A DNA stretch of 50,756 nucleotides from a virus, in IMG/VR virus record IMGVR_UViG_3300042865_000860, positions 1 through 50,756 of that record. One strand, given 5' to 3'. The stretch's first letter is position 1. Every line of letters starts with the position of its first letter. The translations under genes were made by a program, and so were the position numbers. Positions 1 to 50,756 of the stretch are shown here, in pieces. The notes below the pieces were generated by a model. The model searched no databases. It was not told where the DNA came from and was given only the letters and a program-made list of their open reading frames with translations.

Positions 1-2
1 GA

Positions 3-239
3 CAATTGCGTGAGCATTACAGAGGTGATGAATACTATGAAAATGGACTTATAGAATATTATACAAATTCTGAAGCTATTATTAATGGTATTAATGCTAG
101 TGAAGATCCATCTATTGATTATGAATTTATATACCAAAGTGTTTTAAAAGTTAAAAATTATGTTGATCAGTCTATGTGGAAAGAAGCAATAGATGAATAT
201 ATAGACACCTATTTTATTTTAAAAAACAGATATATTTAA
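3..239 (+). CDS. 3' end of an unidentified protein, truncated by the window start
   Basis: This is an open frame running in from the left edge and ending in TAA at 237-239. The first in-frame start-like codon is a TTG at position 6, but the frame is open before it, so the true start probably lies outside the window. The visible 78 or so residues are acidic and rich in Tyr, Asn and Ile, with no membrane segment and no motif I recognise. The tail (EAIDEYIDTYFILKNRYI) looks like amphipathic helix. It lies upstream of the Pro/Thr-repeat gene at 469 on the same strand. No function can be assigned. Confidence 0.5.
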   Translation, partial: QLREHYRGDEYYENGLIEYYTNSEAIINGINASEDPSIDYEFIYQSVLKVKNYVDQSMWKEAIDEYIDTYFILKNRYI

Positions 240-245
240 TTATAA

Positions 246-395
246 CCACAATTAAAACATATTATAAAAAAATTAATTAAAAATATCTTAAATGAGTATT
301 CGGAAGATAATAAAGATTTATATTACACTATTGTACATACTGATTTTACAAGTTTAGGTGATGGTTCTTTTGATAATATGAGATTTGGTTTATAA
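246..395 (+). other. Start-less open frame, possible gene remnant
   Basis: A 49-codon open frame between stops at 243 and 393 has coding-like composition (IIKKLIKNIL, then YYTIVHTDFTSLGDGSFDN) but no ATG near its beginning; the only ATG is seven codons from the end. It sits directly after the truncated gene ending at 239, in a different frame. It could be the remains of a gene broken by a frameshift, or chance. I find nothing else between 240 and 446. Confidence 0.25.
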
Positions 396-446
396 TGATA
401 TATTTACAGTAATCTAAACTTACCTATTAATTAAATATAAAAATCT

Positions 447-460
447 ATATTTATATTAAA
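447..460 (+). promoter_or_regulatory. Putative late promoter upstream of 469
   Basis: ATATTTATATTAAA ends 8 bases before the start codon at 469. It matches the motif found before many structural genes in this window (consensus about ATATTTATAATAAA) and resembles the T4 late promoter TATAAATA. Confidence 0.45.
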
Positions 461-468
461 AGAATTTA

Positions 469-2088
469 ATGCCACAAGTAGTTAATATACTTACCTCAAC
501 AGGTATACCACCATATGATATTTATGTTTGTGATATAACAAATACGTTTTGTTATTTAGTCACAAGTTCTGTATCATTACCTTTTACATTTACAGTGCCA
601 CCTCCATTGGATACATCAACTTCAGTTATTATTAAACTAATTGATTCGACGGGTTGTGAATTTTTTGAATTATATCAATGTCCCGTAACTCCAACCCCAA
701 CGGTAACACTAACACAGACACCTACATCAACAGTTGTAAATCCATGTAACTGTATTGACGTTGTTAATTTTACGTCATCCGTTGTCGGGTATTTTGATTA
801 TGTGGATTGTAATGGTGTTCAACAATATTCAATTCCGGTTAATCCTGGATTAACTTATTATGTTTGTGGTAGTAATCCAACAAATGTTATTGGTCTTACT
901 GTAAATACTGGAATCCCTTGTGTTGGTGGAGGTTGTTTTCCGGTACCATCAGTTACTCCCACCCCAACATTAACTCCAACAAATACAATAACTCCAACAA
1001 TAACTCCGACTAATACAATAACTCCAACTAATACCCCAACTGAAACCCCCACACAAACGCCAACTAATACCCCAACTAATACTCCAACAATAACTCCAAC
1101 AATAACTCCAACTAATACTTCCACACTTACACCAACAATAACTCCAACTAATACTTCCACACTTACACCAACCGTAACCAATACTCCTACACTTACATCA
1201 ACCGTAACTAATACTCCTACACCTACACCAACCTCAACAAATCCTCCTCCTACACCTACACCAACCTCAACAAATCCCCCACCTACATTTACACCAACCC
1301 CAACTATTACCCCAACAAATACATTAACACCAACAAATACTATAACCCCAACAAATACTATAACCCCAACCTCAACCGTAACACCAACGGTAACTAATAC
1401 TCAAACACCAACAAAAACTATTACTCCAACCCCAACTGTTACACCAACAAATACATTAACACCAACAAACACATTAACACCAACAAATACATTAACACCA
1501 ACAAATACATTAACACCATCACCAACTACAGATTATAAAACATTTTTTGTTAGAACTTGTAATAATTGTGATGGATTATATCCTAGTGATGGATTTATAA
1601 GTTTACCATCAATAACTCTAATTGGTTCATCATTTATTGCAACTAATGGGGGGTGTTATGAGGTTTTAACTCAGATTGCTGGTACAATAACTTTATTTTT
1701 AGGTACGTCAAGTTTTTCTAATTGTGCGGGTTGTATTTCTTCAAATCCTTGCCCAACACCAACACCAACACCAACTCAGACTCAGACCCCAACTCAGACT
1801 CAGACCCCAACTAAAACAAAAACACCAACTCCAACACCAACAAAAACAACAACCCCAACTAAAACTCCAGGAGTTGTTTATGTTGCAGTGTCTTGTTGTA
1901 ACCCTTTGGTTCAAAAGTATGTAATACTACCATCCGCAGTATCTGGTCAAATAGTTTTAGTTAGTGGACAATGTTATCGAGTAGTTAATATATTTAATGG
2001 GACTCCATCATTTGTTGGAACATTATTATCTAGTGGTACAACTTGTGGTAGTTGTATTGCAACATATTTATGTAAATCCGCAGTATAA
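469..2088 (+). CDS. Mucin-like Pro/Thr-repeat protein with Cys-rich modules, probable virion fibre or adhesin
   Basis: The 539 residues are a mosaic. An N-terminal beta-rich domain (about 1-68) is followed by a Cys module (about 93-158), a long Pro/Thr linker of TPTNT/TPTIT-type units (about 160-352), a second Cys module (about 355-425), a short linker (to about 467) and a third, related Cys module (to the end). The last two modules share the pattern C-x-C or CC, then LPS, then CYxV, then CxxC and a final Cys; the same module recurs near the C-terminus of the protein at 12901. There is no signal peptide or membrane segment, so it is probably assembled in the cytoplasm as a structural part. 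Rigid Thr/Pro linkers between small globular modules fit a stalk or whisker. The GT60-like glycosyltransferase gene follows 61 bases downstream, which makes the Thr residues plausible O-glycan acceptors. Attachment to the virion is inferred. Confidence 0.75.
949..1530 (+). repeat. Pro/Thr-codon tandem repeat (mucin-like linker)
   Basis: A degenerate repeat of ACTCCAACA/ACACCAACA-type hexamer and 9-12-base units encodes TPT, TPTNT and TPTIT runs. The strand bias (A/C on the coding strand, almost no G) produces artefactual Val/Gly open frames on the opposite strand. Several exact 12-15-base units recur back to back, so slippage or recombination could change its length. Confidence 0.85.
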
Positions 2089-2149
2089 TATAATTAATTT
2101 ACTATTGTTTTTTTTATTTGATGTTTTATTATTAAAATAAAAAAATAAC

Positions 2150-3397
2150 ATGAAAATATTTGTTCAGATAGCCTCGTATAGAGACCCACAATTAGAACCA
2201 ACAATTAAGAATATGTTGGAAAACGCAAAACGTCCTAAAAATTTAAGACTTGGGATTTGTAGACAATATAACCCCGACGACCAATTTGATTTGTTAGAAG
2301 ATTATAGAAAAGACAAAAGGTTTAGAATTATAGATGTTTTATATACTGAGTCAAAGGGAGTTTGTTGGGCAAGAAACCAAGTTCAACAAGTATATGGTGG
2401 TGAAGAATATACACTACAAATTGACTCTCATATGAGGTTTGAAAAAGATTGGGACGACACTCTAATTAAAATGATCAAACAACTTCAGAAAAAAGGATTT
2501 GATAAACCTTTATTAACAGGTTATGTTTCTTCATTTGATCCGGATAACGATCCTGCGGGTAGAGTACAAGAACCTTGGAGAATGGCGTTTGATAGATTTA
2601 TTCCTGAAGGGGCGGTATTCTTTTTACCTGAAACAATTCCCGGATGGCAAGAAATGAAAGAACCTGTAACGGCAAGATTTTATTCTGCTCATTTTGCTTT
2701 TACTTTAGGTAAATTTAGTGAAGAGGTTCAACATGATCCTGAATTTTATTTTCATGGAGAAGAAATTTCAATTGCTGTAAGAGCATATACTCATGGATAT
2801 GATTTGTTTCATCCCCATAAGGTTGTTATTTGGCATGAATATACTCGTAAGGGTAGAACAAAACAATGGGATGACGATAAAGAATGGGGTAAAAAAAATG
2901 AATTTGCTCACAAAAAAAATCGTCAGTTATTTGGTATGGATGGTGAAGAAATTACTTTAGATTTTAGTAAATACGGTTTTGGTACAGAAAGATCATTAAG
3001 AGATTATGAAATATATTCAGGTCTTTTGTTTTCAAAAAGAGCGGTACAACAATATACCTTAGATAAAAATTATCCTCCAAACCCACATATTTTTGAAACA
3101 GAAGAAGAATTGATGTCAAGTTACGCATCAATATTCAAACACTGTATTGATATTGGGTTTACTCAAGTACCTGAGAAAGATTATGAATTTTGGGTGGTTG
3201 CCTTTCACAATGAAAACGATGAAACCCTTTTTAGGAAAGATGCTGACATCAATGAAATTAATTCAATGATGAATGACCCTGATGGGTATTGTAAAGTATG
3301 GAGAGATTTCCAAACAACACATAAACCAAAATACTGGGTTGTTTGGCCTTTTAGTACGTCAAAAGGTTGGTGTGAAAGAATAACAGGAAATTTATGA
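2150..3397 (+). CDS. GT60-like polypeptide alpha-N-acetylglucosaminyltransferase
   Basis: This 415-residue protein looks like the GlcNAc-transferase family PF11397 (GT60). Visible marks are the N-terminal IFVQIASYRDPQL, GICRQY, ESKGVCWARNQVQQ, the LQIDSHMRFEKDWD block with the DxH metal/nucleotide site (D92-S93-H94), FHGEEISIAVRAYTHGYD near residue 200, and a later GFGTERSLRDYEIYSG segment. In eukaryotes the family uses UDP-GlcNAc to modify hydroxyproline of Skp1 (Dictyostelium) or Thr of trypanosome mucins. There is no signal peptide or membrane anchor, so it would act in the host cytoplasm. It lies between a Thr/Pro-repeat gene and three further glycan genes, so the phage's own Pro/Thr proteins are the obvious candidate acceptors. 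Family membership is secure from motifs; the acceptor is inferred. Confidence 0.88.
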   Translation: MKIFVQIASYRDPQLEPTIKNMLENAKRPKNLRLGICRQYNPDDQFDLLEDYRKDKRFRIIDVLYTESKGVCWARNQVQQVYGGEEYTLQIDSHMRFEKDWDDTLIKMIKQLQKKGFDKPLLTGYVSSFDPDNDPAGRVQEPWRMAFDRFIPEGAVFFLPETIPGWQEMKEPVTARFYSAHFAFTLGKFSEEVQHDPEFYFHGEEISIAVRAYTHGYDLFHPHKVVIWHEYTRKGRTKQWDDDKEWGKKNEFAHKKNRQLFGMDGEEITLDFSKYGFGTERSLRDYEIYSGLLFSKRAVQQYTLDKNYPPNPHIFETEEELMSSYASIFKHCIDIGFTQVPEKDYEFWVVAFHNENDETLFRKDADINEINSMMNDPDGYCKVWRDFQTTHKPKYWVVWPFSTSKGWCERITGNL

Positions 3398-3454
3398 TTT
3401 TAATATCATATACTTAATATTGATTTAATAATATAAACAAAAAATATAATAAAA

Positions 3455-3826
3455 ATGGAATACCCAATAAGTGAAATTTTAGATAGATATTCAATTGCCG
3501 TTTTAAAAAAACAAAGATTAGATGCCGATAATGATGTTGAATTAAAAGATTTGTCGGAAGTAATTGAAGATTATAAAATAATTAATTCTCAAGTTATTGA
3601 GACTTATATCGATAAATTAATTTCTATTAATGGAGAGATATGGGATTTAGAATCTGATATTAGAAAAGGCAAAGAAGGTGAATTAGGATTAGAAGAAGTT
3701 GGTAGGAGAGCAATAAGAATTAGAGAATTCAACAAAATTAGAGTTGGTTATAAAAATATAATCGTTGAAACTTTTGGTGAAGGATATAAAGATGTTAAAA
3801 TGAATCACGCAAGTTCTGATGTATAA
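3455..3826 (+). CDS. Small DUF6165-like protein of a glycan-biosynthesis cluster
   Basis: This is a 123-residue, highly charged, mostly helical protein. Its opening (YPISEILDRYSIAVLKKQR) resembles the PVSxGExxDKxTILxIKxxR start of DUF6165-type proteins, which occur in bacterial sugar-transfer gene clusters and have no established activity. A predicted coiled segment follows (about 20-75). The stop overlaps the next start by 8 bases (ATGTATAA), so it is probably translationally coupled to the glycosyltransferase-methyltransferase at 3819. A role as an adaptor or regulatory partner of the glycosyltransferases is only an inference from context. Confidence 0.55.
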   Translation: MEYPISEILDRYSIAVLKKQRLDADNDVELKDLSEVIEDYKIINSQVIETYIDKLISINGEIWDLESDIRKGKEGELGLEEVGRRAIRIREFNKIRVGYKNIIVETFGEGYKDVKMNHASSDV

Positions 3827-5405
3827 GATAGTAATTTCCCTAACAACAGTACCCGAACGTTTAAATCAAGATGTTGAGGATGGTTTTAAATTGGTTATGA
3901 AATCAATTTGTGAACAAAATTTCAATAATTATGAAGTACATTTAAATTTACCTTTTACATATAATGTTACGGGTGAAGAATACATAATACCACAATGGTT
4001 AGATGACTATCAAGAATCATATGACCATTTAAAAATCTTCAGAACGGAAGATATGGGACCACCAACAAAGGTTATTCCAACTATCATTCGTGAAGACAGT
4101 AATACGTTATTAATCGTTGTTGATGATGATTTAGTTTATCATGAAGATATGATCTTAGAACATATAAAATACCATATAGAGTTACCTAATTCTGTTGTAC
4201 TATATGACGGTAGAAGTTTAGTGACTCCAAAGTACGGTGATTTAAGGGATTCTTGGGTTTTAAGTGTAAATGAACCATTGGAGGTAAAAGACTTACAACA
4301 TTATAAATCAGCATCATATTTTGTTAAATATTTTGAAACTGAATTCTTTAGTGATTTTGTGGGTAAAACAAAATCAGATGATGTTTTATTGTCATTTTAC
4401 TTTAAGTTTAAAAAGATAAAAATGTTTGTTGTTCCCTACGTCCCTGATGTTGATAAGTTATCAACGTATGATGATTGGTATAAATTTCAAGGGGTAACAA
4501 CATTTCCAGTTATTAGACATTCAAATAGTGTAACTAATACTGGATGTAATCACCCAACAATGTTAGACGAACAACCAAAATTTTTTATCCCTGAGGAATT
4601 TAAAATAATTGAAAATCCAAATTATAAACCATCGGATAATGTTATTGTTAGTTCTAAACCAAAAATAGTTGATGGGATTGCTAAACCCAATATTCCTGAA
4701 ATCATCGAAATTAATAATATATCCGACTTAGTGTATAAATTAGCCGGCGATTTTAATAAAATAGATAAAAGATTTTGGGACACAACACATCTAAGTGGAG
4801 AACAACATAATAATGAAAGAAGTAAACCGGCACCTTATATTAAAAAAACCTCTGAAATTGCCAAAGTTTTAGGACTTAAAACCGTTGTCGAAATTGGATC
4901 AACAAGACATGGTCTTACTCCAAAATGTATTAACTATTACTATTTAGGTGATAATCCTTTTGTGTCACCTCCTTGTTGTGCTGACGGTCACGGAGGTATA
5001 ATGTTTGCGTTAGAAGGTTTTGATGTTCATTCTGTTGATATTGATAAAAATTGTGTTATTCATGCTGAGTGGTCATTTGGGTCATTAGGTAGAGAAATTC
5101 CTAAAAATTTACATTTAAATATTCCAAAAGACGGTATTGAATTTTTAAAAGAGTTTGATGGAAAAATTGATGTTTTATTTTTAGATGGTTGGGATGTCGG
5201 AACCGATTTATATAAAGAAAAACATTTAGAATCATTTGAAGTGTGTAAAGATAAATTATCCGACACCCATTTAATTCTAATTGATGATACCGACTTTATA
5301 TTAACAAATGAAGGTAAAGATGCTTTATTATCACCTCATTTAATATCATTAGGGTACATTTTACTTTTTGATGGTAGACAAAAATTATATATAAATAAAA
5401 TATAA
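3819..5405 (+). CDS. Glycosyltransferase-methyltransferase fusion
   Basis: Two enzymes are joined in 528 residues. Residues 1 to about 270 form a GT-A-type glycosyltransferase: ISLTTVPERL at the start, IPQWL, the DMGPPTKVIP block, and an acidic triplet in LIVVDDDLVYHED (D102-D104) fit to bind a metal-nucleotide sugar. After a linker (about 270-330), residues 340-528 look like a class I SAM-dependent methyltransferase: VVEIGSTRHG as motif I, DVHSVDID ending the second strand, IDVLFLDGWD and LILIDDTD. The donor sugar and methylation target cannot be read from the sequence. The gene overlaps the small gene before it and is followed by the next start after 1 base, so 3455-7797 is probably one transcript. 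It may add and then O-methylate a sugar on the glycan begun by the enzyme at 2150. Confidence 0.72.
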   Translation: MYKIVISLTTVPERLNQDVEDGFKLVMKSICEQNFNNYEVHLNLPFTYNVTGEEYIIPQWLDDYQESYDHLKIFRTEDMGPPTKVIPTIIREDSNTLLIVVDDDLVYHEDMILEHIKYHIELPNSVVLYDGRSLVTPKYGDLRDSWVLSVNEPLEVKDLQHYKSASYFVKYFETEFFSDFVGKTKSDDVLLSFYFKFKKIKMFVVPYVPDVDKLSTYDDWYKFQGVTTFPVIRHSNSVTNTGCNHPTMLDEQPKFFIPEEFKIIENPNYKPSDNVIVSSKPKIVDGIAKPNIPEIIEINNISDLVYKLAGDFNKIDKRFWDTTHLSGEQHNNERSKPAPYIKKTSEIAKVLGLKTVVEIGSTRHGLTPKCINYYYLGDNPFVSPPCCADGHGGIMFALEGFDVHSVDIDKNCVIHAEWSFGSLGREIPKNLHLNIPKDGIEFLKEFDGKIDVLFLDGWDVGTDLYKEKHLESFEVCKDKLSDTHLILIDDTDFILTNEGKDALLSPHLISLGYILLFDGRQKLYINKI

Positions 5406-5406
5406 T

Positions 5407-7797
5407 ATGGAAAATTTTTTTGATGAGTCATTACACTTTTTAGGTAAAACTAATAATACCATAACCGCATTAAACATTGGTTCAATGGATGGTGTGATGT
5501 TTGACGAGATGATTGGGTATACTAAAATGTACAATTTTAATGTTCTATATGTTGAACCAATACCTTACCTATTTGATAGATTAAAAAGTAATATTGGTGA
5601 TGTAGGATTATTTGAAAATAGTGCAATATCTGATTATGATGGTGAAATTGAAATGATGACAATTGACAAAGAAGTCATTGATAGTGGTTTAATTCACAGT
5701 TGTTTTTATGGTATGAGTGCGGTTTATCCACCTAAAAATGGTTTGGGAAGTGAAGGCGATAGACTTACAGTTGAAAAATATGGTAAGTTGGTTAAGGTTC
5801 CATGTATCACATTTGAAACCTTAATGGATAAACATAAACTAAATAACTTTGATATTCTTAAAGTTGATGCTGAAGGACATGATTTTAAAATTTTTAAACA
5901 AATTGATTTTAAAAAATACACACCAAAGGTTATAAGATTAGAATGGATTAATTTATCTGAACAAGAACAAAGTGAGATAATTGAAATATTCAAAACTAAT
6001 GATTTTATATATGAAATATCGGGTCAAGATATTGTTGGGTTACCAAAATATTTTTATGATGAAATTTTTTCATCAAGTAAACCAAAAAATAATATTATTA
6101 AAAAAACTGTTAATACTCAAAACAATGTTATTACTATAGTTACGGGACTATGGGATATAGGTAGAGGAGAACTCCAAGAAGGGTGGTCTCGATCATACCA
6201 ACATTATTTAGATAAGTTTCAACAATTATTACAAGTTGACGTAAATATGATAATTTTTGGGGACGAAGAATTAGAAAAATTTGTATTAGATAATAGACGT
6301 GATGAAAATACTCAATTTGTTCGTAGGGATTTATCATGGTTTAAGAATAATGAATTCTACGATAAAATTCAAAAAATTAGAACCAATCCTGATTGGTATA
6401 ATCAAGTTGGTTGGTTAACAGATTCGACACAAGCTAAACTAGAGATGTATAATCCTTTAGTTATGTCTAAAATTTATCTTTTACACGACGCAAAAATTTT
6501 AGATAAGTTTAATTCAGAATATATGTTTTGGGTTGACGCCGGATTAACTAACACAATACATCCAGGATATTTTACACATGATAAAGTTTTAGATAAATTA
6601 CCCCAATTAGTTAATAATTTTCACTTTGTTTGTTTTCCATATGAAACCAATAGTGAAATACACGGATTCAAATATCAAGAGTTGTGTGATTTAGTTGGTA
6701 AACCTGTTAATATGGTTGCTCGAGCTGGTTTCTTTGGCGGAAAAAAAGACGCAATAACAGAAATTAATAGTATCTATTATGGGTTAATGAATGACACATT
6801 ATCACAAGGGTTAATGGGAACCGAAGAGTCATTATTTACAATTATGACATACAAGTATCCAAACTTAATTACTTATTCAGAAATAGAAGGTAATGGGTTA
6901 ATGGGTAGATTCTTTGAGGATTTAAAAAATACGACTGTTGAGGTTAAATCGGAAGTATCAAAAGATGTTGTTGTAAATAATTTGGACACATCAAAGGTTG
7001 GTCTTTATGTTATCACATTTAACTCACCAAAACAATTAGAAGTACTTATCCAATCAATGTTGGATTACGATAAAGATTTTATTGAGAAACCAAAGAAATT
7101 CTTATTAGATAATTCAACTGATTTATCAACAACACCAAGATATATTGAACTATGTGAACAATATGGTTTTGAACACATTAAAAAAGATAACATTGGGATT
7201 GTTGGTGGTAGAGTATTCGTTGCAGAACATTTTGATGAAACTGATTTAGATTTTTATTATTGGTTTGAAGATGACATGTCATTTTACCCTAAAAAAGGTG
7301 AGGTATGTCGAAACGGATTTTCTCGTTATGTTGATAATTTATATCAGAAATCATTAGAGATAATACAAAAAGAAAATTTTGATTTTCTTAAACTTAATTT
7401 TAGTGAATTCTACGGATCCAATGATATTCAATTTTCATGGTATAACGTACCACAAGATTTTAGAAAAAATCATTGGCCAAAAAATCCTAAATTACCTACT
7501 CAAGGATTAGATTCTAATTCACCTAAAACAAAATTTGATGAAATACATATTCACAAAGGATTACCATATATTACGGGTGAAATATTTTTGTGTAATTGGC
7601 CAATTGTTTTAACAAAAAAAGGTAATTATAATTGTTATTTAGAAACAAAATGGGCTCACCCTCATGAACAAGTACTTATGAGTTATTCTTATCAAGAAAC
7701 AGTAAAAGGAAAAATTAATCCTGGATTATTATTATTAACTCCAACGGAGCACCATAGATTTCATCATTATGATGGTTCTTTAAGAAAAGAAAGTTAA
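5407..7797 (+). CDS. Triple fusion: FkbM methyltransferase, HtrL/YibB-like and GT-A glycosyltransferase
   Basis: The 796 residues hold three parts. Residues 1 to about 210 resemble FkbM-family methyltransferases: ALNIGSMDGVMFDEM, LYVEPIPYLFDRLKSN, and FDILKVDAEGHDFKIF. Residues about 237-500 resemble HtrL/YibB (PF09612), a sugar-transfer family: TIVTGLWDIGRGE, the NRRDENTQFVRRDL region, MFWVDAGLTNTIHP and MGTEESLFTIM. Residues about 525-796 look like a GT-A glycosyltransferase with VGLYVITFNSPKQLEVLIQ, YYWFEDDMSFY as the acidic metal site, and a C-terminal WAHPHEQVLMSY. Bacterial relatives of each part are usually separate proteins in LPS, capsule or glycopeptide clusters. Together with 2150 and 3819 this gives up to four transferases and two methyltransferases, enough for a short methylated oligosaccharide. 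Substrates are unknown. Confidence 0.75.
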   Translation: MENFFDESLHFLGKTNNTITALNIGSMDGVMFDEMIGYTKMYNFNVLYVEPIPYLFDRLKSNIGDVGLFENSAISDYDGEIEMMTIDKEVIDSGLIHSCFYGMSAVYPPKNGLGSEGDRLTVEKYGKLVKVPCITFETLMDKHKLNNFDILKVDAEGHDFKIFKQIDFKKYTPKVIRLEWINLSEQEQSEIIEIFKTNDFIYEISGQDIVGLPKYFYDEIFSSSKPKNNIIKKTVNTQNNVITIVTGLWDIGRGELQEGWSRSYQHYLDKFQQLLQVDVNMIIFGDEELEKFVLDNRRDENTQFVRRDLSWFKNNEFYDKIQKIRTNPDWYNQVGWLTDSTQAKLEMYNPLVMSKIYLLHDAKILDKFNSEYMFWVDAGLTNTIHPGYFTHDKVLDKLPQLVNNFHFVCFPYETNSEIHGFKYQELCDLVGKPVNMVARAGFFGGKKDAITEINSIYYGLMNDTLSQGLMGTEESLFTIMTYKYPNLITYSEIEGNGLMGRFFEDLKNTTVEVKSEVSKDVVVNNLDTSKVGLYVITFNSPKQLEVLIQSMLDYDKDFIEKPKKFLLDNSTDLSTTPRYIELCEQYGFEHIKKDNIGIVGGRVFVAEHFDETDLDFYYWFEDDMSFYPKKGEVCRNGFSRYVDNLYQKSLEIIQKENFDFLKLNFSEFYGSNDIQFSWYNVPQDFRKNHWPKNPKLPTQGLDSNSPKTKFDEIHIHKGLPYITGEIFLCNWPIVLTKKGNYNCYLETKWAHPHEQVLMSYSYQETVKGKINPGLLLLTPTEHHRFHHYDGSLRKES

Positions 7798-7813
7798 TAT
7801 TTAGTAGTTCAGC

Positions 7814-7827
7814 ATATTTATAGTAAA
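7814..7827 (+). promoter_or_regulatory. Putative late promoter upstream of 7836
   Basis: ATATTTATAGTAAA ends 8 bases before the start at 7836. It matches the recurring late-promoter-like motif and suggests that the Pro/Thr-protein/protease group is transcribed separately from the glycan cluster. Confidence 0.5.
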
Positions 7828-7835
7828 AACTATAA

Positions 7836-9098
7836 ATGGAATTTTTCATTAAAAAGAATGCAACTCTCCCTATATTAAAATTACAGGTTGTAAAAGACGG
7901 TAGAAGTGATTATAATTCTTTCATGGATATGATTGAAGAGTCCTCTATCTTCTTTTCAATGACTAATGTTGAAACCGGGATTCCTAAAATTTCAACAAGT
8001 TCGGCTGGATTTGTTGAGAAAGTACTTTTGGATCCTAATGCGGAACCTGAATATTACATTTATTATCAATTCAAACCACAAGACACAAATAAAACTGCAA
8101 GATATGAGGCTCAATTCTTATTAAGAAATTCTCAAGGAGTTTTAATATTACCAATACGAGAACAATTATTTATTAATGTACAAGAAAGTTTCATTGCGGA
8201 AGATTTACCATATGAAAGTTGTTATTTAATAGAGTTTCCTTGTTGTAATAATGTGTGTCCAACAACAACTACAACAACTACAGAATGTTGTTGTCCTCAA
8301 GACACTCCAACATCAACACCAACACCAACTGTCACACCAACACCGGGATTATCACCTACACCTACACCAACACCGGGATTATCACCTACACCTACACCTA
8401 CACCGGGATTATCACCAACACCAACACCAACAAAAACTCCAATACCTCTTCCGTCACCAATAGATGAGTTTTGTTTTAGTGTGTTTATTCAATCACCAAC
8501 AGTAACTCCAACACCAACAATTACACCAACAGGAAGTCCAATTCCTTGTTGTAATACTTGGTATTATTTTGGGGGACCTGTTTCTGGATCTACATTCCAA
8601 TGGTTAGATTGTTCAGGAAACACAACAACCTTTAGTGCTTCAACGGGATACGCTTCTACAATATGTGCGTTATCCGTTATAAAATTATCGGGAGATGGTC
8701 AAACTTATCTTGAAAGTACTTGTACTTGTGGTTCCGCACAACTAACCCCAACCCCGACTCCTACACAAACACAAACTCCAACAACAACTCCAACAACAAC
8801 TCCAACAACAACACCAACAACAACACCAGGATTATCACCAACTCCAACTCCAACAAAAACAAAAACACCAACAACAACAACAACACCAGGATTATCACCA
8901 ACACCAACACCAACAAAAACACTTACTCCTACTCCTACCGTAACACCAGGATTATCACCGACACCTACACCAACAAAAACACCTACACCAAATCCTACCG
9001 TAACACCAGGATTATCACCGACACCAACACCAACACCAACTTGTGGAATTATAACTAATAACACTATTTATATAAAATATAATACTAAATCATGTTAA
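7836..9098 (+). CDS. Pro/Thr-repeat virion-type protein with N-terminal docking domain
   Basis: This is a 420-residue protein. Residues 1 to about 135 form a beta-rich domain ([17 protein letters not shown] at the start, [23 protein letters not shown] in the middle) whose layout recalls the Ig-like N-terminal domain of phage baseplate upper proteins (BppU type). That is a resemblance, not a firm assignment. A Thr run and Cys cluster follow ([13 protein letters not shown]), then Pro/Thr linkers with repeated [11 protein letters not shown] units, a Cys module ([11 protein letters not shown] to CTC, about 233-303), and a second long linker of the same units to near the C-terminus. A closely similar Cys module is in the protease at 9092. 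The stop overlaps the next start (ATGTTAA). A likely role is a virion stalk; the many exposed Thr residues are candidate O-glycan sites. Confidence 0.68.
8284..8457 (+). repeat. Pro/Thr repeat with 30-base [10 protein letters not shown] units
   Basis: Copies of an approximately 30-base unit containing CCGGGATTATCACC encode [10 protein letters not shown]. The units are directly adjacent with no unique spacers and stay in frame. Confidence 0.85.
8744..9043 (+). repeat. Second Pro/Thr repeat, four GLSPTPTPT units
   Basis: An A/C-rich tandem repeat encodes TPTTTPTTT runs and four more copies of the GLSPTPTPT unit, each preceded by ACACCAGGATTATCACC. The same unit also occurs in the gene at 9092, giving homologous DNA in neighbouring genes. 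Confidence 0.85.
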
Positions 9099-10930
9099 CT
9101 GACGAAATAAAAGAAATTATCGAAGAACTTTTTAACGCCACACCTAATGATGTGGGCGTTGGTTATGGTACAAAAATAAAAAATGGTGAAATGACTAATG
9201 AAGAGTCAATCATATTTTTTGTACCAAAAAAAATACCGTCACATTTAATTCCTGAAAATGAATTATTACCTGATGTTGAATTTACTTTAAGTGATAGAGT
9301 TCTAAAAACCGATGTTATTGAGGTGGGTATAATTAAAACTTTTGCTTGTGATCCTAGTTGTTACACTTGGACAAATCCAGGTACACCACCAACAAATCGT
9401 CTACAACATAGACCAATTAAAGGTGGTATATCAATTACCTCTCAAACTAAACTTGGTTTTGTAGGTACTTTAGGATTTATTGCGGTTGATGTTGCAACTC
9501 AAGCTTTGGTTGGTGTAACAAATAATCACGTTGTAATTAGGGACGCATCATACACAAGTCAAAGAAACCCATCAGGTCTTATACAAAATGAATATGATAT
9601 TATTTCAGGTGGGGCGGTACAACCTGATTCTGCATTTCAAAATGGGGAATCATCTTCACCTGCTCCTGCAGCTATGATTGGTCAAGTTGTTAGGTATGTT
9701 CCGATATCCGTGTCGGGTGGAGTTAACAAAGTTGATGGAGCACTAATTTCAGTTGAATGTAATCCAGTTATCGATATTGCGGAATCTTTCAAACAATTTG
9801 GTTTGACTTATAATTCTCCTTACGTTTTTGCAACAACGACAGAAATTAATAATTTATTAACAACAAATCCAATGTTGTTTAGTAGTGGTAGAACAACAGG
9901 AGTTAAACAAGGAATACCTTGTCCACTAAGAACTTTCACGTTGGGTTTTGCTGGTGGTGTCAGTGGATATAATATCCAAGGAACATCAACCACAATTCCA
10001 TTCACGGATATAATTATGTTTGTAAGACCCGAAAACGACCCTAACTTAGCAACCGTTTGTAACTACCCTATTTTTGCTGGTGATTCTGGATCTGCATTGG
10101 TTGCAGATTTTAGTGGTACATCAAAAATTGTTGGACTAGTGTTTGCTGGTTCTGAATATTATGGGTTTGCTTGTAGAATTGACCACGTAGCAAGTGAACT
10201 TGGTATTCAATCTTGGGATGGAACAACTAAACCATACGTTGATTCAACCACAATATCCTATATTACAGTGCCAGGGTTTAATAGTGTTAAAACACAAGTT
10301 TCGGGGGGTGACACATATTGGCAAGTAGGCGCTTATAATTTAACAGTACCATGTGATATTAGTCCAACACCTACTGGTACACTTACACCCACACCTACCC
10401 CAACCACACCTTGTTGTAAAACTTGGGCTTATTATGGTGGTCCGTTTGGTACTGGTTCAACAATTTCTTATGTTAGTTGTGAAGGTGTAACAATTTTATT
10501 ACCCGTTCCCACCTTCCAAACTGGTACCATATGTGCAATAAGTGCAAGTGTTATTTCTGGATCGGGTTCTGTTTATACTGAAGATTCATCATGTGATTGT
10601 ATTCCAATTCCAACACCAACACCAACTGTCACACCAACACCGGGATTATCACCAACCGCAACACCAACCGTAACACCAAGCGAAACTCCGAGACCAACCG
10701 AAACTCCAACAACAACACCAACACCAACAATAACAACAACACCAGGATTATCACCATCAACAACACCAACCAAAACACCGACACCAACAGTAACTAAAAC
10801 TAAAACTCCTACTCCAACGGTAACTAAAACTCCAACACCTACACCAACTAAAACACCTACACCAACACCTGTTAACGCAGCTGTTGGTCCATTTACGTCA
10901 TTTGTGACATTTGAATCATATAATTGCTAA
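9092..10930 (+). CDS. Trypsin-like serine protease with Cys module and mucin-like tail
   Basis: The 612 residues begin with a small domain seen in bacterial trypsin-like peptidases ([32 protein letters not shown]; about 15-80). The protease domain is about 105-375. A catalytic triad is visible: His146 in GVTNNHVV, Asp215 in KVDGALIS, and Ser332 in [11 protein letters not shown] Cys module ([11 protein letters not shown] to CDC, about 440-505) closely matches the one in the protein at 7836. The rest is a Pro/Thr tail with TPGLSP units. There is no signal peptide. The start is fixed by the ATG overlapping the preceding stop. The next gene is a paralogue. Such a protease on a fibre could mature virion proteins or cut host surface proteins at entry; which one is not shown. 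Confidence 0.82.
10603..10872 (+). repeat. Pro/Thr repeat in the protease tail
   Basis: An A/C-rich tandem repeat encodes [15 protein letters not shown] and [13 protein letters not shown] units. It shares exact stretches of about 20 bases with the repeats near 8330 and 8880. Confidence 0.85.
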
Positions 10931-10941
10931 TAATAAAAAAA

Positions 10942-12870
10942 ATGATAACAGAAGAAATAAATAAAAAATTAAAAGAATGGAGTGATAATACACCATCTGA
11001 TGTTGGTGTTGGTTATGGGTTTAAACAAACTAACGGTATTTATACTGGTGAAGTTTGTATTGTTTTTTCGGTGAAAGAAAAAAAACCGTTAAGTAATTTA
11101 TCCGATAATGAAATTTTACCATCAGAAATAAAAATAAGTGAAAATAAAACACTTAATACTGATGTAATACAAGTTGGTGAAATTTATACTTTACAATGTA
11201 GTAGAACAACACCTATCACTAACTCACCTCCGCTTTGTGAGCCTTTTGTATTAACACCACCAACAAATAGATCTGCATTTGCAACATTGAGAGGTGGTAT
11301 ATCTATAACTTCGGTAAGAAAAGGTAATTCTGTTGGTACTTTAGGTATGATTGTGCAAGACATACACACGAACGCTTTAGTTGGTTTAACAAATAATCAC
11401 GTTGTAATTGGAAACTCTATAAAGGCTCAATATCAAAATTTAAATCCTGTATTGGGAAATAATTTCCCAATAACTAACGAAATAAATCCAGATAATGACG
11501 TTTGCCAACCTGGGGAATTTGGGTTTCAAACAGGTAGTAAATTTGGTCAAGTTGTTAGATATGTACCAATTTCACCCTATCAAACTTTACCACCAAGTAG
11601 CGGATGGATAGCATCTCCATTAGGATTACCAAAAAATAATGTAGATGCCGCATTAGTTAGTATTAATTGTAATGAAATTGATTTTAATCAATCTTTTAAA
11701 TTTTCGGGGTTTGAAGCTTTAATGCCTAATCCATTACCTTTTGCAACAACCGCTGAAATTAATAACTTATTGGTAACAAACCCACAATTATATAGTACTG
11801 GTAGATCAACCGGACCAAAGGGTTTAGGAACACCGGGATGTGAATTAAGGATTAGTCAGATAAATGTTGCAACTGCTGTTGGACCTTATAGTTGGCATTT
11901 AGCTGCTGGCGGTCAACAATATAGTACAGCTGCAGATTTTAACCCAAGATTAATAGCATTTTTTAAACCAAGCGGTATACCTGCTCAACCACACTGTTTA
12001 TGGCCATGTGCCGGTGGTGATTCAGGATCAATGTTAATTGCTAATTTTGGTACCCAACCATCACCAAACTTTAAAGTAATAGGTTTAGTATTTGCCGGTA
12101 ATAGCTGCCCATCTTATCCCACTGCTACTGGAGCCAACAATGTTTTTAACACTAATTACGCCATAACTCCTCCACCAATAGGATGTGGTTTACCAAATTC
12201 ATACAACAATTGGTTAGGTTATGCTTGTAGAATTGATGACGTTGCAAATGAGTTAGGAATTAAAGCTTGGACAGGTGGGACAGCTCCATTAGTAAATCCA
12301 AACCTAAATTTAATTACTTTACCGGGATTAAACCCAATCACAGCAACAACCTGTTTAAATGAATATTATTACCAAGTAGGTACCACAATGACCCAATCCG
12401 TATGTAGCGCACCACCAAGTCTTATTTTAACAAGTCCTCAGTTCTTAAATGGTCAAACATTAGCTCAGTCGGTAAGACATCCAATCTGTCCTCCAGGTCA
12501 AAATTATAGTGTTGGATTAGATTGGTTTATAAATAACTTAAACACAAATGATGTTATCAGTTATAGTTTATTAATGGAAGATATTAACGCACCTGGATCA
12601 AGTCCTAGTGGATATTTTGTTCATTGGAAAGTAATAAATATCCCACCAACTCAAACATCAATTAATTTATGGACATCAGGACTCTCAGGATGGCAAGCAG
12701 GTGCGTCTATACAACAAACAGATTGGTTCCCAAATGCGGTTAATCCAAATGGTTATGGTGGAACTTGTCCTCCAAATCATACATACAGAATATCTATTAC
12801 GGCATTTATAACACCTGCAGCTGGTGGTGGTACGATAACAAGTAATTTACTTACATTTATTAGTAGTTAA
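10942..12870 (+). CDS. Trypsin-like serine protease fused to a PEBP (Raf-kinase-inhibitor-like) domain
   Basis: This 642-residue protein is a paralogue of the previous gene over the first 460 residues. It has the same N-terminal domain (DVGVGYGFKQTNG, LNTDVIQVG) and a complete triad: His153 in GLTNNHVV, Asp235 in NVDAALVS, Ser361 in GGDSGSMLIA. Instead of a Pro/Thr tail it ends with a domain (about 493-630) carrying PEBP/YbhB-type marks: SPQFLNG, GQNYSVGLDW, MEDINAP (for the DPDAP box), HWKVINIP, and YGGTCPPNHTYRISITAF (for the YGGPCPPxGxHRY box). PEBP proteins bind anionic lipid or phosphate groups, and some inhibit serine proteases. I place the start at the ATG at 10942, after AATAATAAAAAAA, because it aligns with the paralogue; an in-frame TTG at 10924 lies inside the preceding gene. 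No signal peptide is seen. Confidence 0.82.
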   Translation: MITEEINKKLKEWSDNTPSDVGVGYGFKQTNGIYTGEVCIVFSVKEKKPLSNLSDNEILPSEIKISENKTLNTDVIQVGEIYTLQCSRTTPITNSPPLCEPFVLTPPTNRSAFATLRGGISITSVRKGNSVGTLGMIVQDIHTNALVGLTNNHVVIGNSIKAQYQNLNPVLGNNFPITNEINPDNDVCQPGEFGFQTGSKFGQVVRYVPISPYQTLPPSSGWIASPLGLPKNNVDAALVSINCNEIDFNQSFKFSGFEALMPNPLPFATTAEINNLLVTNPQLYSTGRSTGPKGLGTPGCELRISQINVATAVGPYSWHLAAGGQQYSTAADFNPRLIAFFKPSGIPAQPHCLWPCAGGDSGSMLIANFGTQPSPNFKVIGLVFAGNSCPSYPTATGANNVFNTNYAITPPPIGCGLPNSYNNWLGYACRIDDVANELGIKAWTGGTAPLVNPNLNLITLPGLNPITATTCLNEYYYQVGTTMTQSVCSAPPSLILTSPQFLNGQTLAQSVRHPICPPGQNYSVGLDWFINNLNTNDVISYSLLMEDINAPGSSPSGYFVHWKVINIPPTQTSINLWTSGLSGWQAGASIQQTDWFPNAVNPNGYGGTCPPNHTYRISITAFITPAAGGGTITSNLLTFISS

Positions 12871-12900
12871 AATTAAAGAAAAAAAAACAAACATTAAAAA

Positions 12901-15900
12901 ATGAATTATGATTTTAATTTTATTGGTTTTTATAACTCAAAACCTTCTTGGGTTGGGTATGATAACACAACTCCATTAACAATTAGATGGAATAATCTTG
13001 GTTATTGGGAAATGATCGGTTGGGAGGGTATCTTCTGTGGACAACCAAGATCAACAGATAGTGACTCTTTTCCTGATACAGGATGGTTTATTTATGATCC
13101 AACTGATAGTTGTTCAGATGCGTCTTTTGATGTAACAATTGGTGAATGTCCATTACCGGGAGTCGCAGTATTTCAATCTTGTTGTGACCCTAGTATATAT
13201 ATACGAATAGATAATATCCCAAGTACTTTTTTTCCTATAACCACTAATTCATATTATTTATCTTCATTATTATTTAATGGGTGTATAACTAACGTTTCTC
13301 CATCCACGCCAGCATCAACTCTAATATCATATACTGATGATTTGGCAACCTTAATAGAACAATTGGGTGATTGTTCCGTATGTTTATTAGAAGAACCTTG
13401 TCCAACACCAACCCCTACAGTAACACCAACTATGACAGTAACACCGGGACTACCTCCAACACAAACACCAACACAAACTTCAGGGTTATTACCAACACCA
13501 ACACCCGTTTGTCCGATATGTGCAACGGTTAGTGCTTTACCTGGTTTAGGATCTTCAACAACAATTAATGGTGTTACAGTAACCGCCTCAGGTTTTGGTG
13601 ATATTCTAACAGATCCAGGGGGTAGTTTTGCTTGGTGCATGATACCACTCGGATCAGCAACTAATACCGCATTTTTAGGGTCCGCATCATTTTTATCATC
13701 GCCATTTACTTATATTTTAAATTTTAGTTCACCGGTTAATAATTTAGTAATAAGATTAATTAATTATAGTTCACCACCAGGTTTCGGATCTGAATCATTT
13801 ACGTTTACCACAAATAGTGGTAACCCTGTTTTATCTTCTTGTGATTATTGTTGTGCTACAATTATTGGAAATGTTGTTACATCAATTTTTTGTCCGATTT
13901 TACCAGGAACTAATGATGGTGGCGGTACGTTCACAATTTCAAATATATCTACATTTACCACTTTAACCATAACAGGACCAGGTGGTTATGGTGGTACCAT
14001 TGTTGACATATGTTCAGATTCGGTTCAACCACCCGTATCACCAACACCAACACCAACTGTTACACCAACATCAGGATTATTACCATCACCAACACCAACA
14101 AATACTCCAGAACCAATTGATGCGAACTGTTTACCTTTAATAATGACAAGGTTAGATACATCTTCTCCGGCTTCTGTCGGTTTATATTCTTATAATCCAA
14201 CATCAAATATAACAACATTACTAAATTTACCCAATTCTTTAAATGTATTAGGTCAATCTATGACAAATACATCAACAAAATTATGGATATGTCAAGACGC
14301 TTCTCAAGGAATAAGAGAATGGGATATTACGTTAAGTCCTTGGAATGCAGTTTGGTCTAGGGACATTGCATCTCCAAGTGCTATTCCAGGGTTAGGTTGG
14401 TTGGCAGGTGCATTATGTGTATATAGGGATCCAATAACAAATATAGTCAACCCTAACTTATTAGTATCCATGGGATTTAGTAGTACAGGTTTTGACATTG
14501 TTTTAGTGGACATTAGCGGAACTGTTTGGTCTAAAACTTCATTATTTCAATTAAGTACTTTATCAGCTAATAGACAAATTACTGAAGTTGTTATGAACAA
14601 CAACGGTAAAATGATTACAATAGGACTTGACACATCAACATTACAAAAATACGTTACTCAATTTCAATATATTGCAGGTTCTTGGCAGGTACAACTCGAC
14701 ATTCTAATTTCAATAACAACTACTATACAATCATTTTTCCAATGGAATAATTTATTTTATATAGGAGGATTTCCTGGTAATGAACTTTGGTCAATATCAA
14801 ATGTATCTCCGTATACAACTTCATTACTTGGAAACTTTTTGCAGAGTAGGTCTTTTGATTCAGGGCAAAGTCCTGAATGTATTGATTTGGAGTTTATACC
14901 TCCATATGTTACACCAACACCAACTGTAACACCAACTGTTACCCCAACAGATCCTCCACCAACACCAACACCAACACCTCCACCATTACCTTGTGATTGT
15001 GATCAAGAAACTCTTTTACCTGCAATAGGCAATAGTATTATGTATTCAAATGGTCTTACAATTTCCGCAACTGGTACAGGATCTGTTGCAATTTATCCAT
15101 CTCCATCTTGTTCGGAAATTTATTGTGGTTTTTGTGCGATCCAAAATTCGATTTACATTGGTGGGAGTGGTCCATTCACATATACATTAAATTTTAGTTA
15201 TCCAGTTAATGATTTTAAAATTTTTTTAGTTGGATATAATGTTGGAGAATCTTTTACTTTAACAACTAACACAGGGAGTAATACTCCCAATATTAATTTA
15301 TGTTCAGGATGTTGTGTTTCAATTTCAGGAAATGTAATTACCGCCTCTAATATAAATAGTGATTGTGATGGCGGGGTAGTAGGTTCAGGTCTATTCAACA
15401 TAAACAACTCACTTCCTTTTACATCTTTAACAATATCAGGACCAGGTGGTGGATCTGGTTCAGTATTAACATTTTGTGATTCCGTACCAGAAAATATTAT
15501 TTGTTTAGAAAGATGTAATGTTTTATTTGTTGCATTAGATGCGAGTAATGTTAGTTTGGATGTTTATTCTTATGATATTACAACTAATATCCCAATTTTT
15601 TTAACACCATTTTTTAGTGGGTCATATCCATCACTTTCAATTTATGGAATTGCACACACATCTAATAAAATCTTTTTACAAACTGTTGTTTCTATACCTG
15701 GAGGGACCCAATGGGTTATTTATGAGTACGACTACCAACCATGTCCTTTTAGTGCAACATTTAATAGAATTATAACAATTCCACTTCCTATTGTTATGGG
15801 TAGCGGATTGACGGCAAAAAGTAATTCCACATTAATTGGTAGTATTACTGTTAGTTCAACGATTACAGAAATAGTAGAATTTGATATTACGACAACAACA

Positions 15901-17838
15901 GCATCATTATTAACTTTAATTACATTACCTCCAAATGTTCAAGTTTTTGAGGATTTAATGTTTACAACAACATCTCCAAGTAAACTATTAGTTAATGTAG
16001 GTATGGGTTTTGGTGGTTTTTTTGGGATAAATCAGTATGACTATACTACTTTATCATTGGATGTTTATGTTCCTTTTAATCCTTTTACTATATTTAACAC
16101 TTATGGTTTATTTACTGATAATAGTCAGATATATTTTACCGGAGACGGTCAAAACCCTATTGGTCCATTATGGAACATTAACCAATCTCCTCCATACCCA
16201 TTTACTTTAGTTCAAAATTGTGGGCTTAGAGTATATAACGCCTCAAGCATTCCAGAATGTAACGATTCATTGTTATATCTTAGTGGATCGACACCAACTC
16301 CAACACCAACACCAACGGTTACTCCAACTGTTACCCCAACAGATCCTCCTCCGACACCAACACCGACACCAACACCAAATTGTCCTGACTGTGAAGAATT
16401 TGCAAACTTACCATTTATTTATGAATTTTTAAATAATCCCGGAGGATCGGTTACTACGGCATCGTTAACATATTCTAGTGGTATGGTAATAACTTCAACA
16501 GGATTTGGTAATTGGCCAGCATATGCAGGTGTTTATACTTGTTCCCCTTCTTTTAACATATCTAGTCCGGTATTTGGATTAGGTGCTCAACCAAGTACTC
16601 AGTGGCCAATTCCACCTCCCGCAATAGTAACATATTCATATACAATGACATTTAGTATTCCTGTTACCACTGTCACTTTAAGAATTTCCTATATTAGAAC
16701 ATCTGGAAATCCCCCATATACTGCTCTTAGTACTGCAATGACTTTTACCACTAATATTGGAAATCCACTTATCACATCATGTGATCACTGTTGTTCAACT
16801 ATATCTGGAAATGTAATTCTTGGTGGAACTGGTGGTAGTGATTGTTTTACTTTTATAACAACAACAGGTTTAGGTGCGGGAGTATTTACCTTTAGTAACT
16901 CATTACCATTTACATCGTTAACTGTTATAGGAAATAAAATACGAGCTTCACAAACTTTAGAAATTTGTGGGATTGGTTATGTTATTGATCCGACAACACC
17001 AACACCAACACCAACAAATACTGTAACACCAACAAAAACTCCAACAAATACACCAACTCCAACAAATACACCAACAAATACACCAACAGGAACTAACCCA
17101 CCACCAACGCCAACTCCAACTCCAACAAATCCACCCCCACCAACCACAACACCAACACCAACACCAACAATAACTATAACTCCCACACAAACAAAAACAC
17201 CTACCCCAACAAAAACTGTAACTCCAACAAAAACACCAACACCTACTCCAACACCAGTATTTGTAACATATTTAGTTCTTGATTGTTGTACTAAGTCAAT
17301 ATTTAGATACGTTAATTTACCATCAACATTTACACCTGGAAATGTGATTATTGGTACCGATTTACAATGTTATGAGGTAATTACATTACAAATAGGAGCA
17401 ATAAGTTTAATATGGAATAATACCACATCCGTAAACTGTGATACTTGTATATCAACCTACCTTTGTGTAACCCCAACACCAACCCCAACAAAAACTAAGA
17501 CTCCAACCCCAACGGTAACTAAAACTCCAACATTGACACCGACTAAAACAACAACTCCAACGGTAACCCCAACTAAAACGGTAACCCCAACCTTAACAAA
17601 AACCCCAACCCCAACCTTAACAAAAACCCCAACCCCAACTCCGAGTTGTTTTTACTATAGGATTAATAATACTAATGCGACAAAAGAAGTTTCTATAACA
17701 TTTACACCGTGTTGTATTACCGAGATTTCACCTCTGATTATCGGTCCAAGTGGAGTAGCAACTATTTGTTCATCTACAGCACCTTCACTTCCCGCTGGTG
17801 TGACATCAATTTTATTGGGTCCTTGTCCAACTTGTTAA
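12901..17838 (+). CDS. Giant multidomain mucin-like adhesin or fibre (1645 aa)
   Basis: A modular protein. An N-terminal domain (1 to about 85) and a Cys module (to about 160) are followed by three copies of a roughly 170-200-residue beta-sandwich-like unit (about 203-378, 698-860 and 1160-1360). Each copy has YTxNFSxPV or YTMTFSIPV, SFTxTTNxGNP, a CxxCC cluster, an SGNV stretch and a final FTSLTxxGP-like strand. Between them lie two roughly 260-residue regions (about 405-668 and 865-1125) with repeated blades such as [11 protein letters not shown] and [11 protein letters not shown], suggestive of beta-propellers. Pro/Thr linkers separate all units. Near the end are a long linker, the CYEV/CISTYLC Cys module shared with the protein at 469, another linker and a final Cys domain. 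No signal peptide or membrane segment is visible. Large size, repeated sugar-binding-like folds and stalks suggest receptor or polysaccharide binding; this is inferred. Confidence 0.72.
16990..17257 (+). repeat. Pro/Thr repeat linker
   Basis: Tandem ACACCAACA-type units encode [19 protein letters not shown] and TPTKT runs between the third beta unit and the Cys module of the giant adhesin. Confidence 0.85.
17470..17643 (+). repeat. Pro/Thr repeat linker near the C-terminus
   Basis: CCAACCCCAACAAAAACT-type units encode [17 protein letters not shown] runs. A unit of about 24 bases is perfectly duplicated near 17593-17640. Confidence 0.85.
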
Positions 17839-17844
17839 AAATAA

Positions 17845-17876
17845 TTTGACACATAATTATTTTTTTCATATCTTTG
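17845..17876 (+). promoter_or_regulatory. Bacteroidota-type promoter of the DNA polymerase gene
   Basis: TTTG (17845-17848) and TATCTTTG (17869-17876) are separated by 20 bases. This is an exact match to the Bacteroidota primary-sigma consensus TTTG-N19-21-TAnnTTTG. Transcription would start near 17880-17884, leaving a leader of only about 10 bases before the ATG at 17891. Confidence 0.75.
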
Positions 17877-17886
17877 TTTAACAAAG
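17872..17886 (+). promoter_or_regulatory. Inverted repeat over the polymerase promoter and start region
   Basis: CTTTGTT-T-AACAAAG is a perfect 7-base inverted repeat around one T. It overlaps the -7 box and runs into the AAAGG before the start codon. It could be a DNA operator or, on read-through transcripts, an RNA hairpin hiding the ribosome site. T4 gp43 represses its own translation through an RNA hairpin at this place, so autoregulation is a reasonable guess. Confidence 0.45.
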
Positions 17887-17890
17887 GTGA

Positions 17891-20731
17891 ATGTCGTTAT
17901 ACACGGCAGCCAATATACCAAATTTAAAACATATGATATCACAAGAAGAAATTAAAAGTTTCTTGGAGGGGAATGACCCTGAACAGCACATAGTTGCGGT
18001 AGAGTTTGACTATGCTTCAGACCACATTTTTAAAATTAAAGAAGTACCGGGAAAAGGTAAAGTTATTCAACAAGATTCACTCATAGCATTTGCGTGGGTA
18101 GGTGATTTACATGGTCTTAATTTTTATGAAGGATCGAAATCTCTACAAAAACAAGCAATGGGTAAGTACGGTATTCTAATAGAAAAACTCCGAACAGACA
18201 ATAGTAAACAATTAGAAGAAGGATTAACATTCATAGTTAAATCAATTAAAGGTTATCGATCATTAATACAATTCTTTCGTGAAGGGGGAATTGATCCATG
18301 GGGAGAAAAAACAAAAGACAAAATATTAATGGTGTCTCCGGTAGAACAATACCTCATCTCAAAAGAAAAAAGATTATTTAAAGGATTTGAAGAATATAAT
18401 GATATCACAAGGTTTGTATTTGACCTTGAGACTACCTCTTTAGAACCAAGAGATGGTAGAATATTTATGATTGGAATGAAAACAAATAAAGGTTTTCAAA
18501 AAGTTATTGAATGTTCAAATGAAGATGAAGAACGATCAGGTATTGTTGAATTTTTTAGAACAATAAACGAAATTAAACCTTCAATTATTGCGGGATATAA
18601 CTCAGCAAACTTTGATTGGTTTTGGATTTTTGAAAGATGTAAGGCATTAAACTTAGATATTAAAAAAATATCATTTTCATTAAATGGTAAAAAAACAATA
18701 TCTCAAAGAGAGTCAATGTTAAAATTGGCAAATGAGGTTGAGAAATTTAATCAAGTTCAAATGTGGGGATATAATGTAATTGATATCATACACTCAGTTC
18801 GTAGATCACAAGCAATCAACTCAAACATTAAAGAGGCAGGTTTAAAATATATTACCAAGTATATTGATGCTGAAGCAAAAGATCGTATCTATATTGACCA
18901 TACAAGTATTGGTTCAATGTATGCAGAAAAAGATGAATATTGGTTAAATACTGATAATGGTAAATATAAAAAAGTTGGTATTGACCCAAAGGTTGATGAG
19001 ATATGTGTAAGACGGGGAGATGTTTACCTTAAAACAACTGGTGATGATATTGTTGAGAGGTATCTTGATGATGACCTTGAGGAAACATTAATTGTGGATG
19101 ATGAGTTTAATCAAGCAACATTTTTATTATCATCATTGGTACCAACCACATATGAAAGAGCATCTACAATGGGTACCGCAACTCTTTGGAAAATGGTAAT
19201 GTTGGCTTGGTCATATAAATATGGGTTAGCAATTCCTAAAAAAGGAGAAAGAAGAAATTTTGTTGGTGGTCTATCACGTTTACTTAAAGTAGGTTATTCT
19301 AAGGACGTATTAAAACTTGACTACTCATCACTATACCCATCCATTCAGTTAGTTCATGACGTGTTTCCTGAGTGTGATATAACAGGGGCGATGAAGGGAT
19401 TATTAACTTACTTCCGTAACTCTCGTATTATGTATAAGAATTTGGCAGCAGAGTATAAGACGATTGATAAGAAGAAATCAACATCATTTGACCGTAAACA
19501 ATTACCAATTAAGATCTTTATCAATGCGTTCTTCGGATCGTTATCGGCACCACAGGTATTTCCGTGGGGAGATATTGATATGGGGGAACAGATTACAACT
19601 ACAGGTAGACAATATTTACGACAAATGTTAAAGTTCTTTAGTAAACGAGGATATAGTCCTCTTGTCTGTGACACCGATGGTATGAACTTCTCATTACCTG
19701 AGGGTGGTGTTGATGGACGTGTTTATATTGGAAAAGGAAATAACTGGTTAGTTAAAGAGGGTAAAGAATATCGTGGTTATGATGCCGATGTTGCGGAGTT
19801 TAACGATATATTTATGAAAGGTGAAATGGGTCTTGATTGTGATGGTACTTGGGATTCGTGTATTAACTTAGCTCGTAAGAACTACGCAACTATGGAACAA
19901 AATGGTAAAATAAAATTTACCGGCAATAGTATCAAATCTAAAAAGATGCCAAAATATATTGAGAAGTTCTTAGATAAGGGGGTTAAACAATTACTTAATG
20001 GTAACGGTAAAGAATTTATTGAATGGTATTACGAATATATACAAAAGATATTTGACGAAAAAGTTCCATTGGCTGAAATTGCTTCTAAATCAAGAGTTAA
20101 ATTAAGTGTAGAGAATTATATTAAACGTAGTAAACAAACTACCATAGCAGGTAATCTAATGTCTAGACAAGCACACATGGAACTTATTATAAAAGATGGT
20201 ATACAGTCAAATCTTGGAGATACAATCCTATATGTAAACAACGGAACAAAAGCTTCTCATGGTGACGTTCAAAAAATTAATAAACCAAATAAAGGTTGGT
20301 CACAGGAACAGATATCCGAACACATTAAAAGTTATGGAGTACCCCTAAAAGATTCAATGGAATCATTTGTACAACTTAATTGTTATAGAATTAATCCATC
20401 TGATTTAGAAAATAATCCTGAGATGTTAGGAAGTTATAATATTCAAAGAGCAATTGCAACATTTAATAAACGAGTTGAACCTCTTACAATAGTTTTTGAT
20501 GATGAGGTTAGAAAAACATTATTAGTTAAGAATCCAGAGGATAGAAGTTTTTATACAACAGACCAATGTAAATTAATTAATGGTAAACCATTTAGTCCTG
20601 AAGACCAAGATGATGTTTATGAAAATTTAATGAAAATGGAACAAGGTGAAATAGATTTTTGGAATAAAGTTGGTATTGACCCTAATTACATATATGAATT
20701 TGCGGAGCCAGGATGGGAACAATACCTATAA
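17891..20731 (+). CDS. 43: Family-B DNA polymerase, T4 gp43-like
   Basis: This replicative polymerase with proofreading exonuclease is 946 residues, against 898 for T4 gp43. The exonuclease motif I is FVFDLETTSLEP (around 175). The polymerase motifs are complete: motif A KLDYSSLYPSIQ (around 475), motif B KIFINAFFGS (around 540) and motif C VCDTDGMNF (around 592). The start at 17891 follows AAAGGTGA, one of the few plausible Shine-Dalgarno-like sites here, and a host-type promoter. The gene ends 20 bases from a convergent minus-strand gene, with no hairpin between. It is an early-type gene embedded between late structural blocks. Confidence 0.95.
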   Translation: MSLYTAANIPNLKHMISQEEIKSFLEGNDPEQHIVAVEFDYASDHIFKIKEVPGKGKVIQQDSLIAFAWVGDLHGLNFYEGSKSLQKQAMGKYGILIEKLRTDNSKQLEEGLTFIVKSIKGYRSLIQFFREGGIDPWGEKTKDKILMVSPVEQYLISKEKRLFKGFEEYNDITRFVFDLETTSLEPRDGRIFMIGMKTNKGFQKVIECSNEDEERSGIVEFFRTINEIKPSIIAGYNSANFDWFWIFERCKALNLDIKKISFSLNGKKTISQRESMLKLANEVEKFNQVQMWGYNVIDIIHSVRRSQAINSNIKEAGLKYITKYIDAEAKDRIYIDHTSIGSMYAEKDEYWLNTDNGKYKKVGIDPKVDEICVRRGDVYLKTTGDDIVERYLDDDLEETLIVDDEFNQATFLLSSLVPTTYERASTMGTATLWKMVMLAWSYKYGLAIPKKGERRNFVGGLSRLLKVGYSKDVLKLDYSSLYPSIQLVHDVFPECDITGAMKGLLTYFRNSRIMYKNLAAEYKTIDKKKSTSFDRKQLPIKIFINAFFGSLSAPQVFPWGDIDMGEQITTTGRQYLRQMLKFFSKRGYSPLVCDTDGMNFSLPEGGVDGRVYIGKGNNWLVKEGKEYRGYDADVAEFNDIFMKGEMGLDCDGTWDSCINLARKNYATMEQNGKIKFTGNSIKSKKMPKYIEKFLDKGVKQLLNGNGKEFIEWYYEYIQKIFDEKVPLAEIASKSRVKLSVENYIKRSKQTTIAGNLMSRQAHMELIIKDGIQSNLGDTILYVNNGTKASHGDVQKINKPNKGWSQEQISEHIKSYGVPLKDSMESFVQLNCYRINPSDLENNPEMLGSYNIQRAIATFNKRVEPLTIVFDDEVRKTLLVKNPEDRSFYTTDQCKLINGKPFSPEDQDDVYENLMKMEQGEIDFWNKVGIDPNYIYEFAEPGWEQYL

Positions 20732-20751
20732 GTTTCTTAAATGATGAGGTT

Positions 20752-21111
20752 TTAAGACATCTTCAACCCGTCTGAAGATAGTATTATCCAATTTCCTTCT
20801 ACAAACTGAAACTGTACACAAGCCCCCCAATCTAATTGGAGTTCATCCCATTCCTCATCAATTTTACCAATGTCAGGTAATAACCTAACATTTGTCAATG
20901 CTTTTATAATAACTTTTGAATTTTTTGTAGAATCTAAAGTTATTGTTGTTTCGTTAATGTTTTTTGCAATAATTAATTTTTCACCATTAGAAGTGTATTG
21001 TAGTTCGGAAACAATTTTATAATCGGGGACATATACTTGAGTTGTAACTTGAGTTGTAACTTCACCTTTTATTATTGTTTTTCTTTTCGGGATATTAATT
21101 ATTGATACCAT
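20752..21111 (-). CDS. Small beta-rich protein downstream of the neck gene
   Basis: This 119-residue protein has alternating beta-strand character throughout and one Cys (LDWGACVQFQFVEGNWIILS near the end). There is no signal peptide or membrane segment. Its ATG abuts the stop of the neck-like gene with no gap, so the two are surely co-translated, which suggests a virion or neck-accessory role. The C-terminal pattern FxFVEGNWIILSSDGLK is like the closing strand of phage decoration or head-fibre domains, but I do not recognise the family. No promoter of its own is seen. Confidence 0.6.
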   Translation of the reverse strand: MVSIINIPKRKTIIKGEVTTQVTTQVYVPDYKIVSELQYTSNGEKLIIAKNINETTITLDSTKNSKVIIKALTNVRLLPDIGKIDEEWDELQLDWGACVQFQFVEGNWIILSSDGLKMS

Positions 21112-22236
21112 TTATATAACATATATTTGTCTTGGCATTGCTCTAAACTTAAGTGATTTATTTAAGTTTTCTGCAATTAACGCTTCTCTTTCCATTACTT
21201 TTTCAGGTTTTAATCTTGTCAACCTACCTTCAGGTCCTGTAAGTTCATCTATTAGTTTTGTTTTTTCATCTTTTGCCTCAGTTGCTAAAGAAGTGTAATC
21301 CATTGTTAATTCAGAATCGGGGGTTTTAATGTTACCACTAAATTTACCTCGAACTCTTGCTAATGTTTCTTTACAATATGCCGTAAACCATCTACGAACC
21401 CAAACCTGTGCCGGATTATTTAGATCAACCCAAGACATTTGTTGGAATGGTACATCTGATGGCATTTGAATTATATCAGGATTATTTTTTAAACAATTGT
21501 CTTTATCCTCTTCACAAGCATCATAATACCAATACCAAACTCTACCTTTCATTAATGTACCATTACCGAAGTCAAATTTACCTCCAGGTGTATTCATTAA
21601 GTGAATTGCTTTTTTACCTTCAGGTAACGCTGTAACCCTATATGTTAAATCACCTTGGATTATTCTTCTTTGTATATTAATTTCTTGCATTCTTAATAAC
21701 ATATCAAACGCTGGCATCATAAAGTAACTACCCGCCATGTTACCCATTTGAGTAAATCCACCCGGTCCTCCTAATCCTCCACCGGCAATTCCACCAAAAG
21801 TCCACGGATCTATTAACGTATTATTTAATTCTGCGGGAGAAAACCACAGTAATTCGTTAAGTTCTCTACACGCAGGTATTTCATATATTTGTTGGTTACC
21901 AACTAATTGAATGTAATCTTTCTTTAAAACATAGTCACCGCCAGCTTGTAATCCTACAATTTTAGAATAGGCATATGTGTATCTTGTTTCATAATCTAAA
22001 CTTTTAGAGATAAATGCTTTTGCTAATGATTGTGTTTCAACATTTAAACCCCAAAGATTAGACCATTGTGATTCTATTAACCAATCTTGTATATATTGTG
22101 AATAATCATCAATAGAAAATTCTAACAATGTATCCATTTGTTCGTCTTCTAACTCAACACTACGAAGAGGAGCACCTAATAGGTGACGAATTCTTGTATA
22201 TAATTTACTTCTTTCTGGTTCTGAAATTATTGACAT
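21112..22236 (-). CDS. Probable neck / head-completion protein (gp13-like)
   Basis: This is a 374-residue protein. Its opening (RIRHLLGAPLRSVELEDEQMDTLLEFSIDDYSQYIQDW) follows the LGxPxxxVELxDxQLxxxIxxAxxxYxxY pattern of myovirus neck and head-tail connector proteins of the gp13 type. A Gly-rich stretch lies near 148-165 (GGIAGGGLGGPGG). T4 gp13 is 309 residues. The protein would close the packaged head before tail joining. A putative late promoter lies 5-19 bases upstream. It is on the opposite strand to the tail genes and away from the gp14/gp15 candidates at 26551-28564. The exact gp number is uncertain; gp14 is an alternative. Confidence 0.6.
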   Translation of the reverse strand: MSIISEPERSKLYTRIRHLLGAPLRSVELEDEQMDTLLEFSIDDYSQYIQDWLIESQWSNLWGLNVETQSLAKAFISKSLDYETRYTYAYSKIVGLQAGGDYVLKKDYIQLVGNQQIYEIPACRELNELLWFSPAELNNTLIDPWTFGGIAGGGLGGPGGFTQMGNMAGSYFMMPAFDMLLRMQEINIQRRIIQGDLTYRVTALPEGKKAIHLMNTPGGKFDFGNGTLMKGRVWYWYYDACEEDKDNCLKNNPDIIQMPSDVPFQQMSWVDLNNPAQVWVRRWFTAYCKETLARVRGKFSGNIKTPDSELTMDYTSLATEAKDEKTKLIDELTGPEGRLTRLKPEKVMEREALIAENLNKSLKFRAMPRQIYVI

Positions 22237-22240
22237 AGTT

Positions 22241-22255
22241 TTTATTTATAAATAT
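22241..22255 (-). promoter_or_regulatory. Putative late promoter of the neck gene
   Basis: On the minus strand the sequence ATATTTATAAATAAA ends 4 bases before the start codon at 22236. It contains a perfect T4-type TATAAATA. Confidence 0.55.
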
Positions 22256-22256
22256 C

Positions 22257-23351
22257 TTATTTTTTAGTTCTCAACAAATATAACTCATTAACAAATTCCC
22301 AATTTACATAATTCCAAAAATTTCTAATGTATTCATCTCTTTTATTTCTATATCTTAAATAATATGCGTGTTCCCAAACATCAAGACCTAATAAAGGATA
22401 ACCACCGTCTTTAACAACACTCATCATTGGATTGTCTTGGTTGGGTGTTGACATTATTTTTAAAGTATTTTTTTTTGTTAAAATTAACCAAACCCATCCA
22501 GATCCAAATCTATCTTTGGCGGTTTGATTAAATTCATCTTTCATTTTTTTTATATTACCATATTGTTTTGTGATCTCGTCAAATATTTCACCACTTGGTT
22601 TTTGTTTTTTTGGTGATAACATTTTCCAAAACAAAGCATGGTTAAATGCTCCTCCGGCATTATTTCTAATTACCGTATCATATTTTCCAATAGATTTAAC
22701 AATATCTTCTAACTCAACATCACCATAATCTTTTTTTGATAAAGCGTCATTTAATTTTTTAACATACCCTTTATAATGTTTATTATAATGAATGTTCATT
22801 GTTTCAGGGTCAACAAATTTATTTATTGATGAATATGAATAAGGTAGTTTATCAATACCAATTTTTTTCATCTCTAATATAAAATTTTCACGTATATTTT
22901 CTTTTTCAGATAATATAATTTGTTCATTTATTAAATTTATTTTTTTTCCAATACCAACTAAACCTTCATACATAAATTTTTCATATTTAGGGAAGTCACG
23001 TTCAAATTTTTTAATAACCGATCCGGCTTCAGAATTAGCTTCATCTTCATTTTGACCACCAATATCTTGACCTCTTTCCATACCTTTAGTTGTTCGTTGC
23101 CATTCGTGTACCCATTCATGAGCCAATGTCCTACAAACATCACGATTTAATCGACCTTTAGTTAAAATTTTAAGTTCTGAATTTTCTGTTCTACTTCCAG
23201 TTGACATTTCACCATTTCTTTCCCCTAAAAACATAATTGTAATATTGTTTTTAATTGGGTATTTTTTTTGTAAATATTTTATAAAATCTTCCATTAAAGT
23301 TTTATCTTCTTTGGACATATCACATTTAATGTGTTTAATTGTTGCTTTCAT
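22257..23351 (-). CDS. HExxH metallopeptidase fused to Fe/Mn superoxide dismutase
   Basis: The first about 130 of 364 residues hold a zinc-peptidase signature, LAHEWVHEWQ (His78, Glu79, His82), with a NEDEANSEAG segment (102-110) that could give the third ligand. Residues about 168-360 are a full Fe/Mn superoxide dismutase. All four metal ligands are present: His188 in NIHYNKHY, His238 in NNAGGAFNHALFW, Asp324 and His328 in LDVWEHAYYLRYRN. Tyr196 sits at the second-sphere Tyr34 place. Gly234 at the FeSOD Gln69 position together with Gln305 in PNQDNP is the manganese-type arrangement. It would turn superoxide into peroxide and oxygen. It is separated from the upstream minus-strand gene by a terminator. 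The late-promoter-like motif directly abuts the ATG at 23351, so translation may instead start at Met12 (MSKEDKTLME). No export signal is seen. Confidence 0.85.
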   Translation of the reverse strand: MKATIKHIKCDMSKEDKTLMEDFIKYLQKKYPIKNNITIMFLGERNGEMSTGSRTENSELKILTKGRLNRDVCRTLAHEWVHEWQRTTKGMERGQDIGGQNEDEANSEAGSVIKKFERDFPKYEKFMYEGLVGIGKKINLINEQIILSEKENIRENFILEMKKIGIDKLPYSYSSINKFVDPETMNIHYNKHYKGYVKKLNDALSKKDYGDVELEDIVKSIGKYDTVIRNNAGGAFNHALFWKMLSPKKQKPSGEIFDEITKQYGNIKKMKDEFNQTAKDRFGSGWVWLILTKKNTLKIMSTPNQDNPMMSVVKDGGYPLLGLDVWEHAYYLRYRNKRDEYIRNFWNYVNWEFVNELYLLRTKK

Positions 23352-23364
23352 TATTTATAAATAT
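23351..23364 (-). promoter_or_regulatory. Putative late promoter abutting the peptidase-SOD gene
   Basis: On the minus strand ATATTTATAAATAA runs straight into the ATG. If transcription starts 5-8 bases after the TATAAATA box, the transcript would be leaderless or start inside the gene, which makes the Met at codon 12 an alternative start. Confidence 0.5.
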
Positions 23365-23377
23365 CATATAAAATAAA

Positions 23378-23400
23378 AAACCCACCTGTGTGGTGGGTTT
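23378..23400 (-). terminator. Rho-independent terminator
   Basis: AAACCCACC and GGTGGGTTT form a perfect 9-base stem with a 5-base loop. Read on the minus strand the hairpin is followed by TTTTTTATTTTA. It ends the minus-strand group 24686-23428 just before the promoter of the peptidase-SOD gene. Confidence 0.85.
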
Positions 23401-23427
23401 ATAATATTATTTTTACTAATACGGTTT

Positions 23428-23976
23428 TTAATCTAAATAACCTAATATAGTTGCTTCACCATTTAAACATTCAATTAACGAATCAACTTTTTCTGGATCC
23501 ATGTTTGGTTCCATTTCTTCATAAATATCATCTATACATGTATTAAATTCTTCTTTATTACTAATTAATTGACAACTTTCAGGTACATACTCTTTATCAA
23601 ATTCAGATAAAGTGTTAAAACATTCTTTAAGCCCATCAGTAAAAGAATTATTATTATCTTCTGATGATAAAAACCCTAAACTTGATGCTTTTCCCTGTAA
23701 ACAATTAAATAATTTGTCAAACTCAGATACCTTACTTCCCATTCCCTGTATTGCTAAATTTATTTCATTTTTACATTCTATAAATTCATCCCTATTTGTA
23801 ACTGATTTACAACTTTCAGGTATATTTTCATTAGTTAAACCAAATGAATCAAAACATTCTTGAAATTCCTCAATATTTTCAAATAATAAACCTTTTTGTT
23901 TTAAATATCTTTGTTCAACAAGTAAATTAACTTGTTGAGTTTTTCTAATTTTAGTTTGACTTCTACTATTTGACAT
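23428..23976 (-). CDS. Duplicated paired-Cys helical protein, unknown function
   Basis: This is a 182-residue acidic protein. Two copies of a roughly 70-residue unit are visible (about 38-95 and 110-180). Each has EC(F), then (I/V)PESC(K/Q), then a (R/K)(D/E)EFxxC segment and a final LxxCLxGxAxxLG(F/Y)L. The paired cysteines in helices suggest a disulfide-linked helical bundle. The basic N-terminus (SNSRSQTKIRKTQQVNLLVE) could be a targeting peptide. The ATG overlaps the end of the preceding gene by 11 bases, and a strong terminator follows. The neighbour genes at 23966 and 24366 are also small paired-Cys proteins. Internal head proteins are one possibility; this is an inference. Confidence 0.6.
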   Translation of the reverse strand: MSNSRSQTKIRKTQQVNLLVEQRYLKQKGLLFENIEEFQECFDSFGLTNENIPESCKSVTNRDEFIECKNEINLAIQGMGSKVSEFDKLFNCLQGKASSLGFLSSEDNNNSFTDGLKECFNTLSEFDKEYVPESCQLISNKEEFNTCIDDIYEEMEPNMDPEKVDSLIECLNGEATILGYLD

Positions 23977-24319
23977 TAATTCTTCTTTTATTTTCCTTAA
24001 GACTTGCGTTCATAACTGGGTTACTTATTTTATTAGCAACACAAGTAAAAAATTTCACAGCGTCTTCAGGTTTTTTATTTAATCTTACTAATTCAGACGC
24101 ACATTTAAACCCTTTCATGAGATCTGTTGGTATTTTTCCATTAGTAATTACCTCCATACCTAATTCCAAACAAGTTGGAAGATTAGCCATATCACTTAAT
24201 GTTAATACTTCTGTTGCACAACTCATAATTTCTTGGGGAATATCACCGTCAATTTCCTTAATAACTCTTCTAATTAATTTAGATAAATCAGCTTCGGTTA
24301 ATCTTATTGTTTTTTTCAT
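23966..24319 (-). CDS. Small paired-Cys protein with RLTEADL N-terminal peptide, possible internal head protein
   Basis: This is a 117-residue helical protein. Its N-terminus (MKKTIRLTEADLSKLIRRVI) is nearly identical to that of the next gene upstream (24366-24686), whereas the rest is only loosely similar. Such a conserved amphipathic N-terminal helix on otherwise different small proteins is like the capsid-targeting sequence of T4 internal proteins, which is cut off by the prohead protease after an (L/I)xE site; IKE is present here at about residue 20-22. Four cysteines follow (SC, TC, KC, TC) in a helical background. It has a late-promoter-like motif upstream and overlaps the gene at 23976. 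Function unknown. Confidence 0.6.
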   Translation of the reverse strand: MKKTIRLTEADLSKLIRRVIKEIDGDIPQEIMSCATEVLTLSDMANLPTCLELGMEVITNGKIPTDLMKGFKCASELVRLNKKPEDAVKFFTCVANKISNPVMNASLKENKRRINVK

Positions 24320-24330
24320 AATATATTTGT

Positions 24331-24344
24331 TTTTTTATAAATAT
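24331..24344 (-). promoter_or_regulatory. Putative late promoter of 24319
   Basis: Minus-strand ATATTTATAAAAAA lies 11 bases before the start codon. It fits the recurring motif. Confidence 0.5.
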
Positions 24345-24365
24345 AACGACAATTGTAAAAAATTT

Positions 24366-24686
24366 TTATTTATTATAAATACACTTTGCTGTTTCAGTTG
24401 TAAGATTTGTATAATATCTAGCTTTATCAAAAAAGTCCATGTTTTTAGTTTTTTCGTCTATTATACTTTTAGCCCCTGCAAGACAACTTTTAAGATTTGT
24501 CATTGTTTGTCCTGATTCTGTATTTAATGTTTTACAAGAACTAATTTTTTCAAGGTCAGTTAACTTTAATTGTGATGCTGTTGCAACACACGATAAAACA
24601 CCACCAATCTTTGAATTTTCTTCTCTTATTACTCGTCTAACAATACGAGCTAAATCAGATTCCGTTAATCTTATTGTTTTTTTCAT
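24366..24686 (-). CDS. Small paired-Cys protein with RLTESDL N-terminal peptide, possible internal head protein
   Basis: This is a 106-residue protein starting at the ATG at 24686. An upstream in-frame start at 24722 would put the promoter motif inside the gene and break the match to its paralogue, so I reject it. The N-terminus MKKTIRLTESDLARIVRRVI pairs with that of 23966-24319. The body is helical with cysteines at SC, SC, SC and KC. An IRE site at about residue 20-22 could be a prohead-protease site of the (L/I)xE type. It has its own late-promoter-like motif. Function unknown; packaged internal protein is the working idea. Confidence 0.6.
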   Translation of the reverse strand: MKKTIRLTESDLARIVRRVIREENSKIGGVLSCVATASQLKLTDLEKISSCKTLNTESGQTMTNLKSCLAGAKSIIDEKTKNMDFFDKARYYTNLTTETAKCIYNK

Positions 24687-24696
24687 AATATATTTA

Positions 24697-24711
24697 TTTT
24701 TATATAAATAT
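24697..24711 (-). promoter_or_regulatory. Putative late promoter of 24686
   Basis: Minus-strand ATATTTATATAAAAA ends 10 bases before the start codon; it matches the recurring motif. Confidence 0.5.
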
Positions 24712-24727
24712 AACAACAACAATAATA

Positions 24728-26491
24728 TTATCTTTTTTTATTTATAATGTCTAAAATTTCTTCAACAACGTCTCCACTATTCTCAGGATTTTCATCCCCC
24801 ATTACAGTTCTGATAATTTTTTTTTTACGATTTAGGATATCATATATTGCTCCTTCAATTGTGTTTTCATATAATGGATAATACACAAGTACATTAGATT
24901 TTTGACCATAACGATATGCTCGATCTTCTGCTTGAGCATGTTCTGCAGGAACAAAAGATAAGTCATTCATAATAACAACCTCAGCGGCGGTCAAAGTTAA
25001 ACCAACACCTGCAGCTTTTAAGTTACCAACAAATACTCTAATCTTTTCGTTATCTTGAAATTCATCAACAGCATGTTGACGATGAGGTTTAGAACAACTA
25101 CCATCCAAATAAACCGCTTGTTTACCAAAATGTTGATAAATCGTTTGTAATGTGTCAGTAAAGTTTGTGAAGATAATAACCTTTTTACCTTGTTCAATAA
25201 TATTTTCGGCAAACTCGATTGTTTGTTTTGTTTTTTCGTTTGAAATAACTTTTCTAACTTTCATTAATTTAGAAAATTGAACAGTAAGAGAAGACGATTC
25301 ATCTTTTTTATTATCAAACCAATTATAATATTCCCCCATCAGTTCTTCATATTCTTTTGATTTCAAACGAAGATATACAGGAGAAATAATTTTATCAGGA
25401 AGATCCAACACATCTTCTTTTAACCTACGAAGAATTTGTTTTGAAGTTCTATCTCTTAATTCCTCCAAATTAGATGCTCCCGTTACATTCCAAACTTTTC
25501 TTCTACCTGCCATAAATTGATATCCTTGACAATAACGAATAGCGTAAGCCATCCAATTTTGAGCAACAGGAGATTCAATAATATTTAATAGGTTATAATA
25601 GTTCATTGGTCTAGAAGTCATTGGAGTTCCCGTTAATAACCAAACCCTTTTAATGTTTTTAACAAAATGATTTATGATTTTTGTTCTTTGTGCTTGAGGA
25701 TTTGAGATCATGTGAGCTTCATCTAAAATAACAAGGTCAAAATTTGATTGATCTAATAAAGACTTATTTTTATCCGTTGTATTGTGAAAATTTTTTAGGA
25801 TATCATAATTAACAATAACAAAATCAGATTCAGTTGAAAATTTCTTACCTTCCGAGATATAAACAGGTCTATCTGAATAATTTTCAATTTCACGTTGCCA
25901 GTTAATCTTTAATGATGCGGGACATATAATTAATATTTTTTTCGCACCAGTCTCTAACGCAGCAATGATTGTACAAGTTGTTTTACCCAACCCCATATCA
26001 TCAGCAAGAATAAATCTTCTTGATCCTGCTAATTTTTCTATTGCTTCTTTTTGATGTTGTAGTGGGGGTCTATGACTGTATTTAGAATAATCTACCTCAA
26101 CTACCTCAACATTGTGAGTCTTTATTAATGATGATTTAGGAACCCAAAATTCTGTTAAAGGATCATTTTCAAAGAACTTACCCCAAATATGATACGATTT
26201 TTCTTTCTCAACTAATAATTTCTCAATGTAAATTTTTTCAGGAGTTTCCATAAAATATCTTTCCTCAGCAAACTTCTTCGCAAAATAAGTATCAAGATCA
26301 ACCCACTTACGAGCAACCTTAGGAACTGTGTCAAAATAATTTATAATGTAATCTGATTGAGTTCTTGTTGGGTAAAACTTTTTATTATTCTCTTTTTTGG
26401 TTTTTAGATACAATATATGATTATTGGCCCCCGAGTATGAGTCTAATAATTCTAACGCTTTATGTTCTATCAATGATTGATTAATATCCAA
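24728..26491 (-). CDS. SNF2-family DNA helicase/translocase (SMARCAL1-like)
   Basis: This superfamily-2 ATPase has about 587 residues. Motifs in order are HQKEAIEKLA (Q region), ILADDMGLGKT (Walker A), ILIICPASL (Ia), LDEAH (Walker B), LLTGTP (III), KVIIFTNF (IV), VFVGNLKAAGVGLTLTAA (V) and QAEDRAYRYGQ (VI, with Arg fingers). The pattern fits SNF2 proteins of the annealing-helicase type, which remodel forks and D-loops; in a T4-like phage this would parallel UvsW in recombination-dependent replication. There is no ATG near the 5' end. I place the start at a TTG at 26491 after AATAAAAAGAGAATT; an earlier TTG at 26536 would overlap the divergent promoter at 26526-26540. It heads the minus-strand group and is divergent from 26551. 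Confidence 0.88.
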   Translation of the reverse strand: MDINQSLIEHKALELLDSYSGANNHILYLKTKKENNKKFYPTRTQSDYIINYFDTVPKVARKWVDLDTYFAKKFAEERYFMETPEKIYIEKLLVEKEKSYHIWGKFFENDPLTEFWVPKSSLIKTHNVEVVEVDYSKYSHRPPLQHQKEAIEKLAGSRRFILADDMGLGKTTCTIIAALETGAKKILIICPASLKINWQREIENYSDRPVYISEGKKFSTESDFVIVNYDILKNFHNTTDKNKSLLDQSNFDLVILDEAHMISNPQAQRTKIINHFVKNIKRVWLLTGTPMTSRPMNYYNLLNIIESPVAQNWMAYAIRYCQGYQFMAGRRKVWNVTGASNLEELRDRTSKQILRRLKEDVLDLPDKIISPVYLRLKSKEYEELMGEYYNWFDNKKDESSSLTVQFSKLMKVRKVISNEKTKQTIEFAENIIEQGKKVIIFTNFTDTLQTIYQHFGKQAVYLDGSCSKPHRQHAVDEFQDNEKIRVFVGNLKAAGVGLTLTAAEVVIMNDLSFVPAEHAQAEDRAYRYGQKSNVLVYYPLYENTIEGAIYDILNRKKKIIRTVMGDENPENSGDVVEEILDIINKKR

Positions 26492-26525
26492 AATTCTCTT
26501 TTTATTAAAAATAACAATAAAAAAG

Positions 26526-26540
26526 ATATTTATCAATAAA
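26526..26540 (+). promoter_or_regulatory. Putative late promoter of the tail/neck operon
   Basis: ATATTTATCAATAAA ends 10 bases before the ATG at 26551 and fits the recurring late motif with one C. Confidence 0.45.
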
Positions 26541-26550
26541 AACCGTAATT

Positions 26551-27063
26551 ATGGCTAATAAAATTCCTATTACAAGATTGGGTAAATTTTTCGGAGAGAA
26601 CGATTTTGACCTTGATATTTCAATGGGAGAAGAGTGGTTGATTGGTGATATGAATTTCACTTGTGTGTTATATCGTATAGATAGGCAAAAGACAAAAACA
26701 GATGATGTCTATGGTGAAACCGTTTCGGACGGTATTAAATTTTTACCTCCAATTGAATTTAATGCGTTTGTTCAAGTATCGGCACCTGAAAATAAAATGA
26801 TGGGGTCAACAAGAATGGATCAAATGGAGCCAGGGAATATTAGAGTTTCTGTTTATCAAAAAACTTTAGATAATTTAAATGTTGATATAAATTTTGGGGA
26901 TTACATTGGTTACTATGAAACTGAAACTTTGGTAAGGTACTATACGGTTAATAATGATGGTCGTGTTGTGTCAGATAATAAACATACCTATGCAGGATAT
27001 AAACCATTTTATCGTACAATAAGTGCGTCTCCTGTTGGGCCAAATGAATTTAAAGGATTATGA
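26551..27063 (+). CDS. Probable neck / head-tail connector protein (gp14-like)
   Basis: This 170-residue protein is mostly beta. It opens with RLGKFFGENDFDLDISMGEEWLIGD; the middle has VLYRIDRQKTKTDDVYGE, and the end reads RYYTVNNDG to PFYRTISASPVGPNEFKG. The order 'gene product then YGE, then a GD(Y/L)xxYY strand, then F/YxV with PFYR' is like T4 gp14, but the protein is shorter than gp14 (256 residues). It begins the operon that continues with a gp15-like gene and the sheath, the position gp14 has in T4. The stop overlaps the next start (ATGA). Assignment is from context and moderate similarity. Confidence 0.5.
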   Translation: MANKIPITRLGKFFGENDFDLDISMGEEWLIGDMNFTCVLYRIDRQKTKTDDVYGETVSDGIKFLPPIEFNAFVQVSAPENKMMGSTRMDQMEPGNIRVSVYQKTLDNLNVDINFGDYIGYYETETLVRYYTVNNDGRVVSDNKHTYAGYKPFYRTISASPVGPNEFKGL

Positions 27064-27500
27064 AAATACTATTAAAAGAATCACAAACTAATGAATTAAT
27101 ATCTTTTATAAAAAAAGACCCTAATTTATTAATAAAAAAACAAGTTAAAGTTTATTATGATATTACAAGACATATGTTTTCTGTTACATTTTCTGGTATT
27201 GTTGTATTAAAGGCAGATTACGTTAGATTAAAAAATGTTAAATTTTTAGTGGGGGAAAAGGGAAAAGAAAAAGTTAGGTCAGTAAAACAAAAAAATGTTC
27301 ATGCTTATGTTACTGGAACATTGATTGATTATTGTGAATATCCTTGTGAGGATATACCAAGTCCTGAAGGAAATGTTGTTATTAAATATAATCCTTATTT
27401 TGACGACTCATTTCTCATAAAAAAAACAAAAGAACCAATTTTTAGTGCTGATGAGGTTGAAATGATAAATTTAGATGATAAAATATTTTTAGTTAATTAA
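27060..27500 (+). CDS. Unknown 146-residue protein in the neck/tail operon
   Basis: The ATG overlaps the stop of the preceding gene (ATGA) and the stop is 2 bases before the next start, so it is tightly coupled to the two tail-completion candidates. It begins MKILLKESQTNELISFI, a helix-like start, and continues with beta strands and a PCEDIPSPEGN loop. It is basic in the first half. I do not recognise the family. The position suggests a virion or assembly protein. Confidence 0.55.
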   Translation: MKILLKESQTNELISFIKKDPNLLIKKQVKVYYDITRHMFSVTFSGIVVLKADYVRLKNVKFLVGEKGKEKVRSVKQKNVHAYVTGTLIDYCEYPCEDIPSPEGNVVIKYNPYFDDSFLIKKTKEPIFSADEVEMINLDDKIFLVN

Positions 27501-27502
27501 TT

Positions 27503-28564
27503 ATGGGATTTCCAAAACAAATAAAAAAGACAATTCCTCTTATTAATAAAAAAATCTTGACACCAAGAAGACATGAGATTGCGGAGATGATTTCAGAGGA
27601 TGGAACCTACCTTCCAAAATCTTTGTTACATGCAGATTTAGATCGTGGATTTTTAGATTTTGTTAGAGATGAATTAAGATGTGTTGTTGATGGAAAAGTT
27701 ATTCCCGCAATTGATATTTTAATTACAACACAAAATTGGTCTCAGTTTGTTGAAACTTGGGATTTCCAAAATATTGATAAAAACGCAGAACCCCCCTTTA
27801 TAACAACAATTAGAACCCCTGAAGTTAAGTTTGGTACAAATCCGGCATTAAGGTACAATATACCAAATAGGAAACAATATTATTATGCTAAGGTTCCAAC
27901 ATGGGATGGACAAAGACATGGTATGGACATTTATAAAATACCACAACCTGTTCCTGTTGATATAACATATACAGTAGTTATACTATGTAACAGAATGAGA
28001 GAATTGAATAAATTAAATCAAATTATTCTTGAAAAATTTTCTTCTCGTCAAGCGTATCAAGTAATTAAAGGTCATTATATTCCAATTGTTATGAACGATA
28101 TTACTGATGAATCAACATTAGATTTAGAAAAAAGAAAGGTTTATATCCAAAAATACACATTTACTTTATTGGGATTTCTTATTGATGAAGATCAATTTGA
28201 AATATCTCCAGCAATTACAAGAGTTTTTCAAATATATGAAACCGATGTAAAAATAAAAAAGAAAAAACAAAAAAAGGAAACCCCTAATCCACCATCAGTA
28301 AAAAGATATGATTTTGCCACAGGTATTACATCAAACGAAGTCACTGAAGTTTTTGATTACACTGTTAATTTAAAATTTGTTGATAGTGATAACGTATCAA
28401 ACGGAACTCCTCCGTCAGGATATGACGTTTATATAAATGGTCTTTATTATGGTAATGATGTAAGAGAGATACAAATTAATACTGGAGATACACTAAAAAT
28501 AATTATTTATAAACAATTCCCAAATGATACATCGTTTTTAATTTTTAATCAGGAATTACTATAA
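27503..28564 (+). CDS. Probable tail completion / sheath terminator protein (gp15-like)
   Basis: This is a 353-residue protein. The region of about 90-240 has strands and motifs typical of myovirus tail-terminator proteins: PEVKFGTNPALRYNIPNRK, VPTWDGQRHGMDIYKIPQPV, DITYTVVILCNRMRELNKLN, and KYTFTLLGFLIDEDQFEISPAI. A Lys-rich linker (about 248-262) leads to an extra C-terminal domain (about 270-353) with GYDVYINGLYYG, of Ig/PEGA-like character. T4 gp15 is 272 residues, so the extra domain explains the length. The gene lies just before the sheath, as expected for a gp15 equivalent capping the tube and sheath. Confidence 0.58.
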   Translation: MGFPKQIKKTIPLINKKILTPRRHEIAEMISEDGTYLPKSLLHADLDRGFLDFVRDELRCVVDGKVIPAIDILITTQNWSQFVETWDFQNIDKNAEPPFITTIRTPEVKFGTNPALRYNIPNRKQYYYAKVPTWDGQRHGMDIYKIPQPVPVDITYTVVILCNRMRELNKLNQIILEKFSSRQAYQVIKGHYIPIVMNDITDESTLDLEKRKVYIQKYTFTLLGFLIDEDQFEISPAITRVFQIYETDVKIKKKKQKKETPNPPSVKRYDFATGITSNEVTEVFDYTVNLKFVDSDNVSNGTPPSGYDVYINGLYYGNDVREIQINTGDTLKIIIYKQFPNDTSFLIFNQELL

Positions 28565-28729
28565 TTAGTCTTCACCGTATACATCTTTTTTTTCTTTACA
28601 TTTTTCCATAATTAAATTTTCTAAAAATCGATACATTTTTATTCCTCGTTTATCACAATATTTTTTTAACACATTGTGGACCTCGGGGGAAATCTTTAAA
28701 TTTTTTATCTTCTTAGTGTCATTATCCAT
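28565..28729 (-). CDS. Small ribbon-helix-helix-like DNA-binding protein
   Basis: An antisense 54-residue gene lies in the gap between 28564 and 28848. It starts at ATG 28729 and ends at TAA 28565-28567. The sequence has the pattern of an RHH (Arc/CopG) protein: a short basic strand (KKIKNLKIS), then PEVHNVLKKYCDKRGIKM as helix A and turn, then YRFLENLIMEKCKEKK as helix B. RHH proteins bind DNA as dimers and often regulate themselves. Two perfect tandem 11-base repeats directly precede the start codon. It faces away from the sheath gene, so it could control that junction. The RHH call rests on pattern only. Confidence 0.65.
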   Translation of the reverse strand: MDNDTKKIKNLKISPEVHNVLKKYCDKRGIKMYRFLENLIMEKCKEKKDVYGED

Positions 28730-28730
28730 A

Positions 28731-28752
28731 GGTAGAATAAAGGTAGAATAAA
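28731..28752. repeat. Tandem 11-base direct repeat, probable operator
   Basis: GGTAGAATAAA occurs twice back to back (28731-28741 and 28742-28752). The spacing of 11 bases is about one helical turn, which suits side-by-side RHH dimers. It starts one base upstream of the ATG of the RHH-like gene and lies 55-76 bases before the sheath promoter motif. Confidence 0.65.
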
Positions 28753-28806
28753 ATCATACCAATTATAAATAGTTTCAAAGAAGTAAAGTTTTTGCGAAAA
28801 AAACTA

Positions 28807-28821
28807 ATATTTATATAGAAA
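28807..28821 (+). promoter_or_regulatory. Putative late promoter of the sheath gene
   Basis: ATATTTATATAGAAA lies 26 bases before the start at 28848 and fits the recurring late motif. Confidence 0.5.
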
Positions 28822-28847
28822 ATAAAATAACTAAATAAAAAAAGACA

Positions 28848-31800
28848 ATGGCAAACAGTAAAGTATTTGTATCGCCGGGAGTATACACTTCTGAAGTAGA
28901 TTTAAGTTTCGTAGCACAAAGTGTTGGTGTTACAACCTTAGGTATTGCGGGAGAAACATTAAAAGGACCCGCTTTTGAACCAATTTTTGTAAGAAATTAC
29001 GATGAATTTCAAAACTATTTTGGGGGTACTTCACCCGAAAAATTTATTAACACACAAATCCCTAAATATGAGGCGGCATACATTGCGAAATCATATTTAC
29101 AACAATCTAATCAATTATTTGTAACAAGAATTTTAGGTCTTTCAGGTTATGATGCTGGACCATCTTGGTCAATCTTAACTGAAGCAAATGTTAATTGTTC
29201 AACAATTGATGTTAATTGTTTTAGTTCAGTGACCGTAAATTGTGAACAACAATGTGTTATTCCTTTGGAGTTACCATATTCTGTTGATTTTACGGGATGT
29301 ACGGATTCAACTTCTAGTATTGAATATATGACACACTTCCCTCAGGAAATATTGGATTTATTGGATGTGAGTTATGAAACTCCACAAGGAGGAACATCAA
29401 CTTTGGATAGTAATATAAAAGAATTAATTTTTAATGTAATAACAAATTCAAACCCATTAATTGCGGAAGACCAATATATTAGTTATTTTGGTAGTGTTGA
29501 TGATAATGATTATAATGCGTTAACGGTTAATGGATCATACACCGCAACAACAAACGTTTATGGTGTACCGTCAATACCTTTTAGTGGAAATAATTTATGT
29601 GATGGAGCAAACACATCGTGGTATTATTCATTATTTGATAATGTTGGTGGCGGAAGTTATACAGGATTCTCATTTTGGTCAATTGTTACTGGTGTAACTA
29701 ATATTACTCCAATTACAACAACCACAACCGCACCAACAACAACATCAACAACAACCGACCCTTGTGTTATTCCTGTTCCAACAACAACAACAACAACAAC
29801 AAGTCCTATTCCTGTTGAGTGTTTTTCAGGATCAGTAATGGGCGTAATTTATTATTATACAGGAACATCATATACAGAATATGATGATATGGTTGTGGCA
29901 ACATTTAGATCAAGAGGTATATCAACATATTCAAATGGTAATAACCCAATTTATGAAGTATCTAATTTGGCAGACGTAGTTTTAGATATGACAGGACAAT
30001 ATTCTGGTGTATTACAAAACCCATATCTACCATTTGGTGTTAATGTTACTAATAAAGATGGTGTTAATTTTAACTTTGAAACGTCTTTTGCAACAAGTGA
30101 CTCACAATATATAACAAAAGTTTTTGGTACGGATAATTTTGGTAAACCAAGAACAGTGGTTCCTTTATTTGTTGAAGAAAGGTTTCAGGCTTTATTAAAC
30201 TATGGTTGGAGAAAAGGATTTATTAGAGGATTAAATCCAACATTAGTAGATTTAAATTCTGCACAAAGTAATGCTTCGGATTCTATTGGTTGGTATTTAG
30301 ATAAATACCAAACACCAAGTTCTCCTTGGGTAGTATCTGAACTTAGGGGTACAAAAGTTTATAACCTATTTAAATTTTACACAATTTCAGATGGTGATTC
30401 AGCTAATTATGAAATAAAAATATCAATTGGTAATATTTCGTTTTCAAATCAAACATTTGATGTGTTTATTCGTGATTATTATGATACGGATTCAAATCCA
30501 GTTGTGATTGAGAAATTTACTAACTGTAGTATGGATCCAAGTCAAAATAATTTTATTGCAAAAAAGACAGGTTCATTAGATGGTGAATACCAACTTAATT
30601 CTAAATATGTTATGGTAGAAATGAATGAAGATGCTCCTGTTGATGCACTTCCTTGTGGTTTTGATGGGTTTAATTTTAGAACTTATGGTACCGCAACATC
30701 ACCATTTCCTGTTTATAAAACAAAATACGATTTTCCTGGAGAAGTTATCTTTAATCCTCCATTTGGAACACCAATTCAAAGTGGTGGAGATAATGTTAGA
30801 AGAACCTATTTAGGTATTTCTAATAATAATAGTTGGGATGGTAATTATTTTGAATATATTGGTAAACGAAATACAATCTCAACTTGTGATATTGAAAGTG
30901 TTGATTGGAATTATAAATCAAAAGGTTTCCACATGGATAAGGATGCTTCAGGAATAACTATTTCAGATGCCTTTACAACATCAGGAACATCTAAATTTAA
31001 TGTAGGGTCGGCAAATTTCTCATCTGAACCTAATAACCCAACAAGTCCTTATTATAGAATTTATTCAAGAAAATTCACTTTATTAGTACAAGGAGGTTAC
31101 GATGGTTGGGATATATATCGTGAACATAGAACTAACAGTGATAGATATGTTTTAGGAAGAACTGGTTATTTAAATGGAGCGTGTCCTGATAACAGATATC
31201 CAAATGCAGTTGGTTGGGGAGCATTCAAACAAATTGCTGTTGGTGATGGTACTCAAGATTTTGCAAATACTGACTACTATGCTTATTTATTAGGAATTCA
31301 AACATTCTCTAATCCTGAAGCGGTTAACATTAATGTGTTTGTTTCACCGGGTATTGATTATGTTAATAATAGTGACTTAGTTGAATCAACAATAGACATG
31401 ATTGAAAATGAAAGAGCGGACTCACTTTATATTACAACAACTCCCGATTATAATATGTTTTTACCAACAACTACAGGTAATGATGGTATTATTTATCCTC
31501 AAGAAGCGGTAGATAATTTAGAAACAACAGGAATTGATTCTAACTATACCGCAACTTATTATCCTTGGGTGTTAACTCGTGATAGTGTAAACAATACACA
31601 AATATATATACCGGCAACTGCTGAGGTAACTAGAAATTTAGCCTTAACAGATAATATTGCGTTCCCTTGGTTTGCAGCGGCAGGTTACACAAGAGGTATT
31701 GTAAACTCAATTAAAGCACGTAAAAAATTAACTCAAGAAGATAGAGACACTCTTTACCAAGGAAGAATTAATCCAATTGCAACCTTCTCTGATGTAGGAA

Positions 31801-32159
31801 CCGTAATTTGGGGTAATAAAACTTTACAAGTAAGAGAGTCAGCTCTTGATAGAATTAACGTGAGAAGATTGTTATTACAAGCTCGTAAATTAATCTCAGC
31901 AGTATCTGTAAGATTATTGTTTGATCAAAATGACGAACAAGTTAGACAAGACTTTTTAAACTCCGTAAATCCAATATTAGATGCTATTAGAAGAGATAGA
32001 GGTTTATATGATTTCCGAGTTACAGTTTCTTCTGACACAGCAGACTTAGATAGAAATCAAATGACAGGTAAAATTTATATTAAACCAACAAGATCCTTAG
32101 AATTTATAGATATTACATTCTATATAACACCAACTGGAGCATCATTTGAAGATATTTAA
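28848..32159 (+). CDS. 18: Contractile tail sheath protein (gp18-like) with Thr-rich insertion
   Basis: This protein polymerises around the tail tube and contracts to drive injection. The N-terminus (VFVSPGVYTSEVDLS, then GIAGETLKGPAFEPIFV and YDEFQNYFGG) and the C-terminal core (FPWFAAAGYTRG, RDTLYQGRINPIATF, LDRINVRRLLLQARKLI, LFDQNDEQVRQDF) are those of phage sheaths. At 1103 residues it is much longer than T4 gp18 (659), with a large middle insertion. That insertion includes a Thr-rich segment at about 288-322 (TTTTTAPTTTSTTTDP, then [10 protein letters not shown]) next to cysteines, like the linkers of the Pro/Thr proteins. The inserted domains should lie on the outside of the sheath. 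A terminator follows. Confidence 0.92.
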   Translation: MANSKVFVSPGVYTSEVDLSFVAQSVGVTTLGIAGETLKGPAFEPIFVRNYDEFQNYFGGTSPEKFINTQIPKYEAAYIAKSYLQQSNQLFVTRILGLSGYDAGPSWSILTEANVNCSTIDVNCFSSVTVNCEQQCVIPLELPYSVDFTGCTDSTSSIEYMTHFPQEILDLLDVSYETPQGGTSTLDSNIKELIFNVITNSNPLIAEDQYISYFGSVDDNDYNALTVNGSYTATTNVYGVPSIPFSGNNLCDGANTSWYYSLFDNVGGGSYTGFSFWSIVTGVTNITPITTTTTAPTTTSTTTDPCVIPVPTTTTTTTSPIPVECFSGSVMGVIYYYTGTSYTEYDDMVVATFRSRGISTYSNGNNPIYEVSNLADVVLDMTGQYSGVLQNPYLPFGVNVTNKDGVNFNFETSFATSDSQYITKVFGTDNFGKPRTVVPLFVEERFQALLNYGWRKGFIRGLNPTLVDLNSAQSNASDSIGWYLDKYQTPSSPWVVSELRGTKVYNLFKFYTISDGDSANYEIKISIGNISFSNQTFDVFIRDYYDTDSNPVVIEKFTNCSMDPSQNNFIAKKTGSLDGEYQLNSKYVMVEMNEDAPVDALPCGFDGFNFRTYGTATSPFPVYKTKYDFPGEVIFNPPFGTPIQSGGDNVRRTYLGISNNNSWDGNYFEYIGKRNTISTCDIESVDWNYKSKGFHMDKDASGITISDAFTTSGTSKFNVGSANFSSEPNNPTSPYYRIYSRKFTLLVQGGYDGWDIYREHRTNSDRYVLGRTGYLNGACPDNRYPNAVGWGAFKQIAVGDGTQDFANTDYYAYLLGIQTFSNPEAVNINVFVSPGIDYVNNSDLVESTIDMIENERADSLYITTTPDYNMFLPTTTGNDGIIYPQEAVDNLETTGIDSNYTATYYPWVLTRDSVNNTQIYIPATAEVTRNLALTDNIAFPWFAAAGYTRGIVNSIKARKKLTQEDRDTLYQGRINPIATFSDVGTVIWGNKTLQVRESALDRINVRRLLLQARKLISAVSVRLLFDQNDEQVRQDFLNSVNPILDAIRRDRGLYDFRVTVSSDTADLDRNQMTGKIYIKPTRSLEFIDITFYITPTGASFEDI

Positions 32160-32183
32160 TTATTAAAATGTAAAAAAATAAAA

Positions 32184-32210
32184 AAAAGGAGGCTAGTTCT
32201 CCTTTTTTTT
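32184..32210 (+). terminator. Rho-independent terminator after the sheath gene
   Basis: AAAAGGAG, a 7-base loop and CTCCTTTT form a stem followed by a run of T (to 32210). Confidence 0.8.
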
Positions 32211-32220
32211 ATTACCTTTG

Positions 32221-32236
32221 TGTTTATAAATATAAA
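32221..32236 (+). promoter_or_regulatory. Putative late promoter of the HAD gene
   Basis: TGTTTATAAATATAAA contains a perfect TATAAATA and lies 10 bases before the ATG at 32247. Confidence 0.55.
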
Positions 32237-32246
32237 AATAAACACA

Positions 32247-33047
32247 ATGAAAATTAAACCTATTGATTTAATTCCGGCAGTAAAATATTATTCATTTGAT
32301 TGGGATGATAATTTAATGTATATGCCAACAAAAATTTATCTTTTGAATGATAAAGGTAATAAAGTAGGTATGACCACAAAAGATTTTGCAGAATTTAGAG
32401 ATATGGTCGGTAAAAAATTATTTAAATATAATGGACATACCATTGTTGGACCAGCAAAAGATGCTTATATCGAGTTCGGTGTTACTTATGACGATCAATT
32501 TTTAATTGATGTTATGGTCTCACCAACAGGACCAGTATGGGATGATTTTGTTGAAGCAATTAATAATGGATCCATTTTTTCTATAATTACTGCAAGAGGT
32601 CACACACCATCAGCAATTAAACAAGGTATATATAAACTAATTAAATCAAACAAAAATGGTATTGATTCAAATAAGTTGGTTAAAAATTTATTAAAATATA
32701 AAGATTTGGCGGATGAGGATATCTTAACTAAAGATAAACTTATAAAATCATATTTAGATTTGTGTCGTTTTCACGCAGTTTCTTTTGGTATGAGTTCTGA
32801 AACAAATCCAGAGCCAGGAAAAATTAAAGCTATGGAAGAATTTATTAAATATGTTAAAGAAATTTCTATTCAGTTACAGAAAAAGGCTTTAATAAAAAAT
32901 AAAATAAATAATTATATTAAGCCATTTATTGGTTTTTCAGATGATGATGTAAAAAATGTATCTAGTATGAAAGATTATTTTAAAGATAAAGAAGATAATA
33001 TACTACAAACTTACTTAACATCAAGAGGAATAAAAACAAAATATTAA
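32247..33047 (+). CDS. HAD-superfamily phosphatase-like protein
   Basis: This is a 266-residue protein. The four HAD motifs can be found: motif I SFDWDDNLMYMP (first Asp as nucleophile), motif II SIITARGHTP, a Lys in PEPGKIKAMEEF as motif III, and motif IV IGFSDDDVKN near the C-terminus. The motif I DWDDN instead of DxDGT is as seen in phage and PNKP-like phosphatase relatives. A helical cap-like insert lies between I and II and more helices between II and III. The start is the ATG at 32247, not the GTG at 32220 which lies inside the promoter motif. It sits between sheath and tube with its own promoter and a terminator before it. The substrate is unknown; nucleotide or DNA 3'-phosphate repair is possible. 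Confidence 0.7.
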   Translation: MKIKPIDLIPAVKYYSFDWDDNLMYMPTKIYLLNDKGNKVGMTTKDFAEFRDMVGKKLFKYNGHTIVGPAKDAYIEFGVTYDDQFLIDVMVSPTGPVWDDFVEAINNGSIFSIITARGHTPSAIKQGIYKLIKSNKNGIDSNKLVKNLLKYKDLADEDILTKDKLIKSYLDLCRFHAVSFGMSSETNPEPGKIKAMEEFIKYVKEISIQLQKKALIKNKINNYIKPFIGFSDDDVKNVSSMKDYFKDKEDNILQTYLTSRGIKTKY

Positions 33048-33118
33048 TAATAAATGCTAGTACTAGTATATTTTATTTAAAAAAAAATAAAAGTAAATAG
33101 AAAAATTTTATTTATCGT

Positions 33119-33133
33119 ATATTTATAATGAAA
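33119..33133 (+). promoter_or_regulatory. Putative late promoter of the tube gene
   Basis: ATATTTATAATGAAA lies 28 bases before the start at 33162; it matches the late motif consensus except for one G. Confidence 0.5.
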
Positions 33134-33161
33134 ATAAACATAAAATTAAAAATTAAAAATT

Positions 33162-33650
33162 ATGGCTGATTTGTTAATGAAAATGCCAGTTCCGTACGAA
33201 CCCAAAAGGCAGAACAGGTTTATTATAAGGTTTCCTTCAGATTTGGGTATCAACGAGTGGTTTGTGGAAAGTGCTTCAAGGCCATCAATAAAAATCGGTT
33301 CAACCGAAATACAATTCTTAAATACATCAACATTTGTTGCTGGTAGATTTAATTGGGATCCAATCACAGTTAAATTCCGTGACCCAATTGGACCATCTGC
33401 AGCACAAGCTTTAATGGAATGGGTTCGTTTATGTGCTGAGTCCGTTACAGGTCGTATGGGTTATGCTGCAGGATACAAAAAAAATGTTGATCTTGAAATG
33501 TTAGATCCAACAGGAGTTGTTGTAGAAAAATGGATATTAGAAGGCACATTTTTAACTGATGTTAATTTTGGAACATTATCATATTCTCAAGATGCTTTGG
33601 CGGACATTAGTGGAACACTTCGTATGGACCGTTGTATATTAGTTTATTAA
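33162..33650 (+). CDS. 19: Tail tube protein (gp19-like)
   Basis: At 162 residues this is the same length class as T4 gp19 (163). Visible family features are PYEPKRQNRFIIRFPSDLGI at the start, the SASRPSIKIG strand, WDPITVKFRDPIGPSAAQAL, the MGYAAGYKKNVDLEMLDPTG loop, and VNFGTLSYSQDALADISGTL near the end. It forms stacked hexamer rings through which DNA passes. A single-gene unit: a late-promoter motif precedes and a strong terminator follows, as expected for a protein made in large amounts. Confidence 0.93.
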   Translation: MADLLMKMPVPYEPKRQNRFIIRFPSDLGINEWFVESASRPSIKIGSTEIQFLNTSTFVAGRFNWDPITVKFRDPIGPSAAQALMEWVRLCAESVTGRMGYAAGYKKNVDLEMLDPTGVVVEKWILEGTFLTDVNFGTLSYSQDALADISGTLRMDRCILVY

Positions 33651-33698
33651 TTTCTTTTAAATAAAACTAAAATATATCTATTCATAGATACGATATTT

Positions 33699-33736
33699 AA
33701 TTCCCATATATTAATATGTATGGGAATTTTTTTTTA
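33699..33736 (+). terminator. Rho-independent terminator after the tube gene
   Basis: AATTCCCATA and TATGGGAATT form a 10-base stem with a 10-base loop, followed by TTTTTTTT. Confidence 0.85.
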
Positions 33737-33813
33737 TTAAAATAACAAAATATATTAATTATTAAGATTTTAACTAAAAAAAAGAAATATATTTACAAAA
33801 AATATAAGTAAAG

Positions 33814-33828
33814 TATCTTTATAATAAA
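33814..33828 (+). promoter_or_regulatory. Putative late promoter of the gp26-like gene
   Basis: TATCTTTATAATAAA lies 9 bases before the ATG at 33838 and contains the late core TTTATAATAAA. Confidence 0.5.
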
Positions 33829-33837
33829 AAAACAATT

Positions 33838-34602
33838 ATGGAAAACGATTCAAAACAGTATGGTCAAATGGATTTTAATTTACCTCACGATGTTGTGTCT
33901 TTACCTTCGGGTGGTAAATATTATAAATCTAAAAAGAAAAGTGTTAAAATTGGTTATTTAACTGCTGCCGACGAAAACACTCTTTTAAGTATGAACCCAA
34001 ATAAAACAATTAAGGAATCAATTGTATTACCGTTATTAAGAAATAAATTATACGAAACGGATATTAGACCTGAAGATCTTTTAGATGCGGACATTGAGGC
34101 ATTATTAATATTTTTAAGAAATACATCTTTTGGTCCTGAATATGTTATAAGTGTTACTGATCCACAAACAAATAATGAATTTAATGCAACAATATTACTT
34201 GATGAATTAAATATTAAAAAAATTAATATTGAACCTGATGATGATGGGTATTTAAAAACAACATTACCAAGAACAAAATCTAATGTTAAGTTAAAATTTT
34301 TAACTATGAGAGATTCTGTTGATATTGAAAAAACTTTAAGTGGATATCCATCAGGAATAATACCACCTATTGCAACTCTTAGATTAAGTAATATGATTGT
34401 TGATATTGATGGTAATACTAATAAGGGAGATATTGTTAAGTTTATTGATAATATGCCAATAATGGATTCAAAACATATTAAAAACTTTATGTTAGAAAAC
34501 GAACCAAGATTAGATTTAATAAAAGAAGTTATCGCCCCGTCAGGAGAAAGAGTAATGGTGAACATTGCTTTTGGGGTGGAATTTTTTCGGCCTTTCTTCT
34601 GA
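33838..34602 (+). CDS. 26: Baseplate hub assembly protein, gp26-like, with +1 frameshift extension
   Basis: This 254-residue product fits the T4 baseplate family PF12322 (gp26): DVVSLPSGGKYYKSKKKSVKIGYLTAADEN at the start, VLPLLRNKLYETDIRPEDLLDADIEALLIFLR, and LKFLTMRDSVDIEKTL later. T4 gp26 is 208 residues. The last codons in this frame (FFRPFF-stop) look unnatural, while the +1 frame continues in an open frame to 34744 with well-formed helix sequence. The tape-measure gene follows, so this pair sits where many tailed phages encode a tail-assembly chaperone with a frameshifted long form. I infer two products: 254 residues, and about 301 residues after frameshifting. Confidence 0.78.
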   Translation: MENDSKQYGQMDFNLPHDVVSLPSGGKYYKSKKKSVKIGYLTAADENTLLSMNPNKTIKESIVLPLLRNKLYETDIRPEDLLDADIEALLIFLRNTSFGPEYVISVTDPQTNNEFNATILLDELNIKKINIEPDDDGYLKTTLPRTKSNVKLKFLTMRDSVDIEKTLSGYPSGIIPPIATLRLSNMIVDIDGNTNKGDIVKFIDNMPIMDSKHIKNFMLENEPRLDLIKEVIAPSGERVMVNIAFGVEFFRPFF

Positions 34603-34744
34603 TTACTCAAAATTTATATTAGACGAATTTTATTTATTGGCAAAGATGTTAAGAACATCTTATTCCGAGTATTTAAAAATGCCAACATATGTGAGAAGAT
34701 ATCTTATTGATAAAATTATTGAGGAGCACAAAAAAAATAAATAA
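34562..34744 (+). CDS. Frameshift-expressed C-terminal extension of the gp26-like protein
   Basis: The +1 frame is open from 34562 to the TAA at 34742-34744. From the shift point it reads GLSSDYSKFILDEFYLLAKM, then LRTSYSEYLKMPTYVRRYLI and a charged end (EEHKKNK), a compact helical domain of about 51 residues. There is no in-frame start codon near its beginning and no ribosome site; the first ATG (34646) is well inside the helix. It is therefore probably made only as a fusion to the upstream product. The helical make-up with a YLKMPTYVRRYLID pattern is like the second part of tail-assembly chaperones or gp51-type hub chaperones. Confidence 0.62.
   Translation, partial: TLLLGWNFFGLSSDYSKFILDEFYLLAKMLRTSYSEYLKMPTYVRRYLIDKIIEEHKKNK
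34582..34591 (+). promoter_or_regulatory. Probable +1 ribosomal frameshift site TTT_TTT_CGG_C
   Basis: In the zero frame the codons are TTT TTT CGG. The peptidyl Phe-tRNA on the second TTT can re-pair on TTC one base downstream, its preferred codon, and then reads GGC. CGG is a visibly rare Arg codon here (AGA dominates), so a stall is likely. The UUU-CG core equals that of the influenza PA-X +1 site (UCC UUU CGU). Confidence 0.6.
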
Positions 34745-34747
34745 TCT

Positions 34748-34762
34748 ATATTTATTATAAAA
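34748..34762 (+). promoter_or_regulatory. Putative late promoter of the tape-measure gene
   Basis: ATATTTATTATAAAA lies 13 bases before the start at 34776. Confidence 0.45.
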
Positions 34763-34775
34763 ATAGTTTTATTAT

Positions 34776-36647
34776 ATGGGACCGCCAAAAGGAAAAGTTG
34801 AGATAAAAGATCCAGATGTTGTTGTTGATACTAAATTATCAGATGATTTATTAAATATAAAAACTATATTGGATGCGACTTTAGAAACTGTTCAAAGTCC
34901 TACAACTTTATTTTCCAATTTAGCTGTAATAACTAAAGAGGTTTTAGGAACTATAGGTCCTTTGGGATGGTTAGAAGCATTACAAAATTTAGATACAGAA
35001 GCAACTAAATTAGTTAGAACTTTTGGAATCAGTAAAGATAGAGCTGGAGAATTAACCCAAACCATTGCCGATGCAATACCCCAATTTGTTGGTATTGGTC
35101 TTGATGTTGGTGATGTTGCGGAAACTTTAAAAGGTTTGGGAGAAACCATGAAGGTTAATATTATGTTAAACGCTGAGTCTTTAACTAGTTTTGCGGCAAC
35201 CGCAGAAGTAACTAAAGTAAAACAAAGCGAATTAGCTGAAAAATTTAGGGATGTCGGTGTTAGTATTGCAAGTATTGAACCTAAAATGTTGGATGTTGTT
35301 AAAATTGCAAGACAAGCAGGAGTAACAGTTCAAGCTGTTTCTGCCGGTGTTGTTACTAATTTAGATAAAATGAACCTTTATAATTTTGAGGGTGGGATTA
35401 AAGGATTAGCAAAAATGGCAGCACAAGCTTCAAGATTGGGGGTTGAGATGTCAGCAATATTTACTGTTGTAGATAAAGTATTTAATCCTGAAGGGGCAAT
35501 TGAATTTGCTGCATCACTACAAAGATTAGGTGTAACATCAAGTCAATTACTTGATCCATTAAGATTGATGGATTTAGCTCAAAATGACCCAACAGAACTT
35601 CAAAACCAAATTGTAAACATGACAAAAGAGTTTACAAGATTCAATAAGGAGAATAATCAAATAGAAATATTACCTGGAGCTAAAAGACGTATTGACGAAA
35701 TTGGTAAGGCGATGGGATTACCTGCCGGCGAATTACAAAAAATGGCAGTAAATGCGGGGATGTTTGAAATGAAATTAAAACAAATTAAATTCCCAACCGA
35801 TATTGCAACCAAAGGAGATAGAGAACTTATTGCAACAATGGCACAAATTGGTAAGGATGGTATTGCCAGAGTAAGGATAGAAGAAACACGTATAGGTAAA
35901 GATGGTAAAGAAGAAGGAACGGGAGAATATATAGATAAATTAGTTAGTGAATTAAATACTGATGATGTTACAAAATTGGCACAACAACAAAAAAGTAATG
36001 ACGCATCAATGGAAGAAATTGCGAAAGATCAATTAACTTATTTGAAACGAATATCTGCAAATATAAACGAAGTTGTTGCGGCAGCTAAATATGGTCCCGC
36101 AAGTTCTAAAACAATGCAAGATTTATACTCAGGAGCGTTAGGAGGATTTGAAAGATTACTAAATAATAATATACCAGAGGATGCAAGGGAATCCAAAAAT
36201 TATAGAACATTTACTGATATAGCCGCACCATATGTGAAGGATCTAGTGAAAGAATTTTTAGATTCAGATACATTAAAAGAGTTGGGGGCAGAAATTAAAA
36301 CAAAAATTAATGATGGTTTTTCATTTGTAAAAGATTTTGTGATTAGTTCAAGCTTTGGTATGGGAGGAAATGATACTCCTTTAATTCAATCATTAAATAA
36401 CCCAAACTTGAATATTTCTTATGAACCAATGACAATAACAACTGATAATAAATTCGCCGTTGATTTTAATGTTATTGCTGATGATAAAATTAGTGGTCAG
36501 GCAATTCAAGATATTAATACTGCTATATCTAATTATTTTAATGGTCCTGATGGAACAAAAAATATGCAAGCTTTACTTAGTAGAATTGATAATATTAGAG
36601 CATCAAATGGTCAAAAACCAATTTTTAAATCCAAAAAAACCGACTAA
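34776..36647 (+). CDS. Probable tape-measure protein (gp29-like)
   Basis: The 623 residues are close to T4 gp29 (590). It is almost entirely helical, with Ala- and Leu-rich heptad-like stretches (SLTSFAATAEVTKVKQSELA, GIKGLAKMAAQASRLGVEMS) and low-complexity hydrophobic segments, as in tape measures that fill the tail tube. The middle region (FNPEGAIEFAASLQRLGV, SSQLLDPLRLMDLAQNDPTE) is a pattern seen in T4-like phage tape measures. It directly follows the frameshifted chaperone gene, the usual order. A late-promoter motif precedes, and the next gene starts 26 bases after the stop. Confidence 0.75.
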   Translation: MGPPKGKVEIKDPDVVVDTKLSDDLLNIKTILDATLETVQSPTTLFSNLAVITKEVLGTIGPLGWLEALQNLDTEATKLVRTFGISKDRAGELTQTIADAIPQFVGIGLDVGDVAETLKGLGETMKVNIMLNAESLTSFAATAEVTKVKQSELAEKFRDVGVSIASIEPKMLDVVKIARQAGVTVQAVSAGVVTNLDKMNLYNFEGGIKGLAKMAAQASRLGVEMSAIFTVVDKVFNPEGAIEFAASLQRLGVTSSQLLDPLRLMDLAQNDPTELQNQIVNMTKEFTRFNKENNQIEILPGAKRRIDEIGKAMGLPAGELQKMAVNAGMFEMKLKQIKFPTDIATKGDRELIATMAQIGKDGIARVRIEETRIGKDGKEEGTGEYIDKLVSELNTDDVTKLAQQQKSNDASMEEIAKDQLTYLKRISANINEVVAAAKYGPASSKTMQDLYSGALGGFERLLNNNIPEDARESKNYRTFTDIAAPYVKDLVKEFLDSDTLKELGAEIKTKINDGFSFVKDFVISSSFGMGGNDTPLIQSLNNPNLNISYEPMTITTDNKFAVDFNVIADDKISGQAIQDINTAISNYFNGPDGTKNMQALLSRIDNIRASNGQKPIFKSKKTD

Positions 36648-36649
36648 AG

Positions 36650-36665
36650 GTATTTATAAATAAAG
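36650..36665 (+). promoter_or_regulatory. Putative late promoter of the baseplate operon
   Basis: GTATTTATAAATAAAG holds a perfect TATAAATA and lies 8 bases before the ATG at 36674. The stop of the preceding gene is 2 bases upstream. Confidence 0.55.
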
Positions 36666-36673
36666 AAAAAAAA

Positions 36674-39600
36674 ATGCCAGAAAGTGTTTTATCATTTACA
36701 TCATCATCATCTTTTAGAGATTTATTAATATCTAGAAATTTACCACCATATCAGGTAGAAGGGTCGTTTAACCCCCCATCTGGTAATGTGGTTTATGAGA
36801 TTAGTCCTTTAAATGATAGTAATGTTATTGATTCACCCAATAATTTAATTTCAACAAACCAATTAGCAAATAATTTATATCCATTAAATGAATGGGGTCC
36901 TGATGGAGGATTTATAGGTAAATATAGTGTTCCGGGAGCACCATTACCTGTTGGAAGTAATAATGGTCCTTATGATCCAACAGATTCATCCTTAGATTTA
37001 ATTAATGAATTTTATATTGATGCGGCATATATTAAAAATATTTTTGGACCTGAAGGGGGATATAAAGATTTAATTATTATAACCGACCTACAATTATCTT
37101 CACAGTATTATTTACCGTATTATAATGGAGTCCCAAGTACTTTTATCCCATCAAGTTATACCCCATACTCAATATTAATATCGAATGATCCAAGTGGGGA
37201 TATGGGATTGTTATCTCAAGATTCTTATATTGCTAAAACAGGAGCGGGATATTTAAAAGGATATTTTCAAGAAAGAATTGCTCAAGAATTTTATCAAATG
37301 ACTCTTGGTAGTATTAACTTAAGTACTTTACAAGATCCTTTTAGTGCCACTATGTTGGCAACTGGACAACAACCATTCTTTACTAAGAATTGGAAAATAA
37401 CAGTACCTGAAAATCCATTGTTAGCTGCTGTAAGTTTTTTGAATCGATTAACAGGAACTTATTTTCCTGTATCATTTATTCCTGGAGATTACTTTGATGA
37501 TCCTGATCCAATATATTCACCACAAACCCAAAACGCATTAAACGTTGTAAACAATTTAACAGGTGGTGCATTAGGTTCTGTTTTAAATAATTTTAGGAGT
37601 CCTTCTGAAATATTTTTAGCAAACACTGGTAATGGTCAACAATCTGTTTTATTTAAAAGTTTAGAATATAATTTATATCGACCAAATTATGATAAACCAC
37701 CATTACAACAATTTACAAGTGTTATATCTAATTTATTTGGAGCAGGACCTAATGGTGGGGGTGGTTATTATGTTGGTAGTGAAGATGTTGAACCGTCACT
37801 TATAACTCATCCCGCAAATCAAGTTGCTGTTAATTATCTTGGAAAACAACAATCAACATTGGTGTACGGACCTTCTGAATTAGGTAAACTTTATGAGGGT
37901 AACGAAGGTAAAATTAATTTTGGTTTACAGGCGGAATCATATTCTAATCAAGGGGGTATAAATGGAAATTTTGTATGGACATCACCAAAATATAAAGAAA
38001 ATGCTGGATGGAAAGTTGGGGTTGGTGGAGAAAATAAAATTATTGACGAAGAGTTTAACCAAATTCAAAATTCATATAATCAAAATTTATCCACGGAGAT
38101 TGAATTTAGGGGAGGATCAATATTAGATAATACTCAAAGAATAATAAACGCCGCAGACAATGTTGGTGGACAGGCTAGATTAAAACACGCAGGTAATGCT
38201 ATAAATCAAGTTTCCAAAGTATTCAATGATGGATATAAAGAAATGACAAAAGGTTCTCAAGTTATTGCTTACTACGATAGTTCGACGGGAGATAGTACTA
38301 TTGGTGTTGATGGAACTGAGATAGGTAGAGAATATTGTCGAGTATTCCAAAAAGATACACCATATTTAACATATGCTGATTTACAAAAAACTGATGGTAT
38401 TACAGAGTCAGGTCGTAAATTCAATAATTCTGTTCTTGATAATACATTTAATTTAAATATTGCACCATTAAGAAATCCTGGATCAACTAATATTATTGAT
38501 AGTAAGGTAAAAAAATATATGTTTTCATTGGAAAATTTAGCTTGGAGAACTTCAGATCAACCGGGATATACTTATGATGATTTACCAACCTGTGAAAAAG
38601 GTCCAAATGGTGGTAGAATAATGTGGTTTCCCCCATACGACATAACATTTAGTGAAGATTCTAGTGCTAATTGGAACCCAACTAAATTTTTAGGTAGACC
38701 GGAACCAATATACACTTATTCAAACACAAGTAGAAGTGGAAGTATAAACTGGAAAATAGTTGTCGATACTCCAGCAGCAATGAATACTATTATTGAAAAA
38801 CAATTATCAAATAAATCCTCAAAAGAAGTTGATTCTATTATTAATTCATTTTTTGCGGGATGTGTTAAGTACGATTTATATGATTTGGCAATTAAATTTA
38901 ATACCATACCAACTAGTGATTTATATACTTATCAACAATTATTAAATGAACCAAGATTAACTGAAGAAGAATTAGGAGAAATTTATAAAAATGTTAGTGT
39001 AGATAAATCAACTAATTTATCTGACTCAGATGGGGGTGCTGACGTAATAATAACAGATGGTAAAGTTGGTGAAGATGGTACCAATAGTACTTCTGGATCA
39101 AAATCTTCAGATGTGGAAGTAAAGTTGGATCAAGAATTAATTAATGAGTTTATAGACTATTCTTTCTATTTTGATAATGATTATCCTGAGGGGTATACGG
39201 TTCCTAATACTACGGTTACGGCAACTAAACCATATGATTTTTGGTACAATCAATACCTTTCAGTTCAAGGGACAAATTATGTTAGTCAACCACCCGTTGA
39301 TGTTTACGTTGGGACAAAAAAATATATAAATAAAAGTGCCATACCAAAATTCTTTACCGAAGTTATTATTGGTAATTATAATAAAATTCAAACCGAATTT
39401 TTAACTAAATTAAAAGAAATAATTATTGATCAAAACGGAAAAGTTAAAATTGAGTTACAAGGATCTGCATCTGCTCCGGCAAAAATAGAATATAATAGAA
39501 GTTTATCTAAACGAAGAATTGATTCTGTATTACAATGGTTTAGATCTAAAACAATTGGAGACATAACAGTACCTGTTTTGGAAAGCCAAGGGAGATTAAC

Positions 39601-41749
39601 TTTTATTGAAAACTCCAATGGTGAGGAAATCACAGTATTAGTGGGTAAAAACGGACCATATGAAGATACCGATTGTAGGCAAGACATCAGTAGAACTTCA
39701 GGGGGAGAACCAAGTGGAACGGCACAATGGTATTCTATTCCTGCAATGTCATGTAGAAGAGTCCGTATTGCAAACATAACCATAGATCCTGCCCCAATAA
39801 CAACAATAGAAACAACATTAAAAACAATACCCCTAACAGAAATTGAAATTACCACCAAAATAACCGAAGATGGTAGTACTAATACCACCAAAATAACCAA
39901 CAACACACCGCCAGGACCTAAACCACTTAAAAAAGTTGATCCTCTTAAAACAGTTAAAGAAGGTATTTCTAAAAAAATATTAAGAAGTTTATTTAGTGAG
40001 TGTGATTATTTTGAGGTTATTAAAAAAGAAAACCCGATGGTTTACGATAGTATTAAAGATAAGATAAAATATTTTAGTCCGGCATTTCACTCAACCACAC
40101 CTGAAGGATTAAATGCGAGATTAACATTTTTAAATCAGTGCATGAGACCTGGACAAACAATTCCGGTTATTGATACTGACGGTAGACCAAAATATAATGA
40201 TGCGTTAAACACTTCATTTGGTGCTCCGCCTGTATTAGTTTTAAGAATTGGAGATTTTTACCATACTAAAATAATACCAAATCGTCTTGGAATAACTTAC
40301 GATCCTTTACTTTTTGATATAAATCCAGAAGGAATTGGTGTACAACCTATGATTGCTAAAATTACTTTATCATTTGATTTTATTGGTGGTAATGGATTAG
40401 CCGGACCTGTTGAACAATTACAAAACGCATTATCTTTTAATTACTACGCAAACACTGAGATCTATGATGAAAGGGCGGTTGCAACAGAAGACACGTCGAA
40501 AAGGGATAACGAGATTGTCGGTAAACTTGTTCCTAATTCACCTTCTTCTCCAACTGTTGGTGACATACCAAACAATATACCTCAAAAAGGTGGAGAAACA
40601 ATTGGAAAAATACTTGGAGCAAGTTCCAACGATGATGGTACTATAGAGACGGGTGAATTAGATTATAGTGGACTTATTAGTGAGTTATCAACATCAACTA
40701 AAGATTTCTTTTCAACAATATATAACAAGTTAAAAAGTATCAATGACATTTCTAATTACGGAATATTACAACTTGTTAATTTTAAAAGAAAATATTTTGA
40801 TGGAAACATTAGTGAATTTGGAAGCCCGGCTCCATTAAAAATTTATGGTAAACCTGATGATGTTGAAAAATTAATAAAAAATCTTGTTGACAATGCGGTA
40901 AACGATTGTAAAAATGACTTATCTCCCGTTATTAAAGATATTGTTAACGATACTGAATACACTAATGCAGCACAAAGACAAGTCAAAAACAAATTAGAGG
41001 ATATTTTAAAAAATAGAGAAGGTGAAATAAACAATTTTGTTATTGGGTCAATTAATGAACTCACAAGTTATCAAGAAAATTTAAACTATACTTTTAGAAA
41101 AACTGATGTGGTTATATCAAAAATTGATGGAATATTATTAGAGACTGGTAAACCAAAAGTTTATATTTTTACAGGATCTAGTGCAACAACTGTATCTGAT
41201 TCAATACTTAATGTATATAAGACTAATGTTGCATCAGGAATCACCGAATTTTTTGATGTTATGTTAAACAGATATATAATAGATTCACCCTTATATAGTG
41301 AAAATATTAACGTAATGAACTTTCCGGATCTTAGTTGGTGGTTTAGACCATTTTCAACTCCTGAACAAATAAGATTTTATATGGTAATGTCTGATGTAAT
41401 GTTAGATGATAACAAATATACTTCTTTTATAGAAAGTTTAACCTCATTAGAAAAAATAAAATCTAACCCAAAATTAGTGTCTGATTTAAAAAATAGGTTT
41501 GACGACTATAGAAAACAATGTAAAACAGAAAAAGAAAATGAAAATAGATTATTTAATGATTATGAAAAAAGTCCTGAATATGAAAAGTTTCAAAATTTTG
41601 AAATACCCCCTTTTGATGTTAAAGTAGGGTATACTACAGACAAAAATGACCCAAGTTATTCAACGTATGAAAAAAGAATATCGGACCTATATAGTAAACA
41701 AAACTTAAATACTAATGATAAATATAATGGTAAAATAAAATTTAATTAA
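36674..41749 (+). CDS. Giant baseplate protein with tube-initiator-like and OmpA-like domains (1691 aa)
   Basis: The region at about 650-715 (MWFPPYDITFSEDSSANWNP, then GRPEPIYTYSNTSRSGSINW) has the GRxEPIYTYxxTxRSxxxxW motif of myovirus baseplate/tube-initiation proteins of gp48/gp54 type. At about 876-955 there is an OmpA-like peptidoglycan-binding domain: FLTKLKEIIIDQNGKVKIEL, QGSASAP, and YNRSLSKRRIDSVLQWF. Later parts contain a second baseplate-like section (PPVLVLRIGDFYHTKIIPNR, about 1185-1240, with PMIAKITLSFDFIGG) and a helical C-terminus. Its place right after the tape measure fits the hub or tube base. The OmpA-like domain suggests binding of cell-wall peptidoglycan during contraction. 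Which part matches which T4 protein is not certain. Confidence 0.68.
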   Translation: MPESVLSFTSSSSFRDLLISRNLPPYQVEGSFNPPSGNVVYEISPLNDSNVIDSPNNLISTNQLANNLYPLNEWGPDGGFIGKYSVPGAPLPVGSNNGPYDPTDSSLDLINEFYIDAAYIKNIFGPEGGYKDLIIITDLQLSSQYYLPYYNGVPSTFIPSSYTPYSILISNDPSGDMGLLSQDSYIAKTGAGYLKGYFQERIAQEFYQMTLGSINLSTLQDPFSATMLATGQQPFFTKNWKITVPENPLLAAVSFLNRLTGTYFPVSFIPGDYFDDPDPIYSPQTQNALNVVNNLTGGALGSVLNNFRSPSEIFLANTGNGQQSVLFKSLEYNLYRPNYDKPPLQQFTSVISNLFGAGPNGGGGYYVGSEDVEPSLITHPANQVAVNYLGKQQSTLVYGPSELGKLYEGNEGKINFGLQAESYSNQGGINGNFVWTSPKYKENAGWKVGVGGENKIIDEEFNQIQNSYNQNLSTEIEFRGGSILDNTQRIINAADNVGGQARLKHAGNAINQVSKVFNDGYKEMTKGSQVIAYYDSSTGDSTIGVDGTEIGREYCRVFQKDTPYLTYADLQKTDGITESGRKFNNSVLDNTFNLNIAPLRNPGSTNIIDSKVKKYMFSLENLAWRTSDQPGYTYDDLPTCEKGPNGGRIMWFPPYDITFSEDSSANWNPTKFLGRPEPIYTYSNTSRSGSINWKIVVDTPAAMNTIIEKQLSNKSSKEVDSIINSFFAGCVKYDLYDLAIKFNTIPTSDLYTYQQLLNEPRLTEEELGEIYKNVSVDKSTNLSDSDGGADVIITDGKVGEDGTNSTSGSKSSDVEVKLDQELINEFIDYSFYFDNDYPEGYTVPNTTVTATKPYDFWYNQYLSVQGTNYVSQPPVDVYVGTKKYINKSAIPKFFTEVIIGNYNKIQTEFLTKLKEIIIDQNGKVKIELQGSASAPAKIEYNRSLSKRRIDSVLQWFRSKTIGDITVPVLESQGRLTFIENSNGEEITVLVGKNGPYEDTDCRQDISRTSGGEPSGTAQWYSIPAMSCRRVRIANITIDPAPITTIETTLKTIPLTEIEITTKITEDGSTNTTKITNNTPPGPKPLKKVDPLKTVKEGISKKILRSLFSECDYFEVIKKENPMVYDSIKDKIKYFSPAFHSTTPEGLNARLTFLNQCMRPGQTIPVIDTDGRPKYNDALNTSFGAPPVLVLRIGDFYHTKIIPNRLGITYDPLLFDINPEGIGVQPMIAKITLSFDFIGGNGLAGPVEQLQNALSFNYYANTEIYDERAVATEDTSKRDNEIVGKLVPNSPSSPTVGDIPNNIPQKGGETIGKILGASSNDDGTIETGELDYSGLISELSTSTKDFFSTIYNKLKSINDISNYGILQLVNFKRKYFDGNISEFGSPAPLKIYGKPDDVEKLIKNLVDNAVNDCKNDLSPVIKDIVNDTEYTNAAQRQVKNKLEDILKNREGEINNFVIGSINELTSYQENLNYTFRKTDVVISKIDGILLETGKPKVYIFTGSSATTVSDSILNVYKTNVASGITEFFDVMLNRYIIDSPLYSENINVMNFPDLSWWFRPFSTPEQIRFYMVMSDVMLDDNKYTSFIESLTSLEKIKSNPKLVSDLKNRFDDYRKQCKTEKENENRLFNDYEKSPEYEKFQNFEIPPFDVKVGYTTDKNDPSYSTYEKRISDLYSKQNLNTNDKYNGKIKFN

Positions 41750-41750
41750 T

Positions 41751-42074
41751 ATGCAGTTACAGTATTATAATAGATATAATTCATTTTTACTTAACGGAAA
41801 ACAAACCGTTGTTCCGTATATTAATTTGCCGTCAAAATCATCAGATAAAAAATATATTTATAAGGTTGGTACGTCTAGATTAGATAAAGTGTCTCAACAA
41901 CATTACAATTCACCATTTTTTGGTTGGTTAATTTTACAATCAAACCCACAATATACTGGACTTGAATTTAATATTCCTGATGGTGCGGTATTGACAATTC
42001 CATATCCGTTGTTAACTTCATTACAGGATTATAAAAACGAATTAGATAATCACATATTCTATTATGGTAAATAA
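41751..42074 (+). CDS. 53: Baseplate wedge protein, gp53-like, LysM-type
   Basis: This is a 107-residue protein. The core (IYKVGTSRLDKVSQQHYNSP, then FFGWLILQSNPQYTGLEFNI, PDGAVLTIPYP) has the pattern of gp53 and tail LysM proteins: TRLDxxSxxxYxxPxxGWLIxxxN and a closing GxxxxIP. It would clamp the inner wedge of the baseplate. It starts 1 base after the previous stop and its end overlaps the hub gene by 11 bases, so all three are co-translated. Confidence 0.82.
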   Translation: MQLQYYNRYNSFLLNGKQTVVPYINLPSKSSDKKYIYKVGTSRLDKVSQQHYNSPFFGWLILQSNPQYTGLEFNIPDGAVLTIPYPLLTSLQDYKNELDNHIFYYGK

Positions 42075-45000
42075 CGGAGAAAATATATTAGTAGAATTTG
42101 ATTACCAAAACATATCAGTAATTGACCCAAATAAAATAATTGATGAAGAAGGTAGACCAAAAGAAAGACTTATAGATCACGAAAATCTTGTGTTCTACGC
42201 TAATTTAGAATGTTCTGTATTACCAAGAACTAAATTAGCTTTAGGCGTTTCACTAAACGAATCAGTTAAAACTATATCTGTTGGTAAAATTAATTTTTTA
42301 AATCCAGGGTTTAAAAAATTTTTAGACAATGGATGGTCAGATGAAATAACAGGAAAAAATACTTTAACCGGAAAAGGTGTTAACCAACCAAAAAAATCTG
42401 TTAGTGTAAATCCTGATAATTCAGCAGACTTTTATTATAGTCAAAGTTTAATATCAAATGGGGTACCTGGTGCTGTTGATAATGGATTATTAGGTATAAC
42501 ACAAATAAATTATAGTTGTGGTTTAGATTTTGTACCTACTATCGATATTACTCTTGAAGACGTAAAAGGAAGATCGTTGTTTGAAGGTGGTAATAATTCT
42601 CCATACGCAGCATTTTTCCAATTCCCATACCCACTTTTTCATTTAACCATAAAAGGATATTTGGGTAAAGCAATTAGAATACCATTAATGTTAGAAAAAT
42701 TTGGATCTTCATTTGATCCAAGTTCTGGTAACTTTAGGGTAAAATTAGAACTGAAAACATATAAATACACAATTATGTCTCATGTTACTTTTGGAGCAAT
42801 GATGGGAACACCACTAATGTACAAGTCAATTGTTACAACAAAACAAATCCAACCAAATAATAGTTCTAATAATTCAACACCTGTTAAAAAAACATTTGCA
42901 AGTGAGGGTTATCAAAAAATGAAAGAATTATATTCTGAATATAAATCAAAAGGATTAATTAATGATAATTTTCCTGAAATAACAATACAACAATTAAAGT
43001 ACAGGTTAGATAGGTTTATTAAAAATATAATAGATAGTTTTAAAAAAACTAACTTAAATGTTTTAAATGATTTAACAGATTACACAACCCAACTAACTGA
43101 ATATGATGGGTATGTTTTTTATTATACTCCCGATTCTTGGGTAAAACAATATTTAGATGTGAATAATATTTTTGTACTTAAAGATAGTGAAGAAATAATA
43201 TACCAATGGAAAAAAGAATACAGGGACGATATTACAAAACAATCCGCACCACTAAATGAACTTGATGGTATAATTAAAAAATTTAATCTTGCTCTTGAAA
43301 AGAATAAAACATTAGGTTTAAATCAACCAAATTATATTCCGAACAAAATTGAATTAAATACTTGTTACACTAAATCAAAGTTTATTGATGTCAACATTAA
43401 TAAAACATATTTGTTAAGAACAAATAAAGAATTACCCGGAATTCCATCCGAAGTTTCCGCTTTTACAAAAACATTAGAAATCGAATTTCAGAAAAATAAA
43501 AATTTTCAATTTGATGGTAAAGGTTACTTTTTAAATCAAACAAAAGTAATGCAACAAAAATATCAAATAAATAGACAAAAAATTGAAGAATCTTTAACTG
43601 CACAATTGGCGGATCAAATGAGTAATACATCAACTGGTATTGGTTTTGAACCAACAATGAGGAATATTTTAGCGGTATTTTTTGCTCAAGGGGAAGCTTT
43701 TTTACGTCTGATGGATGATGTACATACAAAGGCTTGGAATTTAAGAGAAGATAAGTATAGAAAAGATGCCGTATTTGGTAGTAATTCAACGGTCCCTAGT
43801 GTTGATATAAAAAACGATGGAGAAGAAAACACCCCAATATATCCTTGGCCACAATTAATTGTTGAAAACACAAAAAACGATGGTGGTGAGAAATATGAAT
43901 TAAAATATCCTGGTGATCCGGTTTTATCGGGAAAAATAAACGCTTTTATACCTGAAATATGGCCTGAAGTTGAGTTTGTTGAAGAATTTATAAAGGCATA
44001 TACAGAAAGAGAACTTCCAATTCCGGATCCTGAATATATTAATAATGGATTAACAAAACCTGAAAGATTAAGTTTTAATGCTATTGAATTTCCAATTAAT
44101 AATCAAGTATTTCAAAACACAGAAGAAGTAAAATTTTTTTATGAAATATATGAAAGATTAATGTTAAATTCATTTTATAGTTTAATGTCTAGAGACTCTT
44201 CGAAATTATATAATATGGAGTTTTATTCTGCCGAGTCAGAAGTTATTAACATTATAAAAGCGTTAGGTGATGACAACCCATATCTAACTAAAAAATTAAA
44301 AGAATATAATATTAATTCAGGAGTCTATGGAGGATTTTTAAGACATATCTCAAATCAAGGAGAGGGAATATCTTGGCAAAATTTTATTAGAGGAGAATTT
44401 AATACACCATATATTAAAAATGAAACATTAAGTTCATTTGATCTTTTAGACGCTAAGATATTAATTAATGAAATATCCCAACCAAATGTTGGAATAGAAA
44501 ATACGGAATTAGTTGAAAAATATATTGGGATTGACAATGTAATTGAAAAATATGACATATGTGATTTGTACCCAATAACTAATTTATCTTGGGACAACAA
44601 TTATTTGGCAAACGGCACAATAATACAAAAAACAGAATTGGTATATAAGACTTCTGATGTTTTAAAATATGATTTAAATAATAAATCAATTGTTAATTTT
44701 ACTGAAAATAAAATTATAAAACCAATAACTAATTTTAATTATACTGATGACATTTTTAATCAATCAATTATAAATGGTAATTTAAAATTATTTTATAAAA
44801 ATAGACAAATTAAAAATCAATATATAACAGAAGGAAATGTTTTTTATAAAAATTATACAGACAATTTAATAGACGAACAAACAACTTCAATGTTGAACAC
44901 CCCCTATTTTATAAATGCAATTCAAAAAGGAGTTTATAATTTTAGATATAATAGTGGAGATTCTTCCCCATATAAATTGGCAGCTTATCTATTTTTAAAT

Positions 45001-48000
45001 AGTTTACCTTTAGCAACATTAAAAGAAAAATACAAATTACTTGATGATACTAATAATTCCACAAATGAATTAAGTTATATTATATCAACAATTAAAAAAT
45101 TTGGAGCAATACATAGATTACCACACGCTTGGATTTTAAAATATGGATCACTTTGGCATAGATACAAAACTTGGGTTGAAACTGGAAATGATATTTTAAC
45201 AGAAGTTTGGAACAATTTTAATTATTCTTATAATTACGACCCCGTTAATAGTGCAACAACAAAATCTTATAATGTTACTATTGATGGTTCACCACAAGAA
45301 ATTATATTAGAGGGTAATATAACAACAAATGTTCTTGGAATTAATTATGTAAAAACAATTATTAATAATGGTTTTTACCCAAAAACAATAGATGATTTTA
45401 ATGTTTTTTATCAAGGAAAAGTTGTTTTTGATAGTGTAGTACCAATTGGAGGTACTTGTGCAATAGTTAATGATAATGAATTAGAAGTACTAACAATAAA
45501 TGGAGATGAAATTATTAGTGGAATGACACTATCTGGTACTTCATTACAATATGGTACAACAATAGTTTCTCAGATAAGTGGAACAACTGGGGGTGTTGGT
45601 AGATATATAATAACCCCTAATCAATTACCAAATGGTACAACAATTACTTTAGATCTTCTTGGTCCAACATTTAATTTTATTTTGACTAATGTTAACGCTG
45701 TTGGATATGTCAGTTCGGAAATACAATCTGCATTAAATACAAACTTAGGAATGGTTAAAACAACTGGTTCTTTAATTAATAAATCTAATGGGTTTGATTT
45801 TCCTAATGTTACACGTTCATTAACATTAACGCCTTGGTCTTGTTATGTAAAAACAACTGATCAAACTTCTATTTACCCCCTTCCTTCATTTGGGGGAATA
45901 ATAAATCAAACTAAAGATGAGTGTTTTAGAATAAATGGAACTATTAAAACAGAGGTTTCAGGAAATAACTCAATGTATAATGGTTCTGTAAGATTATTTT
46001 GGAAAGCACCAAATTATGGGTATTTCAATAATAATAAAGTCGTTCCCCCAAGTCCTGACAGTTATTTAAAAGAAATTTATAATAGTGGTACAACACAACA
46101 AAATTTTTCAATAAATGGGGATATAGGTGATTACTCTAAATTGGATGAAATGTTTACATCATTTGATAAAAATATTTTGGACATTTTAGAGATAGAGTTT
46201 TTAAATTTTGGTAGATCGGTATATGATTATGACACATTAATTACATCTGTAACAGGTGAAGAGACAGAAAGTGAAAAAATGTGTAAAAATTTCCAATTGT
46301 TAATGAGAACAATGATGAAAATTCCGGTACCAACAGCAACAAATGGTGACTCCATTGTTTCAGAAATACAAAATAGTCAAATTACCGCATTTAAATCTTA
46401 TTTAACTAAATTTATGGATTATGAGGTTGTGATGAAATATGGTAACCCGTCAAACTTTGATAAAAAATTATTTTATACTTTTTCAAATAAATATATTGAG
46501 AATCCATATACATATCAAGGGTATAAACAATCATCACCAAACACTTTACCAACTGGATTATTAAGTCCTGTTACTTTATTACAATCAAAAACAAATAATC
46601 CAGTTACTTGGAAAGCTTTAGAGACTTATGTTGGGTTTTCAGAAATACCCGAATTAAAATATAAAAATAATGGATCATATATTACAGATTTTTTTATTGA
46701 TTTAGATGTTCAATTTAATGAAAAAAATGTTATTCAGTTTGCTCCGATAATAAAAATTTATGCAACACAGAAACTTAAAAAAAATAATATAACTAAAATT
46801 GAGTTTTATACTTTAATGAATGATTATTTAAACAAAAATGAAGATTATATTGACACAGTACTTGATTTAGAATTAACAAGATTAAGAAATAAATTACCAA
46901 ACGTAATAGTTACTCCTGATAGAAATAGTGTTAAATCTAATTTACAGGGAGAACAAACAAGATATGAAATATGGGACACATTTAAATCTATAAATGACAA
47001 ATTTATTTCAGGTAATGACTATAAAACAAAAACACTATTTGAAGACATTTTATTGTTCGATAGAGCAAGTAGAGATGTTGGTCAAAAAATATATGCTGAC
47101 ATTTTTAAAGTAAAAGAATTAATAGAATATGGTGACCATAATAATAAAATGGTGGACATGGTAACAACTATTTTAACTCAAAATAATTTTACATACTTTA
47201 CTATGCCGGCGTACGCTAATTTTTATAATGTACAAAACGTTAGTAAAAACCCAACACCAAATCCGGAAGGGACATTAGAGTTTGCAAATTCCTTATTTGG
47301 AACATTTTTAACATTAGATTATCGGGATACAACATCAAAATTTTTATGTTTATATGCCAATAAACCTAGTGAACATTTAGCCTTAAATGATAATGTGGAT
47401 TATCGTTTTAGAGATGATGCTTTTGATTTAAGAAGATCAAGTGATAATCCATTACTTGACAATTTAAACGGAAAAACAGATTGGGATAAATCAAATAAGG
47501 TTGTTGGTTTTAATGTTGATATTGGACCTCAAAATCAACAAATATTCAAACAATTTGATATAAGTCAAGACCCTGGACTCCCAACAACAGAAAGTTTAGA
47601 AGTGTTAAATCAGATGGCGAATTTAAATAGAAACAGAAGTGAATCAACACAGAGCGTATCTCTTTATAACTTATATAGAAATAGAAGTTATAAGTGTAGT
47701 ATTGATATGTTAGGTAATGCAATGATTCAACCAATGATGTATTTTAACTTAAGAAACGTACCTATGTTTAGTGGTCCATATATGATTACGAAAGTTAGTC
47801 ATAGAATAAGTGACAATGGTTTTGATACTGAGTTTGAAGGACAAAGACAACCATTTTATAGTATTCCGGCAATAGATAAATTTTTACAATCGTTAAGTAC
47901 CACAATATTATTATCAATTAAAGAACAAATAGAAAAAGATGAAACCGCTAAACTAGATTCTCCCGAAAATATATTACAAGAACAAAATGATATTATTAAC

Positions 48001-48609
48001 AATACAAATAATGGTAATGGTTCTTTAACCCCAAATCAAAATTGTTCGGACAATTTAAATAGTTCTTATACAAACTATACAATTGAAACCCCTACTATTA
48101 CTAAAATAACATTAAAAAATTCTATTGAATTAATTAAAAAGGAAATGATAAGTGCTAACATCACGACAGAAAATCAAACTTTAATGTTGGCATTTATATT
48201 TTCTGTGATGTATATTAATTCTTATAAATCTGATAAATTTGAGGCATATGGTCATAATTACGGATCAATAAGGTTAGATGTTGCTTATGGGGGGTCATCA
48301 TTTTTGATGGAAAACAAATATTATTGTGTAAACCAAGGATCAACCCAAAATATACCACTTGCAATATTTAGGAGTGATGAGTACTTTGTAAAATTTGTAA
48401 TAAGTAAATTCAAAGAAAAACTATCATTTATTTCAAATCAACCATTATCAACTACCGACGAACAAATAACAGCTCTTAGTAAAGCATTTATATTAAGATG
48501 GCCGGTTAACCAACCTGACAGTGTTTATGATAAAATGACTGAACAAAATAAAAAAACAATTGAAAATAAATTTAGAGAGTCATTTAATATTGTTAAATCA
48601 ATACCTTAA
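42064..48609 (+). CDS. Giant baseplate hub protein (2181 aa)
   Basis: The largest protein of the window. The N-terminal 60 residues have LVFYANLECSVLPRTKLALG; residues about 140-280 hold GVPGAVDNGLLGITQINYSC and a domain ending KTYKYTIMSHVTFGAMMGTP, typical of T4-like hub or baseplate structural proteins. At about 1862-1930 a hub fold of gp27/gpD type is visible: LYRNRSYKCSIDMLGNAMIQ, PMMYFNLRNVPMFSGPYMIT, KVSHRISDNGFDTEFEGQRQ. The last 150 residues (EAYGHNYGSIRLDVAYGGSS, then the DEYFVKFVISKFKEKL helix) resemble glucosaminidase-like wall-lytic domains, but no catalytic motif is clear. The middle 1500 residues have no close match I can name. It starts inside the gp53-like gene. Probably it combines several T4 hub functions. 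Confidence 0.66.
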   Translation: MVNNGENILVEFDYQNISVIDPNKIIDEEGRPKERLIDHENLVFYANLECSVLPRTKLALGVSLNESVKTISVGKINFLNPGFKKFLDNGWSDEITGKNTLTGKGVNQPKKSVSVNPDNSADFYYSQSLISNGVPGAVDNGLLGITQINYSCGLDFVPTIDITLEDVKGRSLFEGGNNSPYAAFFQFPYPLFHLTIKGYLGKAIRIPLMLEKFGSSFDPSSGNFRVKLELKTYKYTIMSHVTFGAMMGTPLMYKSIVTTKQIQPNNSSNNSTPVKKTFASEGYQKMKELYSEYKSKGLINDNFPEITIQQLKYRLDRFIKNIIDSFKKTNLNVLNDLTDYTTQLTEYDGYVFYYTPDSWVKQYLDVNNIFVLKDSEEIIYQWKKEYRDDITKQSAPLNELDGIIKKFNLALEKNKTLGLNQPNYIPNKIELNTCYTKSKFIDVNINKTYLLRTNKELPGIPSEVSAFTKTLEIEFQKNKNFQFDGKGYFLNQTKVMQQKYQINRQKIEESLTAQLADQMSNTSTGIGFEPTMRNILAVFFAQGEAFLRLMDDVHTKAWNLREDKYRKDAVFGSNSTVPSVDIKNDGEENTPIYPWPQLIVENTKNDGGEKYELKYPGDPVLSGKINAFIPEIWPEVEFVEEFIKAYTERELPIPDPEYINNGLTKPERLSFNAIEFPINNQVFQNTEEVKFFYEIYERLMLNSFYSLMSRDSSKLYNMEFYSAESEVINIIKALGDDNPYLTKKLKEYNINSGVYGGFLRHISNQGEGISWQNFIRGEFNTPYIKNETLSSFDLLDAKILINEISQPNVGIENTELVEKYIGIDNVIEKYDICDLYPITNLSWDNNYLANGTIIQKTELVYKTSDVLKYDLNNKSIVNFTENKIIKPITNFNYTDDIFNQSIINGNLKLFYKNRQIKNQYITEGNVFYKNYTDNLIDEQTTSMLNTPYFINAIQKGVYNFRYNSGDSSPYKLAAYLFLNSLPLATLKEKYKLLDDTNNSTNELSYIISTIKKFGAIHRLPHAWILKYGSLWHRYKTWVETGNDILTEVWNNFNYSYNYDPVNSATTKSYNVTIDGSPQEIILEGNITTNVLGINYVKTIINNGFYPKTIDDFNVFYQGKVVFDSVVPIGGTCAIVNDNELEVLTINGDEIISGMTLSGTSLQYGTTIVSQISGTTGGVGRYIITPNQLPNGTTITLDLLGPTFNFILTNVNAVGYVSSEIQSALNTNLGMVKTTGSLINKSNGFDFPNVTRSLTLTPWSCYVKTTDQTSIYPLPSFGGIINQTKDECFRINGTIKTEVSGNNSMYNGSVRLFWKAPNYGYFNNNKVVPPSPDSYLKEIYNSGTTQQNFSINGDIGDYSKLDEMFTSFDKNILDILEIEFLNFGRSVYDYDTLITSVTGEETESEKMCKNFQLLMRTMMKIPVPTATNGDSIVSEIQNSQITAFKSYLTKFMDYEVVMKYGNPSNFDKKLFYTFSNKYIENPYTYQGYKQSSPNTLPTGLLSPVTLLQSKTNNPVTWKALETYVGFSEIPELKYKNNGSYITDFFIDLDVQFNEKNVIQFAPIIKIYATQKLKKNNITKIEFYTLMNDYLNKNEDYIDTVLDLELTRLRNKLPNVIVTPDRNSVKSNLQGEQTRYEIWDTFKSINDKFISGNDYKTKTLFEDILLFDRASRDVGQKIYADIFKVKELIEYGDHNNKMVDMVTTILTQNNFTYFTMPAYANFYNVQNVSKNPTPNPEGTLEFANSLFGTFLTLDYRDTTSKFLCLYANKPSEHLALNDNVDYRFRDDAFDLRRSSDNPLLDNLNGKTDWDKSNKVVGFNVDIGPQNQQIFKQFDISQDPGLPTTESLEVLNQMANLNRNRSESTQSVSLYNLYRNRSYKCSIDMLGNAMIQPMMYFNLRNVPMFSGPYMITKVSHRISDNGFDTEFEGQRQPFYSIPAIDKFLQSLSTTILLSIKEQIEKDETAKLDSPENILQEQNDIINNTNNGNGSLTPNQNCSDNLNSSYTNYTIETPTITKITLKNSIELIKKEMISANITTENQTLMLAFIFSVMYINSYKSDKFEAYGHNYGSIRLDVAYGGSSFLMENKYYCVNQGSTQNIPLAIFRSDEYFVKFVISKFKEKLSFISNQPLSTTDEQITALSKAFILRWPVNQPDSVYDKMTEQNKKTIENKFRESFNIVKSIP

Positions 48610-48631
48610 AATGTTTTTTTTGTTTTATTAG

Positions 48632-48646
48632 ATATTTATAATAAAA
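48632..48646 (+). promoter_or_regulatory. Putative late promoter of 48652
   Basis: ATATTTATAATAAAA, an exact match to the motif consensus, ends 5 bases before the ATG at 48652. Confidence 0.55.
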
Positions 48647-48651
48647 AAACT

Positions 48652-48876
48652 ATGAGCACAAAATTAATTTTAGATAACTATCTTGGTAAAAACACAAGAG
48701 TAACAGAAAAAGATAATGGTAATGGATTTAAAGAGGTGTGTGATTTAGATACCGGAGATTGTTACACAATAAGAATGAAGGATGGACTGATTGAACGTGT
48801 AGACAATACATTAAACACACATAAAAAAATCCAAGTTGAAACAAAATCTGGAATAAAACAATTATTAAACGGTTAA
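48652..48876 (+). CDS. Small beta-rich protein, unknown function
   Basis: This 74-residue protein contains EVCDLDTGDCYTIRMKDGLI in the middle, a strand-turn-strand with two cysteines, and ends GIKQLLNG. There are no membrane segments. It has the best copy of the late-promoter motif and is followed after 1 base by the next start, so it is made together with the Pro/Gly-rich protein. A virion or assembly role is likely from timing. I do not recognise the family. Confidence 0.6.
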   Translation: MSTKLILDNYLGKNTRVTEKDNGNGFKEVCDLDTGDCYTIRMKDGLIERVDNTLNTHKKIQVETKSGIKQLLNG

Positions 48877-48877
48877 T

Positions 48878-49543
48878 ATGTCAATAGATAAAAAAATATT
48901 AGAAGAAATTAGAAGATATAAAAATATCAATAAATATATCTTAGAACAAGAAACACCTCCGGGTGAAGAATTACCCCCACTTCCGGGTGGAGAGGTTGCT
49001 CCTCCACCTCCTGGCGGAGAATTACCACCACCTCCGGGTGGAGAATTGCCACCACCTCCGGGTGGAGAGGTTGCTCCTCCACCTCCAACCGAACCAACAC
49101 CTCAACCAGTTGATATTAAAAATGATCCTGATGTGGAAGAAGTTGGAAATGAAACCGAAGAACTTGATATTACCGATTTAATTAACACACAAAAAACATT
49201 TGCTGACAAACAAGAAGAATATTTTAATAATTTATTTAATCAATTAAATACTCTTGAGACTAAATTAGGTGAAATGGATAATTTAGTTAATACGGTAAAT
49301 AGTTTGGAATCAAAAATTGAAAAAATAAGACCAAAAACTCCTGAAGAAAAATTGGAATTAAGAAGTTTAGATTCTGGACCGTTTAATCAAAAATTAAGTG
49401 ATTTTTTTGATGACAAAATGGGAGAAATGGAAAAATCTGGAAAAAATGAATATGTTTTAACAACTAATGATGTTGAAGAATTTTCTCCAAATGAAATTAA
49501 AGGTAGTTTTAATGACTACGAAGACCAAGATGAAATGATGTAA
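48878..49543 (+). CDS. Pro/Gly-repeat coiled-coil protein, possible internal head protein
   Basis: This is a 221-residue protein. The N-terminal helix (SIDKKILEEIRRYKNINKYI, then LEQE) is followed by a repeat of PPPPGGEL/PPPPGGEV units (about 28-72), an acidic linker, a predicted coiled coil (about 98-150: TQKTFADKQEEYFNNLFNQL and LETKLGEMDNLVNTVNSLES) and an acidic C-terminus. The N-terminal helix ending in ILEQ could be a prohead-targeting peptide with an (L/I)xE cleavage site, similar in idea to the RLTE proteins at 24 kb. The Pro/Gly repeat lacks Thr, so it is not a glycosylation linker of the other type. Function unknown. Confidence 0.62.
   Translation: MSIDKKILEEIRRYKNINKYILEQETPPGEELPPLPGGEVAPPPPGGELPPPPGGELPPPPGGEVAPPPPTEPTPQPVDIKNDPDVEEVGNETEELDITDLINTQKTFADKQEEYFNNLFNQLNTLETKLGEMDNLVNTVNSLESKIEKIRPKTPEEKLELRSLDSGPFNQKLSDFFDDKMGEMEKSGKNEYVLTTNDVEEFSPNEIKGSFNDYEDQDEMM
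48955..49092 (+). repeat. Pro/Gly-codon tandem repeat
   Basis: About five copies of a 24-30-base unit containing CCACCACCTCCGGGTGGAGA encode PPPPGGE(L/V). Two neighbouring copies (near 49023-49070) are almost exact, so the length is probably variable. Confidence 0.8.
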
Positions 49544-49590
49544 CATGTTAATTATTTAATCAAAATCTCTATATATTTTTACTTACCTTA

Positions 49591-49622
49591 TTGACTACTA
49601 TTTTTATTTAACTTATACTTTC
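49591..49622 (+). promoter_or_regulatory. Weak Bacteroidota-type promoter candidate of the ssDNA-binding protein gene
   Basis: TTG (49591-49593), 20 bases, then TATACTTTC (49614-49622) resembles TTTG-N20-TAnnTTTG with mismatches. The start codon is 30 bases further. The typical late motif is not present here, so an early or middle promoter is likely, but this match is weak. Confidence 0.3.
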
Positions 49623-49652
49623 TATTATAAACTTTTAAAAAATATATAAACA

Positions 49653-50513
49653 ATGGCGACAAACAATTCCTTTGATGCGGTTTTGGCTCAGTATGAGAGT
49701 TCAAAACAAAGTGGTTCTTCTTCCACTTCAAAATTTACACAAGAAGAAAGAATGAAAAAGTATTTCGCAGCAATCCTTAAGGATACCGAAAAACAAGGTC
49801 AGAGAACAATCCGTATTTTACCTACAACAGATGGGTCATCACCTTTTAAAGAGGTATGGTTCCACGAAATTAATGTTGACGGTAAATGGCAAAAGTTCTA
49901 TGATCCGGCAAAAAATGACAACGAACGTTCACCTTTAAATGAGGTTTATGAAGAGTTGATTTCAACAGGTCGTGAATCCGACAAACAATTAGCAACACAA
50001 TACAAATCACGTAAGTTTTATATTGTTAAAGTAATTGATCGTGATAACGAATCTGACGGTGTTAAATTTTGGAGATTTAAACACAATTACAAACAAGAAG
50101 GAATACTTGATAAAATTATTCCAATTTGGAAGGCAAAAGGTGATGTTACCGACTCTGATAATGGTCGTGACTTAATCCTTGAACTTACAAAGGCAAAGAC
50201 TCCAAAAGGAGCAACATATACCGTAATTCAAACGGTTATGTATGATGATCCATCACCAACACATACTGATACTGATACATCTAATGATTGGATTAATAAT
50301 GAGTTAACTTGGGAGGATGTATATTCCAAAAAACCTGTTGAGTATCTTGAATCAATTGCTAAAGGAGAAACCCCAAGATGGGATACTGATGCGGGAAAAT
50401 ACATTTATTCCAACAGTAGTGTATCTGAAATTTCTTTGGGTGGATCAAAATCAATTAATCAAGTTGAAGACCCTCAAACAAATAATAACGTTGATGAGGA
50501 ATTACCATTCTAA
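49653..50513 (+). CDS. 32: Single-stranded DNA-binding protein, gp32-like, without zinc ligands
   Basis: At 286 residues it is close to T4 gp32 (301). It coats single-stranded DNA in replication and recombination. Family marks are the basic-helical N-terminus (TQEERMKKYFAAIL), RTIRILPTTDGSSPFKEVWF, the KWQKFYDPAKNDNERSPLNE region, KSRKFYIVKVIDRD, GVKFWRFKHN and a DLILELTKAKT strand. The protein contains no cysteine at all, so the zinc site of T4 gp32 (three Cys and one His) is lost. The C-terminus is acidic and ends DEELPF, much like the DDDIPF tip that bacterial SSB uses to bind partners. A terminator follows. Confidence 0.88.
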   Translation: MATNNSFDAVLAQYESSKQSGSSSTSKFTQEERMKKYFAAILKDTEKQGQRTIRILPTTDGSSPFKEVWFHEINVDGKWQKFYDPAKNDNERSPLNEVYEELISTGRESDKQLATQYKSRKFYIVKVIDRDNESDGVKFWRFKHNYKQEGILDKIIPIWKAKGDVTDSDNGRDLILELTKAKTPKGATYTVIQTVMYDDPSPTHTDTDTSNDWINNELTWEDVYSKKPVEYLESIAKGETPRWDTDAGKYIYSNSSVSEISLGGSKSINQVEDPQTNNNVDEELPF

Positions 50514-50525
50514 TTAAAGTTCGAC

Positions 50526-50561
50526 ATGGGCACTTGGAAATACTGAGTGTCCATATTTTTT
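50526..50561 (+). terminator. Terminator after the ssDNA-binding protein gene
   Basis: ATGGGCACT and AGTGTCCAT pair as a 9-base stem with one G-T pair and an 11-base loop, followed by ATTTTTT. Confidence 0.7.
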
Positions 50562-50584
50562 AAAATCAAAAAAAATCAAAAAAA

Positions 50585-50756
50585 ATGAGTAAAATAGCAG
50601 AAAAAATGTATGAGGCATTGTCCTTAAAGTATCGCAGTGAAATGGCAGAATCAGAAGCGACGTTATTAGTTTATTTAACTTCATCTGTTGGTATTGGTGA
50701 ACATCCACAACATTTAGAAGAAATGGATAAGTTAGTTGAAAAATTCGCAAACGCAC
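50585..50756 (+). CDS. 5' part of a small unknown protein, cut by the window end
   Basis: The ATG at 50585 follows AAAATCAAAAAAA. The visible 57 residues (SKIAEKMYEALSLKYRSEMA, then SEATLLVYLTSSVGIGEHPQ and a HLEEMDKLVEKF helix) are helical with a GIGEHPQH turn. Small proteins with this GIGEHPQH pattern occur in several T4-like phages, without known function. It follows the ssDNA-binding protein gene after a terminator. T4 carries gene 59 (helicase loader) at this place, but I see no evidence that this is gp59. Confidence 0.6.
   Translation, partial: MSKIAEKMYEALSLKYRSEMAESEATLLVYLTSSVGIGEHPQHLEEMDKLVEKFANA

Follow-up and report, generated by a model that had tools for sequence, protein, structure and literature searches.

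Why would a phage keep a run of glycosyltransferase genes in the midst of genes for proteins built on long Thr/Pro repeats? This question is raised by a 50,756-nucleotide stretch of viral DNA (IMG/VR record IMGVR_UViG_3300042865_000860; hereafter the window), for which a sequence-only reading had proposed a GT60-initiated, mucin-like system acting on the phage's own Thr/Pro proteins. All of the open reading frames that it named are present (Table 1). Our preferred reading, which we hold at a probability of roughly 70%, is that the phage has a cytoplasmic GT60-initiated O-glycosylation system, which puts a coat of variable glycans on Thr/Pro stalks in its own proteins. Co-occurrence of enzyme and repeats, a fold resembling GalNAc-transferases and glycoproteins reported for the related phage XacN1 speak for the proposal, in which the sugar, the linkage, the sites and the repeats as target are what we infer.

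Enzymes and proposed acceptors of the window

Table 1. Features of the window that bear on the proposed glycosylation system.
Feature	Coordinates	Strand	Basis or remark
Thr/Pro stalk protein (539 aa), proposed acceptor	469..2088	+	Thr/Pro segments separated by small "bead" domains that contain Cys
GT60 glycosyltransferase, putative initiating polypeptide glycosyltransferase	2150..3397	+	PF11397, PHROG 24687 and fold
123-aa protein, one of the variable cassette genes	3455..3826	+	Without family match
Fusion of GT2-like and methyltransferase-like domains, proposed extension/methylation	3819..5405	+	
Fusion of FkbM methyltransferase, HtrL_YibB and a further GT-A-like part	5407..7797	+	PF05050 (6e-15); PF09612 (7e-20)
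Thr/Pro protein, proposed acceptor	7836..9098	+	171 residues in Thr/Pro segments
Protease-type domain followed by Thr/Pro tail, proposed acceptor	9092..10930	+	phrog_20754 "protease" (3.6e-20)
Second protease-type protein, C-terminal PEBP-like domain	10924..12870	+	phrog_20754 (2e-14); PF01161 (3e-10)
1645-aa protein, proposed acceptor, with six Thr/Pro segments among other domains (one a Cys bead)	12901..17838	+	
Thr-rich insert within the tail sheath gene 28848-32159	29733..29807	+	Runs PTTTSTTT and a second of 10 residues

The assignment of the 2150-3397 product to a GT60-like family was borne out by its match to PF11397 "Glycosyltransferase (GlcNAc)" (E=1.6e-71, 242 bits against a cut-off of 21), with the best-matching stretch at residues 54-293, and by its match to PHROG 24687 (E=2e-173); NCBIfam returned no name for it. 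A D92-S93-H94 motif, which we take to be a metal ligand of the Asp-x-Asp/His type, is invariant in an alignment (n=27) reaching down to 44% identity. Because searches of PDB sequences gave only chance matches with the protein itself (best 0.13, to T7 RNA polymerase) and 0 matches at E<=1 with its profile, we turned to fold comparison. The nearest folds to the AF2 model (pLDDT 91) are the polypeptide GalNAc-transferases (Foldseek ranks 1-24; VIA rows 1-29), with Z 22.1 and an rmsd of 3.5 over 270 residues, compared to 17.5 for the next unrelated fold. Residues beyond about 327 were barely covered by this comparison, so we name no fold for them. A common fold is no proof of function, and transfer of a sugar to polypeptide is therefore a prediction from the model.

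The small gene that follows had been called DUF6165-like, a label that we could not recover: the 3455-3826 product matches nothing in NCBIfam or PHROG, nor in Pfam even when E<=10 is allowed, and two relatives have only below-cut-off matches (coiled-coil, DUF4254). It belongs to a family with 7 members among 248 cassette ORFs. Pfam supports the FkbM and HtrL_YibB parts of 5407-7797, while its third part is without a Pfam match and the GT2-like (17 bits, under the 23.3 cut-off) and methyltransferase-like (Methyltransf_24, E=0.024) domains of 3819-5405 both fall below cut-off. The halves of 3819-5405 match separate ORFs elsewhere, for example in L009 and L031. For 5407-7797, the model (pTM 0.45) has K4CP, LARGE1 and similar two-domain GT-A enzymes among its fold matches; their E-values are good but their TM-scores are low, at about 0.2, and the GT-A-like reading is a weak, model-based one. 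The product of this gene shares 52% identity over 795 residues with a protein of Jiulongibacter.

The long Thr/Pro repeats reported for the proteins starting at 469, 7836, 9092 and 12901 are all there, with 254, 171, 127 and 313 residues in such segments, respectively; those of the first are 45% Thr and 23% Pro. The TPTPTPT codon pattern occurs 15 times in the window, against 0.00 expected from 100 dinucleotide shuffles. A model made from the beads of 469-2088 recognises its two bead domains at E 5e-16 and 7e-14, the N-terminal domain of 7836-9098 comes after the enzyme block in many relatives, and 9092-10930 also has a below-cut-off match to NAL1_N. With 0 residues in Thr/Pro segments, 10924-12870 is probably no acceptor. 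The Thr-rich insert of 28848-32159, a tail sheath gene by its match to phrog_23 (8e-55), is a possible further one. Judging by eye from the N-termini alone, signal peptides are absent from the Thr/Pro proteins, which are plausibly fibres.

Co-occurrence of GT60 and Thr/Pro repeats

Relatives with the enzyme but without Thr/Pro proteins were sought among phages, and the TPTPTPT pattern proved to be present in 26 of the 27 GT60 records tested, the exception being a 40-kb fragment. These records are 24 of 97 GT60 IMG/VR loci (longer and distant contigs, forming 20 clusters at 97% GT60 identity) and three cultured phages; GT60 stretches in IMG/VR number 359. Random viral contigs (29 of 78, those of at least 30 kb) held neither the pattern (0/29) nor GT60 (0/29), and the same GT60 search does find the gene in repeat-chosen contigs and in cultured jumbo phages. 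When 43 contigs were chosen for the repeat only (those of at least 30 kb among 79 contigs listed, from at least 120 stretches), GT60 was found in 11 and not found in 32, most of them fragments, among the matches listed. Both features are present in the cultured jumbo phages XacN1, RAS14 and CM1 (3/3), and both are absent from 10 of 10 GT60-free jumbo phages, one of them a partial genome, picked for diversity from 37 listed of 60 further relatives.

Proximity of the genes adds to this picture. A same-strand Thr/Pro ORF is found in 72 of the 80 nearest GT60 loci and ends less than 400 b upstream of GT60 in 58, but these loci are not independent, as near relatives inherit gene order. Among distant loci, only 2 of 17 have a same-strand Thr/Pro ORF; phages of the XacN1 type carry their repeats on the other strand or in another place. 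Counting either strand, a Thr/Ser/Pro-rich ORF occurs in 10 of the 17, or in 7 without L091, L092 and L099, which look like chance antisense frames. Loci L104 and L103 (37% identity to the XacN1 query) have a Thr/Pro ORF directly upstream of GT60, and in the crAss-like contig L324 a virion structural protein with a Thr/Pro tail lies one small ORF upstream of it.

The repeats could instead serve as spacers in the proteins, with replication slippage maintaining or lengthening them, and the glycosyltransferase block could modify some other virion protein, such as the capsid, the sheath or folded domains. Tandem arrays are indeed seen at the DNA level, and mycobacteriophages are reported to carry glycans at the C-termini of their capsid and tail-tube proteins (Freeman 2023, as cited in PMC12619734). 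However, synonymous codons differ within the listed matches and the pattern read backward has only 1 match in the 27 GT60 records, which argues that the amino acids are kept, not the DNA alone. The proteins that bear the repeats alongside GT60 are, moreover, of unrelated types (virion proteins, VgrG, a sheath and Tat-like proteins), and we believe that the spacer explanation is unlikely.

The pairing of GT60 with Thr/Pro repeats is not phage-specific. Among bacterial genomes with repeats, the repeat lies within the GT60 locus in 8 of 33, where at most 1.06 would be expected (50 of 80 bacterial loci were used for this test). Thr/Ser/Pro-rich acceptors are tied to GT60 by a statistical link that is absent from some bacterial loci: 60 of 80 have no such ORF within the stretches examined, some of them short, and the 20 that do include L362, L372 and L390, which look like chance frames. 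As these 60 loci and the remaining 25 of the 33 genomes are without a linked repeat, other roles are probable for some GT60 enzymes. In one bacterial isolate, Jiulongibacter sediminis JN14-9, a single locus combines GT60, a carbamoyltransferase homologue, the FkbM-YibB-GT fusion and a Tat-like Thr/Pro protein. An automatic screen of TPTPTPT ORFs only gave no difference in Tat-like signals (2/12 in GT60 loci, 2/18 in controls), and the twin-arginine motif among all Thr/Ser/Pro-rich ORFs (9/22 in GT60 loci, of which L390 looks like chance, against 1/9 in controls) is suggestive only. A hand-made Tat comparison (7:0 against 1:5, p=0.005) was set up after the data were seen and is not reliable.

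A variable cassette between constant enzymes

A YibB homologue is the usual partner of GT60, present in 72 of the 80 nearest loci and 14 of the 17 distant ones. Between these two constant enzymes sits a variable cassette, with 71 ORF families in 42 gene orders across 81 loci, whose matches (25 of 35 families listed, for 40 representatives of the 71 ORF families) include glycosyltransferases (GT2, GT25, GT10) and methyl-, carbamoyl-, sulfo- and pyruvyl-transferases. As related phages retain GT60 and YibB but exchange the intervening genes, the attachment appears to be constant and the outer glycan variable, which may be expected if receptors, host defences or grazers exert selection on the coat.

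Such a cassette also resembles surface-polysaccharide loci, and Iyer et al. (2021) interpret the glycosyltransferase clusters of jumbo cyanophages as modifying the host surface. The block might accordingly alter the O-antigen or capsule of the host during infection and block superinfection, the Thr/Pro proteins being unmodified flexible fibres that are neighbours by chance; the bacterial GT60 loci without Thr/Pro ORFs would fit this. It leaves unexplained why GT60 and the repeats are present or absent together, and why the enzyme is close in fold to polypeptide transferases. No GtrA-, GtrB- or Wzx-type genes were seen among the cassette families listed. We consider this account improbable.

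Even less probable, in our view, is that the enzymes glycosylate phage DNA at hypermodified bases to escape restriction. Phage glycosyltransferases with this activity are known (Pyle 2024, as cited in PMC12619734), and 12 of 17 GT60 records contain genes of the thymidylate-synthase family. Their best matches in each record are strong (E about 1e-44 to 1e-98), as expected for an ordinary ThyA rather than a dCMP hydroxymethylase, a weak argument that draws on a search of this one family; the association with the repeats is also left unexplained by DNA modification.

Proposed route and its closest known counterparts

In the system that we favour, GT60 would put the first sugar, probably GlcNAc, directly on Thr of the Thr/Pro-rich stalk segments. 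The GT2-like, YibB-type and further GT-A-like domains (3819-7797) would then extend the chain and the methyltransferase domains of the same genes would cap it. The product would be extended glycan-coated linkers between virion-protein domains, exposed on the particle.

The closest solved fold to the phage enzyme is that of the GT27 polypeptide GalNAc-transferases, which start animal mucin-type O-glycosylation, although no sequence match to them was detectable with the profile against PDB sequences. The invariant DSH motif resembles the Asp-x-His motif of GT27, whose members carry a lectin domain. Glycosylation before export also has a precedent in the serine-rich-repeat adhesins, which are modified by GtfA/GtfB. 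These repetitive proteins of Gram-positive bacteria are O-glycosylated inside the cell (PMC7948813), in contrast to the phage system by other enzymes and with the accessory Sec pathway. Mycobacteriophage glycans, too, are carried by the phage's own virion proteins, on targets unlike the Thr/Pro segments proposed here. To our knowledge, neither Thr/Pro mucin-like repeats nor a GT60 initiator has a part in mycobacteriophage virion glycosylation.

Both GT60 activities described in PMC6939170 and PMC9472816 act on polypeptides, the members tested there being from protists. TcOGNT1 of Trypanosoma cruzi (CAZy GT60) is a Golgi UDP-GlcNAc:polypeptide alpha-GlcNAc-transferase acting on Thr of mucin-like proteins, and its glycan is then extended by other glycosyltransferases (PMC9472816). 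Unlike this eukaryotic Golgi enzyme, the phage enzyme, whose activity is predicted, has no evident secretory signal and lies beside a variable extension cassette and the proteins that it probably modifies. The Skp1 Gnt1 of Toxoplasma and Dictyostelium is likewise a GT60 enzyme, cytosolic, and its first sugar is extended by further glycosyltransferases including the bifunctional PgtA; it differs in targeting hydroxyproline and requiring a prolyl hydroxylase (PMC6939170). For the phages, a hydroxyproline variant of the chemistry is not supported. The prolyl-hydroxylase-like PF13640 was found in 1 of 17 GT60 records, which may be incomplete, and in 0 of 5 others, and with this single occurrence we set the route aside; a hydroxylase of the host or of another family is possible.

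Glycosyltransferase genes are present in the window, and glycoproteins have been reported only for its relative XacN1. Proteomics in the 2018 paper on that phage identified "at least two glycoproteins", for which its authors suggest that two glycosyltransferases, ORF328 and ORF334, are responsible; ORF334 is a GT60 enzyme 48% identical to that of the window. The virion spectra are public (PXD008065; PMC5852040), and the modifications allowed in the original search of them were carbamidomethylation, oxidation and deamidation only. Thr/Pro segments are poor in Lys/Arg. Separately, Thr/Pro peptides occur in XacN1 ORF325, ORF232-237, ORF372 and ORF384. Four core groups of the phages called moraphages are putative glycosyltransferases (PMC12619734); the words proline, threonine and mucin are absent from the main text of that paper. 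Among titles and abstract openings of the open-licence PMC literature, we found no paper that connects GT60 with Thr/Pro repeats, be it in phages or in bacteria.

A wider hypothesis, which we advance tentatively and, with the Tat counts weighing slightly against it, think somewhat more likely to fail than to hold, is that GT60 marks a prokaryote-wide cytoplasmic form of mucin-type O-glycosylation. Its substrates would be Thr/Ser/Pro-rich segments of surface structures whose exit from the cell bypasses Sec: phage virions, Tat-exported proteins and contractile injection machines (T6SS VgrG, sheaths). All of these would be completed in the cytoplasm before they are assembled or exported in folded form. 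Phages and Bacteroidota would trade glycan cassettes but keep the attachment enzyme, and the eukaryotic GT60 enzymes of mucins and Skp1 would be of the same lineage.

Virion glycosylation itself was already known; what is new here is that GT60 and Thr/Pro repeats occur together far beyond the window. If our reading is true, phages make mucin-like coats with their own enzymes, and glycan switching is a possible way for them to vary the coat. Thr/Pro repeats, easily dismissed as low complexity, would gain a meaning, and GT60 would have a large prokaryotic branch with predictable acceptors. This would open up hundreds of uncultured phage contigs to interpretation and put simple enzymes on offer for mucin-type glycosylation in bacteria.

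Window genes and the GT60 enzyme

The window spans a whole virus record (50,756 bases) with T4-like myovirus genes, namely DNA polymerase B, tail sheath, baseplate hub, helicase, tail tube, and SSB. All of the ORFs named in the sequence-only reading were found in place; its description of the small gene at 3455-3826 as DUF6165-like was not borne out by domain searches. Four proteins contain long Thr/Pro segments (Thr 37-45%, Pro 23-30%, Ser 3-6%), and the TPTPTPT codon pattern occurs 15 times in the window compared with 0.00 in 100 shuffles.

Features of the window, with the evidence for each assignment
Coordinates	Feature	Evidence
469-2088	Long Thr/Pro segment; bead domains between Thr/Pro linkers	No Pfam match
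2150-3397	GT60 glycosyltransferase	PF11397, E=1.6e-71
3455-3826		No Pfam match even at E<=10; no NCBIfam match
5407-7797	Predicted FkbM methyltransferase and YibB (HtrL_YibB domain), with a further, possibly GT-A-like part	Sequence match; model (low TM)
7836 (start)	Long Thr/Pro segment	
9092-10930	Protease-type; long Thr/Pro segment	PHROG protease; NNHV, GDSG motifs by inspection
10924-12870	Protease-type, adjacent to the preceding	PHROG protease; NNHV, GDSG motifs by inspection
12901-17838	Long Thr/Pro segment; bead domains between Thr/Pro linkers	No Pfam match
22257-23351 (-)	C-terminal part resembling Fe/Mn superoxide dismutase, fused to N-terminal part with zinc-peptidase-like motif HEWVHEW	By inspection; PHROG search without match
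28848-32159	Tail sheath, long (1103 aa), with Thr-rich runs	
48878-49543	Pro/Gly/Glu repeats (PPPGGE), nearly Thr-free, unlike the window Thr/Pro repeats	

The bead is a small Cys-containing domain (G-x-CY...C-x-x-C) with 56 copies across 32 loci, near-copies counted, 53 of which have TPT or PTP within 40 aa. It is also present in L324, L209, L050, and L055, and is common to the window and a crAss-like contig (L324). In the protease-type pair, one protein has a Thr/Pro tail and the other a PEBP-like domain.

The D92-S93-H94 motif of the GT60 enzyme is invariant across 27 aligned members with identity down to 44%. Its AlphaFold2 model (pLDDT 91, pTM 0.83) is closest among solved structures to polypeptide GalNAc-transferases, the initiators of mucin-type O-glycosylation in animals; these occupy ranks 1-24 in Foldseek (best E 3.3e-10, TM 0.50) and rows 1-29 in VIA-align (best Z 22.1, rmsd 3.5 over 270 residues), where the next unrelated row has Z 17.5. 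Within GT60 itself, TcOGNT1 is described as forming GlcNAc-alpha-Thr in mucin-like proteins (PMC9472816), and Gnt1 as acting on hydroxyproline of cytosolic Skp1 (PMC6939170). The hydroxyproline route was considered for the window and looks unlikely here, because the hydroxylase-like PF13640 was found in only 1 of 17 GT60 records. For the first sugar, GlcNAc is our prediction at roughly even odds.

Joint occurrence of GT60 and Thr/Pro repeats in phages

Gene order was counted in the nearest 80 of 359 IMG/VR relatives. A same-strand Thr/Pro ORF is present in 72 of these loci, and in 58 a Thr/Pro ORF ends <400 bases upstream of GT60. Because the 80 loci are close kin of each other, we sought additional tests of the association. 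The sequence-only reading had suggested co-occurrence of GT60 and Thr/Pro proteins in related phages as a check. TPTPTPT was found in 26 of 27 GT60 records, the lone exception being a 40-kb fragment, while 29 contigs picked by an arbitrary pattern contained neither the repeat (0/29) nor GT60 (0/29). The 24 IMG/VR records among the 27 fall into 20 clusters when grouped at 97% GT60 identity, and the reversed control pattern gave one match in total across the 27. Conversely, when contigs >=30 kb were chosen by the repeat alone, GT60 was present in 11 of 43 among the matches listed (Fisher p = 0.002 against the arbitrary contigs, with control taxonomy unmatched and possible kin among the repeat-chosen contigs), and in 6 of 7 of those listed at >=100 kb.

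Only 2 of 17 distant loci have a same-strand Thr/Pro ORF, which counts against the link; on both strands, minus three chance-like frames, the number is 7. In two distant lineages (L103, L104) the Thr/Pro ORF lies immediately upstream of GT60. In L324, which is crAss-like though filed under a Planctomycetaceae MAG, one small ORF separates GT60 from an upstream protein that is Thr/Pro-rich apart from its first part, a virion structural protein (phrog_14478, E=1.3e-71), and a muzzle-type Thr/Pro protein lies downstream.

Of 50,697 GenBank phage records, 3 match the GT60; all three, the cultured jumbo phages XacN1, RAS14, and CM1, also have the repeats, while ten relatives of 287-490 kb, chosen among the matches listed, have neither (p = 0.0035, or p = 0.015 if CM1 and RAS14, which are alike in both compared genes and may represent one case, are counted once). 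The glycosyltransferase block could instead modify the host surface, DNA, or other virion proteins, but none of these alternatives accounts for GT60 and the repeats being present together and absent together. We favor the Thr/Pro segments as the predicted acceptor of GT60, with a probability of roughly 0.7. GT60 would act first, on threonines within the Thr/Pro stalks, and the cassette enzymes would extend and cap the chain ahead of virion assembly.

In XacN1, the GT60 (ORF334), a YibB enzyme (ORF330), and a carbamoyltransferase are encoded together. About 9 kb away, beside genes annotated as baseplate wedge, ORF325 encodes 3313 aa with Thr/Pro segments at the C-terminus; further repeats occur in ORF180, ORF190, ORF232-237, ORF372, and ORF384. 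The XacN1 paper (PMC5852040) reports two or more glycoproteins detected by proteomics and suggests the phage's two glycosyltransferases, ORF328 and ORF334, as the enzymes responsible. Glycosylation by ORF334 was thus already proposed there, and the available text does not link it to the Thr/Pro repeats.

The variable cassette between GT60 and YibB

A YibB homologue accompanies GT60 in 72 of the 80 nearest and 14 of the 17 distant loci. Across 81 loci with both genes on the same strand, the interval between them spans 911-6317 bases and, with ORFs simply called, contains 248 ORFs, which sort into 71 families and are arranged in 42 gene orders. Among 40 representatives we found matches to glycosyltransferases (GT2, GT25, GT10, GT34), modifying enzymes (FkbM and other methyltransferases, carbamoyltransferase, sulfotransferase, pyruvyltransferase), an epimerase, and a nucleotidyltransferase. 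Judged by gene content, the region has the shape of a glycan-building locus, constant at its ends and variable in the middle. Some loci are mosaic; in L053, GT60 is 81% identical, yet the YibB-GT protein is 92% identical.

Bacterial GT60 loci and their partners

A genome scan gave 196 bacterial GT60 loci, of which 80 were kept and 50 genomes searched in full. A Thr/Ser/Pro-rich ORF was present in 20 of the 80, at least 3 of which (L362, L372, L390) look like chance frames, and absent from the stretch examined in the other 60. TPTPTPT occurs in 33 of the 50 genomes, and in 8 of the 33 it falls inside the GT60 locus, a stretch that makes up <0.5% of each of these eight genomes (<=1.06 expected if matches are independent, Poisson p 2e-5). 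L324 and L347, both among the eight, resemble phage contigs; in four genomes, every match lies within the locus. The reversed pattern had no match in the bacterial GT60 loci listed. A FastTree phylogeny of 111 GT60 proteins requires the Thr/Pro label to change 20 times, which spreads the link across the tree instead of placing it in a single clade. The nearest bacterial relatives of the window enzyme are from Saprospiraceae/Bacteroidia (70% identity), and one locus of Jiulongibacter sediminis combines GT60, a carbamoyltransferase homologue, a Thr/Pro protein, and a homologue of 5407-7797 (52% identical over 795 residues).

Two of the bacterial partners are T6SS VgrG proteins, from Paraburkholderia and Trinickia (L342, 15075-17564; L346, 15067-17415), with C-terminal pure TPTPTP runs and GT60 a few kb away. 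Another, in an Azospirillum genome (L356), is a contractile sheath that contains a Thr/Pro insert and lies near GT60, and the L365 partner has a fucose-binding lectin domain. In Sphingomonas MAGs, the genes for ~1200-aa proteins that combine Thr/Pro segments with a glycoside-hydrolase-like domain of the Rv2525c type (L351:6387-10004, L358:6388-9996) stop only a few bases from where GT60 begins. Tat-like signals were seen at the N-termini of partners in L315, L316, L321, L337, L350, L359, L364, and L393. When one rule was applied throughout, the twin-arginine motif was present in 9 of the 22 ORFs from GT60 loci and in 1 of the 9 from control regions. A stricter screen run before this had shown equal treatment of the two sets to give no contrast (2/12 versus 2/18), so we take the enrichment only as a lead. 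If the Tat pattern is real, it fits the proposed mechanism: in Tat export, as in phage assembly and contractile machines, the protein is finished in the cytoplasm, the compartment in which a GT60 without a signal would act.

Phages whose own enzymes glycosylate the virion are already known, and so is mucin-type O-glycosylation. In the titles and abstract starts of the open-licence literature, we found no report that brings together a GT60 initiator, Thr/Pro acceptors linked to it, and a variable cassette. What may be new here is this combination: a GT60 initiator, linked Thr/Pro acceptors in both phages and bacteria, and a glycan cassette that varies between loci.
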